Shown here: in pieces, positions 1 to 32,004 of the stretch | Position numbering within the stretch: position 1 is the first letter of the stretch | Layout: each line of letters opens with the position of its first letter | Virus record (IMG/VR): IMGVR_UViG_3300036770_004584 | Coordinates: 1-32,004 of that record | Source: a virus | Reading direction: 5' to 3' (one strand) | Length of the DNA: 32,004 nt | Made by a program: the position numbers and the translations under genes | The notes under the pieces: model-generated | Told to the model about the DNA's origin: nothing | Database searches by the model: none | Seen by the model: only the letters and a program-made list of their open reading frames with translations

Positions 1-15
1 AACAAGGAGCGAAAG

Positions 16-285
16 ATGGCAAAATCAGCACAAGACAAGTTCAACGAGTATTTGGACGAGTGCCGGGAGACCCGACAGGCTCTAGGTGCCTTTGAGAAGG
101 CGGTCCACGAAAAGTATGATGGTTCGGGCTATGCCTACATCGCAGGCTACATGATGACCCAACTACAGGATGCGATCACCCACTTGCCCCGAGCCAAACG
201 GGCAGAGTTCCGTGAGACCTTCCTCCGTGCGGCACAGAAGTTCGAGCACGAGAACCTGATCCGCAAGATCAAGGAGACAGCATGA
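16..285 (+). CDS. small early phage protein, 89 aa, unknown
   Basis: The ATG follows AAGGAG (positions 4-9) with a 6-base gap, the same arrangement seen in many other early genes of this window. The product is charged and predicted soluble and helical, with no signal peptide or membrane segment. It opens the early bank and its TGA overlaps the next ATG (ATGA at 282), so the two are translationally coupled. Its own promoter would lie before the window. I do not recognise the family; a host-takeover role is inferred only from location and size. Confidence 0.8.
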   Translation: MAKSAQDKFNEYLDECRETRQALGAFEKAVHEKYDGSGYAYIAGYMMTQLQDAITHLPRAKRAEFRETFLRAAQKFEHENLIRKIKETA

Positions 286-470
286 TCACTAACATCAACT
301 ACCTTAAGACCGCATTGGAGTGCCTGGAGGAAGGGCAGACTCCGATGACGGAATTGAAAATCCTCAAGACCATCCAGCAGATCTGCGAGATGAACATCCA
401 GCGGATCGAGACTAATTTGGTTGACAAAATCGAAGATCGGTTGTATAATAAAGATACTGAGAAAGCATAA
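282..470 (+). CDS. small early phage protein, 62 aa, unknown
   Basis: The start overlaps the previous stop as ATGA, which indicates translational coupling. The product is a small helical protein without a membrane segment. Residues 20-50 (TELKILKTIQQICEMNIQRI region) have heptad-like hydrophobic spacing that could form a short coiled coil. The next gene follows after 11 bases containing AAGGAGCGA. No family is recognised. Confidence 0.75.
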   Translation: MITNINYLKTALECLEEGQTPMTELKILKTIQQICEMNIQRIETNLVDKIEDRLYNKDTEKA

Positions 471-481
471 GGAGCGACACA

Positions 482-634
482 GTGAGCGAAATACACCGCA
501 AGGTTGAAATAGTAGTAGCCTTATGGATAGACGACGACGCGGATATCCAAGAGGTTGTGCAGGAGATGGACTATACATTCGATCACCCAGCGATCAAAGA
601 CACTGAGATCGTTGACATTAACACGGAGGTTTAA
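482..634 (+). CDS. 51-aa early protein with GTG start
   Basis: A short reading frame begins with GTG at 482, just after AAGGAGCGACACA, the standard early ribosome binding site here. It encodes MSEIHRKVEIVVALWID and then an acidic tail (DDDADIQEVV, DTEIVDINTEV) and ends at TAA. It fills the space between two solid genes exactly, and its final codons contain the GGAGG that serves the next gene (ATG at 636). The beta-strand-then-acidic-helix pattern is seen in small phage proteins; no function can be assigned. Confidence 0.7.
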   Translation: MSEIHRKVEIVVALWIDDDADIQEVVQEMDYTFDHPAIKDTEIVDINTEV

Positions 635-635
635 G

Positions 636-1271
636 ATGCCTAATTGGTGTTCAAATTACATTTCCGTGCGCGGCCGCAGACAAGAGGCCGTGCAGAAGTT
701 GGCAGATGCGTTTGACCGTGGTGAACTGTGCCAAACAGTGATCCCCTGTCCAGAAGATCTTAACCGTGAAGGTTCATCCACACACGGTGGTCCTAATGCA
801 GAACTATACGATCAGATCCGTGCAGAGAATCTCGAGAAGCACGGCTACAGCAACTGGTATGACTTCCAGGTAGCCCGTTGGGGCACCAAATGGGATATCT
901 CGATCGGATCAGAGTGTGATCGTGATGAGGACGGGTTGGGTTTCAATGGTTCTTTTGACAGTGCCTGGTCGCCTCCTATGGGCATCGTAGAGAAGTTGAC
1001 CGAACAGGGCTATGATGTCACCCTCTACTACTACGAGAGTGGTATGGGTTTCGTGGGCAAGTATGAGGACGGAGTAGACGACTACTTCGAGCTCAGTGGG
1101 TTAGATTCATCTACTGTGGCCGCGGTCATTGGACAAGAGTTGGACGACTTCTTTGGTATCTCTGAGAACATGGCTGAATATGAAGCAGAGAACGCTGAGG
1201 AAGAACTCACAGAGTGGCTCAAGGATGGTATCGAGAAGCGTGATCTGGTCACCGGCCCCGCTGCTTTATAG
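636..1271 (+). CDS. Api92-like protein with ferredoxin-like domain
   Basis: The product begins MPNWCSNYISVRG, the signature N-terminus of the Api92/DUF1281 family of phage and plasmid proteins, which carry a ferredoxin-like fold. Later residues also fit: aromatic-rich WGTKWDI and FDSAWSPPMGIVEKL are typical of the family middle, followed by YYESGMGFVGKYEDG and an acidic C-terminus. Length (211 aa) is normal. I chose ATG 636 because GGAGG lies 6 bases upstream and the family motif starts there; the frame is open further upstream (to 555) but only as a shadow of the preceding gene. The biochemical role of the family is unknown; it is common in accessory early regions. Confidence 0.85.
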   Translation: MPNWCSNYISVRGRRQEAVQKLADAFDRGELCQTVIPCPEDLNREGSSTHGGPNAELYDQIRAENLEKHGYSNWYDFQVARWGTKWDISIGSECDRDEDGLGFNGSFDSAWSPPMGIVEKLTEQGYDVTLYYYESGMGFVGKYEDGVDDYFELSGLDSSTVAAVIGQELDDFFGISENMAEYEAENAEEELTEWLKDGIEKRDLVTGPAAL

Positions 1272-1283
1272 GCTAGAAATTTC

Positions 1284-1315
1284 AGGTAGATCGTTCTGTC
1301 CGGGACGGTCTACCT
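1284..1315 (+). promoter_or_regulatory. RNA hairpin abutting a ribosome binding site
   Basis: AGGTAGA (1284-1290) pairs with TCTACCT (1309-1315), and the loop can form a second short stem GTCC/GGAC. The AGGAAGA ribosome binding site of the gene at 1325 begins at the very next base. There is no U-run, so a terminator is unlikely; a translation-control or mRNA-processing element is more plausible. Confidence 0.45.
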
Positions 1316-1324
1316 AGGAAGACG

Positions 1325-1645
1325 ATGATGATCAAGATAGTGAAGCTGACGAGGCAGTACAGTGGACACAATGAGTTCACGCATCGCGCAGAGTTCCGAT
1401 CTCGTAGTCGTGATGATGTGTACAAGGTCATGCAGCAATGGGTGGACGTGAGAGTTTGGTTGTGGTCGCAGTTTGGTCCCAGTGCTGAGCTGAACATGGC
1501 TAACCCGAAGTTCTTCGGAGGGCAACAACCTCTGTGGAGCTGGGATTCGGAGAAGTTCTGTGTATACCTTAGGGATGAAGCGTTTACGATGTTTTCGCTC
1601 AGCAAGGAACGGTTTGAGCAGATTGGTTCGGAAGGAGGGCAGTGA
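1325..1645 (+). CDS. small early phage protein, 106 aa, unknown
   Basis: The frame follows AGGAAGA at 1316-1322. Two ATG codons (1325, 1328) are possible starts; both give the same protein less one Met. The product is basic and aromatic-rich (VDVRVWLWSQFGP, GGQQPLWSWDSEKFCVYLRDEAF) and predicted soluble, with no membrane segment. No independent promoter is seen, so it is probably co-transcribed with the Api92-like gene, separated from it by a hairpin. No family recognised. Confidence 0.7.
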   Translation: MMIKIVKLTRQYSGHNEFTHRAEFRSRSRDDVYKVMQQWVDVRVWLWSQFGPSAELNMANPKFFGGQQPLWSWDSEKFCVYLRDEAFTMFSLSKERFEQIGSEGGQ

Positions 1646-1679
1646 CAGGCATTTTGGAGAGATTGAATCCAGATTTTGA

Positions 1680-1708
1680 TTGACAATTCCAATCTTAGAG
1701 TATATAGT
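1680..1708 (+). promoter_or_regulatory. sigma-70 early promoter
   Basis: TTGACA (1680-1685), a 17-base spacer and TATAGT (1703-1708) form a near-consensus promoter. It lacks the TTTGG spacer block found in several others. The predicted start leaves a leader of about 45 bases before the gene at 1761. Confidence 0.8.
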
Positions 1709-1760
1709 TAATATACTCGGTAGTTAGTTAACACACACATACTTTGAAAGGCAATTTAAA

Positions 1761-2072
1761 ATGGCAACTTCTAAAACTTTTGCAGTCGCTGGTGTTTCAA
1801 CCCTTGATGGTAAGACCAAGATCCGTTTCGCTAACGATGCGGCACGTATCAAGATCCTCGTCAAGAACGGTCACACTGATATCGATTTGGTTGATCTTCC
1901 CCGCGAGATGACCAAAGCTGAGATCGCTCAGCATTTGGTAGAGATCGGTTTTGGTAAAGGCGTTGCTGCTGTCGAAGCAGCTATCGCTGACCTTGCTAAG
2001 AAGAACAAGGTCAAGGTTGCAGTCAAGCAGATGACCCGTGAAGAGGTCATGGCTACCCCCGCCCTCGTGTAA
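1761..2072 (+). CDS. 103-aa early protein in a single-gene unit, unknown
   Basis: The ATG is preceded by GAAAGG about 10 bases upstream. The gene has its own sigma-70 promoter (1680) and its own strong terminator (2103), a self-contained unit suggesting high expression. The protein starts MATSKTFAVAGVSTLDGKTKIRFAN, a beta-rich opening, followed by LPREMTKAEIAQHLVEIGF and an Ala/Lys-rich helix (VEAAIADLAKKNKVKVAV). It is small, basic and soluble, compatible with nucleic-acid or RNA polymerase binding, but this is inference. Codon use with many ATC, GTC and AAG codons also suggests strong translation. Confidence 0.85.
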   Translation: MATSKTFAVAGVSTLDGKTKIRFANDAARIKILVKNGHTDIDLVDLPREMTKAEIAQHLVEIGFGKGVAAVEAAIADLAKKNKVKVAVKQMTREEVMATPALV

Positions 2073-2102
2073 GTCCGATTCGCTCCCGGCATAGGGTGGT
2101 TA

Positions 2103-2138
2103 AAAGCTCTGGGGTTCTTCACCTCAGAGCTTTTTTTT
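2103..2138 (+). terminator. Rho-independent terminator
   Basis: AAAGCTCTGGGG pairs with CCTCAGAGCTTT (one G-T pair) around a loop TTCTTCA and is followed by eight T. It ends the single-gene unit at 1761-2072 and lies directly before the next promoter. Confidence 0.92.
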
Positions 2139-2140
2139 GG

Positions 2141-2169
2141 TTGACAATTCGGCACTTTGGCTATAGAAT
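2141..2169 (+). promoter_or_regulatory. sigma-70 early promoter with TTTGG spacer block
   Basis: TTGACA (2141-2146), 17-base spacer, TAGAAT (2164-2169). TTGG precedes the -35 box and TTTGG sits at 2156-2160, 15 bases after the -35 start, as in four other promoters here. It drives the gene at 2200. Confidence 0.85.
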
Positions 2170-2199
2170 AGAAGTATAGTGAATAACAAGGAGCGAATG

Positions 2200-2517
2200 A
2201 TGCAAACGACTTTCAAAGATACGCAAGAAGCACCCGTAAAATGGTGGGCGTTTCAAGACGCCAAGATGCGCAACATCAAGAACAAGAGCCTCTACCCTGC
2301 CCAGGTACATCTCCGGGTGGATAGGATGATGGTCGCCCTGGGCGAACTGTACGCGGGCAAGATCTACGAAGCTTACAATCCCAAGCGAGTGTCAGTGAAG
2401 ATTGACAAGCCCGTTGTTAAGGACAGTCGCTGGCTCAAGATGCTGGAAGCGGACTGGGCCAAAGAGGGCATCACAAAGACCCAGACCTCTACAGGGTTAT
2501 TGTATCGCATCATCTAG
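2200..2517 (+). CDS. small early phage protein, 105 aa, unknown
   Basis: I place the start at ATG 2200 because AAGGAG (2188-2193) then has the 6-base gap shared by other early genes; ATG 2197 directly before it is an alternative. The product is basic and soluble (VKWWAFQDAKMRNIKNKS near the N-terminus, KPVVKDSRWLKMLEADWAKEGITKTQTSTG near the C-terminus is its most polar part). It is transcribed from its own promoter at 2141. No family recognised. Confidence 0.8.
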   Translation: MQTTFKDTQEAPVKWWAFQDAKMRNIKNKSLYPAQVHLRVDRMMVALGELYAGKIYEAYNPKRVSVKIDKPVVKDSRWLKMLEADWAKEGITKTQTSTGLLYRII

Positions 2518-2522
2518 ATTGG

Positions 2523-2551
2523 TTGACAAAGAGGCAGTTTGGCTGTAGAAT
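2523..2551 (+). promoter_or_regulatory. sigma-70 early promoter with TTTGG spacer block
   Basis: TTGACA (2523-2528), 17-base spacer, TAGAAT (2546-2551); TTTGG at 2538-2542. It begins 6 bases after the previous stop and serves the gene at 2586. Confidence 0.85.
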
Positions 2552-2585
2552 TATGATACTGGGAAAACAAAGCAAGGAGCGTGAA

Positions 2586-2834
2586 ATGCAGACAGAAAAG
2601 GAAAAGGTAGTAGGAGCCCTGCGGGGCTGGGAGTTCGTCCGTACCAACCACGGTAGCCTGTTTGATCGTGGTGCGGCAGACAGTTATTACGGACGGGCAC
2701 CTGATCCACACTACGGTGGCGTAGGTGGGGACAGTGGGATCCGCGTCAAGGTCATGTATGACGAGGCCGTGGAAGAATATATGGCTGGTTACTGGGACAA
2801 CGAGAAGTTCGGTTCGAAGAAGGACTACACCTAA
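2586..2834 (+). CDS. small early phage protein, 82 aa, unknown
   Basis: ATG 2586 follows AAGGAG (2574-2579) with the usual 6-base gap; the frame is open to 2523 but that part overlaps the promoter. The protein has a helical start (MQTEKEKVVGALRGWEF), a Gly/Tyr-rich middle (SYYGRAPDPHYGGVGGDSG) and an amphipathic end (VKVMYDEAVEEYMAGYWDNEKF). It is followed by a strong terminator. No family recognised. Confidence 0.8.
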   Translation: MQTEKEKVVGALRGWEFVRTNHGSLFDRGAADSYYGRAPDPHYGGVGGDSGIRVKVMYDEAVEEYMAGYWDNEKFGSKKDYT

Positions 2835-2871
2835 CAGATTACGCTCAGTGATGGTTGCCGCCGTCACTTTC

Positions 2872-2909
2872 GCCCGGGTCGAGCCTCACGGTTCCCCGGG
2901 CTTTTTTTT
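2872..2909 (+). terminator. Rho-independent terminator
   Basis: GCCCGGG (2872-2878) pairs with CCCGGGC (2895-2901) and is followed by eight T. It closes the unit with the gene at 2586 and marks the left edge of the GATC-free cassette. Confidence 0.92.
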
Positions 2910-2922
2910 GATCCCATGGAGG

Positions 2923-2940
2923 TAAGTAAGCACTTACTTA
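2923..2940. repeat. 18-base near-palindrome, copy 1
   Basis: TAAGTAAG-CA-CTTACTTA is an inverted repeat with 8-base arms and a 2-base centre. The reverse complement of the sequence at 7712-7729 matches it at 17 of 18 positions. No other copy is seen in the window. It may be an operator, recombination or integration-related site; function is unknown. Confidence 0.6.
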
Positions 2941-2976
2941 TATCAGACTGTTTTACTAAGCTATTGCAAAAAACAC

Positions 2977-3005
2977 TTGCAAATTGGGCTATGTTGCGCT
3001 ATAAT
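2977..3005 (+). promoter_or_regulatory. sigma-70 promoter, cassette copy 1
   Basis: TTGCAA (2977-2982), 17-base spacer, TATAAT (3000-3005). It shares CACTTGCAAATTGGGCT and the downstream TATAATGTTTTTGTTGTTAAT stretch (in two pieces) with three other cassette promoters, but lacks the flanking inverted repeat. Confidence 0.85.
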
Positions 3006-3048
3006 GTTTTTGTTGTTAATTAATAAAGTTTTTTTTAAGGAGCGTAAT

Positions 3049-3234
3049 ATGCAACAAGTAAACAATGTTTTAGTAGCACTGCAAACTGCACACGCAACAG
3101 TACGCATGGCTAAGGACTATGAGCAAGAAGAAGCAGTAAACGACACTGCGTTTGCTATTGTAGACTTACTGCGTACACTACATGACAACAATTTTGACAT
3201 TGCTGATTTAGCACAGCAAGCACTAGAAGCATAA
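3049..3234 (+). CDS. cassette protein 1, 61 aa, unknown
   Basis: ATG 3049 follows AAGGAGCGTAAT; an upstream in-frame start at 2977 would place coding sequence over the promoter and is rejected. The product is helical and acidic (QQVNNVLVALQTAHATVRMA then EEAVNDTAFAIVDLLRTLHD) and soluble. It is the first of four genes that each have an almost identical promoter. Codon use differs from the flanks: GCA, ACA and TTT are preferred and no GATC occurs. Confidence 0.8.
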   Translation: MQQVNNVLVALQTAHATVRMAKDYEQEEAVNDTAFAIVDLLRTLHDNNFDIADLAQQALEA

Positions 3235-3244
3235 TGTTGTATAT

Positions 3245-3287
3245 GCACTACACAGCACTTGCATTTTGGGCTGTGTAGTGCTATAAT
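3245..3287 (+). promoter_or_regulatory. hairpin-embedded promoter, cassette copy 2
   Basis: GCACTACACAGC (3245-3256) and GCTGTGTAGTGC (3270-3281) form a perfect 12-bp inverted repeat. The -35 box TTGCAT (3259-3264) lies in the loop and TATAAT (3282-3287) abuts the right arm, spacer 17. Followed by TGTTTTTGTTGTT, the hairpin could also terminate transcription from upstream. Confidence 0.85.
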
Positions 3288-3328
3288 GTTTTTGTTGTTA
3301 ATTAATAATTAAATTTTTAGGAGCGTAT

Positions 3329-3532
3329 ATGCAAAGCAATATTGCACAAGTAAATGCTAACGCAGATAGCATACGTGTAACAATTACAGCGCTAGAAGGT
3401 GCATGTAATGTTAAACTGCTAAACGAAGTGGCAGATGCTATTAACAAGATAGCACGACGCTATGAAGCACAAGACATTGAGTTTGACTACAGCAATTACG
3501 TTATGGACAAGGAAGGCAACGCTATTTGGTAG
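3329..3532 (+). CDS. cassette protein 2, 67 aa, unknown
   Basis: ATG 3329 follows AGGAGCGTAT. The protein has a helical body (MQSNIAQVNANADSIRVTI, then VKLLNEVADAINKIARRYEAQ) and a polar aromatic end (DFDYSNYVMDKEG type). It is soluble with no membrane segment. It sits between two hairpin-wrapped promoters, so it is probably transcribed as a single-gene unit. No family recognised; like its neighbours it contains no GATC. Confidence 0.8.
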   Translation: MQSNIAQVNANADSIRVTITALEGACNVKLLNEVADAINKIARRYEAQDIEFDYSNYVMDKEGNAIW

Positions 3533-3543
3533 GTGTTGCGTTT

Positions 3544-3586
3544 GCGCTACACAGCACTTGCAAATTGGGTTGTGTAGTGCTATAAT
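3544..3586 (+). promoter_or_regulatory. hairpin-embedded promoter, cassette copy 3
   Basis: GCGCTACACAGC (3544-3555) faces GTTGTGTAGTGC (3569-3580); the two differences from the perfect repeat are both tolerated as G-U pairs in RNA. TTGCAA (3558-3563), 17-base spacer, TATAAT (3581-3586). Confidence 0.85.
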
Positions 3587-3621
3587 GCTTTTGTTGTGTT
3601 AATAAATTGTTAGGAGCGTAT

Positions 3622-3954
3622 ATGTTAAAAATTGTAAACACTACAGTAGAGCGTGATGAAGAAGGTGCTATGACTTACACGAGCTATGACGTAGAAGGCT
3701 TTGCTACGCTAGACGGTAGCAGCATTTGGGACTACGACTATGACAAGCATGGCTTTGAGGTTAAAGTTACGCACATAGGCGTGACAGAGTACGACGACGA
3801 AGATTATAACAAGAGCATTTATGTGACGCACGACAAAGGCTGGGAGATTTACACAGACAGAGGCTTTGAAGCAAGCATTAGCGCAGTGCTAGGCTTTGAC
3901 GTTACGTTTACAGAGCAAGGCATGCAAGACGACGAGCTTGCAAGCATGGAGTAG
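3622..3954 (+). CDS. cassette protein 3, 110 aa, unknown
   Basis: ATG 3622 follows TTAGGAGCGTAT. The protein is strongly acidic and Tyr/Asp-rich, with predicted beta strands (VKVTHIGVTEYDDEDYNK, SIYVTHDKGWEIYTD) and an acidic tail. The acidic, compact, beta-rich character is compatible with a DNA mimic or with a protein that binds a host regulator; that is inference only. It has its own promoter and is followed by another hairpin-embedded promoter. No family recognised. Confidence 0.8.
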   Translation: MLKIVNTTVERDEEGAMTYTSYDVEGFATLDGSSIWDYDYDKHGFEVKVTHIGVTEYDDEDYNKSIYVTHDKGWEIYTDRGFEASISAVLGFDVTFTEQGMQDDELASME

Positions 3955-3967
3955 CATTTACGCAACA

Positions 3968-4010
3968 GCACTACACAGCACTTGCAAATTGGGCTGTGTA
4001 GTGCTATAAT
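3968..4010 (+). promoter_or_regulatory. hairpin-embedded promoter, cassette copy 4
   Basis: GCACTACACAGC (3968-3979) and GCTGTGTAGTGC (3993-4004) form the perfect 12-bp inverted repeat; TTGCAA (3982-3987), 17-base spacer, TATAAT (4005-4010). Confidence 0.87.
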
Positions 4011-4042
4011 GTTTTTGTTGTTAATACTTAGGAGCGAAACTA

Positions 4043-4360
4043 ATGCAAACAGCAAACACTAAGCAGGTACGTAAAATTGTAAGCAACTACTTTAACGGTA
4101 ACACGTTTACAGGTAACAGCTGGACGGACAAGTGTGCAGGCGACGACACTGTGCGGCGCTTGGCGTTTAAGATATGCGGCGGTAGTATGCAAGCAACTAG
4201 GCTAGAAACTATACGAAAAGACTTGCAGGCGATGTTTATGCTGGCGGGCTTTGTGAACGAGGTTAAGGTTACGGACAGCACAGGTAAGCGTGTAGGACTT
4301 TTAGCATACTGCAGGGACGATGCAGGTTGCTATGTACGCATTAAAGCGGCAAAAGCATAA
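4043..4360 (+). CDS. cassette protein 4, 105 aa, unknown
   Basis: ATG 4043 follows TTAGGAGCGAAACTA. In contrast to the preceding acidic protein this one is basic (KQVRKIVSNYFNGNTF, RRLAFKICGG, RLETIRKDLQAMF) and ends in a predicted beta hairpin (KRVGLLAYCRDDAGCYVRIKA). It has several Cys but no recognisable zinc motif. It is the last cassette gene and is followed by a terminator. A nucleic-acid-binding role is possible but unproven. Confidence 0.8.
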   Translation: MQTANTKQVRKIVSNYFNGNTFTGNSWTDKCAGDDTVRRLAFKICGGSMQATRLETIRKDLQAMFMLAGFVNEVKVTDSTGKRVGLLAYCRDDAGCYVRIKAAKA

Positions 4361-4368
4361 CACAAACG

Positions 4369-4404
4369 AGGGTTAGTGTGCAAGCACTAACCCTGTTGTT
4401 GTTG
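4369..4404 (+). terminator. terminator after the cassette
   Basis: AGGGTTAGTG (4369-4378) pairs perfectly with CACTAACCCT (4385-4394) around a 6-base loop, followed by GTTGTTGTTG. The tail is GT-rich rather than pure T. A second stem TGTTGC/GCAACA follows at 4400-4417. Confidence 0.7.
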
Positions 4405-4452
4405 CGTAAATGCAACACCCCCCGGCCCCGCTGTATAGCAGGTAAAAATTGG

Positions 4453-4481
4453 TTGACAAATTGGTGTTCTGATCGTATACT
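4453..4481 (+). promoter_or_regulatory. sigma-70 early promoter
   Basis: TTGACA (4453-4458), 17-base spacer, TATACT (4476-4481). It has the TTGG lead-in of the other early promoters but not the TTTGG block in the spacer. The first GATC after the cassette lies in this spacer. Confidence 0.82.
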
Positions 4482-4513
4482 AATGATACTGAAACACTAC
4501 TTAGGAGCGAGCG

Positions 4514-4597
4514 ATGGTAGACAAGTTAAGTGATCTAATGACAGTGATTGTTGTTGCTTTTTTTGCAGGCGTGTTTGTCGTTCCTGCATTGTCCTAA
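4514..4597 (+). CDS. 27-aa single-span membrane peptide
   Basis: A very short frame starts with ATG 4514 after TTAGGAGCGAGCG and encodes MVDKLSDLMTVIVVAFFAG then VFVVPALS: a short charged head and one hydrophobic span. It is the first gene after a sigma-70 promoter, and the TAAGGAG at its end provides the ribosome binding site for the next gene. Size and makeup resemble phage membrane-acting peptides; target unknown. Confidence 0.6.
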   Translation: MVDKLSDLMTVIVVAFFAGVFVVPALS

Positions 4598-4607
4598 GGA
4601 GACTGAG

Positions 4608-4721
4608 ATGCTACAACTGATCGGCGGTTTAACTTTGGTCTACATCCTGTTCGCCACGGGTATCGCACAGTTGATCCTGTTGGGCGCCGCTAACATTCTT
4701 CTGCTAGGAGCACTGATTTGA
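4608..4721 (+). CDS. 37-aa hydrophobic membrane peptide
   Basis: ATG 4608 lies 7 bases after TAAGGAGAC. The product is almost wholly hydrophobic (MLQLIGGLTLVYILFATGIA then QLILLGAANILLLGALI) and could form one long or two short membrane helices. Its last codons contain AGGAG, the ribosome binding site of the next gene, whose TTG start overlaps its stop. No family recognised. Confidence 0.6.
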   Translation: MLQLIGGLTLVYILFATGIAQLILLGAANILLLGALI

Positions 4722-4984
4722 ACACTAAAGAAATCACCCGTGACATCGTCAACGGTACTTTCACCAACGATGAATTGAACTTGATCATCGAAGCTGTGAA
4801 GTTCGCCCGTGGGCAGAACGCCCGCCGAGCCGCCCGCACTCTGCGTATTGGTGAGCAGGTTACCTTCAACGGCAGGAATGGCCCTGTGGTTGGCAGACTT
4901 GAGCAGATCAAGATCAAGAAGGCCATCGTGGTCAGCGGTCAGACCCGCTGGAACGTTCCCCTAGCGATGCTGGAAGCTGTATGA
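4718..4984 (+). CDS. 88-aa conserved phage protein with KOW/SH3-like segment
   Basis: The start is TTG 4718, overlapping the preceding stop and preceded by AGGAG (4706-4710). The N-terminus MNTKEITRDIVNGTFTNDEL is helical and followed by a basic linker (RGQNARRAARTLRIGEQV). The C-terminal half VTFNGRNGPVVGRLEQIKIKKA ending in WNVPLAMLEAV (given here in pieces) looks like a small SH3/KOW-type beta barrel, a pattern I associate with a family of unknown proteins common in marine T4-like phages. Nucleic-acid or ribosome/RNA polymerase binding is plausible. An ATGA overlap at its stop opens an 11-codon frame that I do not call as a gene. Confidence 0.78.
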   Translation: MNTKEITRDIVNGTFTNDELNLIIEAVKFARGQNARRAARTLRIGEQVTFNGRNGPVVGRLEQIKIKKAIVVSGQTRWNVPLAMLEAV

Positions 4985-5011
4985 TCATCGATCAACAGTT
5001 CCTCGCTGGAA

Positions 5012-5019
5012 GGTAAATA
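5012..5019 (+). promoter_or_regulatory. T4-like late promoter octamer GGTAAATA
   Basis: GGTAAATA lies just 5 bases before ATG 5025. The octamer matches the T4 gp55-type late promoter pattern; it is the only such site seen inside the early bank. Confidence 0.55.
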
Positions 5020-5024
5020 TCTTT

Positions 5025-5444
5025 ATGGGCACATTTGATATCATGATCACGGTCGCCGTGGCGTTTTGGGCGGGTTGGAAGATACGAGAAGCATGGATGA
5101 TGTTGACCATGCGCCAGATCCTCAAAGACCTCGGTATCACTGACGAACAGCTCAGAGACCTAGCTCGCCAGCAGAACATCGAGCTTCCGGGTATCGAATC
5201 GGAGGAGGACAGCGACACCCCCGTGGTAGATCTAAAGATCGAACAGCACGGTGATGCCCTGTATGCTTACCAAACCAAAGACGATCAGTTCATCGCACAG
5301 AGCAACAGCGCCGACGGTCTCCTGGAACGCATCATCGAGCGATTCCCCGCAGGAACCAGGGTCGTGTTCGATCGCTCTAACGGCGGGGATCTGATCAAGG
5401 CCGCCGCAGAACGCATGAAGGTACAGGCCAGCACTTCCGACTGA
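5025..5444 (+). CDS. 139-aa membrane-anchored protein, unknown
   Basis: An N-terminal membrane anchor (about residues 5-20, IMITVAVAFWAGW) is followed by a helical segment (MRQILKDLGITDEQLRDLAR), an acidic linker (ESEEDSDTP) and a C-terminal alpha/beta domain (VDLKIEQHGDALYAYQTKDD). The pattern resembles conserved unknown proteins of marine T4-like phages. Translation must start very close to the mRNA end if GGTAAATA is used; GGAAGG at 5008-5013 is otherwise a possible ribosome binding site for transcripts from upstream. Role unknown. Confidence 0.8.
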   Translation: MGTFDIMITVAVAFWAGWKIREAWMMLTMRQILKDLGITDEQLRDLARQQNIELPGIESEEDSDTPVVDLKIEQHGDALYAYQTKDDQFIAQSNSADGLLERIIERFPAGTRVVFDRSNGGDLIKAAAERMKVQASTSD

Positions 5445-5450
5445 TTTTGG

Positions 5451-5479
5451 TTGACAACTCCGCATTTTGGACCTATAAT
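5451..5479 (+). promoter_or_regulatory. sigma-70 early promoter with TTTGG spacer block
   Basis: TTGACA (5451-5456), 17-base spacer, consensus TATAAT (5474-5479); TTTGG at 5466-5470. Confidence 0.88.
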
Positions 5480-5513
5480 CGTATACATAGGTTAACAAAT
5501 AAGGAGCGAAGAA

Positions 5514-5789
5514 ATGTACTTGGTTTATTCCGTTATAGCAGAGCGTGATCACTACGAGGGCGATCGTGTATATCCTTTAGGCGTGTTCGCAGATCGTGCG
5601 GAGGCCATAGACTACGGTGTAGGTTATCTGTTCGATGACGATGGGGATGATCCTCGCGTAGGCGTTATGGATTCCGTGCGTGTGATAGAGTTCGACGGCG
5701 TGTTTCCTGATGTGGATCTGTATGCTTACCGCCATGGCTTGGTAGGGCGCGGTGCTGGTGAGTGCGTGTTAGCAGCCGCTGTGGCCTAA
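5514..5789 (+). CDS. 91-aa acidic early protein, unknown
   Basis: ATG 5514 follows AAGGAGCGAAGAA. The protein begins with a beta strand (MYLVYSVIAERDHYEGD), then a helix (FADRAEAIDYGVGYLF) and an acidic loop (DDDGDDP), then beta strands. A small alpha/beta protein with strongly negative charge; it may bind a host regulator. Its promoter is one of the strongest in the window. No family recognised. Confidence 0.8.
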   Translation: MYLVYSVIAERDHYEGDRVYPLGVFADRAEAIDYGVGYLFDDDGDDPRVGVMDSVRVIEFDGVFPDVDLYAYRHGLVGRGAGECVLAAAVA

Positions 5790-5794
5790 TTTGG

Positions 5795-5823
5795 TTGACA
5801 ACTAGGCACTTTGGCAGCATAAT
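5795..5823 (+). promoter_or_regulatory. sigma-70 early promoter with TTTGG spacer block
   Basis: TTGACA (5795-5800), 17-base spacer, CATAAT (5818-5823); TTTGG at 5810-5814. Confidence 0.85.
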
Positions 5824-5850
5824 AGAAACATAGCAAACAAGGAGCGTGAT

Positions 5851-6024
5851 ATGAAAGTTTATATGGTTGCACCCTGGGAACAGTACTACGGATACGATAT
5901 GGCTTGTGCTCGGTTTTTCTCCCGCAAAGAGGATGCTGAAGAGTACTGTGAACGGCGCCGGGAAAAGGACAACTCTTGGGAAGTAGAAGAGTACGACTTA
6001 GACTCGGAATTGGTTTCTAACTAA
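5851..6024 (+). CDS. 57-aa early protein, unknown
   Basis: ATG 5851 follows AAGGAGCGTGAT. The peptide MKVYMVAPWEQYYGYDMACA leads into a helix rich in charge (RKEDAEEYCERRREKDN) and an acidic tail. The beta-strand start, aromatic loop and charged helix echo the preceding 91-aa protein (strand, 'F..R.EA..Y' helix), so the two may be distant paralogues. The TAAGGAG at its stop provides the ribosome binding site for the next gene. Confidence 0.75.
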   Translation: MKVYMVAPWEQYYGYDMACARFFSRKEDAEEYCERRREKDNSWEVEEYDLDSELVSN

Positions 6025-6034
6025 GGAGCGAACG

Positions 6035-6286
6035 ATGACTGTAGAGACTTACAAGAACCTGGGCACCATCCGCAAGGCCACCAAACAGGAAACGGACGGT
6101 GAAGGCGGCTACTTCTATCAGCCCAAGGGCCAAACACGAGAGTTCCACGCCTTGACCGTCAAAGATGCCCGAGAGGGTCTGGTATGGGCTGAAGAAGATC
6201 AGCGCAAGATCCGTGATGCTGTGACGTTCCTGCAGAGCCACGGCTACAAGATCTACCAAGAGATCTCGTGGAAAACCTTCGCATAA
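6035..6286 (+). CDS. 83-aa early protein, unknown
   Basis: ATG 6035 follows CTAAGGAGCGAACG, only 10 bases after the previous stop, so it shares the promoter at 5795. The product is polar and basic (MTVETYKNLGTIRKATKQET, then RKIRDAVTFLQSHGYKIYQE), predicted soluble alpha/beta. No family recognised. Confidence 0.8.
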   Translation: MTVETYKNLGTIRKATKQETDGEGGYFYQPKGQTREFHALTVKDAREGLVWAEEDQRKIRDAVTFLQSHGYKIYQEISWKTFA

Positions 6287-6291
6287 ATTGG

Positions 6292-6320
6292 TTGACAAAT
6301 CCCCACTTTGGCAGCATAAT
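6292..6320 (+). promoter_or_regulatory. sigma-70 early promoter with TTTGG spacer block
   Basis: TTGACA (6292-6297), 17-base spacer, CATAAT (6315-6320); TTTGG at 6307-6311. Confidence 0.85.
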
Positions 6321-6347
6321 AGCACTATAGCAACTTAGGAGCGATAC

Positions 6348-6470
6348 ATGGAAATCTTAATCGGCATAGGGATTGGCATCCTAGCAGTGTTAGCCATACC
6401 CGCATTCTTCGTCATCAAGTGGTTCATCAGCGATCTGATCGGCGCCAAATCAGGCAGGGGATTCCACTGA
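6348..6470 (+). CDS. 40-aa single-span membrane peptide
   Basis: ATG 6348 follows TTAGGAGCGATAC. It encodes MEILIGIGIGILAVLAIPAF then FVIKWFISDLIGAKSGRGFH: one strongly hydrophobic N-terminal helix and a short basic tail. Its TGA overlaps the ATG of the next membrane protein (TGATG at 6468-6472), so the two are coupled and may act together. Confidence 0.7.
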   Translation: MEILIGIGIGILAVLAIPAFFVIKWFISDLIGAKSGRGFH

Positions 6471-6691
6471 TGACTCTGGCAGTGTTGAAATGGCTGGGCA
6501 CGGGCTTCACCGTCTTAGGTGCTCTGCTCACGAGCCTGACTGGATTCGATCCATGGAATGTCTATGCGTTCAACCTGGGCGCGATATTTTGGCTTTGGGC
6601 ATCAATCCGTATGCAGGACGCGGCGCTTATGGCAGTGAACGCTAGCCTGTTGACAATATATGTGATTGGCACTATAATTAGATTACAGTAA
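6470..6691 (+). CDS. 73-aa three-helix membrane protein (DUF6552-like)
   Basis: The start overlaps the previous stop (TGATG). Three hydrophobic segments are visible: residues 8-23 (WLGTGFTVLGALLTSL), 31-45 (YAFNLGAIFWLWASI) and 51-70 (ALMAVNASLLTIYVIGTIIR). The layout with an early TSL, a central FNLGA..W and a final small helix resembles DUF6552-type and semiSWEET/PnuC-like small transporters of phages; this assignment is from memory and tentative. A second promoter lies inside its last codons (6650-6678). Confidence 0.72.
   Translation: MTLAVLKWLGTGFTVLGALLTSLTGFDPWNVYAFNLGAIFWLWASIRMQDAALMAVNASLLTIYVIGTIIRLQ
6650..6678 (+). promoter_or_regulatory. sigma-70 promoter inside a coding region
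   Basis: TTGACA (6650-6655), 17-base spacer, TATAAT (6673-6678): a perfect-consensus promoter wholly inside the 3' end of the preceding gene. It serves the membrane protein at 6710 and probably the three genes after it. Confidence 0.85.
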
Positions 6692-6709
6692 ACAACTAAG
6701 GAGCACATG

Positions 6710-6901
6710 ATGGCAAATCTCGCAGCGGTATTTCTGTTCGGTGGATTCCTGTTGACGTTTGGTGCAGTGGGCGGCATGGAAGCCGTGCCCCTGTGGGATC
6801 CAAACCCTTACTTCTATCATCAGCTGGCGGCCGCGGCCGCAGGACTGTTCTTCATGATGATCGGTGTAGTGATCCTTCCCCAGGAAGACCACTATGAGTG
6901 A
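6710..6901 (+). CDS. 63-aa two-helix membrane protein
   Basis: ATG 6710 has AAGGAG (6698-6703) at the usual 6-base gap; ATG 6707 directly upstream is an alternative. Two membrane helices are clear: MANLAAVFLFGGFLLTFGAV with GG after it, and LAAAAAGLFFMMIGVVILP, joined by an aromatic loop (PLWDPNPYFYHQ). The pattern resembles small conserved membrane proteins of marine T4-like phages. The run of GC-rich Ala codons at 6827-6841 is unusual locally but encodes the second helix. Confidence 0.75.
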   Translation: MANLAAVFLFGGFLLTFGAVGGMEAVPLWDPNPYFYHQLAAAAAGLFFMMIGVVILPQEDHYE

Positions 6902-7115
6902 CATCGAGATCCGGGGCTTCACTGACCTGCAGAAGGACCTAGCTGATCGCATATGGGCTATGGACACCGTGGAAGAGATCAACCATTTCGTCAACCAGCT
7001 GCCCCGGAGCCTGAAGCGAGAAGCCTGGGTAGTGATGCAGATGATCATCATGGTTGAACTGGATCAAGTAGAGGAGGTCACAGAAGATGTCCAACGGTAT
7101 CTTAGCAGCCTTTAG
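6894..7115 (+). CDS. 73-aa helical protein, unknown
   Basis: ATG 6894 overlaps the previous gene by 8 bases and is preceded by AGGAAG. The product is all helical and acidic (MSDIEIRGFTDLQKDLADRI, then MDTVEEINHFVNQLP, MQMIIMVELDQVEEVTEDVQ). It resembles conserved short marine T4-like phage proteins with an 'IWAMDT.EE...F...LP' pattern. Its own 3' end contains GAGGAGG, the ribosome binding site for the next gene. Confidence 0.75.
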   Translation: MSDIEIRGFTDLQKDLADRIWAMDTVEEINHFVNQLPRSLKREAWVVMQMIIMVELDQVEEVTEDVQRYLSSL

Positions 7116-7449
7116 CTGCCTGCTCACAGCAGTGGCGATGAACACCTTGGTCGCCACCCAGGCCCGTGCCTCAGACCTAGGGCAGGCGATATTAGCGGGC
7201 GTGGTCACACACGCCATAGTGGGCGCCATACAGCGCAATAACCAACCTAGCCCTGTGTACATACCGCCCGTGGTCACCCACACAGGAGCTTACCATCCCA
7301 TCATCCTAGCTCCTAATCACGATCCCCGTGTGTATCGTCCGCAGCAGGTCATGCCCACTGTGAGCAGAGATGCCTGTGCCTACAACGGACAGACCGTCTA
7401 TGTCTACGATCACACGGGCAGGGTCGTAGGCTATCAGATCTGCCCGTGA
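7087..7449 (+). CDS. 120-aa exported protein with signal peptide
   Basis: ATG 7087 follows GAGGAGG (7071-7077) and overlaps the previous gene. The N-terminus MSNGILAAFSCLLTAVAMNT followed by LVATQARA-SD is a good Sec signal peptide with a cleavage site after ARA (about residue 28). The mature part begins with a hydrophobic helix (LGQAILAGVVTHAIVGAI) and continues Pro/Tyr-rich (PSPVYIPPVV, PRVYRPQQV), ending with a beta hairpin (YNGQTVYVYDHTGRVVGYQI) and two Cys. It should act in the periplasm or envelope. The stop overlaps the start of a lipoprotein gene. No family recognised. Confidence 0.78.
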   Translation: MSNGILAAFSCLLTAVAMNTLVATQARASDLGQAILAGVVTHAIVGAIQRNNQPSPVYIPPVVTHTGAYHPIILAPNHDPRVYRPQQVMPTVSRDACAYNGQTVYVYDHTGRVVGYQICP

Positions 7450-7682
7450 ACCGCGCTGCCCTAATCGCAGCAGTGATCCTGCTCGCAGGCTGCGATCAAG
7501 TCGCCTACAGGACAGTGGGCCTAGTGCCCGAGCCCGCAGAGCGCAGCCCCGCGATTGAGATCTCCGCAGTGGCGACGGTGACCTTGGCGGGTCCCAGAGA
7601 TAGAGTAGAGAGGATCCTCCATCTCATAGTGGAGAGAGACGCTGAGGTGATGACCTTGGTCGAGATCAAGACTGATCGGTGA
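7446..7682 (+). CDS. 78-aa lipoprotein
   Basis: The start is GTG 7446, overlapping the previous TGA. MNRAALIAAVILLAGCDQ is a typical lipoprotein signal with lipobox LLAGC (Cys16). The mature domain contains a beta strand (PAIEISAVATVTLAG), a charged helix (PRDRVERILHLIVERDA) and a final strand. The overlap of an exported protein and a lipoprotein invites comparison with Rz/Rz1 spanins, but the partner has no Rz-type coiled coil and the lipoprotein is not Pro-rich. An envelope role such as superinfection exclusion is an alternative. Confidence 0.75.
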   Translation: MNRAALIAAVILLAGCDQVAYRTVGLVPEPAERSPAIEISAVATVTLAGPRDRVERILHLIVERDAEVMTLVEIKTDR

Positions 7683-7711
7683 TGGTGGGGTTGGCCGGTT
7701 ATACAGTGTGC

Positions 7712-7729
7712 TAAGTTAGTGCTTACTTA
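7712..7729. repeat. 18-base near-palindrome, copy 2
   Basis: TAAGTTAGTGCTTACTTA; its reverse complement differs from the sequence at 2923-2940 by a single base. It lies just after the last gene of the early bank. Confidence 0.6.
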
Positions 7730-7788
7730 CTAGCCTTAATGGTCAAAAATCACCACCCAGAAAAGAAAAGTACTCCACCTAAATTTTT

Positions 7789-7813
7789 TGCAGGGCAATT
7801 TTTTTACCCTGCA
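7789..7813. terminator. hairpin at the early/late junction
   Basis: TGCAGGG (7789-7795) pairs with CCCTGCA (7807-7813); the loop contains a T-run (ATTTTTTTA). The T-run is inside the loop rather than after the stem, so this is a weak terminator candidate; it may also be a control element before the late genes. Confidence 0.4.
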
Positions 7814-7824
7814 GGTGCCTTTTG

Positions 7825-7832
7825 GGTAAATA
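7825..7832 (+). promoter_or_regulatory. T4-like late promoter octamer GGTAAATA
   Basis: GGTAAATA ends 4 bases before ATG 7837. It opens the block of plus-strand late-type genes. Confidence 0.6.
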
Positions 7833-7836
7833 CCTG

Positions 7837-8430
7837 ATGATAGACAACGATCCCGAACTCACAGCGTTCTATGCGCCAAAATGGACAGACCCCGAATACA
7901 TACAGGGCAAGCGAGAAACTTTTGAACTAGTTGATCAGTATCTCACAGAGCCACCTCAGCGTATCCTAGACATTGGCTGCGGCTACGCACATGTCAGTGG
8001 ATTTTTCCAGAAAAAGTATGGCACTGAGCTGTGGCTGTTAGACGGTGATCGCAGCCTAAACACTGATCAGCACACACGCAAAGCCAAGTACGGTCCCGTA
8101 GACGATTTCCAGTTTTACGCACCTGTCCAGCAGCTACGGGAGCACTGGGATTCACAGCAGATGCAGTACACATTCGTAGATGCCAGTGCGCCACAGATCG
8201 ATCCTCTAGTAAAGTTTGATCTAATCTACAGTTGGATCAGCTGTGGCTTCCATTATCCAGTCACTGTATATCGGGATCTAATCGTCAGACACAGCGATGA
8301 ACGCACAGTGGTAATCATGGACTTCCGTAGGAAAACGCTCAGCGAACAACAGCAGCATTTCACTGTCTTAGACACACTGAGAGGCTCATTAGACAGCAAA
8401 AAGATCACTCTGCACATCCGGTTTAACTAG
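7837..8430 (+). CDS. class I SAM-dependent methyltransferase
   Basis: Motif I is clear: RILDIGCGYAHVSGFFQ near residue 40, followed by the acidic end of strand 2 (LWLLDGDRS). DLIYSWISCGFHYPV occupies the motif IV/post-motif IV position. The length, 197 aa, suits a compact methyltransferase; the substrate is not visible from sequence. I chose ATG 7837 over the in-frame TTG 7822, because the latter would begin upstream of GGTAAATA. There is no ribosome binding site, consistent with a leaderless start. Its stop abuts the stop of the convergent gene at 8431. Confidence 0.8.
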   Translation: MIDNDPELTAFYAPKWTDPEYIQGKRETFELVDQYLTEPPQRILDIGCGYAHVSGFFQKKYGTELWLLDGDRSLNTDQHTRKAKYGPVDDFQFYAPVQQLREHWDSQQMQYTFVDASAPQIDPLVKFDLIYSWISCGFHYPVTVYRDLIVRHSDERTVVIMDFRRKTLSEQQQHFTVLDTLRGSLDSKKITLHIRFN

Positions 8431-8661
8431 TTAATCTTCTACGATCTGCCAACGGACCTGCGGTAATATCCAGCTCAGCGCGAAGTGTGTATATGCACGA
8501 TCGTCAGTGAATGTCACTGTGAGTTTATAGTAAGTGACTTCTGTGGTGTAGTCAAACCCATAAAGGTCTTGCCATCGCTGTAGCTCACGATTTAACACAG
8601 AGCAAGAGTACAGTGCTGCCTGTCCTCCTGCGCCACTGGGCAGTTTGAACTCAACATGCAT
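8431..8661 (-). CDS. 76-aa conserved phage protein, unknown
   Basis: A minus-strand gene among plus-strand ones. The product starts MHVEFKLPSGAGGQAALYSC and has a helix (VLNRELQRWQDLYGFDY), then beta strands (YYKLTVTFTDDRAYTHFALSW). The 'helix then YTHFALSW' pattern resembles a conserved unknown of marine T4-like phages. The start lies 6 bases after a CGTAAATA octamer on the same strand. It converges exactly end to end with the methyltransferase gene. Confidence 0.75.
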   Translation of the reverse strand: MHVEFKLPSGAGGQAALYSCSVLNRELQRWQDLYGFDYTTEVTYYKLTVTFTDDRAYTHFALSWILPQVRWQIVED

Positions 8662-8667
8662 ACACAG

Positions 8668-8675
8668 TATTTACG
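8668..8675 (-). promoter_or_regulatory. T4-like late promoter octamer CGTAAATA (minus)
   Basis: CGTAAATA on the minus strand ends 6 bases before ATG 8661. Confidence 0.55.
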
Positions 8676-8804
8676 CCTCTGCCGGAGATCCTGCACCGGG
8701 TCATAGACTTCGGGGCCACGAGAAAAAACCGCTGTGCCCCTTTTGCTAGCGCTGTCGCTGCGCTCTAAAAAAATTTTGCGCTTCGCGAAAAAAATTTGCG
8801 CTCC
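8676..8804. other. intergenic region with short GCG-rich repeats
   Basis: I find no gene here. It holds three related short segments, CTGTCGCTGCGCTCTAAAA, TTTTGCGCTTCGCGAAAA and ATTTGCGCTCCGCTAAA, each a GC-rich core between A/T runs. GCGCTTCGC can form a tight hairpin. It may serve as a bidirectional terminator or spacer between divergent late promoters at 8668 (minus) and 8805 (plus). Confidence 0.45.
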
Positions 8805-8812
8805 GCTAAATA
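8805..8812 (+). promoter_or_regulatory. T4-like late promoter octamer GCTAAATA
   Basis: GCTAAATA ends 8 bases before ATG 8821. Confidence 0.55.
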
Positions 8813-8820
8813 CCTAGGCA

Positions 8821-9453
8821 ATGCCCCGATTAGATCCCACAGATCCCGGTCCACCAACACCAAAATCCCAGACACTGCTGTCGCTGGCCACATACATGCG
8901 CTGCTCTCAGTCTGTGGTCATGGATCCGTTCACGTTCATGCCTTACTCACAGGCACGATGGGGTTGGGATACCAGAGGCAGCGGCCTGTTCTATCGTAGC
9001 TGCGGTGACTGGGATCGAGGTCTCAGCCGTGTGCCCGTCACAGCATGGAATGAGATCTGCTACTGCGACTATAAGATCTACAGGGAGACCTTGGAGATCC
9101 CCCAGCAGCGGCAGTGCCTAGATCGCTGGCTCTGCGTAGACACCGGGTTAAAATGGCTGCACATCAGCATAGACGATCTCGCAGTGGATCCAATGCAGGC
9201 CGTGGAGTCTCTACAGCAGTTGCCCGGCCGGTCAGCGCTGATCATAGAAGTGTTCAATCGCAGTCACAGAGATTTCCGCGAGGAGGAACTAGACAGACTG
9301 CGCAGCTGCCTGATCACGGATCGTGTATGGGCCTTGGACTGCCATAGAAGCCCTTTGGTCAGCACCGGCGACGATCAGGCCTGGCTACAGGATCTCCGAA
9401 GTCCCACTGCGCCTCGGGTCTGGTACACTAGATACACACGAAGGCTTAAATAG
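8821..9453 (+). CDS. 210-aa protein, unknown
   Basis: The frame starts at the ATG after GCTAAATA and ends at the TAG inside the next promoter (CTTAAATAG). The product is rich in Arg, Trp, Cys and Asp, with a Pro-rich N-terminus (DPTDPGPPTPKS). LKWLHISIDDLAVDP and SALIIEVFNRSHRDF look like strands and helices of an alpha/beta domain. No catalytic signature is recognised. It is densely packed with GATC and CTAG like its neighbours. It is probably late-expressed because of its promoter. Confidence 0.72.
   Translation: MPRLDPTDPGPPTPKSQTLLSLATYMRCSQSVVMDPFTFMPYSQARWGWDTRGSGLFYRSCGDWDRGLSRVPVTAWNEICYCDYKIYRETLEIPQQRQCLDRWLCVDTGLKWLHISIDDLAVDPMQAVESLQQLPGRSALIIEVFNRSHRDFREEELDRLRSCLITDRVWALDCHRSPLVSTGDDQAWLQDLRSPTAPRVWYTRYTRRLK
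9445..9452 (+). promoter_or_regulatory. T4-like late promoter octamer CTTAAATA
   Basis: CTTAAATA overlaps the preceding stop codon and ends 5 bases before ATG 9458. Confidence 0.5.
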
Positions 9454-9457
9454 CAGT

Positions 9458-9646
9458 ATGAAAACAATCCCTGTCAGTGTCACAGTCTATGCAGATCCGG
9501 AATGCCGTAACTGGCTCGCTGTGAGAGGCTGCAGGATCTCGCCAACCAAGCTGGGTGAACTAGAGATCGAGTTCACCTCCGTGACAGCGATCACTGAATT
9601 CCTGCTGAAATTTCCGCAGCACGTATGCACACAGTCTACTACCTAG
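9458..9646 (+). CDS. 62-aa protein, unknown
   Basis: ATG 9458 follows CTTAAATA by 5 bases; the frame is open upstream but overlaps the previous gene. The product is a small beta-rich protein (MKTIPVSVTVYADPECRNWL, GELEIEFTSVTAITEFLLKF) with a conserved-looking beta-alpha layout. It overlaps the next gene by 22 bases. No family recognised. Confidence 0.65.
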   Translation: MKTIPVSVTVYADPECRNWLAVRGCRISPTKLGELEIEFTSVTAITEFLLKFPQHVCTQSTT

Positions 9647-9885
9647 TACACTCTGATCAACAGCGGAGGCTGCGCTACTATCACAGCCAAGCGGGCGCAC
9701 GTATCGCACAGCGCCAGCGCAATCACCGCCTAGGCTTCACGGAACGTGTCTGCAGGCTAGTCATAGATGACAGAGAATACGAGCAGTGTCTCATGCCAGA
9801 TCAATCTCTGAGATTGGCCACATGGAGCATAGAAGAAGACTGCGTCGATTCCCCCGATCTCCTGCAGGATTCTGACGGTCAGTGA
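9625..9885 (+). CDS. 86-aa protein, unknown
   Basis: ATG 9625 lies within the end of the preceding gene; there is no clear ribosome binding site, so translation is probably coupled. The product is strongly basic in its first half (SDQQRRLRYYHSQAGARIAQ, RQRNHRLGF) and acidic at the end (SIEEDCVDSPDLLQDSD). It resembles a small nucleic-acid-binding protein but no family is recognised. The next 110 bases hold no gene that I can support. Confidence 0.6.
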   Translation: MHTVYYLVHSDQQRRLRYYHSQAGARIAQRQRNHRLGFTERVCRLVIDDREYEQCLMPDQSLRLATWSIEEDCVDSPDLLQDSDGQ

Positions 9886-9995
9886 TATATACTATTATCG
9901 CAGCCAGTTGTAGCCATCGCTAGCAAATGTCATTCCAGTGCAGCGGCACTACATAACAAAGAGAACGATCGGATCCTGGCTGCGATCCTATCTCG

Positions 9996-10583
9996 ATGAC
10001 AGTTCCTGCGTACATAATCTGCGATACCCACACAGCCCAGGGCCTAGAAACCCTGAGAGAAACGGAATCACTGCTGGCTCAATTCAACTACAGCTATCAG
10101 CGTTGGCCGCAGACCCAGGGCAGATCTGTCACGGCAGAAACATGGCAGAGCCTAGGCATACGGCGCTTGGATCAGGGCAAATGGGTCAACAGGCCCGGAG
10201 CCTGGGGCTGCTTTATCAGCCATTATCGCCTTTGGCAGCTCAGCCGTGACAGCGGAAAGCCGATGTTGATATTGGAACATGATGCTCTGGCACAGGCGCC
10301 GTGGCCTGAAGATCTAGATCTAGATCAGTGTGTATGGAAACTGTGGCGGCCCGTGCCCGTGAAATTCAAACCCACGGTGGGCTATTGGAACAGAGGAGCC
10401 TGGGCCTACACGCTGACCGCCAAGCAGGCAGACAGCCTCATACGGTTCACGGAGCAGCAGGGCGCCCTAGCTCTGGACAAGCAGATCGGCTCTCACGATG
10501 TGCATTGGCAGCACTACGATCGAGATCTGTTCTTGCATAATCCAAAGAAACGTCAGAGTACGACCAGCGGCAGATCTCGATAA
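9996..10583 (+). CDS. GT25-family glycosyltransferase
   Basis: The core motifs of glycosyltransferase family 25 (LPS/collagen-type galactosyltransferases) are present: RPGAWGCFISHYRLWQLS, then GKPMLILEHDA (the usual LEDDA acidic cluster, here LEHDA), then the YTLTAKQADSLI segment, and DKQIGSHDV. Length 195 aa is short but normal for phage GT25 proteins. It would transfer a hexose to a lipooligosaccharide, glycoprotein or other acceptor. The family is found in marine T4-like phages. The first D of the usual E-D-D-A is His, so metal binding may differ. Another long frame on the same strand (9938-10249) is a shadow. Confidence 0.82.
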   Translation: MTVPAYIICDTHTAQGLETLRETESLLAQFNYSYQRWPQTQGRSVTAETWQSLGIRRLDQGKWVNRPGAWGCFISHYRLWQLSRDSGKPMLILEHDALAQAPWPEDLDLDQCVWKLWRPVPVKFKPTVGYWNRGAWAYTLTAKQADSLIRFTEQQGALALDKQIGSHDVHWQHYDRDLFLHNPKKRQSTTSGRSR

Positions 10584-10586
10584 ATA
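10579..10586 (+). promoter_or_regulatory. T4-like late promoter octamer GATAAATA
   Basis: GATAAATA overlaps the previous stop and ends 5 bases before ATG 10592. Confidence 0.6.
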
Positions 10587-10591
10587 TTTTT

Positions 10592-11020
10592 ATGACAGTT
10601 CAACTTCAGTTCTTTGATCACCTGAGCGAACACAGTCAGCGCACAGGCTTTTCTCCGCCCGGTCTATTACTGATCTACCTCTCTGAACTATTGGCAGAGC
10701 GCCTAGAACGGGTAGACATCATACCAGAGCCCAGTTTCGCAGAACGTTATCTGCAACTGTACTCCTGCCACAGATTACAAGATTTCAAGGACTACGCAGA
10801 CAGCACACTGTTTTTCGTCAGCCTCTTGCCTGAATACGGTCGTCGCAAGGGTCTGGACATGGATTACTACGCCACACTGGGCATATCAGTCTATTACACC
10901 TTGGCTGACCTCAGCCACGATTCTCGTTATACGCAGCTGGGCAATTGGTTTTATCATCTGCAGAAATTCCTTAATTCTGCGCTGCATCCAAGGCGAGATC
11001 TAAACCTCTTAGATTTCTAA
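10592..11020 (+). CDS. 142-aa helical protein of a proteobacterial/phage unknown family
   Basis: The product is all helical: LLLIYLSELLAERLERVD, then AERYLQLYSCHRLQDFKDYA, DSTLFFVSLLPEYGRRKG, and DYYATLGISVYYTLADLS. The order 'ERYL.LY ... DFADSTLFF..LLPE ... YY..LG...Y..LA' recalls a family of uncharacterised proteins found in proteobacteria and in phages; I know no function for it. Its ATG follows GATAAATA by 5 bases, giving a near-leaderless message. Confidence 0.72.
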   Translation: MTVQLQFFDHLSEHSQRTGFSPPGLLLIYLSELLAERLERVDIIPEPSFAERYLQLYSCHRLQDFKDYADSTLFFVSLLPEYGRRKGLDMDYYATLGISVYYTLADLSHDSRYTQLGNWFYHLQKFLNSALHPRRDLNLLDF

Positions 11021-11064
11021 GCCAGATCTACACTACCTGCGATCAGTATCTACTAACTAGCTGT

Positions 11065-11415
11065 ATGACCTTTGAACAAATCTTATGGGCCACCGCAGCC
11101 TGGGCGATTTTTACTGCTGTGGTCTATCAACACAGCGGTTGGCGTGCCATACGAGACTGCTACAGCATGTGGTTCCGCAGAGATTACTGGACCAATTACA
11201 ATATCGTAGAAGCAGCTTCTTGGATAGCCAAAGCAGTGATCATCGTGCCCGGATTGATATTCGGCGTCCAAATATGGTGGCTGTATATCATAGCTCTAAT
11301 GACCAGCATGACCCTGATCTGGGCATCGAACCGCAAGCTCTTGCCCACATTGGTTGGCTTTAACACTCTTTGGATTTGGTTGGCCTGTATGGTGTTAGCA
11401 CAGCATTTTGTATAA
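11065..11415 (+). CDS. 116-aa four-helix membrane protein
   Basis: Four hydrophobic segments are visible: about residues 6-21 (ILWATAAWAIFTAVVY), 49-69 (ASWIAKAVIIVPGLIFGVQI), 70-84 (WWLYIIALMTSMTLI) and 92-113 (LVGFNTLWIWLACMVLAQ). It is rich in Trp. There is no signal peptide and no recognised family. It sits in the inner membrane by prediction, directly upstream of a TATAAATA-driven gene and one gene before another membrane protein (Bax inhibitor-1 type). Confidence 0.72.
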   Translation: MTFEQILWATAAWAIFTAVVYQHSGWRAIRDCYSMWFRRDYWTNYNIVEAASWIAKAVIIVPGLIFGVQIWWLYIIALMTSMTLIWASNRKLLPTLVGFNTLWIWLACMVLAQHFV

Positions 11416-11418
11416 ATA
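11411..11418 (+). promoter_or_regulatory. T4-like late promoter octamer TATAAATA
   Basis: An exact T4 late-promoter consensus TATAAATA, overlapping the preceding stop, ends 5 bases before ATG 11424. Confidence 0.72.
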
Positions 11419-11423
11419 CATTT

Positions 11424-11633
11424 ATGACACAGCAATATCTACTACCGATGGCGAGGAATCTCAAAACCGGTCAGACCGTTAAGACACAGGATCTAACTGG
11501 TTCTAGATTGACCCTTCAGCAGCGCACGATAGCAGAAGCGCTGAGCAATCAATTAGCTGACAAAATGTCAGCGAGAACTGGTGATCCCTGGGTTGGGTTC
11601 ACACAGCAGTATACACCAACTACAAGACGCTAG
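11424..11633 (+). CDS. 69-aa basic protein, unknown
   Basis: ATG 11424 follows TATAAATA by 5 bases. The product is basic and polar: MTQQYLLPMARNLKTGQTVK, LQQRTIAEALSNQLADKMSA, and an Arg-rich end (TPTTRR). The small basic character and late promoter suggest a virion or assembly-related protein, but no family is recognised. Confidence 0.68.
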   Translation: MTQQYLLPMARNLKTGQTVKTQDLTGSRLTLQQRTIAEALSNQLADKMSARTGDPWVGFTQQYTPTTRR

Positions 11634-11712
11634 AATCTTTTAATAGATTTAACAGGGTAGCTATGGCTATCAAAGTCCAAAGCAGCCACAGCAGTTTAGG
11701 ATTCTTCATATA

Positions 11713-11741
11713 TTGACCTATTTCCTTAATTCCTATATAAT
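11713..11741 (+). promoter_or_regulatory. sigma-70 type promoter before the BI-1 gene
   Basis: TTGACC (11713-11718), 17-base spacer, consensus TATAAT (11736-11741). It stands directly upstream of a late-type octamer, so the next gene could be expressed in both phases. Confidence 0.7.
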
Positions 11742-11746
11742 TAGCT

Positions 11747-11754
11747 GCTAAATA
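11747..11754 (+). promoter_or_regulatory. T4-like late promoter octamer GCTAAATA
   Basis: GCTAAATA lies 6 bases after the TATAAT of the sigma-70 promoter; unlike most others here it is followed by a true leader with AGGAGG. Confidence 0.5.
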
Positions 11755-11773
11755 CCCCTAGGAGGATACAGAA

Positions 11774-12451
11774 ATGGAATATACACAGACTTGGAGATCT
11801 GCCGCTGAAATCAATCAGGCGATGAGCAGGGTCTATGGTCACATGAGTTTAGCCGTGCTGACCAGCATGGTTGTCAGTTTTTTAATCAGCAGCTCGCCTG
11901 ATTTAATGCAGTTCTTTTTTACCGGAGCGATGAAATGGCTAGTGATGTTCGCACCATTAATCGGGATAATCGCGCTGAGTTTTGGACTAGATAAATTGAC
12001 CTACGGTCAAGCACAGATCGCCCTGCATGGGTTTGCCGCTTTGATGGGACTGAGTTTTGCCACTATCTTCGTGGTGTTTACTCTAGGCAGTATTGTATCG
12101 GCATTCATGAGCGCCGCAGTGTTGTTCGGCACGATGACGTTCTATGGCTATTTCACAAAACGTAGCCTAGAAAGCGTTGGACAGTTTATGTTTATTGGAC
12201 TAATCGCTATAGTTATCGCATCGATCATCAACATCTTTGTTGGCAGCACAGTGGCACAAATGGTGATCAGCGCCTTGGCTATCGTTATATTTCTTGGGTT
12301 GACTGCTTGGGATACTCAGAGAATTAGAGAAATGGTATCAATGGACAGCGTTGACGGACGTATGGAAGTCGCGGGTGCGTTGAGCCTTTATCTAAACTTT
12401 ATTAATATTTTCTTGAATCTATTGCAGTTATTTGGTAATCGTTCTGAATAA
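11774..12451 (+). CDS. Bax inhibitor-1/YccA (TMBIM) family membrane protein
   Basis: ATG 11774 follows AGGAGG. The product is 225 aa with about seven membrane helices and the family hallmarks: an early TM pair, the GTMTFYGYFTKRSLESVG loop, TAWDTQRI in helix six (Asp180) and GALSLYLNFINIFLNLLQLFG at the end (given here as one family motif of about 20 residues). In the YetJ-type calcium-leak channels two Asp in helices six and seven form a pH-sensing pair; here the second position appears to be Asn (N208), which would alter gating. Bacterial YccA also modulates the FtsH protease. In a phage it may change host membrane permeability or protect membrane proteins from FtsH. Driven by an early and a late promoter. 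Confidence 0.93.
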   Translation: MEYTQTWRSAAEINQAMSRVYGHMSLAVLTSMVVSFLISSSPDLMQFFFTGAMKWLVMFAPLIGIIALSFGLDKLTYGQAQIALHGFAALMGLSFATIFVVFTLGSIVSAFMSAAVLFGTMTFYGYFTKRSLESVGQFMFIGLIAIVIASIINIFVGSTVAQMVISALAIVIFLGLTAWDTQRIREMVSMDSVDGRMEVAGALSLYLNFINIFLNLLQLFGNRSE

Positions 12452-12796
12452 CTAGACGCCAAAACGATTGCGTTTTGGTTTAGCCACGGGGCTGACAGTG
12501 TAGGTGCTGCTGGGCTCGTGGCTTCTCTTATCTGTTAACGGAATACCTTTGTGTCCTGTCTGCGCTTCTCCGCCTTTGATAATTTCTTCTTCTTCTGGGG
12601 TGTAGGCCACGATCACTGCGTGTTGCTGGGCAGGTCCTTCTGGATAATTAATTTCATGGTTAGCCATCGCCATCCCGAATCTGTAGGCCTGATATGGGTC
12701 TGAGCTAGGCATCGTAGGAAAATGTTTAGAAAAAGGCATAACAGCTCTTTTCCTAGTCGGCATTAATCTTTCTGTTATGAATTCACGTGCTCGCAT
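12452..12796 (-). CDS. 114-aa protein with capsid-targeting-like N-terminus
   Basis: The N-terminus MRAREFITERLMPTRKRAV resembles the capsid-targeting sequence of T4 internal head proteins (amphipathic start, EFI.E), and I-T-E at residues 7-9 fits the I/L-x-E cleavage rule of the T4 gp21 prohead protease. The remainder is polar, Pro-rich and probably extended (YTPEEEEIIKGGEAQTGHKG, SHEPSSTYTVSPVAKPKRNR). MRAREFI-type starts recur in marine T4-like phages. I infer an internal, possibly injected, head protein. A GGTAAATA octamer ends 4 bases before its ATG. Confidence 0.75.
   Translation of the reverse strand: MRAREFITERLMPTRKRAVMPFSKHFPTMPSSDPYQAYRFGMAMANHEINYPEGPAQQHAVIVAYTPEEEEIIKGGEAQTGHKGIPLTDKRSHEPSSTYTVSPVAKPKRNRFGV
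12459..12481 (+). terminator. hairpin terminator between convergent genes
   Basis: CCAAAACG (12459-12466) pairs perfectly with CGTTTTGG (12471-12478) around a 4-base loop and is followed by TTT. It lies 8 bases after the BI-1 stop, within the 3' end of the convergent gene. The T-run is short. Confidence 0.5.
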
Positions 12797-12799
12797 CCT

Positions 12800-13051
12800 T
12801 TATTTACCAAATTTTAAGGCGAACTCTGTGCGTAATTCGGGTCGATAAAATTCTGCATACAGTTTCTGCATACCTGCGTTAATGCCTGTTTCTTTTTCTA
12901 ATATTAGTTGTACTTCTGTGTGCGGACGTCGATTGAGCCAACGTATTGTTTCGTTACCGGCTAGATCATGCACTAAAGGCCAAGGTATATCATTATAACT
13001 GTCGGTGTAATCACCTAGCCATTCGGCTAGCATAACTTTTTCATTCTTCAT
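12800..13051 (-). CDS. 83-aa protein downstream of the helicase, unknown
   Basis: The gene overlaps the helicase stop by 11 bases; a second ATG seven codons in (MLAEWLGDY) is an alternative start. The protein is acidic/aromatic at the N-terminus (EWLGDYTDSYNDIPWPLV) with a helical middle (GNETIRWLNRRPHTEVQLIL) and end (MQKLYAEFYRPELRTEFAL). No family recognised. Coupling to gp41 suggests a replication-linked role, inferred from position only. Confidence 0.72.
   Translation of the reverse strand: MKNEKVMLAEWLGDYTDSYNDIPWPLVHDLAGNETIRWLNRRPHTEVQLILEKETGINAGMQKLYAEFYRPELRTEFALKFGK
12801..12808 (-). promoter_or_regulatory. T4-like late promoter octamer GGTAAATA (minus)
   Basis: GGTAAATA on the minus strand overlaps the end of the preceding gene and ends 4 bases (AAGG) before ATG 12796. 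Confidence 0.5.
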
Positions 13052-14453
13052 CGTTGTTCATATTATTAAGTATTTCTCTCAGTTTACTGCTCTGTACTTC
13101 TGCCCTTACTTTACCAACGCTGACACCTTCAGTTGGTTCAGATCTCGTGATCTCAGTTTTACGTTTGATGCTGTCTAACAGTCCAGATGCACCTCTTTGA
13201 ACAGCACCATTGCTTTCTTGTTCTTCTTCAGGAAGATCTGTGATCTTTAGTGTTTCTAGATTAAACTCTAGATCAACCTTTTGGCCTACGCCCGAACTGC
13301 TTCTAGTCTTCATCAGCTGTATCTGATAGCGTCCCCGCTCGCGCATCGCACGGCTGGTAAAAATACCAAACACATTATCTGCTGTCTGGATCTTACTAAG
13401 TCCGCCGGAGATATGGCTATGATCAAACTCTACTTCCTCCACTGCACCACGATTCAACTGTGCCGCAGTAACTAATATGCATTGCTTTTCTACTGCTAGG
13501 TTTCTCAGTTCTTCTGATACATATTTGTCTTTGATAAACAGATCTGCCGGGGATATTTTCTTGCTCTGCGGCATAAGAAGGTCTAGATAGTCTACTAACA
13601 GCACATCAACTTTACGTCCTGTCTTAATTTCGTATTCTTTTAGATAGGCACGGATGTCGTTAGCGGTTTTACCAGACGGCATATATTTGACCTGATACGC
13701 ACCACTTTTTTTACCAATGATTCGCACCTTCATTTCCACATCATCAATTTCTTTAAAGATTTCTTTGGTACTTACACCAGTTGTCATTGCATCCATTCGC
13801 ATACAGACTAGATCTTCGGATAGCTCTAAGGTCAAATAAATTACATTTAGACCATTCAGAGCCCAGTTCACTCCTAAATTGGCTAGGAACAATGATTTAC
13901 CTGCACCTGATCCACCTGCGAAGATGTTGAGCTCTCCTCTGTTCATACCGCCAAACAGCCTACGATCTAAGCTGGGCCATCCTGTGCTAATCTGTCCATT
14001 CTTATCTTTGATACGCATCAGCCTCTGTCTTGGATCAGCAAAATAGTCAGTGCCCATATCTTTGGTAAGGCTGATCTGTACTGCTTCTTTGATTTTTATT
14101 TCAACTTGGCCGTAGTCCTTTTTCTCGAGAAGATCAGCCGATTCGATTATGGCTCTCTCTAAGGCTTTATGCCTGGTAAAGTTTTCAAATTCGTCCATCA
14201 ACCATTCATTATGGCCTTCTTTGATTTCTTCTGGTCGTTTAAAATCTGTCCTACAGCTGGCATTTACCATGTCATAATCGGGCAGCACCGAGTATTCTTT
14301 GGCATAGACATTTATGAATTCAGCAGCATCTTGTAATTTTCGATCAAATAATGTGTGATCGAATATTCCTTGACAACGGACGAATATTTCAGCGTCTGCC
14401 ATCATCATTTCTAAATATAGTTTTTGTACTTCGTATCCGTAATCTTTAATCAT
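13041..14453 (-). CDS. 41: replicative DNA helicase, T4 gp41 type (DnaB family)
   Basis: The C-terminal RecA-like domain carries GGMNRGELNIFAGGSGAGKS (Walker A at residues 180-187), a DnaB-type TLELSEDLVCMRMDA segment, Walker B VDVLLVDYLDLL (about 285-291), the TAAQLNRGAVEE sensor region (about 338-348), and the MRERGRYQIQLMKTRSS arginine-finger region. The N-terminal 150 residues match the helical DnaB-like collar. Length 470 aa is typical of gp41. It unwinds duplex DNA 5'-3' at the fork and forms the primosome with gp61, whose gene lies just upstream in the same cluster. TTTACC-17-TATAAT lies before the gene, with its ATG only 5 bases after the -10 box. Confidence 0.95.
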   Translation of the reverse strand: MIKDYGYEVQKLYLEMMMADAEIFVRCQGIFDHTLFDRKLQDAAEFINVYAKEYSVLPDYDMVNASCRTDFKRPEEIKEGHNEWLMDEFENFTRHKALERAIIESADLLEKKDYGQVEIKIKEAVQISLTKDMGTDYFADPRQRLMRIKDKNGQISTGWPSLDRRLFGGMNRGELNIFAGGSGAGKSLFLANLGVNWALNGLNVIYLTLELSEDLVCMRMDAMTTGVSTKEIFKEIDDVEMKVRIIGKKSGAYQVKYMPSGKTANDIRAYLKEYEIKTGRKVDVLLVDYLDLLMPQSKKISPADLFIKDKYVSEELRNLAVEKQCILVTAAQLNRGAVEEVEFDHSHISGGLSKIQTADNVFGIFTSRAMRERGRYQIQLMKTRSSSGVGQKVDLEFNLETLKITDLPEEEQESNGAVQRGASGLLDSIKRKTEITRSEPTEGVSVGKVRAEVQSSKLREILNNMNNDEE

Positions 14454-14458
14454 AAGTT

Positions 14459-14487
14459 ATTATACTTTCTAAGTGAAAACAGGTAAA
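14459..14487 (-). promoter_or_regulatory. sigma-70 type promoter before gp41 (minus)
   Basis: On the minus strand TTTACC (14487-14482), 17-base spacer and consensus TATAAT (14464-14459). Only AACTT separates the -10 box from ATG 14453. Confidence 0.6.
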
Positions 14488-15941
14488 CCGTATCGATCTT
14501 TCCAATTTTCAACATCCTTACTGTCATTCAATATTGGTTGTCCTTTGATATTAAGACTTGTGTTTAATAACATCGGACACCCTGTTTTTATAAACCACTT
14601 TTCTAAAAGGTCTCTAAATTCTGCATTATCTTTTGCTGAAACTGTTTGGACTCGACTGGTTCCGTCAAAATGAACCACGCCCGGATATTTTTCCGGACAC
14701 TTGCAACGTGCAGTAAATTGCATATAAGGACTTCTAGTCGAAGGCATATCAAAGTAAATGTCTGCGAATTCTTCCAGTACTGCAGGAGAAAAAGGCCTAA
14801 ACAATTCTCGCTGTTTGATTTTATTGACTCTATCTTTGATATCAGGAAGCCTTGGGTCTGCTATAAGGCTACGATTCCCCAAGGCTCTTGGGCCAAATTC
14901 AGCTTTTCCTCTGGCTAAGCCGCAAAGACTATTTTTTAATAGATAATCTATAATTACATTGTTATCTGTAGAATGTCCTAAATCATGACCTAGATAAGCC
15001 CCTGGCCATGATATGTGTTTTTGCTTATAGGCTAAGACACTGCCAATACTGCTGCCATTGTCGCCCGGCGCCGGCATTATCCAAACATTGTTATAGAATT
15101 TATAGGCAATATTGTTTGCCACGCAATTCAATGCGCATCCGCCCATTAACACTAAGTTATCGCTGGGATTAAGTTTTTTAGAATGGTCGATAACAGAATA
15201 AAACAGATCCTCATATATTTTTTGTACGGCAGCGGCTATGTCGAATTTGTCTTGTTCAGATTGTAATTCCGGTCTCCACCACAGGCAACCTTTGTGTAGA
15301 TTAGTAGAAAATTGTATCTTTTCTCTGTTACTATTTGAGGAAAAAAAATCTCTATATATTTCTGCATAGAATTTATATGGATCTCCAAGAGCAGCCATTC
15401 CCATTAAAATATATTCTTCTTCGTTTGGTTTTAATCCAATTCTTTGGGTCATAGCACTGTACCACAAGCCAATGCTATGTGGATAACTTAATCTGTGAAT
15501 TTTTTTTAAACGATCGCCCTCTGCCTTCCATACCGTTAAGGTTTCGAACTCACCGATGCTATCTATACAAACTACAGTGGCCTGTTCATATGGACTGGTG
15601 TAATATCCTGCCGACGCATGGCTGTGGTGATGACTTTGATATTTTATTGGAGATTTTAATTTATATGTACTAAGATATTTTTTGATATTATTTTCATTTA
15701 ATTTCAATCCTTGCCCGGCATATAATTGTCGTAATGTTTTTTTGTAAGGATTTTCGTACCAGCAGATTAAATCAGGCTCTCCGACTAGATGTAATGCTTC
15801 GTTAACAAGATCCATATGTAAATCTGGATCGTTTTTAATCTTACTGTAACGTTCGCTGTCGCTGGCGAATAATAAATCATCGTTTTTAAAAACAGCCAAT
15901 GAGGCATTATGACTATTAGCACTAATACCCCATACAATCAT
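14469..15941 (-). CDS. carbamoyltransferase, NodU/TobZ family
   Basis: The N-terminus MIVWGISANSHNASLAVF is the start of the YrdC/Kae1-like domain (G-I-S...H..S). SHHHSHASAGYY is the conserved His cluster; then VVCIDSIGEFETLTVW, GGCALNCVANNI, PAPGDNGSSIGSV, GKAEFGPRALGNRSL and the C-terminal LLNTSLNIKGQPI. Members transfer carbamoyl from carbamoyl phosphate, via carbamoyl-AMP, to a hydroxyl on a sugar or related acceptor. I place the start at ATG 15941 (GAGGA 8-14 bases upstream, ATGA overlap with the small gene above), not at the in-frame ATG 15962. At 490 aa it is shorter than the usual 550-600, lacking the last C-terminal part. Its position between primase and helicase raises the possibility of DNA-base modification. 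Confidence 0.93.
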   Translation of the reverse strand: MIVWGISANSHNASLAVFKNDDLLFASDSERYSKIKNDPDLHMDLVNEALHLVGEPDLICWYENPYKKTLRQLYAGQGLKLNENNIKKYLSTYKLKSPIKYQSHHHSHASAGYYTSPYEQATVVCIDSIGEFETLTVWKAEGDRLKKIHRLSYPHSIGLWYSAMTQRIGLKPNEEEYILMGMAALGDPYKFYAEIYRDFFSSNSNREKIQFSTNLHKGCLWWRPELQSEQDKFDIAAAVQKIYEDLFYSVIDHSKKLNPSDNLVLMGGCALNCVANNIAYKFYNNVWIMPAPGDNGSSIGSVLAYKQKHISWPGAYLGHDLGHSTDNNVIIDYLLKNSLCGLARGKAEFGPRALGNRSLIADPRLPDIKDRVNKIKQRELFRPFSPAVLEEFADIYFDMPSTRSPYMQFTARCKCPEKYPGVVHFDGTSRVQTVSAKDNAEFRDLLEKWFIKTGCPMLLNTSLNIKGQPILNDSKDVENWKDRYGLPVFT

Positions 15942-16075
15942 GTGGTCAATCCTCGCTTGCATTCAATTTCATACGTCATAATAAATTCAGGAATTTCTAT
16001 GATCGATAATAACATTAAAAATAAGAAAGTTGATGCTAAGAATCCTAAGGAGAAAGATAAAAAATATTTTTTCAT
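15938..16075 (-). CDS. 45-aa single-span membrane protein
   Basis: A frame of 45 codons lies between two solid genes, starting in an ATGA overlap with the 37-aa gene above and ending in an ATGA overlap with the carbamoyltransferase. The product MKKYFLSFSLGFLASTFLFL then MLLSIIEIPEFIMTYEIECK and RGLTT has one strong N-terminal membrane helix and a short polar tail. AAGGAG (in the reverse strand, CTCCTTAG downstream) belongs to its coding region, not a binding site. Exact coupling at both ends makes it likely real. Confidence 0.65.
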   Translation of the reverse strand: MKKYFLSFSLGFLASTFLFLMLLSIIEIPEFIMTYEIECKRGLTT

Positions 16076-16185
16076 TTGTATATAAAAGGGTCTCTCTTTT
16101 TAAGTTCTTCGATTCGTTTTTTTAACTTTCTCTTTTCTAAAAATTTAGTTAACGGGGAAATCAACCAATTAAATATTTTTTTCAT
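16072..16185 (-). CDS. 37-aa basic peptide with amphipathic start
   Basis: The ATG lies inside the last codons of the primase gene (GAGAATG) and the stop overlaps the next ATG. It encodes MKKIFNWLISPLTKFLEKRK followed by LKKRIEELKKRDPFIYK: a hydrophobic/amphipathic start and a very basic coiled-coil-like helix. It could be a membrane-surface peptide. It is supported by position and coupling rather than by homology. Confidence 0.6.
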   Translation of the reverse strand: MKKIFNWLISPLTKFLEKRKLKKRIEELKKRDPFIYK

Positions 16186-17197
16186 TCTCTAAAATCTCCA
16201 GTTTTCGCTTTTGTTGATTTTTCGCCAGATTAATTTTGATACTGCCCTTTTGAGCAGTCTTAATCAAATCTGTAATGACAAATAATTTTCCGTATCTATT
16301 CACAGCATCGGCAACATCTTTAATATCATTATCCCAATTAGGCATCGCTACCGACCAATTCAATTCGGCAGCTCGATCAAATAATACTAACCCTGCTTGA
16401 TCTTGATCTGGAACCAATATAACTTCTGTGTTTAGACTATTAATTATCCTGGATTGTTGATCTGCTACATCGTTAGTGAGAAGAGCCACGCCGCCGACAG
16501 CTAAGGCATCAAACGGGCCTTCACAAACAAACAGATAACGTTGTTTTTCTGTTTGCTTATCGAAATTAAAAACAAAATGAGGATGCTGATCTGAAAGATA
16601 TTTAGGTTTTCCATTCGTGATTTTTCGCGCCGTATTACCGACGATTCTTTGATCCCATCGAAAAGGAATAATTACTCGATCAGCGTAACCAGCAGCAGGG
16701 CTCCAATAAAAATCTGCAGACAACGGATCCATTTGCCTACTGTAAAGGTATTCAATAATCGGATCAAGTAATTCAGAAACATCATTGTAAAACTCTGATT
16801 GTAACCATTCAGAGATCATCATTGATCCGTCTGGTAGAGTTTTTTCTGTAAAATCTAGTTTAGGTTGATATTTTTCCGAGCTATAATCTTCAGCTTCTGT
16901 TTTTAATGACTCGAACACAATTTCTTTAATAGTATCCTCGCCGGCGCCCATCCATCTAAGGAGAGTTTTCATTTTTTCCCCGATGGAAGATCCAGGTTGC
17001 CAGCCAGTAGAAAATTTACAATTGAAACAATTGTAAACGATACCATCCCCATCAAATCTAACACCGGCCCTTTTTCTAGTGTCTGCTTTATGTCCCCTGT
17101 GCTGGCAGCAAGGTGCATTAAAACTTAGCCAACCGCTAGGGCTATTTTTTGTTCGAGGAGGTAATAGTGTTCTAAACTTATCTACGACTAAGGTCAT
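16169..17197 (-). CDS. 61: DNA primase, T4 gp61 type
   Basis: An N-terminal zinc-binding motif is visible: Cys30/Cys31-x-His33-x2-His36 and, after about 20 residues, C57-F-N-C60 (NAPCCQHRGHKADTRKRAG and VYNCFNCKFSTGW). The Toprim domain follows: YLFVCEGPFDALAVGG (Glu226) and EVILVPDQDQAG (Asp264, Asp266). Length 342 aa fits gp61. It makes RNA primers for lagging-strand synthesis together with gp41. TTGACA-17-TATACT lies directly upstream, with ATG only 6 bases after the -10 box. The 3' end overlaps the 37-aa gene. Confidence 0.95.
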   Translation of the reverse strand: MTLVVDKFRTLLPPRTKNSPSGWLSFNAPCCQHRGHKADTRKRAGVRFDGDGIVYNCFNCKFSTGWQPGSSIGEKMKTLLRWMGAGEDTIKEIVFESLKTEAEDYSSEKYQPKLDFTEKTLPDGSMMISEWLQSEFYNDVSELLDPIIEYLYSRQMDPLSADFYWSPAAGYADRVIIPFRWDQRIVGNTARKITNGKPKYLSDQHPHFVFNFDKQTEKQRYLFVCEGPFDALAVGGVALLTNDVADQQSRIINSLNTEVILVPDQDQAGLVLFDRAAELNWSVAMPNWDNDIKDVADAVNRYGKLFVITDLIKTAQKGSIKINLAKNQQKRKLEILENEKNI

Positions 17198-17203
17198 AGT
17201 AAG

Positions 17204-17232
17204 AGTATATTATCTGTAGAGAATTTTGTCAA
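17204..17232 (-). promoter_or_regulatory. sigma-70 promoter before primase (minus)
   Basis: TTGACA (17232-17227), 17-base spacer, TATACT (17209-17204); 6 bases (CTTACT) to ATG 17197. The -35 box lies in the 3' end of the preceding gene. Confidence 0.75.
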
Positions 17233-18277
17233 ATGTTCCAGTATTTGCTTCAGAAGTTCCGCCGCGTATAAAAGATTGGACTCCGTTATATGATAACCCG
17301 GACCAAGTTATTCCGGTTATCTCTCCATTGTCGCCGACAGCGGTTATAGTGACCGTTAAGTCGTTAGTTGGAGTTTCGCCCCCCAAGGTTCTTCCTTTAA
17401 TTAATAGTTGTGTGCCAACTTGATAACCTCTTCCTGGGTTATTAATTGAAACATTGTAATATCCAAAAATTGTCTGATTGACTTCGAAAGCACCTAACAG
17501 ATCATTTTGGTCTGGTATGTGTTTAATTCTAAAAAAGTTATACTTGCCAACAATATTCACATATTCTCTATCTGCTTCTACATAATCAATGGTCCTTACA
17601 TCAACCCAAGTTTGCGGGTTTCCGCCTTGGTCAATACTACCTTGTACAATTACTCTGCCGCTGTAGTTACTCATATATAAATCAAAAGTGTGTAGAGACT
17701 GGGGAGTTACAAGTTGAGAGTTAGTATAAATTATTCCGCTCAAATAAAAATCATCTTGAGGATCTAACAAAGCATAATATTTGAATTCCGAAACTTCAAA
17801 ACTAGCCCGAGGCTCTCCCGTAAGACTTTGGATTATTTCTAATCGTCCTATGCTTCCATATTGACTATCCACATAAGCAGGGTATCTACTTACAACATCG
17901 TGAGTAGTAGAATCGATATTTGTTCTAGTTTCATAAACTAAATTAAAAGAATATAAGCCTGGTTCAATATTTAAGATTTCATTTTCAGAAATTATTACAT
18001 AAATTTTACCGGTTTCGCTATCCTGTGTCACACAATCTTTTTGAAGTATTAATTCTTGAGTTTCTGTTCCAACTATTGAAAATACAAATACTGCGTCACC
18101 GATATTTTTAAATTTTTGATCAGAACTTTTAACACGAAATTCTATTTTATTACTAGAACCTCGATATAGTTTTAGATTGCGTTGATACACTTGTCTATAC
18201 CTCTCTTGTTCCCAATCCTGGATATTTGTGTAAGCATCCAATCGATTTGGATATAAATAAACTGAATCCAATTGCAT
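17210..18277 (-). CDS. probable virion structural protein, 355 aa
   Basis: The protein is almost entirely beta-structured. The last 90 residues contain a repeat unit typical of marine phage fibre or baseplate proteins (NNPGRGYQVGTQLLIKGRTL, GGETPTNDLTVTITAVGDNG, EITGITWSGLSY). The middle has YYALLDPQDDFYLSG, IYTNSQLVTP and FRIKHIPDQNDLLGAFEV. This fits a tail-fibre or baseplate-associated virion protein; which one is not clear. A GATAAATA late promoter and an AAAGG ribosome binding site 9 bases before the ATG support late expression. It is isolated among replication genes. Confidence 0.78.
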   Translation of the reverse strand: MQLDSVYLYPNRLDAYTNIQDWEQERYRQVYQRNLKLYRGSSNKIEFRVKSSDQKFKNIGDAVFVFSIVGTETQELILQKDCVTQDSETGKIYVIISENEILNIEPGLYSFNLVYETRTNIDSTTHDVVSRYPAYVDSQYGSIGRLEIIQSLTGEPRASFEVSEFKYYALLDPQDDFYLSGIIYTNSQLVTPQSLHTFDLYMSNYSGRVIVQGSIDQGGNPQTWVDVRTIDYVEADREYVNIVGKYNFFRIKHIPDQNDLLGAFEVNQTIFGYYNVSINNPGRGYQVGTQLLIKGRTLGGETPTNDLTVTITAVGDNGEITGITWSGLSYNGVQSFIRGGTSEANTGTFDKILYR

Positions 18278-18295
18278 ATTAAAGGACCTTTACTA

Positions 18296-18303
18296 TATTT
18301 ATC
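18296..18303 (-). promoter_or_regulatory. T4-like late promoter octamer GATAAATA (minus)
   Basis: GATAAATA on the minus strand, followed by AAAGG and ATG 18277; this one has a normal leader of about 18 bases. Confidence 0.65.
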
Positions 18304-18304
18304 T

Positions 18305-18676
18305 ATGCGAATAACTGAAAATATTAAGGAAAACTTTCCGTTTATTACCGTAATTTCTCATGTAGACAAAGAATATGTGGGAATAATGATTAATCAAGAT
18401 GCTCAAATTACTAGTTTTTACGATTATAGTTTGCTAAAAACAGAAGAAGAGAAAAAAACATTCTTGGAACTAGGTGAATCCTGGTGGTGGGAGAGTAATA
18501 GGCAAATTCCAATCAATATTTTTTTACATAGTGAAATTGGTCCTTATAGATATAGTATTAGAAATTTCGCTTCTAAAGATGTTAAGATTTTGTTTGGACC
18601 GGTAATTAGTTTAAATAATATTTTAGTTAAGCGTGTAAAACGTAAGTCTATTACATTAGTCAAAAAAATTAGTTAG
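18305..18676 (+). CDS. 123-aa conserved marine T4-like phage protein
   Basis: A plus-strand gene in an otherwise minus-strand cluster. ATG 18305 (MRITENIKENFPFITVISHV) is preferred; the upstream in-frame ATG 18272 would overlap the divergent promoter and the start of the virion gene. The sequence TFLELGESWWWESNRQIPINIF then FLHSEIGPYRYSIRNFASKD, ending KRKSITLVKKIS, recalls a conserved unknown of marine T4-like phages with a WWWESNR-IPINIFL core. It ends with a 4-base convergent overlap with the DnaE-like gene. Function unknown. Confidence 0.8.
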   Translation: MRITENIKENFPFITVISHVDKEYVGIMINQDAQITSFYDYSLLKTEEEKKTFLELGESWWWESNRQIPINIFLHSEIGPYRYSIRNFASKDVKILFGPVISLNNILVKRVKRKSITLVKKIS

Positions 18677-19251
18677 CTGTAACCATAGCTAATTTGTTCA
18701 CAAATTAAATTCATCTGAACAACAATAGCCATAGCATATGCAGTAGCATGGCTTTTCTTAAAATAATATTCGTTGCTGCTAGGCTTCTTCCAAACTTCCT
18801 GTAAAACTTCTTTCATTGGTCGGCCTAACAGGTGCCGTTTAGCAGGACGAATTATTGCTAGGACTGCTGCTAATTCTTCTATACTACAGGGTTTCATAGT
18901 CTGACAAATTTTAGCATGTCCATTTAAATGAAACAGTAAGTTAACAAAATCTTCCTGCTCTAATAGGTCCCATAGAGGATCTTTATTCATGAGTTCTATA
19001 AGATGTTCTTCGTTTCGAACGCCGTTGTACATGCTTACATTGAGGAAGTCGATTTTAAAATATCCCAGATCTTCCGCTTGATCAAAAGGGATATCAGAAA
19101 AATTATTAAGACAATTGAACGGAACTTCGTGCAGATATACGCCAGTATTGTGCTTGACCAGTGTACCTTTTTCTTGCCGACTAGCAGATACATGATTAAT
19201 TTTTTCTAATATTGCATTTCTATCGCAGAAATCTATATCAATGTCAGGCAT
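18673..19251 (-). CDS. miniature DnaE-like protein (Pol III alpha core)
   Basis: The protein is 192 aa yet follows the motif order of bacterial DNA polymerase III alpha: PDIDIDFCDRNAILEKI at residues 2-18 (Asp5/Asp7, the palm D-x-D), KHNTGVYLHEVPF at 33-45, FDQAEDLGYFKIDFLNVS at 56-73 (Asp68, third catalytic Asp in K-x-D-F-L), SIEELAAVLAIIRPA at 123-137 and FKKSHATAYAMAIVVQM at 164-180 (the fingers K-SHA-x-YA). Full DnaE is over 1,000 residues, so PHP, thumb, beta-clamp and OB parts are absent and the palm is strongly condensed. It may be catalytic, a nucleotide or template binder, or a dominant interference factor. Its start overlaps the preceding gene by 8 bases. Confidence 0.8.
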   Translation of the reverse strand: MPDIDIDFCDRNAILEKINHVSASRQEKGTLVKHNTGVYLHEVPFNCLNNFSDIPFDQAEDLGYFKIDFLNVSMYNGVRNEEHLIELMNKDPLWDLLEQEDFVNLLFHLNGHAKICQTMKPCSIEELAAVLAIIRPAKRHLLGRPMKEVLQEVWKKPSSNEYYFKKSHATAYAMAIVVQMNLICEQISYGYS

Positions 19252-19435
19252 TTTGTTTATCTACTCCCGTTGGTTTCCAAAAATGTTTTCCTTCAGTGTC
19301 ATAACCTGTATATGTCTGTCCTGTTTCCATATCCACAAGTTTGTATTTCGCTGGACATTTAGTCTTTATTTGCAATGTTACAGGATTTTCTAATTCTGGA
19401 ACAGTTGAGCCGTCTAATAATGTTCTTGTCTTCAT
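19244..19435 (-). CDS. 63-aa protein, unknown
   Basis: MKTRTLLDGSTVPELENPVT, then IKTKCPAKYKLVDMETGQTY and a C-terminal GKHFWKPTG. A small beta-rich polypeptide whose 'YKLVDMETGQ.Y.G' segment resembles a conserved short phage protein. It begins in an ATGA overlap with the acidic gene above and overlaps the DnaE-like gene below by 8 bases, so the three are coupled. Confidence 0.75.
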   Translation of the reverse strand: MKTRTLLDGSTVPELENPVTLQIKTKCPAKYKLVDMETGQTYTGYDTEGKHFWKPTGVDKQNA

Positions 19436-19659
19436 TGAATTCTAGTAGTTTCAAAAAGTAATAGCGGTAAAGTTTGAGCTAAAAATTCTGCGTATTCTTC
19501 TGCATCTTCACTGTCGTCGAACCCGCTAAATTTTACATATACTGCCGGACTGTCTTCTTCAGTGGTTGACATCACTTCGATGTCGATGTCGTCTCTAGAA
19601 ATAAAATCTTCATTGTCTGCTAATTCTTTATCATTTTTTTCGTCCACTCTTTTTACCAT
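19432..19659 (-). CDS. 75-aa acidic conserved phage protein
   Basis: An acidic polypeptide: MVKRVDEKNDKELADNEDFI, EVMSTTEEDSPAVYVKFSGF and a helical end DAEEYAEFLAQTLPLLLFET. The 'VYVKFSGF.D..DA..YA.FLA..LPLLLFE' motif resembles a conserved unknown of marine T4-like phages. The start overlaps the zinc-finger gene stop by one base (TAATG) and the stop overlaps the next ATG. Confidence 0.78.
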   Translation of the reverse strand: MVKRVDEKNDKELADNEDFISRDDIDIEVMSTTEEDSPAVYVKFSGFDDSEDAEEYAEFLAQTLPLLLFETTRIQ

Positions 19660-20342
19660 TACGATATCTTCGCCTCCCGGATTATATCCTTAACCAGTTC
19701 TAGATCAGCAGGTAATGTTTTAAATTTTTTTATCCAAAATTCAGGATCTATCATAGTTGAAATAATTTGCAACTGTTCGTCAGTGAACTTTGATAACATT
19801 GTTTTACCTGACTTTGTATTTAACAATAGCCAGGGACTGATTAATCCTTCTTTTATATCATGAGTAGCGCGATTAAGATTAACGTATAAAAAATAGTGTT
19901 CCCATGTCGAATTGTTTTTGTCAGCCCAATCCATCATAGTCTTGATCGTTCGCTGTATGGCTCCGTCCGCCGGTTCTTTTTTAATCATATCCATTACGTA
20001 TGAATAATACAGTTCGTCCCTACACCAATGATCAAGTTTAACACCACTAGTGATTACATATTCTATAAATTTTTCTGGATGTATCGGAGATGTATTAACA
20101 ATAAAACTTCCGAATTTTACAAATGAATTATAGTACGGACTTGCAATAAATTCATCGAAAGTTTTAGGAGATTTGGTCTTTTGTGTAATTTGATAAAATT
20201 TTTGATAGGTCAACAAACCTGCTTGAACATGTTTTTCATTACGTGACAAATATCGACGTTTTTGTTCGCAAACATGCACCACTAAAGTTTTTTCTTTAGT
20301 GAAGAATTTTCCGCAGTGTTCGCATTTATAACTTGAGGTCAT
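19659..20342 (-). CDS. 227-aa protein with N-terminal zinc finger
   Basis: Residues 5-25 form a C2H2/C2HC-like finger: YKCEHCGKFFTKEKTLVVHV followed by C (C-x2-C-x12-H-x-C). The rest is helical and basic: RYLSRNEKHVQAGLLTYQKF, FDEFIASPYYNSFVKFGSFI, GVKLDHWCRDELYYSYVMDM. This finger plus 'YYNSFVKFG' layout resembles a conserved unknown gene of marine T4-like phages. It is probably a nucleic-acid-binding protein in replication or late transcription. It overlaps its upstream gene by 17 bases. Confidence 0.8.
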   Translation of the reverse strand: MTSSYKCEHCGKFFTKEKTLVVHVCEQKRRYLSRNEKHVQAGLLTYQKFYQITQKTKSPKTFDEFIASPYYNSFVKFGSFIVNTSPIHPEKFIEYVITSGVKLDHWCRDELYYSYVMDMIKKEPADGAIQRTIKTMMDWADKNNSTWEHYFLYVNLNRATHDIKEGLISPWLLLNTKSGKTMLSKFTDEQLQIISTMIDPEFWIKKFKTLPADLELVKDIIREAKIS

Positions 20343-20805
20343 TGATTTGCTTTTTATCCCAACCGAGATCCTCGCAATATTGCTTGATTTCTTCTTTGGT
20401 TGTCATTTCTGCTAAAACTTCCACATCTGATAACTTCATTGTTGGGAACATATTAGAGAGAAATACTTCTTTCGGACTTGCTTCTTTTTTTAGAGGAATC
20501 CATTCATGGAATTGAGTTTTCTTACTCTCGTGATTACATAGACATAAAGTTAACCAACATAGTTTTGGATGTTTCTGTATATCAAACCAATTTTTATTGT
20601 AGAATTCATTAGTGGTCAGTATATAATGTTCTTTTAATTCTCTATCATTTGATTTTACGCTACTAATATATCGATTCAGATTCCAAAGATCACCTTTAAT
20701 TTCTTTACGACCATCCTCAGTAGCGGCTTCCCACAATTCTTTGATACCCATATCTACTGCTGGGATCATATCTTTAAATAAATCTACGTGTTTGTTTTTA
20801 CCCAT
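20326..20805 (-). CDS. 159-aa conserved replication-cluster protein (possible clamp-loader subunit)
   Basis: The product starts MGKNKHVDLFKDMIPAVDMG, continues GDLWNLNRYISSVKS and NEFYNKNWFDIQKHPKLCWL, and ends with SNMFPTMKLSDVEVLAEMTT plus a helical KEEIKQYCEDLGWD. I recall very similar proteins in marine T4-like phages, in some annotations as a gp62-type clamp-loader small subunit, but I cannot confirm this and no gp44 or gp45 lies in this window. Best left as a conserved unknown of the replication cluster. Confidence 0.72.
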   Translation of the reverse strand: MGKNKHVDLFKDMIPAVDMGIKELWEAATEDGRKEIKGDLWNLNRYISSVKSNDRELKEHYILTTNEFYNKNWFDIQKHPKLCWLTLCLCNHESKKTQFHEWIPLKKEASPKEVFLSNMFPTMKLSDVEVLAEMTTKEEIKQYCEDLGWDKKQINDLKL

Positions 20806-21058
20806 CGTCTTTGCTCAAGTGATAAATCAGTATAGCACGATCTAGAGCATCTCGCAAGAGCGGATTTGATTTTGCTTTTCGTCTAATTTCACCCCAGAGT
20901 TTATCTTCTTTAATCTCTTCTATTTTACACTTAGCTTTGGTACTTTGGCCTATCATCCACTTGTCAGTTTCTCCTGCGTACCTCGCATATACTGTATCAC
21001 CCCCGTCTGGGCTTTCGTAGATAATTTTAGCTCCTGGTTTGAGTGATCCCATGATCAT
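20798..21058 (-). CDS. 86-aa conserved phage protein, unknown
   Basis: The protein opens with a beta unit (SLKPGAKIIYESPDGGDTVY) and closes with a helical LWGEIRRKAKSNPLLRDALD and RAILIYHLSKDDG. The 'IYE..DG...YAR ... LWGEIR..AK.NP.L..AL.R.I..Y.LSK' pattern resembles a conserved unknown of marine T4-like phages. ATG 21058 overlaps the methyltransferase stop (ATGA) and is preceded by AAAGGA; ATG 21052 is an alternative. Confidence 0.78.
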   Translation of the reverse strand: MIMGSLKPGAKIIYESPDGGDTVYARYAGETDKWMIGQSTKAKCKIEEIKEDKLWGEIRRKAKSNPLLRDALDRAILIYHLSKDDG

Positions 21059-21606
21059 ATCCTTTCGGCCATGATAAAAAAGTTTTTTACAGGAATTTCT
21101 TTCCTTAGTTGCTTTGAATATTTTGAAAATTCTTTGTAGTCTTCTTTTATAACACGAACTCCTGCCTGTGTAAACTTATTTCTCCACCATTCTGGAGTTT
21201 CTTGTATTAGGTGTGCATTTCTTCCATCTGGTAATATAAGCTTGGCAGGGGCACAACTTATTAGATGATATTGCAAAGGCGATTTTATACATAAAGTTTC
21301 TAAAACTGTTTTGATGTGCTCAGGTTCTACATGCTCAAGGACATCTGTGGATATAATCATATCTACATCTGGTAATGGAATATCATACTCTGGATTAGCT
21401 GGATCATACCCTATAATCTTTTTATTAGGGTACAATTCATTTAAAACTTTAACAAGATTTCCTTTTCCGCATCCAAAGTCTAAAACAGAGTTAGGCTGTT
21501 TTATTTTAATAAATTCGTCTAGATAAGGGGGAACTTTTGCTCGTTTTCCGAATGGCGTGTTTTTGTGAATATCTCTGTAAATATTTTTAAGAGAGTTAGA
21601 GATCAT
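21055..21606 (-). CDS. class I SAM-dependent methyltransferase
   Basis: Motif I SVLDFGCGKGNLVKVLNEL (about residues 40-58), an acidic end of strand 2 (IIGYDPANPEY), motif IV VDMIISTDVLEHVEPEHI (about 80-97) and a Methyltransf_11/23-type layout. 183 aa. The acceptor is not visible; with cupin, glycosyltransferase-like and FkbM genes just upstream, a sugar or surface-polymer O-methyltransferase is the natural guess. It begins in an ATGA overlap with the cupin gene. Confidence 0.85.
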   Translation of the reverse strand: MISNSLKNIYRDIHKNTPFGKRAKVPPYLDEFIKIKQPNSVLDFGCGKGNLVKVLNELYPNKKIIGYDPANPEYDIPLPDVDMIISTDVLEHVEPEHIKTVLETLCIKSPLQYHLISCAPAKLILPDGRNAHLIQETPEWWRNKFTQAGVRVIKEDYKEFSKYSKQLRKEIPVKNFFIMAERI

Positions 21607-21947
21607 TTACTAAAACCAACAGTTTCTCTTTCAATGTCGTCGTGATCAAATTCAGCCCAATACAATTCAAACGCTATGCAATCTTCTACTGCTTCAAATT
21701 GATGGTATTCTCCCGGAGCAACTTTCGTATATTGCCCAGCTTCTAAAATTGTTTCGTCGACAAGATCGTAATTATTTTTCCATACACGAATAATCATTTT
21801 TCCGCTCTCGACAAAAAAACCATTCCATTTATATTTGTGTTTGTGTTTAGAACACACTCCTCCTGCTTTGGCTTCAATTCTATGAAATTCTAGAACGCCG
21901 TTGGCTTCTAATAATTCAGTCTGACCCCACACTTTTCCTGCTTTCAT
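21603..21947 (-). CDS. cupin-domain protein, 114 aa
   Basis: A single cupin fold: the motif-1 region CSKHKHKYKWNGFFVESGKM (two His, then a Gly turn) and the motif-2 region VAPGEYHQFEAVEDCIAFEL (P-G-x-x-H). I chose ATG 21947 because GGAG lies about 8 bases upstream; an ATG 18 bases earlier lacks one. Single-domain cupins of this size include sugar isomerases and epimerases as well as non-catalytic binders; given the sugar genes nearby, a role in nucleotide-sugar metabolism is plausible but not shown. It overlaps the end of the gene above by about 32 bases. Confidence 0.82.
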   Translation of the reverse strand: MKAGKVWGQTELLEANGVLEFHRIEAKAGGVCSKHKHKYKWNGFFVESGKMIIRVWKNNYDLVDETILEAGQYTKVAPGEYHQFEAVEDCIAFELYWAEFDHDDIERETVGFSK

Positions 21948-22572
21948 TATTTTTCTCCGTTTCAATAATTGTAAATTTATGGTTAGCTTTATATTGTTGA
22001 CTGTAATGAGAACCTGTCATGTTATATAACTTATACTTTCTCAGTTCAACTTTTAATTGTTTATATTCGATAATATTATCATCTCCTGGATAATTCATAT
22101 TGTAATAAATCTGAGCCCATGCTTCGGAATCTCCCTGCCATCTTGATCTGTCATTCGGAAATAGATCTATAGCTTCTTGAAATATTGGATAAGCAGTCTT
22201 TTTGGCTAATCTCCATGCTGGTGATATCCTATTTTCTCTCACAGTGAATGCAGCATCACCAATTAAATCTGGAATCAAGTTGGTGAGCCTAGCATCTGGT
22301 TCTGTAAACCAATAAGTTTGATTATCTTCAGCGACGGTCTTTAGAAATTCAGTAAAAAAAACTTCACGATTAAAGTTTACCCAATCCGGGTTTCCTTCAA
22401 AATAAATGTTTTCGTCTCCTAGTCCTTGATGTCCTTCTAATGTTATATGTATTAATGGTATATTGTGCTTTTTTAAATTATTTCGTAAACCTAACATTAA
22501 TTCTTCATATAACCCTTTAGGAAATTTATCTGAGATTCTAGGACAATTAGCATAGTACACTACTGCTTTCAT
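21916..22572 (-). CDS. glycosyltransferase-like protein, 218 aa
   Basis: The protein begins with a Rossmann-like strand (MKAVVYYANCPRISDKFPKG), then KHNIPLIHITLEGHQGLGDE, NREVFFTEFLKTVAEDNQTY and a W-F-T-E-P-D-A segment with an acidic pair like a nucleotide-sugar metal site. Later WQGDSEAWAQIYY fits the acceptor side. The layout resembles small GT-A-type glycosyltransferases of phages, but no family signature is firm. It lies two bases after the FkbM gene and overlaps the cupin gene. Confidence 0.6.
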   Translation of the reverse strand: MKAVVYYANCPRISDKFPKGLYEELMLGLRNNLKKHNIPLIHITLEGHQGLGDENIYFEGNPDWVNFNREVFFTEFLKTVAEDNQTYWFTEPDARLTNLIPDLIGDAAFTVRENRISPAWRLAKKTAYPIFQEAIDLFPNDRSRWQGDSEAWAQIYYNMNYPGDDNIIEYKQLKVELRKYKLYNMTGSHYSQQYKANHKFTIIETEKNNESRKSVGSD

Positions 22573-22574
22573 TT

Positions 22575-23177
22575 TTAGTCTTTAATTAAAATGTGATCAT
22601 ATCCTCTTGGATCTACTGCGGCTATTTTATAGCCTAATTCTTTTTGAATCCATTCTAAGGTATCTCTTTCGAAATAAACTTCTAAATTAATTACTGGCCA
22701 ATAAGTCGTTATAGTTTCTAATGCACCATTTAAGACTGCCATTTCATAGCCGTCTGTATCGATTTTAATGTAATCAACATCTGTAAAATTAAAGTCATCT
22801 AATCTACAAAAGTTTTCGTTACCAATCGGGTCATTTCCTTTACGCTCACTGATTGGTTTATCGCCCAATGGTACTCCAAAATGCGTAACACGACTTACGT
22901 CTACATTATGCGGGAAAAACTTTCTTGTTCTTGGGTCGAACGCAAAAATATCTTTAAAATCTCTTATCAAATATCTTGTGTATTCGCCGTCTCTGCATCC
23001 AATATCTATAGCAGTTCTAAATTTTTTAACAAAAGGCTTACTAAGTTCATAAGCGAGTTTGCAATGATGATTAGGATATTCTGCTGCTCCTACTTTACAG
23101 TAAAAGAAATCTCTTTCAACAAATGATTCTTCGTAGTATCCGGGAGCAAACAGAGTGGGTTCAACTGGATAAGTCAT
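22575..23177 (-). CDS. FkbM-family methyltransferase 1
   Basis: SAM-binding motif AIDIGCRDGEYTRYLIRDF (about residues 55-73), acidic motif IFAFDPRTRKF, and the FkbM signature DYIKIDTDGYEMAVLNGALE (about 135-154) followed by WPVINLEVYFE. 200 aa. The family O-methylates sugars and polyketides. It is the first gene of its minus-strand unit, behind a perfect TATAAATA late promoter and an AAGGAAA ribosome binding site. Confidence 0.88.
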   Translation of the reverse strand: MTYPVEPTLFAPGYYEESFVERDFFYCKVGAAEYPNHHCKLAYELSKPFVKKFRTAIDIGCRDGEYTRYLIRDFKDIFAFDPRTRKFFPHNVDVSRVTHFGVPLGDKPISERKGNDPIGNENFCRLDDFNFTDVDYIKIDTDGYEMAVLNGALETITTYWPVINLEVYFERDTLEWIQKELGYKIAAVDPRGYDHILIKD

Positions 23178-23195
23178 AATTTTTTTCCTTTCTGC

Positions 23196-23203
23196 TATTT
23201 ATA
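23196..23203 (-). promoter_or_regulatory. T4-like late promoter TATAAATA (minus)
   Basis: A consensus TATAAATA on the minus strand with a normal leader (18 bases, AAGGAAA) before ATG 23177. It is two bases from a plus-strand octamer, forming a divergent pair. Confidence 0.75.
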
Positions 23204-23205
23204 AC

Positions 23206-23213
23206 GTTAAATA
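23206..23213 (+). promoter_or_regulatory. T4-like late promoter octamer GTTAAATA (plus)
   Basis: GTTAAATA ends 5 bases before ATG 23219. Confidence 0.55.
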
Positions 23214-23218
23214 GTTTG

Positions 23219-24016
23219 ATGATAAAATATGCCTATTGTCCAGAAATAATAGAAAATAAAAGTTCTAATTGGATTTTGCAGCCTTGGATAAAGTCTGGAG
23301 CAAAACTTTTTAATACAGTCAAAGAAGTTCCTGAAGATTACGTTTTGATTTCTGTACATTATCCACCTTGGCGGTCTCCTTACAAAGAATGGATTTCTTT
23401 AGGAAGAAAACACATAGAAGTAGACTACGGGTATTGGGGAATTAATAATCCTAGAAGAAATACACGCAGAGTCACATATGGCGGCGGCCATAATCTTAAC
23501 ATGAGATCCACTCCATTCAGCAGGACACACACTTTGCATCCTAAAATTGAAAATTGGAGAGATTCGCTAGGCGAATATCTTTTGTTAATCGAACCACAAC
23601 AAGAAATAGTTAAGGAAAGATTAGGAATAGATTTAGGTACATGGAAAAATAATTTATTAGAAACATTATCGCGTCATTGGGATGGTCCAATTAAATGGAG
23701 GCGCAAGGCAGGAGGTAAAAATCCTGGCCGGTGGCCTAGTTTTTTAGAAGACCTAAAAGGATGTCATGCAGTTGTAGGTGAACGAACAATGGCCTGCGTC
23801 GAAGCCGTTATGTTAGGAAATCTTGCCTACACTACAGATTATTCAACTGTAAGTTTGCTAATGGGAACTGATTTATCTAAATTAAAAAAACCAGAGTATC
23901 CAGATCGTACGAAATGGCTTAATCACGTTGCTTGGAGCCAATTTTTACCTGAAGAATTTGGTAATAATACTTCTGTAGCAGACATGGTCTATCAGTATCA
24001 AATGGAGAATATTTAA
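23219..24016 (+). CDS. glycosyltransferase-like protein, 265 aa
   Basis: Start at ATG 23219, 5 bases after GTTAAATA; TTG 23216 is also in frame. The protein begins MIKYAYCPEIIENKSSNWIL, has VEVDYGYWGINNPRRNTRR-like basic-aromatic segments and a C-terminal nucleotide-binding-type region (GCHAVVGERTMACVEAVMLG) that matches the 'S..g.EAl..G.P' logic of capsule-type and GT-B glycosyltransferases. The protein at the right edge of the window has a comparable segment. It stands with an FkbM gene on the plus strand amid minus-strand genes. Confidence 0.62.
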   Translation: MIKYAYCPEIIENKSSNWILQPWIKSGAKLFNTVKEVPEDYVLISVHYPPWRSPYKEWISLGRKHIEVDYGYWGINNPRRNTRRVTYGGGHNLNMRSTPFSRTHTLHPKIENWRDSLGEYLLLIEPQQEIVKERLGIDLGTWKNNLLETLSRHWDGPIKWRRKAGGKNPGRWPSFLEDLKGCHAVVGERTMACVEAVMLGNLAYTTDYSTVSLLMGTDLSKLKKPEYPDRTKWLNHVAWSQFLPEEFGNNTSVADMVYQYQMENI

Positions 24017-24685
24017 ATGGAATACAAGTATGTAAACGGATGGAAATTTCCTGCTTATGAAACTAGATTGTTAGCTATTGACGAACAGGGAGAAAGCACA
24101 TACAGTGGATTAAAGCATGTTGATATTGCTTTAGAACATGTAAAAGAATTTGGCGTAATGATAGATGTAGGTGCAAATGTTGGTTTGATCACGGTACCGA
24201 TGGCTAAAAAATTCAATGAAATTTATTCATTTGAATGTGTTCCTGAAACTTTCGAATGTTTAACCTATAATACTCAGTCTTATAATAATGTTTCATGTTT
24301 TAACGTTGCGGTTTCGGACAGTATTTCAAAAGTGAAAGTTGCTATTCCGAAATCAGATGGCGTAGTATACTCTTCTGGCTGGGCTTCAATTTCAAAAGAA
24401 CGCCAAGAATCATTTCCAGAAAAAGACTTAATTGAAGTTGATTCTTTAACTCTAGATAGTTTAAATTTAAAGAGGTTAGATTTTTTGAAAATTGATGTAG
24501 AGCAAGCAGAAATGATGGTGATCAGAGGAGCTCTTGAATCAATAATGAAATTTAAACCTGTTATTGAATTTGAAAATAAAAGAAGAGAAAATGTAGAGGT
24601 AATTGGATTATTAAATTCTATTGGTTATTCAATTATACCAGGCAGAAAGGCCAAGTCTTCTGAATGTATAATGATTCCTGGTTAA
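24017..24685 (+). CDS. FkbM-family methyltransferase 2
   Basis: MIDVGANVGLITVPMAKKF (about residues 52-70) is motif I with the FkbM D-V-G-A-N-V-G signature; IYSFECVPETFECL follows, then DSLNLKRLDFLKIDVEQAEM and VIRGALE (the FkbM D-x-E-x-x-E block). 222 aa. It starts immediately after the previous stop (TAAATGG) and ends in a 4-base convergent overlap with the next minus gene. The acceptor is probably a sugar of a surface polymer. It is not close to the first FkbM protein of this window outside the motifs. Confidence 0.9.
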   Translation: MEYKYVNGWKFPAYETRLLAIDEQGESTYSGLKHVDIALEHVKEFGVMIDVGANVGLITVPMAKKFNEIYSFECVPETFECLTYNTQSYNNVSCFNVAVSDSISKVKVAIPKSDGVVYSSGWASISKERQESFPEKDLIEVDSLTLDSLNLKRLDFLKIDVEQAEMMVIRGALESIMKFKPVIEFENKRRENVEVIGLLNSIGYSIIPGRKAKSSECIMIPG

Positions 24686-25422
24686 GTTAATCTATTAACA
24701 AATCTATTAATAAGATAATCTTTATCGTCTCCTTTGGCATGCACAATGTTAGTTCCAATTAATGATTGACTGAAAGGATTTTTATTTGTCTTTGCTTGGC
24801 TGTTAATGTTAAAAAATAATTCAGGTTTATTCCAGGATAATCTAACAACATCAAAAGTATAAGAATCGTGCGTTTCTTTAAGTTCTATAAACTTGCCGCT
24901 GAGATATAAATTCTCCCATTCTTCTAAAAATTTTCTAGTATCAGGATGCGACAGATTAAACCCGATCCACCCGCACTCGGAAAATTTTCCTGGGCGACCC
25001 ATGTAAGATATCATGTACTGATCTGGACAAACTTTTTTCAAAAAAACTTCGTCGATTTTTTTATAGATAAATGCGTCAACATCTAACCATATCAACCAAT
25101 CACTAGTTTGTAGTTTTGCACAATGCCAAATGGCAAAAGTTTTATGTACAAATTTTACAGCATTAGTTCTATAATTTTTTGCACCGTTAGCTTTAGGGTT
25201 ATCTTTCCATTGTTCTACGAATGCTGGCAATTGCGGACATGATGAATATAAATCAAGCCAGTGTACTCTCGGTGAGAAATTATTTGTTGGTATTTTTCCT
25301 AATTGATTGTATAAAAAAACATCACATGTGTCTAGCCAATTAGTATCTAATTTTGAGATCGTCGTTTCTCCGATCTCTTCCCAATATTTTTGATTAAAAC
25401 TGGTTAATACATTATATTTCAT
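24682..25422 (-). CDS. GT-A type glycosyltransferase-like protein, 246 aa
   Basis: A D-x-D site is clear in SDWLIWLDVDAFIYKKI (about residues 106-122), with the upstream AKLQTSDW strand and a conserved ECGWIGFNLSHPDTRKF block as in GT-A enzymes. The C-terminus has NIVHAKGDDKDYL, a motif position where retaining GT-A enzymes carry H-x-K-G. It transfers a sugar from a nucleotide donor; the acceptor is unknown. Its start overlaps the preceding stop (ATGA). Confidence 0.8.
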   Translation of the reverse strand: MKYNVLTSFNQKYWEEIGETTISKLDTNWLDTCDVFLYNQLGKIPTNNFSPRVHWLDLYSSCPQLPAFVEQWKDNPKANGAKNYRTNAVKFVHKTFAIWHCAKLQTSDWLIWLDVDAFIYKKIDEVFLKKVCPDQYMISYMGRPGKFSECGWIGFNLSHPDTRKFLEEWENLYLSGKFIELKETHDSYTFDVVRLSWNKPELFFNINSQAKTNKNPFSQSLIGTNIVHAKGDDKDYLINRFVNRLT

Positions 25423-26159
25423 TTCATAATCTCTTTATAAATTGATTCCGCTCTTTTTTTTCTCTTCGGACCTTTGAAATCTATGATAATTGGATTTACA
25501 CCAATTTCAGGAATTTGTTTTTTTATTGGAGATACAAAATTTGAACCATATTGAAAAAGTTTAATAGTTAGATTTTTTAAATGGAAAGTTCCGATTGGCA
25601 GGTTTTTTGCTGAAAAATTTAATATTTGCTCTTCTTCTAATATTTTTTGATAACTTAATTGATCTCCGAACCATAATTTATCGTTTTCAGAAAGTCTTTT
25701 ATAGCAATCATAGCGTCTTTCAAAAAATTCTACGACATTTTTTTTGTTTGTATTATTGACGAGAACAATAGTATTGTTTACTCTCAATGGATTACCAACT
25801 ATTGCTATTCCAATGTCGAATTCACTATTAAACAAACCATTTACCGAGGAGTTAACTAAATGATCGGCACCACATAAGATAAGTTTATCATTCTTAGATT
25901 TGACATATTCTAAATTACTTACACAAAAACTTTCCATTATATTTAGATTATCTAAGTTAGATCTAAAAACATTAAAATTCTTTAATCTTGTATGTTGATC
26001 TGACGTAATTTCAAAATTGTATGATGTATTAAATTTAAAAAATGTATCATACATTCTTATTAAATTTTTTTTGTAATCAAAAATTTGCGACATTTCATTT
26101 ACTTCATGCCCTTCAAACTTAAGATCTGTGTCTTTATAAAAGGGAGCTAGAATAATCAT
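25419..26159 (-). CDS. glycosyltransferase-like protein, 246 aa
   Basis: MIILAPFYKDTDLKFEGHEV opens the protein; NDKLILCGADHLVNSS provides a possible acidic metal site, LWFGDQLSYQKI fits the acceptor-side loop, and the C-terminus IGVNPIIIDFKGPKRKK resembles the 'H/D-F-K-G-x-[RK]K' end of GT-A proteins of capsule clusters. The similarity of layout to the 246-aa gene below suggests paralogy. It overlaps the aminotransferase gene above by 26 bases. Confidence 0.68.
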   Translation of the reverse strand: MIILAPFYKDTDLKFEGHEVNEMSQIFDYKKNLIRMYDTFFKFNTSYNFEITSDQHTRLKNFNVFRSNLDNLNIMESFCVSNLEYVKSKNDKLILCGADHLVNSSVNGLFNSEFDIGIAIVGNPLRVNNTIVLVNNTNKKNVVEFFERRYDCYKRLSENDKLWFGDQLSYQKILEEEQILNFSAKNLPIGTFHLKNLTIKLFQYGSNFVSPIKKQIPEIGVNPIIIDFKGPKRKKRAESIYKEIMK

Positions 26160-27177
26160 TAATTGCCTCTATTACACCCTCATAATCTACACCTGGATAT
26201 ATGGGTAAACTTACTTCATGGAACGCTATTCGATCTGTTTCAGGTAAAAAGTATGAATTCCTATAAGCAGGTAATCGATGTACTGGTAAAGGATAGTGAA
26301 CCTTTAGATCTACTCTATCTTTAACGGCTTTTATTACGTCGTCTCTATTTTGAAACAGAACAGGATAGATATGGAAACTGTGTTCCACATGATTTTTCAC
26401 ATTAATAAACTTAAAATGTTCTGAATATTTTTTTGCAATTTCTCTTTTTTGTGCCAATACATCATTAAAACATCTTAACTTTATTCTTAGGAATTCTGAT
26501 TGTATATTAGACATTCTATAATTAAACCCAACATCATTTTCGTCCCATGATCGGGCTTTTTTAATATAATTTGCAATTTCCTTATCGTTAGTGATAATAC
26601 ATCCCGAATCACCCAATGCTCCTAATCCTTTTCCAGGATAAAAACTGAAAGTACCGATAGTACCAAATGATCCTACATGTTGACCTAAATATCTAGTTCC
26701 GTGTGCCTGGCTGCAATCTTCTACAACAGGTATTTTAAATCGATTAGCTACATCTAAAATTGCCGGCATATCTGCAAAATTGCCGTAGATGTGAACAGGC
26801 ATAATTAGTTTTGTTTTAGACGTAATTTTTTGTTCTAGTTGTGAAGCATCTAATGTAAATGTTTCTTGATCTACATCTACAAAGACTGGAGTAGCTCCAC
26901 AATATTTAATAGCAGAAACTGTTGCTCTAAAAGTGTGACTAACAGTGATAACCTCGTCTCCTGGGCCAATTCCTAGACTCAACAATGCAAGGTGTAAGGC
27001 AGATGTTCCGTTAGAAACAGCCACGCAGTATTTTGTTCCAACATAATCCGCGAACTCCTCCTCAAATTTTTCTGTTCCGAACACATAGTTTCCGCTACGA
27101 ATAACTTCGGCAGATTTCTTTATAAGTTCTTCTTCTATTGGGCTGTGTATTTCTTTAAAACTGTAAAAAGGTATCAT
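26134..27177 (-). CDS. DegT/DnrJ/EryC1/StrS sugar aminotransferase
   Basis: The PLP-dependent family motifs are all present: SNGTSALHLALLSLGIGPGD, SHTFRATVSAIKYCGATPVF, VVEDCSQAHGTRYLG, and the lysine block GTFSFYPGKGLGALGDSGCI with the Schiff-base Lys at residue 183 (from the chosen start), then FNYRMSNIQSEFLRIKL. These enzymes aminate keto groups of nucleotide sugars using glutamate. I chose ATG 27177 because it overlaps the preceding TGA as ATGA; ATG 27186 is in frame. 347 aa, slightly shorter than typical. It follows a dehydrogenase and an acyltransferase gene, as in short amino-sugar pathways. Confidence 0.93.
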   Translation of the reverse strand: MIPFYSFKEIHSPIEEELIKKSAEVIRSGNYVFGTEKFEEEFADYVGTKYCVAVSNGTSALHLALLSLGIGPGDEVITVSHTFRATVSAIKYCGATPVFVDVDQETFTLDASQLEQKITSKTKLIMPVHIYGNFADMPAILDVANRFKIPVVEDCSQAHGTRYLGQHVGSFGTIGTFSFYPGKGLGALGDSGCIITNDKEIANYIKKARSWDENDVGFNYRMSNIQSEFLRIKLRCFNDVLAQKREIAKKYSEHFKFINVKNHVEHSFHIYPVLFQNRDDVIKAVKDRVDLKVHYPLPVHRLPAYRNSYFLPETDRIAFHEVSLPIYPGVDYEGVIEAINDYSSSLL

Positions 27178-28079
27178 AAAATCCATTCCATTATTTTAAT
27201 TGAATTAGTAATATCGGTTATTGGTCTATTTCTAGATTCACAACATTGGATAAAATGCTGTGCTCCATTACTTAATGCTTCAGAAGTTTCTATTTTAGGA
27301 GCGAACATATCTCCAAGTTTATTTGCGTTATAATCTTTATCTATCGTGCCAGTTTGATAAACTTTGATCTTATCATTTTCTAGGTCGTCATACACTATGC
27401 TACTTTCTATGCCTGCCAAAATGATCTGCCTTTTCTTAACCGGACTGACCCAATTTACATTTATGTTTGCAGTGAAACCATTAGTGAATTTTAGGCTTAT
27501 AATTGCTTGGTTTGACAGCTCGTTCACATGAGAGTTTTTAGTAATGGTTCTACTTTCTAGTATTAAATCCGGGTATAGATAATTAATAATACTCACGTCA
27601 TGAATAGCTAGATCTAGAACGACATCAACATCGGGTTGAAATAATCCTAAACTAATTCTTGTACTATCATAATATAATGGTTTCCCGATCGGGATGTTTT
27701 TTATTTTCTGAACCGCAGGATGATAACAAAATGTATGGTCTACAAAGACTATCTTATTATTTTCAACAGCTAGATCTCGAAGTTGTTTTGCCTTGGCTAG
27801 TGTTTCGCATACTGGCTTTTCTATCCAAAGATCTTTTCCGGACATAATGCATTTTACAGCTAACGAAAAGTGAGATTCTGCTTTTGTTGCGATTGCTACT
27901 GCTTTAACTTCTGGATCTAACAAAGCATCTTCGACATTTGAATATAATTTTGTGTGCGGGAAAAGCATCTGAGCTGCTGACATTCTAGCAGGATCAGATT
28001 CGCAAATAGCGTGTAGATTTTTTCCAAAATTCCTTGCTAGATTCTTACCCCAATATCCGTAACCAATTAATAAAATCAT
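27174..28079 (-). CDS. Gfo/Idh/MocA family sugar dehydrogenase
   Basis: The N-terminal NAD(P)-binding Rossmann motif MILLIGYGYWGKNLARNFG (G-x-G-x-W-G), the AVAIATKAESHFSLAVK segment and the family hallmark WIEKPVCETLAKAKQL (E-K-P, about residues 90-105) are clear. DLAIHDVSIINYLYP carries the catalytic-site D-x-x-x-H type block. 301 aa. It probably oxidises a hydroxyl on a nucleotide sugar to the ketone which the downstream aminotransferase uses. ATGA overlaps at both ends. Confidence 0.92.
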   Translation of the reverse strand: MILLIGYGYWGKNLARNFGKNLHAICESDPARMSAAQMLFPHTKLYSNVEDALLDPEVKAVAIATKAESHFSLAVKCIMSGKDLWIEKPVCETLAKAKQLRDLAVENNKIVFVDHTFCYHPAVQKIKNIPIGKPLYYDSTRISLGLFQPDVDVVLDLAIHDVSIINYLYPDLILESRTITKNSHVNELSNQAIISLKFTNGFTANINVNWVSPVKKRQIILAGIESSIVYDDLENDKIKVYQTGTIDKDYNANKLGDMFAPKIETSEALSNGAQHFIQCCESRNRPITDITNSIKIMEWIL

Positions 28080-28495
28080 TTTAACTTCCTTGCTGGATTT
28101 CCAACATAGGTTCCTGGTTCAGTAATATCTTTAGTAACTACTGATCCTGCACCTATGACTACATCGCTACATATTGATACAGGTAGAATAGTCGAATTAC
28201 TTCCTATATAAACTTTATTTCCAATTATAGTTGGAAGAAAATCTTTGCTCAGTTTTCTATCAATAAATTTATCATTCACAAACATTACACCGTGCCCGAT
28301 AAAACAATCTTCGCCGATAGTGACTTTCGAACAAATGAAAGAATGACTTTGTATCCTTGTTCTTTTTCCGATATTAACATCGTTTTGTATTTCTACGAAC
28401 GGCCCAACAAATACACTGTCGTCAAGATAACACCCGTAAATATTAACAGGTTCGATAATCTTAACATTATCGCCTTCTATTACTTTTACTTTCAT
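28076..28495 (-). CDS. left-handed beta-helix acyltransferase (hexapeptide)
   Basis: Repeated hexapeptides with the [LIV]-G-x-x-x-x rhythm run through most of the 139 residues: VFVGPFVEIQNDVNIGKRTR, VTIGEDCFIGHGVMF, VYIGSNSTILPVSICSDVVI and GAGSVVTKDI, ending in the family NPARKLK. The active-site His lies in the IGHG block. It most resembles WbpD/WlbB-type N-acetyltransferases of 3-amino sugars but lacks the C-terminal extension. With the adjacent dehydrogenase and aminotransferase it would complete a 3-acylamino sugar. Confidence 0.9.
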   Translation of the reverse strand: MKVKVIEGDNVKIIEPVNIYGCYLDDSVFVGPFVEIQNDVNIGKRTRIQSHSFICSKVTIGEDCFIGHGVMFVNDKFIDRKLSKDFLPTIIGNKVYIGSNSTILPVSICSDVVIGAGSVVTKDITEPGTYVGNPARKLK

Positions 28496-28998
28496 ATAAG
28501 TTTATTCAATTGTAAAATTTCACTTTGTCTGCTTACTTCTTTAACAAAAAATGCGCAGGGAGGATTTTCTTCATCAGTAAGAGGAACAGTTAAAAACTGA
28601 CCGTTCTTCATTTTCGGAAAGTACCAGCGGACATCTTGATAGATATTTATAATTTCTATTGGATAGTACTCGCATCTAAAACCACCAATCGGATTAAAGA
28701 TTAGAGCATCAAACCCTCTTTCATTAATGCTAGTCAATGGTAAAACTTCGGGATCTAATCCACAGTCTTTATCTCCAACTATCATGCACCAGTCTAATGG
28801 CATTTGAACTTCATGTCCACCAACATTTAATAATATCGCAGGACTGTTAAACGATTCTAAAAATATTAGCGGCATAAAAAAGAAGTCTGGTTCATGGGGA
28901 TTTGAATTATCTAAGACACTGAATCTAGTGTCGTCATCTACTTCTTCCGGTAGGTCGTTCAAATCGTAGGACGTATTGTTTAATGTTAAAATTTTCAT
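28492..28998 (-). CDS. 168-aa conserved marine T4-like phage protein
   Basis: The product contains FLESFNSPAILLNVGGHEVQ, MPLDWCMIVGDKDCG, RGFDALIFNPIGGFRCEYYP and DVRWYFPKMKNGQFLTVPL, followed by ENPPCAFFVKEVSRQSEIL. I associate this with a conserved unknown of marine T4-like phages, usually beside UvsW. It is a soluble beta-rich protein, coupled by ATGA overlap to uvsW and to the acyltransferase gene. Confidence 0.78.
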   Translation of the reverse strand: MKILTLNNTSYDLNDLPEEVDDDTRFSVLDNSNPHEPDFFFMPLIFLESFNSPAILLNVGGHEVQMPLDWCMIVGDKDCGLDPEVLPLTSINERGFDALIFNPIGGFRCEYYPIEIINIYQDVRWYFPKMKNGQFLTVPLTDEENPPCAFFVKEVSRQSEILQLNKLI

Positions 28999-30449
28999 GT
29001 TATTACCTTAGTTATAGTGAAAGGATATTTTGCTTCCTTATAATATTTTTTTCTTTCTGTGAGATGTCGCTTGGCATACTTACAGGTACTGGTTATGTCC
29101 CAGATCTGGACAAAGTCTTTGTCTTCAGCTTTACGTATTCCTCGCCCGATACTCTGGATAACGCGGACAAAGCTTTTACCGGGTTCCAACAATACGAGAT
29201 TAAAAATACGGGGAATATTAATGCCCACAGCAGCAACCCCATAAGTCGCCACGATAATTTTGTTATCGCTAGTTTTAATTTCATCATATTCTTCTTTCCT
29301 ATCGTCTAGCTTGACTGCGCCGCTGATGAACACTGCGTCTTTTAAAATCTCTATCAGCTTGTTTCCTGTGTCAATTCTATTGACTAATACTAATGTATTT
29401 CCAGAGTCGGAAATTTCTTGTATTTTATTAGCGATCCAGGTTATGCGTTTTTGATCGGTAACCAACCATGTATATTCTTCTTGATAAGATCGAAATTCTT
29501 CTATATCTGTTGTTTGTAGGATATTAATTTCTAATTTTGCCAATACGTCTTTTTGCTGTAGATCGTATGCACTTACTTGATTGATTACAGGCCCAATGCT
29601 GGCTAAAAGGCTTTGAAATTCCCATTTCTCTTTGGGTACTGTTCCAGTAAGACCCCAACGTATTCCGCAGTTTCGGAAATTCTGTGTGGCTAATCTCATT
29701 AAGACGTCAGCCTTAGCTTGATGTACTTCGTCAATAATGATCGCCACTACACCTTCGCAAAATTCTGCCAGCGAAAGTGTGTCATCGTCATAACTTTTTT
29801 TCTCTAAAACATTTAAACTCTGCCATGTGCAGATGGTGTGTGTTTTGCCTAGTTCTTTACGATCGCCGAAATATACACCGACATCTAGACCTAGATTTTT
29901 GTAGTCTTCTTCAGTTTGGACAACAAGCGATTTGTTCGGAACAATAACCATCGTACGACCATACGGTTCACAAAGATGCGATAATGTCGCAGTAGTAATC
30001 GTTTTACCTGCACCTGTAGCTACCTCCTGTAATGCTTGAGGATTTTCCAAAAACTTATTAACAACATCATATTGATAATCTCTTAAAATAATAGGCTGGC
30101 CTGCCATAGCATGACCTTCTGGCCATGTTTTACCTTGATCGCTCCAATAATTTTCATCAATAGAATTGAACTTAAATTGTTTATTTTCTCTTAAATCTTC
30201 AACGTCTATGTCGTACCCCGAATCTTCGAGTATCGGTAAAATCACATCAAGGTGTGCAATATAACCGCTCCCTCCGATTCCAAAAAATGTCTTTGTGCCG
30301 TCCCATCTTCCTAGCTTATACGCAGGCATGTGTCGGGCATAAGGTAAATCGAACTTTAATTTGTTGACTATTTTCCGTCGAACTTCTACCGGAAGTCCTT
30401 CAATTTTGATGTTTACCTCGTCTTTAATAACTATTTTACAGGTCGACAA
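28995..30449 (-). CDS. uvsW: UvsW-type recombination helicase
   Basis: A superfamily 2 helicase: an N-terminal domain with RHMPAYKLGRWDGTKTFF, Q-type LRDYQYDVVNKFLE, Walker A EVATGAGKT (142-150), VVPNKSLVVQTEEDY, DEVH (230-233), GLTGTVPKEKWEFQ (256 on), then NTLVLVNRIDTGNKLIEIL, IIVATYGVAAVGINIPRI and QSIGRGIRKAED (motif VI). 484 aa. In T4 UvsW remodels recombination and R-loop intermediates and drives the switch away from origin replication. It overlaps the upstream gene by 14 bases and the downstream by 4. Confidence 0.95.
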   Translation of the reverse strand: MSTCKIVIKDEVNIKIEGLPVEVRRKIVNKLKFDLPYARHMPAYKLGRWDGTKTFFGIGGSGYIAHLDVILPILEDSGYDIDVEDLRENKQFKFNSIDENYWSDQGKTWPEGHAMAGQPIILRDYQYDVVNKFLENPQALQEVATGAGKTITTATLSHLCEPYGRTMVIVPNKSLVVQTEEDYKNLGLDVGVYFGDRKELGKTHTICTWQSLNVLEKKSYDDDTLSLAEFCEGVVAIIIDEVHQAKADVLMRLATQNFRNCGIRWGLTGTVPKEKWEFQSLLASIGPVINQVSAYDLQQKDVLAKLEINILQTTDIEEFRSYQEEYTWLVTDQKRITWIANKIQEISDSGNTLVLVNRIDTGNKLIEILKDAVFISGAVKLDDRKEEYDEIKTSDNKIIVATYGVAAVGINIPRIFNLVLLEPGKSFVRVIQSIGRGIRKAEDKDFVQIWDITSTCKYAKRHLTERKKYYKEAKYPFTITKVIT

Positions 30450-31590
30450 TTGTTTTGTTTCTCCATTCTGTTGGTTTTATCTCTGTAAGATATATTACAC
30501 AAGGAGTTACTGAGAAAAAATCCTGTGTTATTGTGTTTGAGGGTGGTGTAATCATAGTTGTGACAATAAAAAGCATGTTCTGTTTTTCTTTAAGAACCCA
30601 TTTAGGCGGCTTATATTGAAAAATAAAAATGTCTCCTTGGTCAACTTTACCGCCTGTGTCTGTTTCTTTAATCCAATCGTTAAATTCTCGGTCTTTTTCT
30701 TGATTTTCTCTAAAACACACTCTTATTTTCTTGTCTGGAATATGATTTTTTGCTTCCTCGACGAATTTTTTGAGCCAAATTTTTTCTTTTTCATTTCTAT
30801 CTATGATTATACATGTTTTTGTATCAACTGTCTTCATTAACTTGAAAAAATCTAAGTTATTTTTCATCCAAAAAAATTGTTGTTTGGAAGAAACTATTTT
30901 TTCTATTATAGATTTTTCCTTGTTAACGGATCGCACCGGAAATCCCATGATCTTAGCTAACAATGCATCTGTATCTCTGTGATTTTTTTTGTGGTTATTA
31001 AAAAAATCTACAGCAGCTTCCTCTGCGTTTATCAATTTTATTGTATTGCAATCATTAACAGCATATGGTATGATATTTTCTTGATCGTTAAGGGCCTCTT
31101 GGAGGCATGACTCGAGTTCTAAAAAACTAAGTTCCTTTGTAAAGTTATTTTCATTTACAAAGTTTGAAATCTTAAGGTAATTTGCTGAATGTAGATCGAT
31201 TTTTCTTACTTTTTCTTCCGGGTCCCAGTAAGTATACTTTGTATGGCCACCGGAGGTTTCGAATTCTTTATCGAAGGTTTCTAAGAAAGAATAAGGAAAT
31301 TTAAATGCTATCGAAATTTTATTATCCGCACTTTCCTTTACGTAGACTATTTTTCTGTCGTCTAGAATTCTGTAAGAATGTTTAAATTTTAAATTACTAT
31401 CGTAATCGGGATAGTATTTTTTAAGGATAAATTTAAGGTAAATTGCTTGTTTTTCAGTGAACGGTTCTTGTCGGAGACATAGATCGTAAAAACTGTCGCA
31501 GGCATCTTGTTCTTTAGCCGACAACGAATGCAAACAAAAAGAAGTATAGAATTTTACAAATTCATCTTCAATATACTCAGACTTTTTCAT
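30436..31590 (-). CDS. 384-aa protein upstream of uvsW, unknown
   Basis: The protein is charged, helical in the N-terminal half (FTEKQAIYLKFILKKYY, LSFLELESCLQEALNDQENI), and alpha/beta in the C-terminal third, with strands KTCIIIDRNEKEKIWLKKFV, KIRVCFRENQEKD, GDIFIFQYKPP, and MLFIVTTMITPPSN. The alternating strand/helix layout could be a degenerate RecA-like (helicase C-terminal) fold without the catalytic motifs, but I see no Walker box. A sigma-70 type promoter lies just upstream with its ATG 6 bases after the -10 box. Overlap with uvsW suggests a shared role. Confidence 0.75.
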   Translation of the reverse strand: MKKSEYIEDEFVKFYTSFCLHSLSAKEQDACDSFYDLCLRQEPFTEKQAIYLKFILKKYYPDYDSNLKFKHSYRILDDRKIVYVKESADNKISIAFKFPYSFLETFDKEFETSGGHTKYTYWDPEEKVRKIDLHSANYLKISNFVNENNFTKELSFLELESCLQEALNDQENIIPYAVNDCNTIKLINAEEAAVDFFNNHKKNHRDTDALLAKIMGFPVRSVNKEKSIIEKIVSSKQQFFWMKNNLDFFKLMKTVDTKTCIIIDRNEKEKIWLKKFVEEAKNHIPDKKIRVCFRENQEKDREFNDWIKETDTGGKVDQGDIFIFQYKPPKWVLKEKQNMLFIVTTMITPPSNTITQDFFSVTPCVIYLTEIKPTEWRNKTIVDL

Positions 31591-31596
31591 ACGTAT

Positions 31597-31625
31597 ATTG
31601 TACTTTCATCTACTGAAAAGATCAA
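31597..31625 (-). promoter_or_regulatory. sigma-70 type promoter of the uvsW unit (minus)
   Basis: TTGATC (31625-31620), 17-base spacer, TACAAT (31602-31597); 6 bases to ATG 31590. The -35 box overlaps the end of the upstream gene. Confidence 0.6.
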
Positions 31626-32004
31626 GATTTTTTTTGATCAAAATAACAAAGTATTCTTTCCTGCGGAATTCCGTTAGCTATTTCATCCACGGTCCATTCT
31701 TTATGGCTTAGATCAATTAGCCAATCGTCTCTATCTTTTAATTCTATATTTTCTATATTTTTAATCGTGTCGCTGACCGGAAAAGCCAGCCCAGAAGGTT
31801 CGCAAATCACCGGAGTTCCTCTGATAGCTGCTTGAATAGCAGGACCAGTGTTGTAGTTTATTACTGCATGATAATTATGATCAAAATTATAATCATCGTA
31901 TGAGTTTAGAATTTTTTTTGGTCGATCGATTATGATTCTTTTATTTGTTAGATTGAGAGGGCACCTAGGATGTGGTCTCACAATTATTTTCCTGTCGCTT
32001 TCTG
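31622..32004 (-). CDS. glycosyltransferase-like protein, C-terminal part (cut by window)
   Basis: The frame is open to the right edge, so only the C-terminal part (about 127 residues) is seen; GTG 31981 is an internal codon, not the start. ESDRKIIVRPHPRCPL is the 'vRpHP' block of capsule-type polysaccharide transferases, and HAVINYNTGPAIQAAIRGTP followed by VICEPSGLAFPVSD is their 'S.tG.eA...G.PVI' donor-binding loop. The end is polar. It extends the surface-sugar theme of the island on the other side of uvsW. Confidence 0.7.
   Translation of the reverse strand, partial: ESDRKIIVRPHPRCPLNLTNKRIIIDRPKKILNSYDDYNFDHNYHAVINYNTGPAIQAAIRGTPVICEPSGLAFPVSDTIKNIENIELKDRDDWLIDLSHKEWTVDEIANGIPQERILCYFDQKKS

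Follow-up and report, generated by a model that had tools for sequence, protein, structure and literature searches.

Late gene expression in T4-like phages is a textbook case of sigma-factor switching and is usually pictured with Shine–Dalgarno (SD) leaders. T4 late promoters, which are served by gp55, gp33 and gp45, have a TATAAATA-type box as their sole recognised element, occur on both strands and drive structural genes. In these respects the promoters described here are alike, and a gp55 homologue is present in relatives of the phage under study. T4 differs in having no excess of genes that start 5 nt after the box, whereas the core seen here is (A)TAAATA and many of the genes that it heads are leaderless by sequence. 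Leaderless transcription is known from the Thermus phage phiYS40, where most middle and late transcripts are leaderless and are translated by host ribosomes, and where a rise in IF2 and a fall in IF3 have been reported (PMC3594737). That phage belongs to another phage family and uses another promoter type. The leaders of AR9 are 26–491 nt long. In the literature on cyanophages, pelagiphages, jumbo phages and T4, represented mostly by titles and abstracts, no report of a leaderless trait in T4-like phages was found.

The window and its relatives

The window, meaning the whole 32-kb fragment analysed here, encodes a T4-like replicative helicase and primase and a further phage DNA helicase. A near-identity search of the phage collection with the window gave no match. 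At the protein level, the annotated phages closest to the window are the jumbo phages PA5oct, Atu_ph07 and Phosso (∼50% identity); closer relatives are numerous in IMG/VR, with helicase identities of up to 89%. In its first 7 kb the window has sigma-70-like promoters together with AAGGAGCG leaders, as early genes would, and the genes headed by TAAATA begin at 5 kb.

TAAATA boxes and start codons in the window

A sequence-only reading of the window had named eight places where a late-type octamer is followed by ATG after 4–6 bases. A scan of every TAAATA recovered all eight pairs. The term octamer was too generous: the hexamer is present at all eight, whereas the full TATAAATA is found only at 11411–11418. 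In what follows, spacing (d) is the number of nucleotides between TAAATA and the start codon.

Five ORFs have a spacing of 5. The box at 5014–5019 (+) precedes the ATG at 5025 of a putative leaderless ORF of 139 aa without a family match (5025–5444, +); eight cases at d = 5 come from the same family. The box at 9447–9452 (+) overlaps the end of the previous ORF and precedes a putative leaderless ORF of 62 aa (9458–9646, +), and the ATAAATA with its hexamer at 10581–10586 (+) overlaps the previous stop codon and precedes one of 142 aa (10592–11020, +), nine orthologues of which have spacings of 4–8 and three of which are leadered. The full octamer at 11411–11418 (+) lies before a putative leaderless ORF of 69 aa (11424–11633, +). 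Its hexamer, at 11413, likewise overlaps the 3′ end of the ORF before it. The fifth box, at 23208–23213 (+), precedes a putative leaderless ORF of 265 aa (23219–24016, +), with a divergent start, 23177, at 41 bp.

Two ORFs have a spacing of 4. One is a putative leaderless ORF with a weak methyltransferase match (7837–8430, +; box at 7827–7832, +), where the upstream gene is 154 nt away. The other, at 12452–12796 (−), begins MRAREFITE, which we take to resemble the T4 capsid-targeting sequence; its family is found at d = 4–5 in 24 cases, and its box (12801–12806, −) lies in the last codons of the ORF at 12800–13051. A spacing of 6 is seen for the box at 8668–8673 (−), ahead of a putative leaderless ORF of 76 aa (8431–8661, −) whose family has spacings of 5–7 in relatives. 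This ORF is divergent from a putative near-leaderless ORF of 210 aa (8821–9453, +), which has a box at 8807–8812 (+), a spacing of 8, that was absent from the sequence-only reading.

The two leadered sites proposed earlier were confirmed, each with a spacing of 18: the ATAAATA at 18296–18301 (−), with AAAGG, upstream of a virion-structural-like ORF (17210–18277, −; phrog_14467), and the TATAAATA site at 23196–23201 (−), with AAAGGA, upstream of an FkbM methyltransferase ORF (22575–23177, −). A third, not listed before, is the TAAATA at 11749–11754 (+), which has a spacing of 19 and an AGGAGG and serves an ORF for a Bax1-I/YccA-type membrane protein (11774–12451, +; E 5e-49).

Over the window as a whole there is no excess of TAAATA (27 observed, 37 expected). 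Its placement is what stands out: all nine copies in the first 13 kb sit 4–19 nt ahead of an ORF start, and seven ORFs of at least 60 aa have the hexamer at a distance of 4–5, against ∼0.3 expected from 40 dinucleotide shuffles of the upstream sequences, in which the maximum was 2 per shuffle.

Distance distribution in related phages

The spacing was surveyed in 88 sequences (2.7 Mb, the window included), the ATG being required to open at least 60 codons. The distance peak that the sequence-only reading had put forward as a check was found, at 4–5, and is followed by a trough at 9–15 and a second hump at 18–25. At spacings of 4, 5, 6, 7 and 8 there were 88, 162, 21, 27 and 9 cases, respectively, with 2–7 per position at 9–15 and 24–51 at 18–23. 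Because the related contigs share ancestry, raw counts overstate independence and counts per family are safer. With families counted once per distance the bimodal shape was kept: 35, 44, 15, 17 and 6 families at spacings of 4–8, 2–6 per position at 9–15 and 12–18 at 18–23. The distances in relatives are therefore those of two separated classes, as had been supposed from the window.

The peak belongs to TAAATA. In the ten large relatives there are 129 cases at d = 4–5, compared with 4–54 for 14 other permutations of its letters, and other AT hexamers checked in relatives gave no such peak. In the same ten genomes TAAATA is the rarest of its letter arrangements (1024 copies against at least 1573), as if it were avoided away from start sites. 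Its placement is also conserved gene by gene across relatives.

Promoter core and start register

The T4 late TATA box has a T at −13 (PMC2988020), so that TAAATA occupies −11 to −6 and a spacing of 5 places the A of the ATG at +1. The strict 8-bp TATAAATA of the T4-type late promoter is not the general form here: the base at −12 is A in 45–65% of sites, that at −13 is T in only ∼5–19%, and the common core is (A)TAAATA. We rejected the full octamer as the signal because it is too rare, with one close site in the window and 124 in related loci.

In the d = 5 class the base at −1 is T in 81% and C in 16%, giving a pyrimidine in 97%. A pyrimidine is the usual base before a transcription start site. 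Of 185 leadered promoters, 62% carry A at the sixth base after TAAATA and 49% carry T one base earlier; no ATG forces a T–A at these positions, and the register sign is thus independent of the d = 5 class. The T4-like register assumed at the outset, with +1 at the sixth base after the box, is borne out by this T–A initiator, as far as sequence can tell. One virion-protein family has spacings of 7 and 8, with ACT before the ATG in both, which would be consistent with a 3-nt leader.

Homologues of PA5oct gp55 were found in five relatives, the four largest included (E 8e-74 or better). A search with Pfam PF02916 (gp45 clamp) matched T4 only and missed even the annotated clamp of HTVC008M; with that protein as the query, nothing matched in relatives.

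SD sites, start codons and folding

SD cores between −18 and −4 were seen in none of 38 cases at d = 4 and in 19 of 98 at d = 5, compared with 84 of 156 at d = 16–28, 50% of long ORFs and 10% of random ATGs. The d = 5 cores that were inspected start upstream of TAAATA (e.g. AAAGGAATAAATA) and so lie outside the proposed transcript. With a gap of just 4–8 nt between box and ATG, no SD is found between +1 and the start codon, whereas genes of the second hump (d = 18–25) carry SD sites.

The start codons at d = 4–5 are ATG in 144 cases, GTG in three and TTG in five. An AUG-only start was rejected as a discriminator, ATG dominating both classes and making the test weak, and so was weak folding of the first 40 nt, where the values are equal (−2.90 kcal/mol for leaderless and −2.75 kcal/mol for leadered genes). 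Annotated starts lie at the homologous residue in the HTVC008M terminase and in the PA5oct virion proteins gp282 and gp320; the start-codon calls are therefore sound.

Putative leaderless and SD-led genes

By sequence, the terminase gene is leaderless in nine of ten relatives, and the tenth, which has no TAAATA, has an AAGGA instead. The neck gene is leaderless in all ten. Genes for a tail-tube-family protein and several virion proteins also belong to the leaderless class. Some of the proteins of this class have MKTFKEYLAES or MRAKEFITE N-termini, presumably like the T4 capsid-targeting sequence. The major capsid gene is SD-led, with AAGGAG in 10/10 relatives; the sheath gene has TAAATA at 31–34 in eight of ten and an SD in all ten; the tail tube gene is SD-led in all ten and the portal gene in most. 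The suggestion that the late genes of this phage may be leaderless is therefore upheld by comparison for many genes and fails for the major capsid protein, sheath and tail tube, which keep SD leaders. We infer that abundant virion parts tend to retain SDs and that parts of modest copy number tend to lack them, the link to copy number being drawn from knowledge of T4.

Orthologues of the ORF at 11424 share the same ..YLLPMARN..TGQTVK start and have either a spacing of 5 without an SD or a spacing of 16–23 with one. The starts of the neck and gp320-like genes lie 33–44 bp apart in ten relatives, with TAAATA at 4–5 on one side and 7–8 on the other, and in HTVC008M 26 bp separate the DNA end protector gene from that for head closure (gp2/gp4), each strand having its TAAATA at a spacing of 5. 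Divergent starts separated by 26–44 bp leave no space for leaders.

Cultured phages

A spacing of exactly 5 between TAAATA and annotated gene starts is found, as in the window, in HTVC008M and Mosig (Pelagibacter) and in Melnitz (Methylophilales), Kyanoviridae isolates that are distant from the window's lineage. HTVC008M shows a distance peak, with 12 cases at d = 5. The TAAATAnnnnnATG sites coincide with annotated gene starts in 12 of 14 cases in HTVC008M, 6 of 10 in the part of the Mosig genome covered and 3 of 5 in Melnitz, where the excess is small (five matches, three in the control). The genes concerned include those for the DNA end protector (HTVC008M and Mosig), head closure, baseplate and an adenylate cyclase; the adenylate cyclase gene adjoins curli-type genes and has its spacing-5 start in both HTVC008M and Melnitz.

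T4, S-PM2, PA5oct and Atu_ph07 have no distance peak, and the three T4 cases at spacing 5 are at chance level. PA5oct, Atu_ph07, S-PM2, T4, P-SSM2, RaK2, XaC1 and Phosso were all rejected as carriers, with an excess at d = 5 that was nil or slight against a reversed-pattern control or shuffles. PA5oct (Arenbergviridae) is similar in its gp55, in the order of its gp41/gp61 genes and in many homologous structural genes but has isolated cases only, such as the gene at 144985. Phage-encoded bS21 was also considered as a correlate; it is present in HTVC008M, PA5oct and Atu_ph07 and not in the environmental relatives, and there is no correlation.

Interpretation and alternatives

The best reading, which we regard as highly probable, is that gp55-type late promoters produce leaderless or near-leaderless mRNAs. 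TAAATA would act as the −10 element (TATA box) of late promoters and be recognised by a late sigma factor of the T4 gp55 type on host RNA polymerase; homology and position both point to such a use of these sites. In about half of the promoters, +1 would coincide with the A of the ATG (spacing 5) or lie ∼0–3 nt from it (spacing 4–8). A +1 placed exactly at the AUG is what the register predicts, and ribosomes would then bind the 5′-terminal AUG directly, without SD pairing. The other half, approximately, would have leaders of ∼12–20 nt with an SD.

That a common AT-rich word stands next to ATG by chance can practically be dismissed. TAAATA is frequent in AT-rich phage DNA and the counts in PA5oct, T4 and S-PM2 are at the chance level, but this cannot account for the seven window cases, for the 13–20 cases at d = 4–5 in each of four relatives and HTVC008M (∼1.5–2.5 by shuffling) or for the conservation in individual genes, and the comparative counts already refute it. 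Termination–reinitiation on a polycistronic mRNA, which needs no SD and would make TAAATA in part a TAA stop near the next ATG, deserves more attention. A same-strand stop lies within 30 nt upstream in 56 of 88 cases at d = 4 and 57 of 162 at d = 5, and for two families, MRAKEFITE and MRLREL, the upstream gene has the hexamer within its conserved final codons (..WAK*). Yet these families keep TAAATA where the upstream codons differ (L046, L055, L048, L050), and in 67 of the 162 cases at d = 5 the upstream gene either is divergent or lies more than 100 nt away, so reinitiation is not the general answer. Nor would a stop-codon effect place TAAATA on both strands of divergent pairs, or explain the hump at 18–25 or the pyrimidine at −1. 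We therefore consider it improbable as an explanation of the whole pattern; since many spacing-4 cases lie on tight same-strand junctions, reinitiation or coupling may act at many of these.

Slightly less probable again is that TAAATA near the ATG is an AU-rich translation enhancer within a longer leader and no promoter at all. AU-rich initiation without an SD exists, and the first codons of the spacing-4 and spacing-5 genes are A-rich and weakly folded. Against this, the other AT hexamers lack a peak, TAAATA also heads SD leaders at 18–25 in the same start register, and the distance between divergent starts is too short for upstream promoters together with leaders.

Leaderless starts, with strong comparative support at the sequence level, appear to be a real second way to begin late proteins in some T4-like phages. 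Their use would be for late proteins required at modest levels, with strong SDs retained for capsid, sheath and tube. More tentatively, and with rather less than an even expectation of being right, we can picture several T4-like lineages running late expression in two tiers from a single type of promoter. How far the TATA box lies from the AUG would decide how a gene is translated: bulk virion proteins would have SD leaders, and low-copy ones (terminase, neck and internal head proteins) leaderless mRNAs. Early genes in the same genome would use sigma-70 promoters and strong SDs, and late in infection the phage might in addition change host initiation in favour of leaderless mRNAs.

Leaderless late mRNAs (phiYS40; PMC3594737) and T4 late promoters (textbook) are known already. 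Their combination, and a switch of translation mode by spacing alone, were not found described in the literature searched, most of it titles and abstracts. A single promoter box seems to yield either translation mode depending on its position alone, and the trait spans abundant uncultured phages and cultured Pelagibacter phages. TAAATA followed by 5 nt marks a start, so that start codons can be called with more confidence. Leadered and leaderless orthologues form a natural comparison series, and the performance of leaderless mRNAs in Gram-negative hosts becomes testable on phage genes.

Early-gene cassettes and phage-encoded bS21

Between positions 420 and 6700 of the window, an early cassette is repeated in about eight copies, with the order TTGACA/ATAAT promoter, GGAG element and small ORF. 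The distance from promoter to GGAG is 45–52 nt, and the GGAG element is mostly AAGGAGCG. Three additional early cassettes, at 3255, 3554 and 3978, have CTTGCA..TATAATG spacers that are near-identical among them. A gene for ribosomal protein bS21 is present in the isolates HTVC008M (91237–91392), PA5oct (170985–171143) and Atu_ph07 (489120–489257), whereas none was found in the environmental relatives searched.

Sequences around putative late promoters

Within 12000–14000 of the window, G+C content falls from ∼0.50 to ∼0.36 at the switch in predominant coding strand. A Bax1-I/YccA-type membrane protein is encoded at 11774–12451; PA5oct carries the gene for an FtsH-interacting membrane protein adjoining FtsH. 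The N-termini MRAREFITE (window 12452–12796, minus strand) and MRSFKDYLTES (L187:5351–5950, from a relative; MKTFKEYLAES in relatives) are similar to the sequence that targets T4 internal head proteins to the capsid.

In relatives, the gene preceding the MRAKEFITE/MRLREL ORFs has the C-terminus ..WAK* (site in the window: 12800–12840, minus strand), and its last codons, GCT AAA TAA, create the TAAATA of the next putative promoter. In a virion protein family (L141:3758–5164, from another relative, and homologues), TAAATA lies 7–8 nt before the ATG and is followed by an invariant ACT directly 5′ of the start codon. This constancy suggests a leader of fixed 3-nt length.

Follow-up and report, generated by a model that had tools for sequence, protein, structure and literature searches.

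Why should a T4-like virus carry a gene for an O-carbamoyltransferase between its primase and its replicative helicase, and which hydroxyl group would such an enzyme modify? The question is raised by the IMG/VR virus record IMGVR_UViG_3300036770_004584, a genome known only to the extent of the 32,004 bases that were analysed here and are referred to as the window; a megablast search of the window against named phages gave no match. Few viruses are as common in water as the T4-like phages, and to our knowledge the carbamoyltransferases of these phages have so far been annotated by similarity only. An initial annotation of the window had read the position of the gene as a sign of a DNA-linked role, such as carbamoylation of a hydroxymethylated base, or of a membrane-linked replication site.

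The primase-helicase interval and its microprotein

The operon lies on the minus strand, and the ORF coordinates give the order primase, pep37, mem45, carbamoyltransferase (CT) and gp41-like helicase. The primase (16169-17197) is the upstream gene, in the position of T4 gp61, and matches phrog_47 (5.5e-32), with Toprim_2 slightly below the cut-off. It overlaps by 17 bases with pep37 (16072-16185), a basic microprotein of 37 residues that ends in KKRDPFIYK. An ATGA overlap joins pep37 to mem45 (15938-16075), a 45-residue hydrophobic ORF, and a further ATGA joins mem45 to the CT (14469-15941, 490 residues), which is separated by 15 bases from the downstream helicase (13041-14453; DnaB_C 7e-20, phrog_19 3.3e-69). 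The gene order, coordinates and overlaps given by the initial annotation are thus correct. An alternative CT start at an ATG at 15962 is possible in the ORF; the start was set at 15941 because relatives match from the residue encoded there. Downstream of the helicase operon, on the opposite strand, lies a gene for a Bax inhibitor-1 family membrane protein (11774-12451; PF01027, 5e-49), which is conserved in many relatives.

The CT matches Carbam_trans_N (1.6e-39) and Carbam_trans_C (2.1e-48) in Pfam and phrog_1601 (5.7e-97) in PHROG, and its solved structural relatives are NovN-type 9s2t, GdmN and TobZ. Residue alignment places the iron ligands at H104, H108, D127 and D294 and the general-base histidine at H11; the GdmN counterparts are H133, H137, D156 and D333, with H27 as general base (PMC9633730). 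In the GdmN structure a YrdC-like domain makes carbamoyl-AMP and a Kae1-like domain transfers the carbamoyl group (PMC9633730). The Kae1-like domain of the window enzyme comprises residues 1-312 (15006-15941, minus strand), as judged from conserved residues and alignments with truncated relatives, and the YrdC-like domain comprises residues from about 334 to 490 (14472-14942, minus strand), as judged from the Carbam_trans_C match and the domain roles in GdmN. The family matches and metal ligands agree with the NodU/TobZ-type identity proposed at the outset. By sequence the window CT belongs to the class III O-carbamoyltransferases and has complete metal ligands, and its activity is predicted to depend on ATP and carbamoyl phosphate.

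The position of the gene is not peculiar to the window. An IMG/VR scan with the CT retrieved 503 relatives, the best 80 of which are 56-64% identical to the window enzyme. A second scan, with the primase as query, gave 79 further loci, and in 67 of the 73 that contain both primase and helicase a CT lies between them; the remaining six intervals are empty. Many of these contigs are near-copies, and when only distinct interval sequences are counted 43 of 49 show the order primase-pep-CT-helicase. The recurrence of this order in 67 of 73 complete intervals exceeds chance, so that the replication-operon placement of the CT is genuine and conserved. In the six empty intervals neither a pep adjoining the primase nor a CT anywhere on the record was found, one of these records being 327 kb long; pep and CT are gained or lost together. 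In T4 the corresponding interval is occupied by small, unrelated genes, sp and dmd among them, so that placement in the operon alone proves no role in replication. A 192-residue protein, encoded at 18673-19251 in the window and conserved upstream of the primase in most relatives, matches phrog_11778 ('DNA polymerase', 2e-63) and has two motifs, PDIDIDF and KKSHA, that recall Pol III alpha of bacteria; searches of Pfam and PDB sequences gave no confirmation that this mini polymerase is a Pol III alpha fragment.

The new element of this locus is pep37, which is a real gene. Among 152 CT loci fetched regardless of the presence of a peptide, 124 have a short ORF ending in DP[F/Y][I/L/V]Y+K that stops at the CT start, mostly with an ATGA. 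The tail is extremely conserved: among 75 distinct nucleotide versions, selected by the motif from 97 distinct short ORFs whose stop lies at the start of the CT, the residues D, P, F, I, Y and K occur in 75, 75, 71, 72, 75 and 74, respectively. The codons vary synonymously (Pro CCT/CCG/CCA 26/26/22; Ile ATT/ATC/ATA 26/25/21), which indicates that the tail is conserved as protein and not as DNA. The N-terminal part is free in sequence. The family has a median length of 37 residues, a median pI of 10.4 and a net charge of +8, and in 82% of the sequences the hydrophobic moment exceeds that of shuffled versions, so that the body appears to be a basic amphipathic helix whose pattern is conserved along the whole length. 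Read-through of the pep stop codon into the CT was dropped as a possibility, as few loci are in frame and the linkers would have only 2-4 residues.

Almost all genomes have a single pep copy. One record (L081, 1661-1765) has two, one before an SGNH-like gene and one before the CT, and also a second CT. The motif is absent from the genomes of T4, C48C1, Mosig, S-SSM7, P-SSM2 and S-CAM8, and bacterial CT relatives have no pep. A tblastn search of named phages with the pep consensus gave no match, where the low-complexity filter may mask a query so rich in lysine and arginine, and a literature search on DPFIY found no papers. On contig L326, which is binned as a gammaproteobacterial MAG and is possibly a phage contig, a pep-like ORF ending in EKDPFIYD was seen at position 10554, with a CT of 50% identity at a distance of about 4 kb.

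Window pep37 fits this pattern, being an upstream ORF that ends in RDPFIYK, and it is coupled to the CT through mem45. The latter has one hydrophobic segment (maximum of 2.27 over 19 residues on the Kyte-Doolittle scale), probably a single transmembrane segment. No mem45 homologue was found in the fetched loci, for which a 45-residue query is weak, and other small genes occupy its junction elsewhere (loci L002 and L003). It seems to have been inserted locally between pep and CT, apparently in the window alone, and is therefore unable to carry the explanation. Thus, one of the two small genes pointed out in the initial annotation is conserved in relatives and the other is not, and the suggestion of a membrane-linked replication site, which was built on the latter, is not supported.

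Half-enzymes and a separate full-length carbamoyltransferase

In most relatives selected with the primase, the gene behind pep encodes only the equivalent of CT residues 1 to about 312, which is the Kae1-like domain, and the YrdC-like domain is missing. These half-CTs look undecayed, because all 27 distinct ones keep H11 and the four iron ligands, as do nearly all full-length CTs. A quick tree of the N-terminal domain requires the enzyme to have switched between full and half forms three times or more, one switch being represented by a single 372-residue row. Natural loss of half the enzyme has thus occurred repeatedly, with pep retained.

A separate full-length CT from another branch of the family is present in 12 of 18 half-CT records, two of which have a split or 156-residue gene, compared with none of 14 records with a full CT at the replication locus (Fisher p = 1e-4). 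When all full-CT records are taken the proportion is 1 of 30 (Fisher 3e-6 against the half-CT records). The p-value of 1e-4 overstates the association, because the domain was lost independently only a few times (twice in the replication context), and since the records are non-independent and several are fragments the association is a strong hint and no proof. Seven of the eight records inspected show one conserved set of genes around the separate CT. One neighbour looked like a heptosyltransferase, a candidate assignment for which no Pfam or PDB match was obtained.

Genomic contexts and the nature of the acceptor

The pep-CT pair also occurs away from the replisome. Relatives with the gene in a polysaccharide cluster and away from the replisome would speak against a DNA-linked role, and contexts partly of this kind were found: a tail-fibre gene (phrog_9729) can be the neighbour of the pair, an SGNH-like gene then following the CT, and CTs also belong to clusters of radical SAM and further tailoring genes in which pep is missing or precedes another gene several kilobases away. 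In the CT tree the replisome and other contexts are intermixed within one large clade. A set of 117 pep copies was collected by pattern and is therefore biased to the motif; in this set 84 directly precede a CT and 20 precede an SGNH-like gene. Where a non-CT gene follows pep, a CT is found on the same record in nearly every case, and the same holds for almost all tested loci with pep before an SGNH-like gene. One SGNH-like protein from a pep locus matches DUF6071, a family whose members are annotated next to CTs of 45% identity on plasmids of Mesorhizobium and Streptomyces; a literature search on DUF6071 found no papers.

The window itself has a sugar and tailoring island (21606-28495) between a UvsW-like helicase and the replication genes, encoding a DegT aminotransferase, a Gfo/Idh oxidoreductase, a hexapeptide transferase, a cupin and two FkbM methyltransferases. 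Relatives that have retained pep-CT differ strongly in this island (21-28.5 kb), so that no fixed sugar pathway accompanies the CT. A glycosyltransferase family 25-like gene (9996-10583) is found in the plus-strand half of the window.

Carbamoylation of DNA has a precedent in a metagenomic enzyme of phage origin that converts 5hmC to 5-carbamoyloxymethylcytosine (Yang et al. 2021, eLife, PMC8670742). Genes of this kind occur with thymidylate-synthase-type genes, and the enzyme prefers single-stranded DNA but also acts on 5hmdCTP and RNA (PMC8670742). If the window enzyme carbamoylated a hydroxymethylated base of its own phage DNA, the result could be resistance to restriction, with pep tethering the enzyme to replisome DNA. 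The preference of the known enzyme for single strands, the fixed place between primase and helicase and the strongly basic character of pep would all suit such a role. Several observations argue against it, and we regard it as rather unlikely. The search for a hydroxymethylase suggested in the initial annotation did not find PF00303, the thymidylate-synthase-type family, in the pep-CT records searched, several of 138-353 kb, whereas T4 gp42 was detected as a control; likewise PF00145 (C5-methylase) and PF12851 (TET/JBP) were not found in the pep-CT genomes searched. For the window this absence rests on its relatives, because its record spans only 32 kb. The window enzyme is 25% identical to the validated enzyme, and at the signature positions corresponding to TobZ W408, G421 and R423 it has L, G and R where the validated enzyme has I, C and T. 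The Trp408 position is not discriminating, being hydrophobic in both the validated enzyme and the pep-CT family; at the other two Gly and Arg occur in 75 of 75 full-length relatives and the 5hmC-type Cys and Thr in none. The contexts outside the replisome point in the same direction. Base composition, which had been taken to suggest restriction-proof DNA, is a weak argument: GATC is indeed in excess in the window (244 seen, 179 expected by a Markov model), but CTAG (118 and 108) and AGATCT (31 and 27) scarcely are, and palindromes overall show no excess (2036 and 2064 for 4-mers, 516 and 554 for 6-mers). CGCG, AGCT and ACGT are depleted. In the pep-CT phages the hydroxyl may come from a hydroxylase that belongs to a different family, or the modified base may be one other than cytosine. 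A candidate for real 5hmC-type carbamoylation is phage C48C1, which encodes a TET/JBP-type protein (L325, 5584-7002; PF12851, 3e-19) and, elsewhere, a divergent CT without pep.

Other readings assign a different part to pep or to the acceptor. The peptide could itself be the acceptor or carrier, with the CT modifying it, for example at the invariant tyrosine, or acting on a group assembled on the peptide, in the manner of scaffold-peptide pathways. The contrast between the extremely conserved tail and the free N-terminal sequence would fit, as would the tailoring enzymes (SGNH, radical SAM, methyltransferase) adjoining some loci; yet tailoring genes are missing from the surroundings of most replication-operon loci, the bacterial relatives do without pep, and we know of no protein-directed member of the class III O-carbamoyltransferase family. 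We consider this reading quite improbable. We give a similarly small chance to pep as a regulatory leader, the C-terminus of which would stall or couple ribosomes and control whichever gene comes next. The ATGA coupling in most loci, the non-CT genes that can directly follow and a peptide length near that of the ribosomal tunnel agree with this, whereas pep disappears with the CT and is not retained with other genes, is usually present once per genome, and has its helix pattern conserved over the full length. There is a slim chance that the target is a nucleotide, an RNA or a signalling molecule that the CT carbamoylates at an early stage of infection, with counter-defence as one possible purpose: 5hmdCTP and RNA are substrates of the validated relative and the operon position is early or middle, but no PADLOC match was obtained, with models that list defence and not counter-defence proteins.

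The explanation that we favour, at about even confidence, is that T4-like phages have a mobile O-carbamoylation module of two genes, one for a dedicated microprotein and one for a class III CT, which is often located in the primase-helicase interval. The pairing of the genes, their conservation, the intact catalytic residues, the other contexts and the repeated loss of the YrdC-like domain are direct observations. In this module pep and then CT would be made, usually by coupled translation, and the YrdC-like domain would convert ATP and carbamoyl phosphate to carbamoyl-AMP, from which the iron-bearing Kae1-like domain would move the carbamoyl group onto a hydroxyl of an acceptor made or altered during infection. 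The acceptor is more likely a glycan or other polyol or hydroxyl compound than a hydroxymethylated base, although a glycan role leaves the strongly conserved replication-operon location unexplained. We speculate that pep keeps the transfer domain where it acts, at a membrane or nucleic acid, or hands it the acceptor. In half-enzyme phages the separate CT of full length, encoded at another place in the genome, might supply the carbamoyl-AMP. A tentative and distinctly less probable extension is that carbamoylation is truly split in these phages, a Kae1-like domain and an obligate, target-giving microprotein using carbamoyl-AMP from the second CT, which would constitute an undescribed microprotein-enzyme family.

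Comparison with known carbamoyltransferases

A microprotein partner that is nearly constant, and natural variants that have lost the activating domain but kept an intact transfer domain, offer a route to the target of the enzyme, and the half-enzymes let one ask whether carbamoyl-AMP passes between proteins. The locus also teaches caution, as a place in a replication operon alone is poor ground for assigning a role in DNA modification.

The 5hmC carbamoyltransferase (PMC8670742) shares enzyme family, chemistry and phage origin with the window CT, and differs in overall sequence, in its signature residues and in its hydroxymethylase partner, for which no counterpart was found here. The CT-DUF6071 pairs on plasmids of Mesorhizobium huakuii and Streptomyces sp. 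Mg1 resemble the module in their neighbour gene and in a CT 45% identical, but are bacterial and lack pep. The Nol-like CTs of the marine T4-like cyanophages S-SSM7, P-SSM2 and S-CAM8 also belong to phrog_1601 and lie near replication or structural genes; they are longer (536-600 residues), form a distinct branch of the tree and occur in genomes without the pep motif. With TobZ, GdmN and NovN of the NodU family the window CT has in common the Kae1-like and YrdC-like domains, the H/H/D/D iron site, the general-base histidine and a GPRALG motif. In contrast to these enzymes it is shorter, viral and paired with a microprotein, and its phage relatives show a recurrent natural loss of the YrdC-like domain.

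What the first reader, a model, noticed from the sequence alone, without database searches (positions are those of the whole stretch)
18673..19251. A 192-residue miniature DnaE with all three catalytic Asp
Seen: PDIDIDF (Asp5, Asp7), K-I-D-F-L (Asp68), IRPA and KSHATAYA in the same order as in the bacterial Pol III alpha subunit. Known: the two Asp in P-D-x-D-x-D-F and the Asp in K-x-D-F-L are the metal ligands of E. coli DnaE. Here the distance between them is about 60 residues rather than about 150 and everything outside the core is missing. T4-like phages use a family B polymerase, so this is a second polymerase-derived module. It could be a minimal polymerase, a nucleotidyltransferase, or an inhibitor that mimics host DnaE.
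Basis: partly seen in the sequence, partly recalled or inferred. Interest (0 to 1): 0.78.

Follow-up and report, generated by a model that had tools for sequence, protein, structure and literature searches.

The report
Half of a split viral polymerase
The gene encodes one half of a very small two-part DNA polymerase of bacterial type that many giant phages carry next to their normal polymerase; the pair was predicted in 2021 but nobody seems to have tested what it does.

Summary
The ORF is real but lies on the minus strand (19251..18673, 192 aa). It is a Pol III alpha (DnaE) relative: PHROG 11778 at E=2e-63, AlphaFold pLDDT 92.8, and the 15 best PDB fold matches are all C-family polymerases. 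(1) The metal ligands D401/D403/D555 of E. coli align with D3, D5 and D68, not D5 and D7; D7 matches the conserved D405. (2) It is not a stand-alone mini-enzyme but only the C-terminal half of a palm. It starts at E. coli position 399. The missing N-terminal half (GRGS motif, ending at E. coli 393) is a separate ~170-aa gene elsewhere in the genome. Both genes occur together in 59 of the 60 listed phage records (the exception is a 109-kb record) and in every large viral contig of at least 285 kb checked. PHP was not found; thumb and most of the fingers are absent; the three Asp, K553 and the steric-gate His (H760) are invariant. An intact family B polymerase is also present. Iyer et al. 2021 already predicted this split minimal Pol III in jumbo phages. 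New here: the fixed split point, the retained sugar gate, presence in a 141-kb phage, and a linked convergent gene. Activity and role remain untested.

The parts
18673..19251 (-). C-half: C-terminal subunit of a split minimal Pol III alpha (phrog_11778), 192 aa; equivalent to E. coli DnaE 399-~780 without the thumb and most of the fingers
19237..19245 (-). codons D3-I4-D5 of MPDIDIDF = E. coli D401 and D403, two of the three metal ligands
   Evidence: alignment; invariant in 91/91 and in all correctly picked rows; ligand roles from PMC3919608 and PMC8485763
19048..19056 (-). codons K66-I67-D68 = E. coli K553 and D555 (third metal ligand)
18748..18750 (-). codon H168 of KSHATAYA = E. coli H760, the proposed steric gate against ribonucleotides; invariant
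   Evidence: PMC8485763
18844..18849 (-). codons R135-P136 of IRPA = E. coli FRPGP (fingers base), invariant in the family
18272..18676 (+). convergent small gene (phrog_11637, unknown function) whose stop codon overlaps the C-half stop; homolog in 89 of 91 C-half loci; probably starts near 18308
16169..17197 (-). primase (gp61-like), part of the conserved replication cluster
   Evidence: synteny
13041..14453 (-). DnaB-like replicative helicase (gp41-like), part of the conserved replication cluster; homologous to the genes annotated helicase in relatives
   Evidence: homolog search; annotation of relatives
19659..20342 (-). phrog_11058 protein with an N-terminal C2H2-like zinc finger (below Pfam cut-off), conserved just upstream of the C-half; candidate extra subunit, untested

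Best explanation
The ORF is the C-terminal subunit (metal ligands, K553, base of the fingers, steric-gate helix) of a two-protein, thumb-less, PHP-less, clamp-less C-family DNA polymerase. The N-terminal subunit (helices plus the GRGS nucleotide-binding motif of the palm) comes from a distant gene near the clamp loader. The two fold independently and should join non-covalently, since there is no room for an intein, to rebuild one Pol-beta-like palm. Because the sugar gate and all metal ligands are kept, it should add deoxynucleotides to a primer, distributively. Its gene sits with primase and helicase and its partner near the clamp loader, while an intact family B enzyme is present. The most likely role is therefore an accessory replisome polymerase: short extension of RNA primers before hand-off to the family B enzyme, or gap filling. 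Shown by computation: homology, the split, co-occurrence, residue conservation, predicted fold of each half. Inferred: assembly, catalysis, role.
For: C-half family and fold. N-half found by TIGR00594 in 12 of 13 phage genomes, in each ending before the DxD motif; PF07733 above the gathering cut-off; pLDDT 91, ranks 1-19 in PDB all Pol III alpha/PolC, 1.3 A over 71 columns. N-half aligns to E. coli up to 393 and the C-half starts at 399. N-half frame stops 35 codons after the G-x-GRGS start in 77 of 80 (others 36-41), no fusion seen. Co-occurrence: 59 of 60 listed phage records with the C-half have the N-half, the exception being a 109-kb record; SCTP-2 and the 141-kb Alishewanella phage have both, as do contigs of 345, 364 and 372 kb. 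D3, D5, K66, D68, H168 invariant. Median dN/dS 0.10. Family B polymerase with intact SLYP/DTDS motifs in most of the same genomes. PHP not found in 10 genomes, while control genomes ring.
Against: No experiment shows assembly or activity, and a complex could not be predicted here. The LRRAMGKKK fingers segment, thumb, OB fold and clamp motif are missing, so DNA and triphosphate binding may be too weak for a polymerase, and the substrate may differ. The window is a 32-kb fragment, so its own N-half is not seen. Tree-distance correlation between halves (r 0.89; partial 0.55 given family B polymerase, 12 genomes) is only suggestive. Synteny is lost in XacN1 and RAS14.
Confidence: 0.72

Rival explanations
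1. The two halves form a palm-only nucleotidyltransferase that is not a template-directed polymerase (for example end-tailing or nucleotide transfer to another acceptor).
For: Thumb and most of the fingers, including E. coli LRRAMGKKK (708-716), are missing; the palm fold belongs to the Pol-beta nucleotidyltransferase superfamily (established knowledge; PMC7824862).
Against: The steric-gate His of the fingers O helix and the IRP motif are invariant, which fits primer-terminus/dNTP geometry; genes lie with primase, helicase and clamp loader.
Confidence: 0.15
2. Non-catalytic decoy or inhibitor that mimics host DnaE and disturbs the host replisome.
For: Small size and lack of host-specific domains; phages do carry host-replication inhibitors (general knowledge).
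Against: All three metal ligands, Lys and His gate invariant across the aligned sequences; a partner gene with the GRGS motif co-occurs; family spans phages of very different hosts.
Confidence: 0.06
3. Remnant of a decayed full-length DnaE acquired from a host, without function.
For: Domains are lost relative to bacterial DnaE.
Against: Median dN/dS 0.10, more than 500 viral relatives of nearly constant length, fixed split point.
Confidence: 0.02

Closest known systems
Split minimal DNA polymerase III alpha of 'group 2.2' jumbo phages (Iyer et al. 2021, PMC7824862); PHROG 11778 (C-half) and PHROG 11127 (N-half)
   Different: No difference in kind. The window adds an uncultivated-virus member, 37-52% identical to cultured-phage homologs aligned here. 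The family also reaches a 141-kb phage, outside the jumbo range.
Bacterial DnaE / Pol III alpha (E. coli DnaE, Taq Pol III alpha)
   Same: GRGS motif, D401/D403/D405, K553, D555, FRP, KSHxxxYA motifs in the same order; both halves are predicted to fold like it.
   Different: Two genes; PHP, thumb, middle fingers, HhH, OB and C-terminal domain absent; about 360 residues in all versus 1160.
Cyanobacterial split DnaE (Ssp DnaE split intein)
   Same: One C-family polymerase encoded by two separate genes (from memory).
   Different: There the parts carry intein halves and are spliced; here the N-half stops at E. coli 393 and the C-half begins at 399, with no room for an intein, and the split lies in the palm.

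Membership tests
Split minimal Pol III alpha of jumbo phages (Iyer et al. 2021) | C-terminal protein with metal-binding Asp and template-binding part of Pol III alpha, nothing else | tested here: met
Split minimal Pol III alpha of jumbo phages (Iyer et al. 2021) | Separate distant gene for the N-terminal NTP-binding part | tested here: met
   met in relatives; the window itself is a 32-kb fragment, so its own copy cannot be seen
Split minimal Pol III alpha of jumbo phages (Iyer et al. 2021) | Family B DNA polymerase in the same genome | tested here: met
   13 of 13 related genomes, two more, catalytic motifs found in most; not in the window fragment
Split minimal Pol III alpha of jumbo phages (Iyer et al. 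2021) | The two proteins assemble into an active enzyme | not testable with these tools
   prediction in PMC7824862; no complex prediction or assay available
C-family DNA polymerase (DnaE/PolC) | Three catalytic Asp (D401, D403, D555) in an intact palm | tested here: met
   D3, D5, D68; palm complete only with the N-half
C-family DNA polymerase (DnaE/PolC) | PHP domain, thumb, HhH and clamp motif on the chain (PHP and HhH nearly universal, PMC3919608) | tested here: not met
   absent from both chains; PHP not found in 10 genomes with 14/14 controls ringing
DnaE rather than PolC type | Asp at D405, Asn in PolC (PMC3919608) | tested here: met
   D7 invariant; the one odd row is a mis-picked ORF in L222
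Split-intein DnaE | Intein halves at the break | tested here: not met
   N-half ends 35 codons after the GRGS motif start in 77/80 and the C-half starts at MPDIDIDF or a few residues before

The most novel reading that the evidence does not exclude
The two halves assemble into the smallest known C-family DNA polymerase (about 360 residues, no thumb, no clamp motif), working in one replisome beside an unrelated family B replicase, for example as the enzyme that extends RNA primers before hand-off; the conserved convergent gene (phrog_11637) or the zinc-finger neighbour (phrog_11058) may be further parts.
Probability: 0.35. Interest if true: 0.8.

Novelty: new member of a known kind. Interest (0 to 1): 0.5.

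Why it matters
If the pair is active, it shows how little of a bacterial replicase is needed for DNA synthesis, how a catalytic palm can be cut into two genes without splicing, and that giant T4-like phages may run two unrelated polymerases at one fork. The fixed split point and the retained sugar gate make the 2021 prediction directly testable with two small proteins that are predicted to fold well.

Tried and rejected
Stand-alone mini-polymerase: rejected, half of the palm is elsewhere. Trans-splicing by a split intein: rejected. Missing PHP supplied by another gene: none found. Broken family B polymerase, which would make this the main replicase: not supported, motifs A and C intact in most genomes. 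Fused N+C gene: none among 80 N-half and about 166 C-half viral loci. Cellular or plasmid homologs: no plasmid copy (one weak 26% match); in genomes only two contigs with strong matches, both in archaeal MAGs and probably viral, plus weak hits at 26-29% identity, mostly ordinary DnaE by their hosts and coverage. PDB sequence search with a single sequence gave nothing useful; the fold search did.

Full report
Observation. The ORF is real, on the minus strand 19251..18673, 192 aa starting MPDIDIDF. It matches phrog_11778 'DNA polymerase' at 2e-63 and, weakly, full-length DnaE models (phrog_405 5.7e-10; TIGR00594 7.6e-6). Alignment of the family with E. coli DnaE puts window M1 on M399, so the metal ligands D401, D403, D555 (PMC3919608, PMC8485763) are D3, D5 and D68; D7 is D405, conserved in DnaE but Asn in PolC. 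K66 is K553, R135-P136 lie in the FRPGP motif and H168 is H760, the proposed steric gate against ribonucleotides. D3, D5, K66, D68 and H168 are invariant in 91 of 91 sequences spanning cultured phages and viral contigs and in the wider set (where the single odd row at D7 and K66 is a mis-picked ORF in L222).

It is only half of a palm. The window protein lacks everything N-terminal of the DxD strand, including the GRGS motif that holds the triphosphate. A TIGR00594 search of 13 related phage genomes found, in 12 of them, a second ORF (164-213 aa open frames where no stop is read through) matching model positions between 250 and 393, just before the DxD motif at 398. These ORFs end in ...WGxGRGSSxxSYxLxLIGxHxxDSxxYxLDxxEFL(K/R) and stop. 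They are phrog_11127 and pass the Pfam PF07733 gathering cut-off. Their end aligns with E. coli 393, and the window protein starts at 399: five residues separate the two. In 80 viral-contig copies the frame stops 35 codons after the G-x-GRGS start in 77, and no fused copy was seen. There is no room for an intein, unlike the cyanobacterial split DnaE.

Both halves are predicted to fold like Pol III alpha. AlphaFold gives pLDDT 92.8 (C-half, window sequence, 53 rows) and 91.2 (N-half of a related 270-kb viral contig, 51 rows). In PDB the top 15 hits of the C-half and the top 19 of the N-half are all C-family polymerases; the N-half fits Taq Pol III alpha at 1.3 A over 71 columns. Foldseek E-values are modest (2e-3 and 8e-3), as expected for fragments of a 1100-residue chain. 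Thumb (about E. coli 433-509, boundaries from memory), the LRRAMGKKK fingers segment, PHP, HhH, OB and clamp motif are missing. PHP was not found in ten genomes although all 14 control genomes ring.

Co-occurrence. Of 60 listed phage records with the C-half, 59 have the N-half; the exception is a 109-kb record. Salicola phage SCTP-2, first seen only with the N-half, has both. Alishewanella phage Slicko01 (141 kb) also has both, 11 kb apart beside the clamp loader, primase and helicase genes. Viral contigs of 345, 364 and 372 kb have both; shorter ones often show one, as fragments would. The 280-kb contig G001 has the C-half but no N-half hit; it may be incomplete. Strong matches outside viruses are limited to two contigs in archaeal MAGs, probably viral.

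Context. The C-half lies in a conserved order: UvsW ... phrog_11758, zinc-finger phrog_11058, C-half, convergent phrog_11637, a structural-protein-like gene, primase, DnaB helicase. In RaK2, GAP32 and Paride the N-half lies a few genes before the clamp loader. All 13 genomes tested, plus SCTP-2 and Slicko01, also have a family B polymerase, with intact SLYP and DTDS motifs in most. Selection on the C-half is strongly purifying (median dN/dS 0.10 in 72 pairs, many of them sharing near-identical sequences). Distances of the two halves correlate (r 0.89; partial 0.55 after family B polymerase, 12 genomes), which is suggestive only.

Prior knowledge. Iyer et al. [quoted passage not shown] The CBB and Atu_ph07 papers noted one short alpha-like protein. 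No experimental study was found in the open-access library, which lacks most subscription papers and preprints. So this is a new member of a known, untested kind. What this work adds: exact split position and its constancy, corrected ligand mapping, invariant steric-gate His (which predicts dNTP choice), extension to a 141-kb phage, and the tightly linked convergent gene.

Mechanism. Most likely the halves associate non-covalently into one palm with both nucleotide-binding and metal-binding parts and act as a distributive accessory DNA polymerase near the primase and clamp-loader steps. That the halves belong together and are under selection as catalytic parts is well supported (about 0.95 by my estimate). 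DNA polymerase activity is inferred (about 0.7), and the primer-extension role is a guess from gene order (about 0.3).

Noticed in passing
window 18272-18676 (+): A convergent gene (phrog_11637, no known function) whose stop codon overlaps the C-half stop by 4 bases; the same stop offset recurs in 47 of 80 loci and a homolog is found in 89 of 91 C-half loci, even where the rest of the synteny is lost (XacN1, RAS14).
   Followed up: partly
window 19659-20342 (-): phrog_11058 protein with a C2H2-like zinc finger (below Pfam cut-off) conserved just upstream of the C-half in 87 of 91 loci; candidate extra replisome subunit.
   Followed up: partly
window 14469-15962 (-): A NodU-like carbamoyltransferase gene sits between primase and DnaB helicase in the window and its nearer relatives, but no homolog was found in the cultured-phage loci examined.
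   Followed up: partly
L007 7992-8567 (Atu_ph07, NC_042013): The annotated DNA polymerase CDS starts at 8073, which cuts off MKNIPDIDIDF with two catalytic Asp; the open frame starts at 7992.
   Followed up: no
OQ508956.1 3529-5033 (loci L310, L311) and W03, W04: Family B polymerase matches fall in two separate open frames in Alishewanella phage Slicko01, Paride and Atu_ph07, suggesting split or intron-bearing genes.
   Followed up: no
window 11774-12451 (+): ORF that reads like a Bax inhibitor-1 family membrane protein (recognised by eye, not searched).
   Followed up: no
window 21055-28998: A run of methyltransferase-, glycosyltransferase-, aminotransferase- and acyltransferase-like ORFs between the zinc-finger gene and UvsW, apparently a sugar-modification cluster (by eye, not searched).
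   Followed up: no
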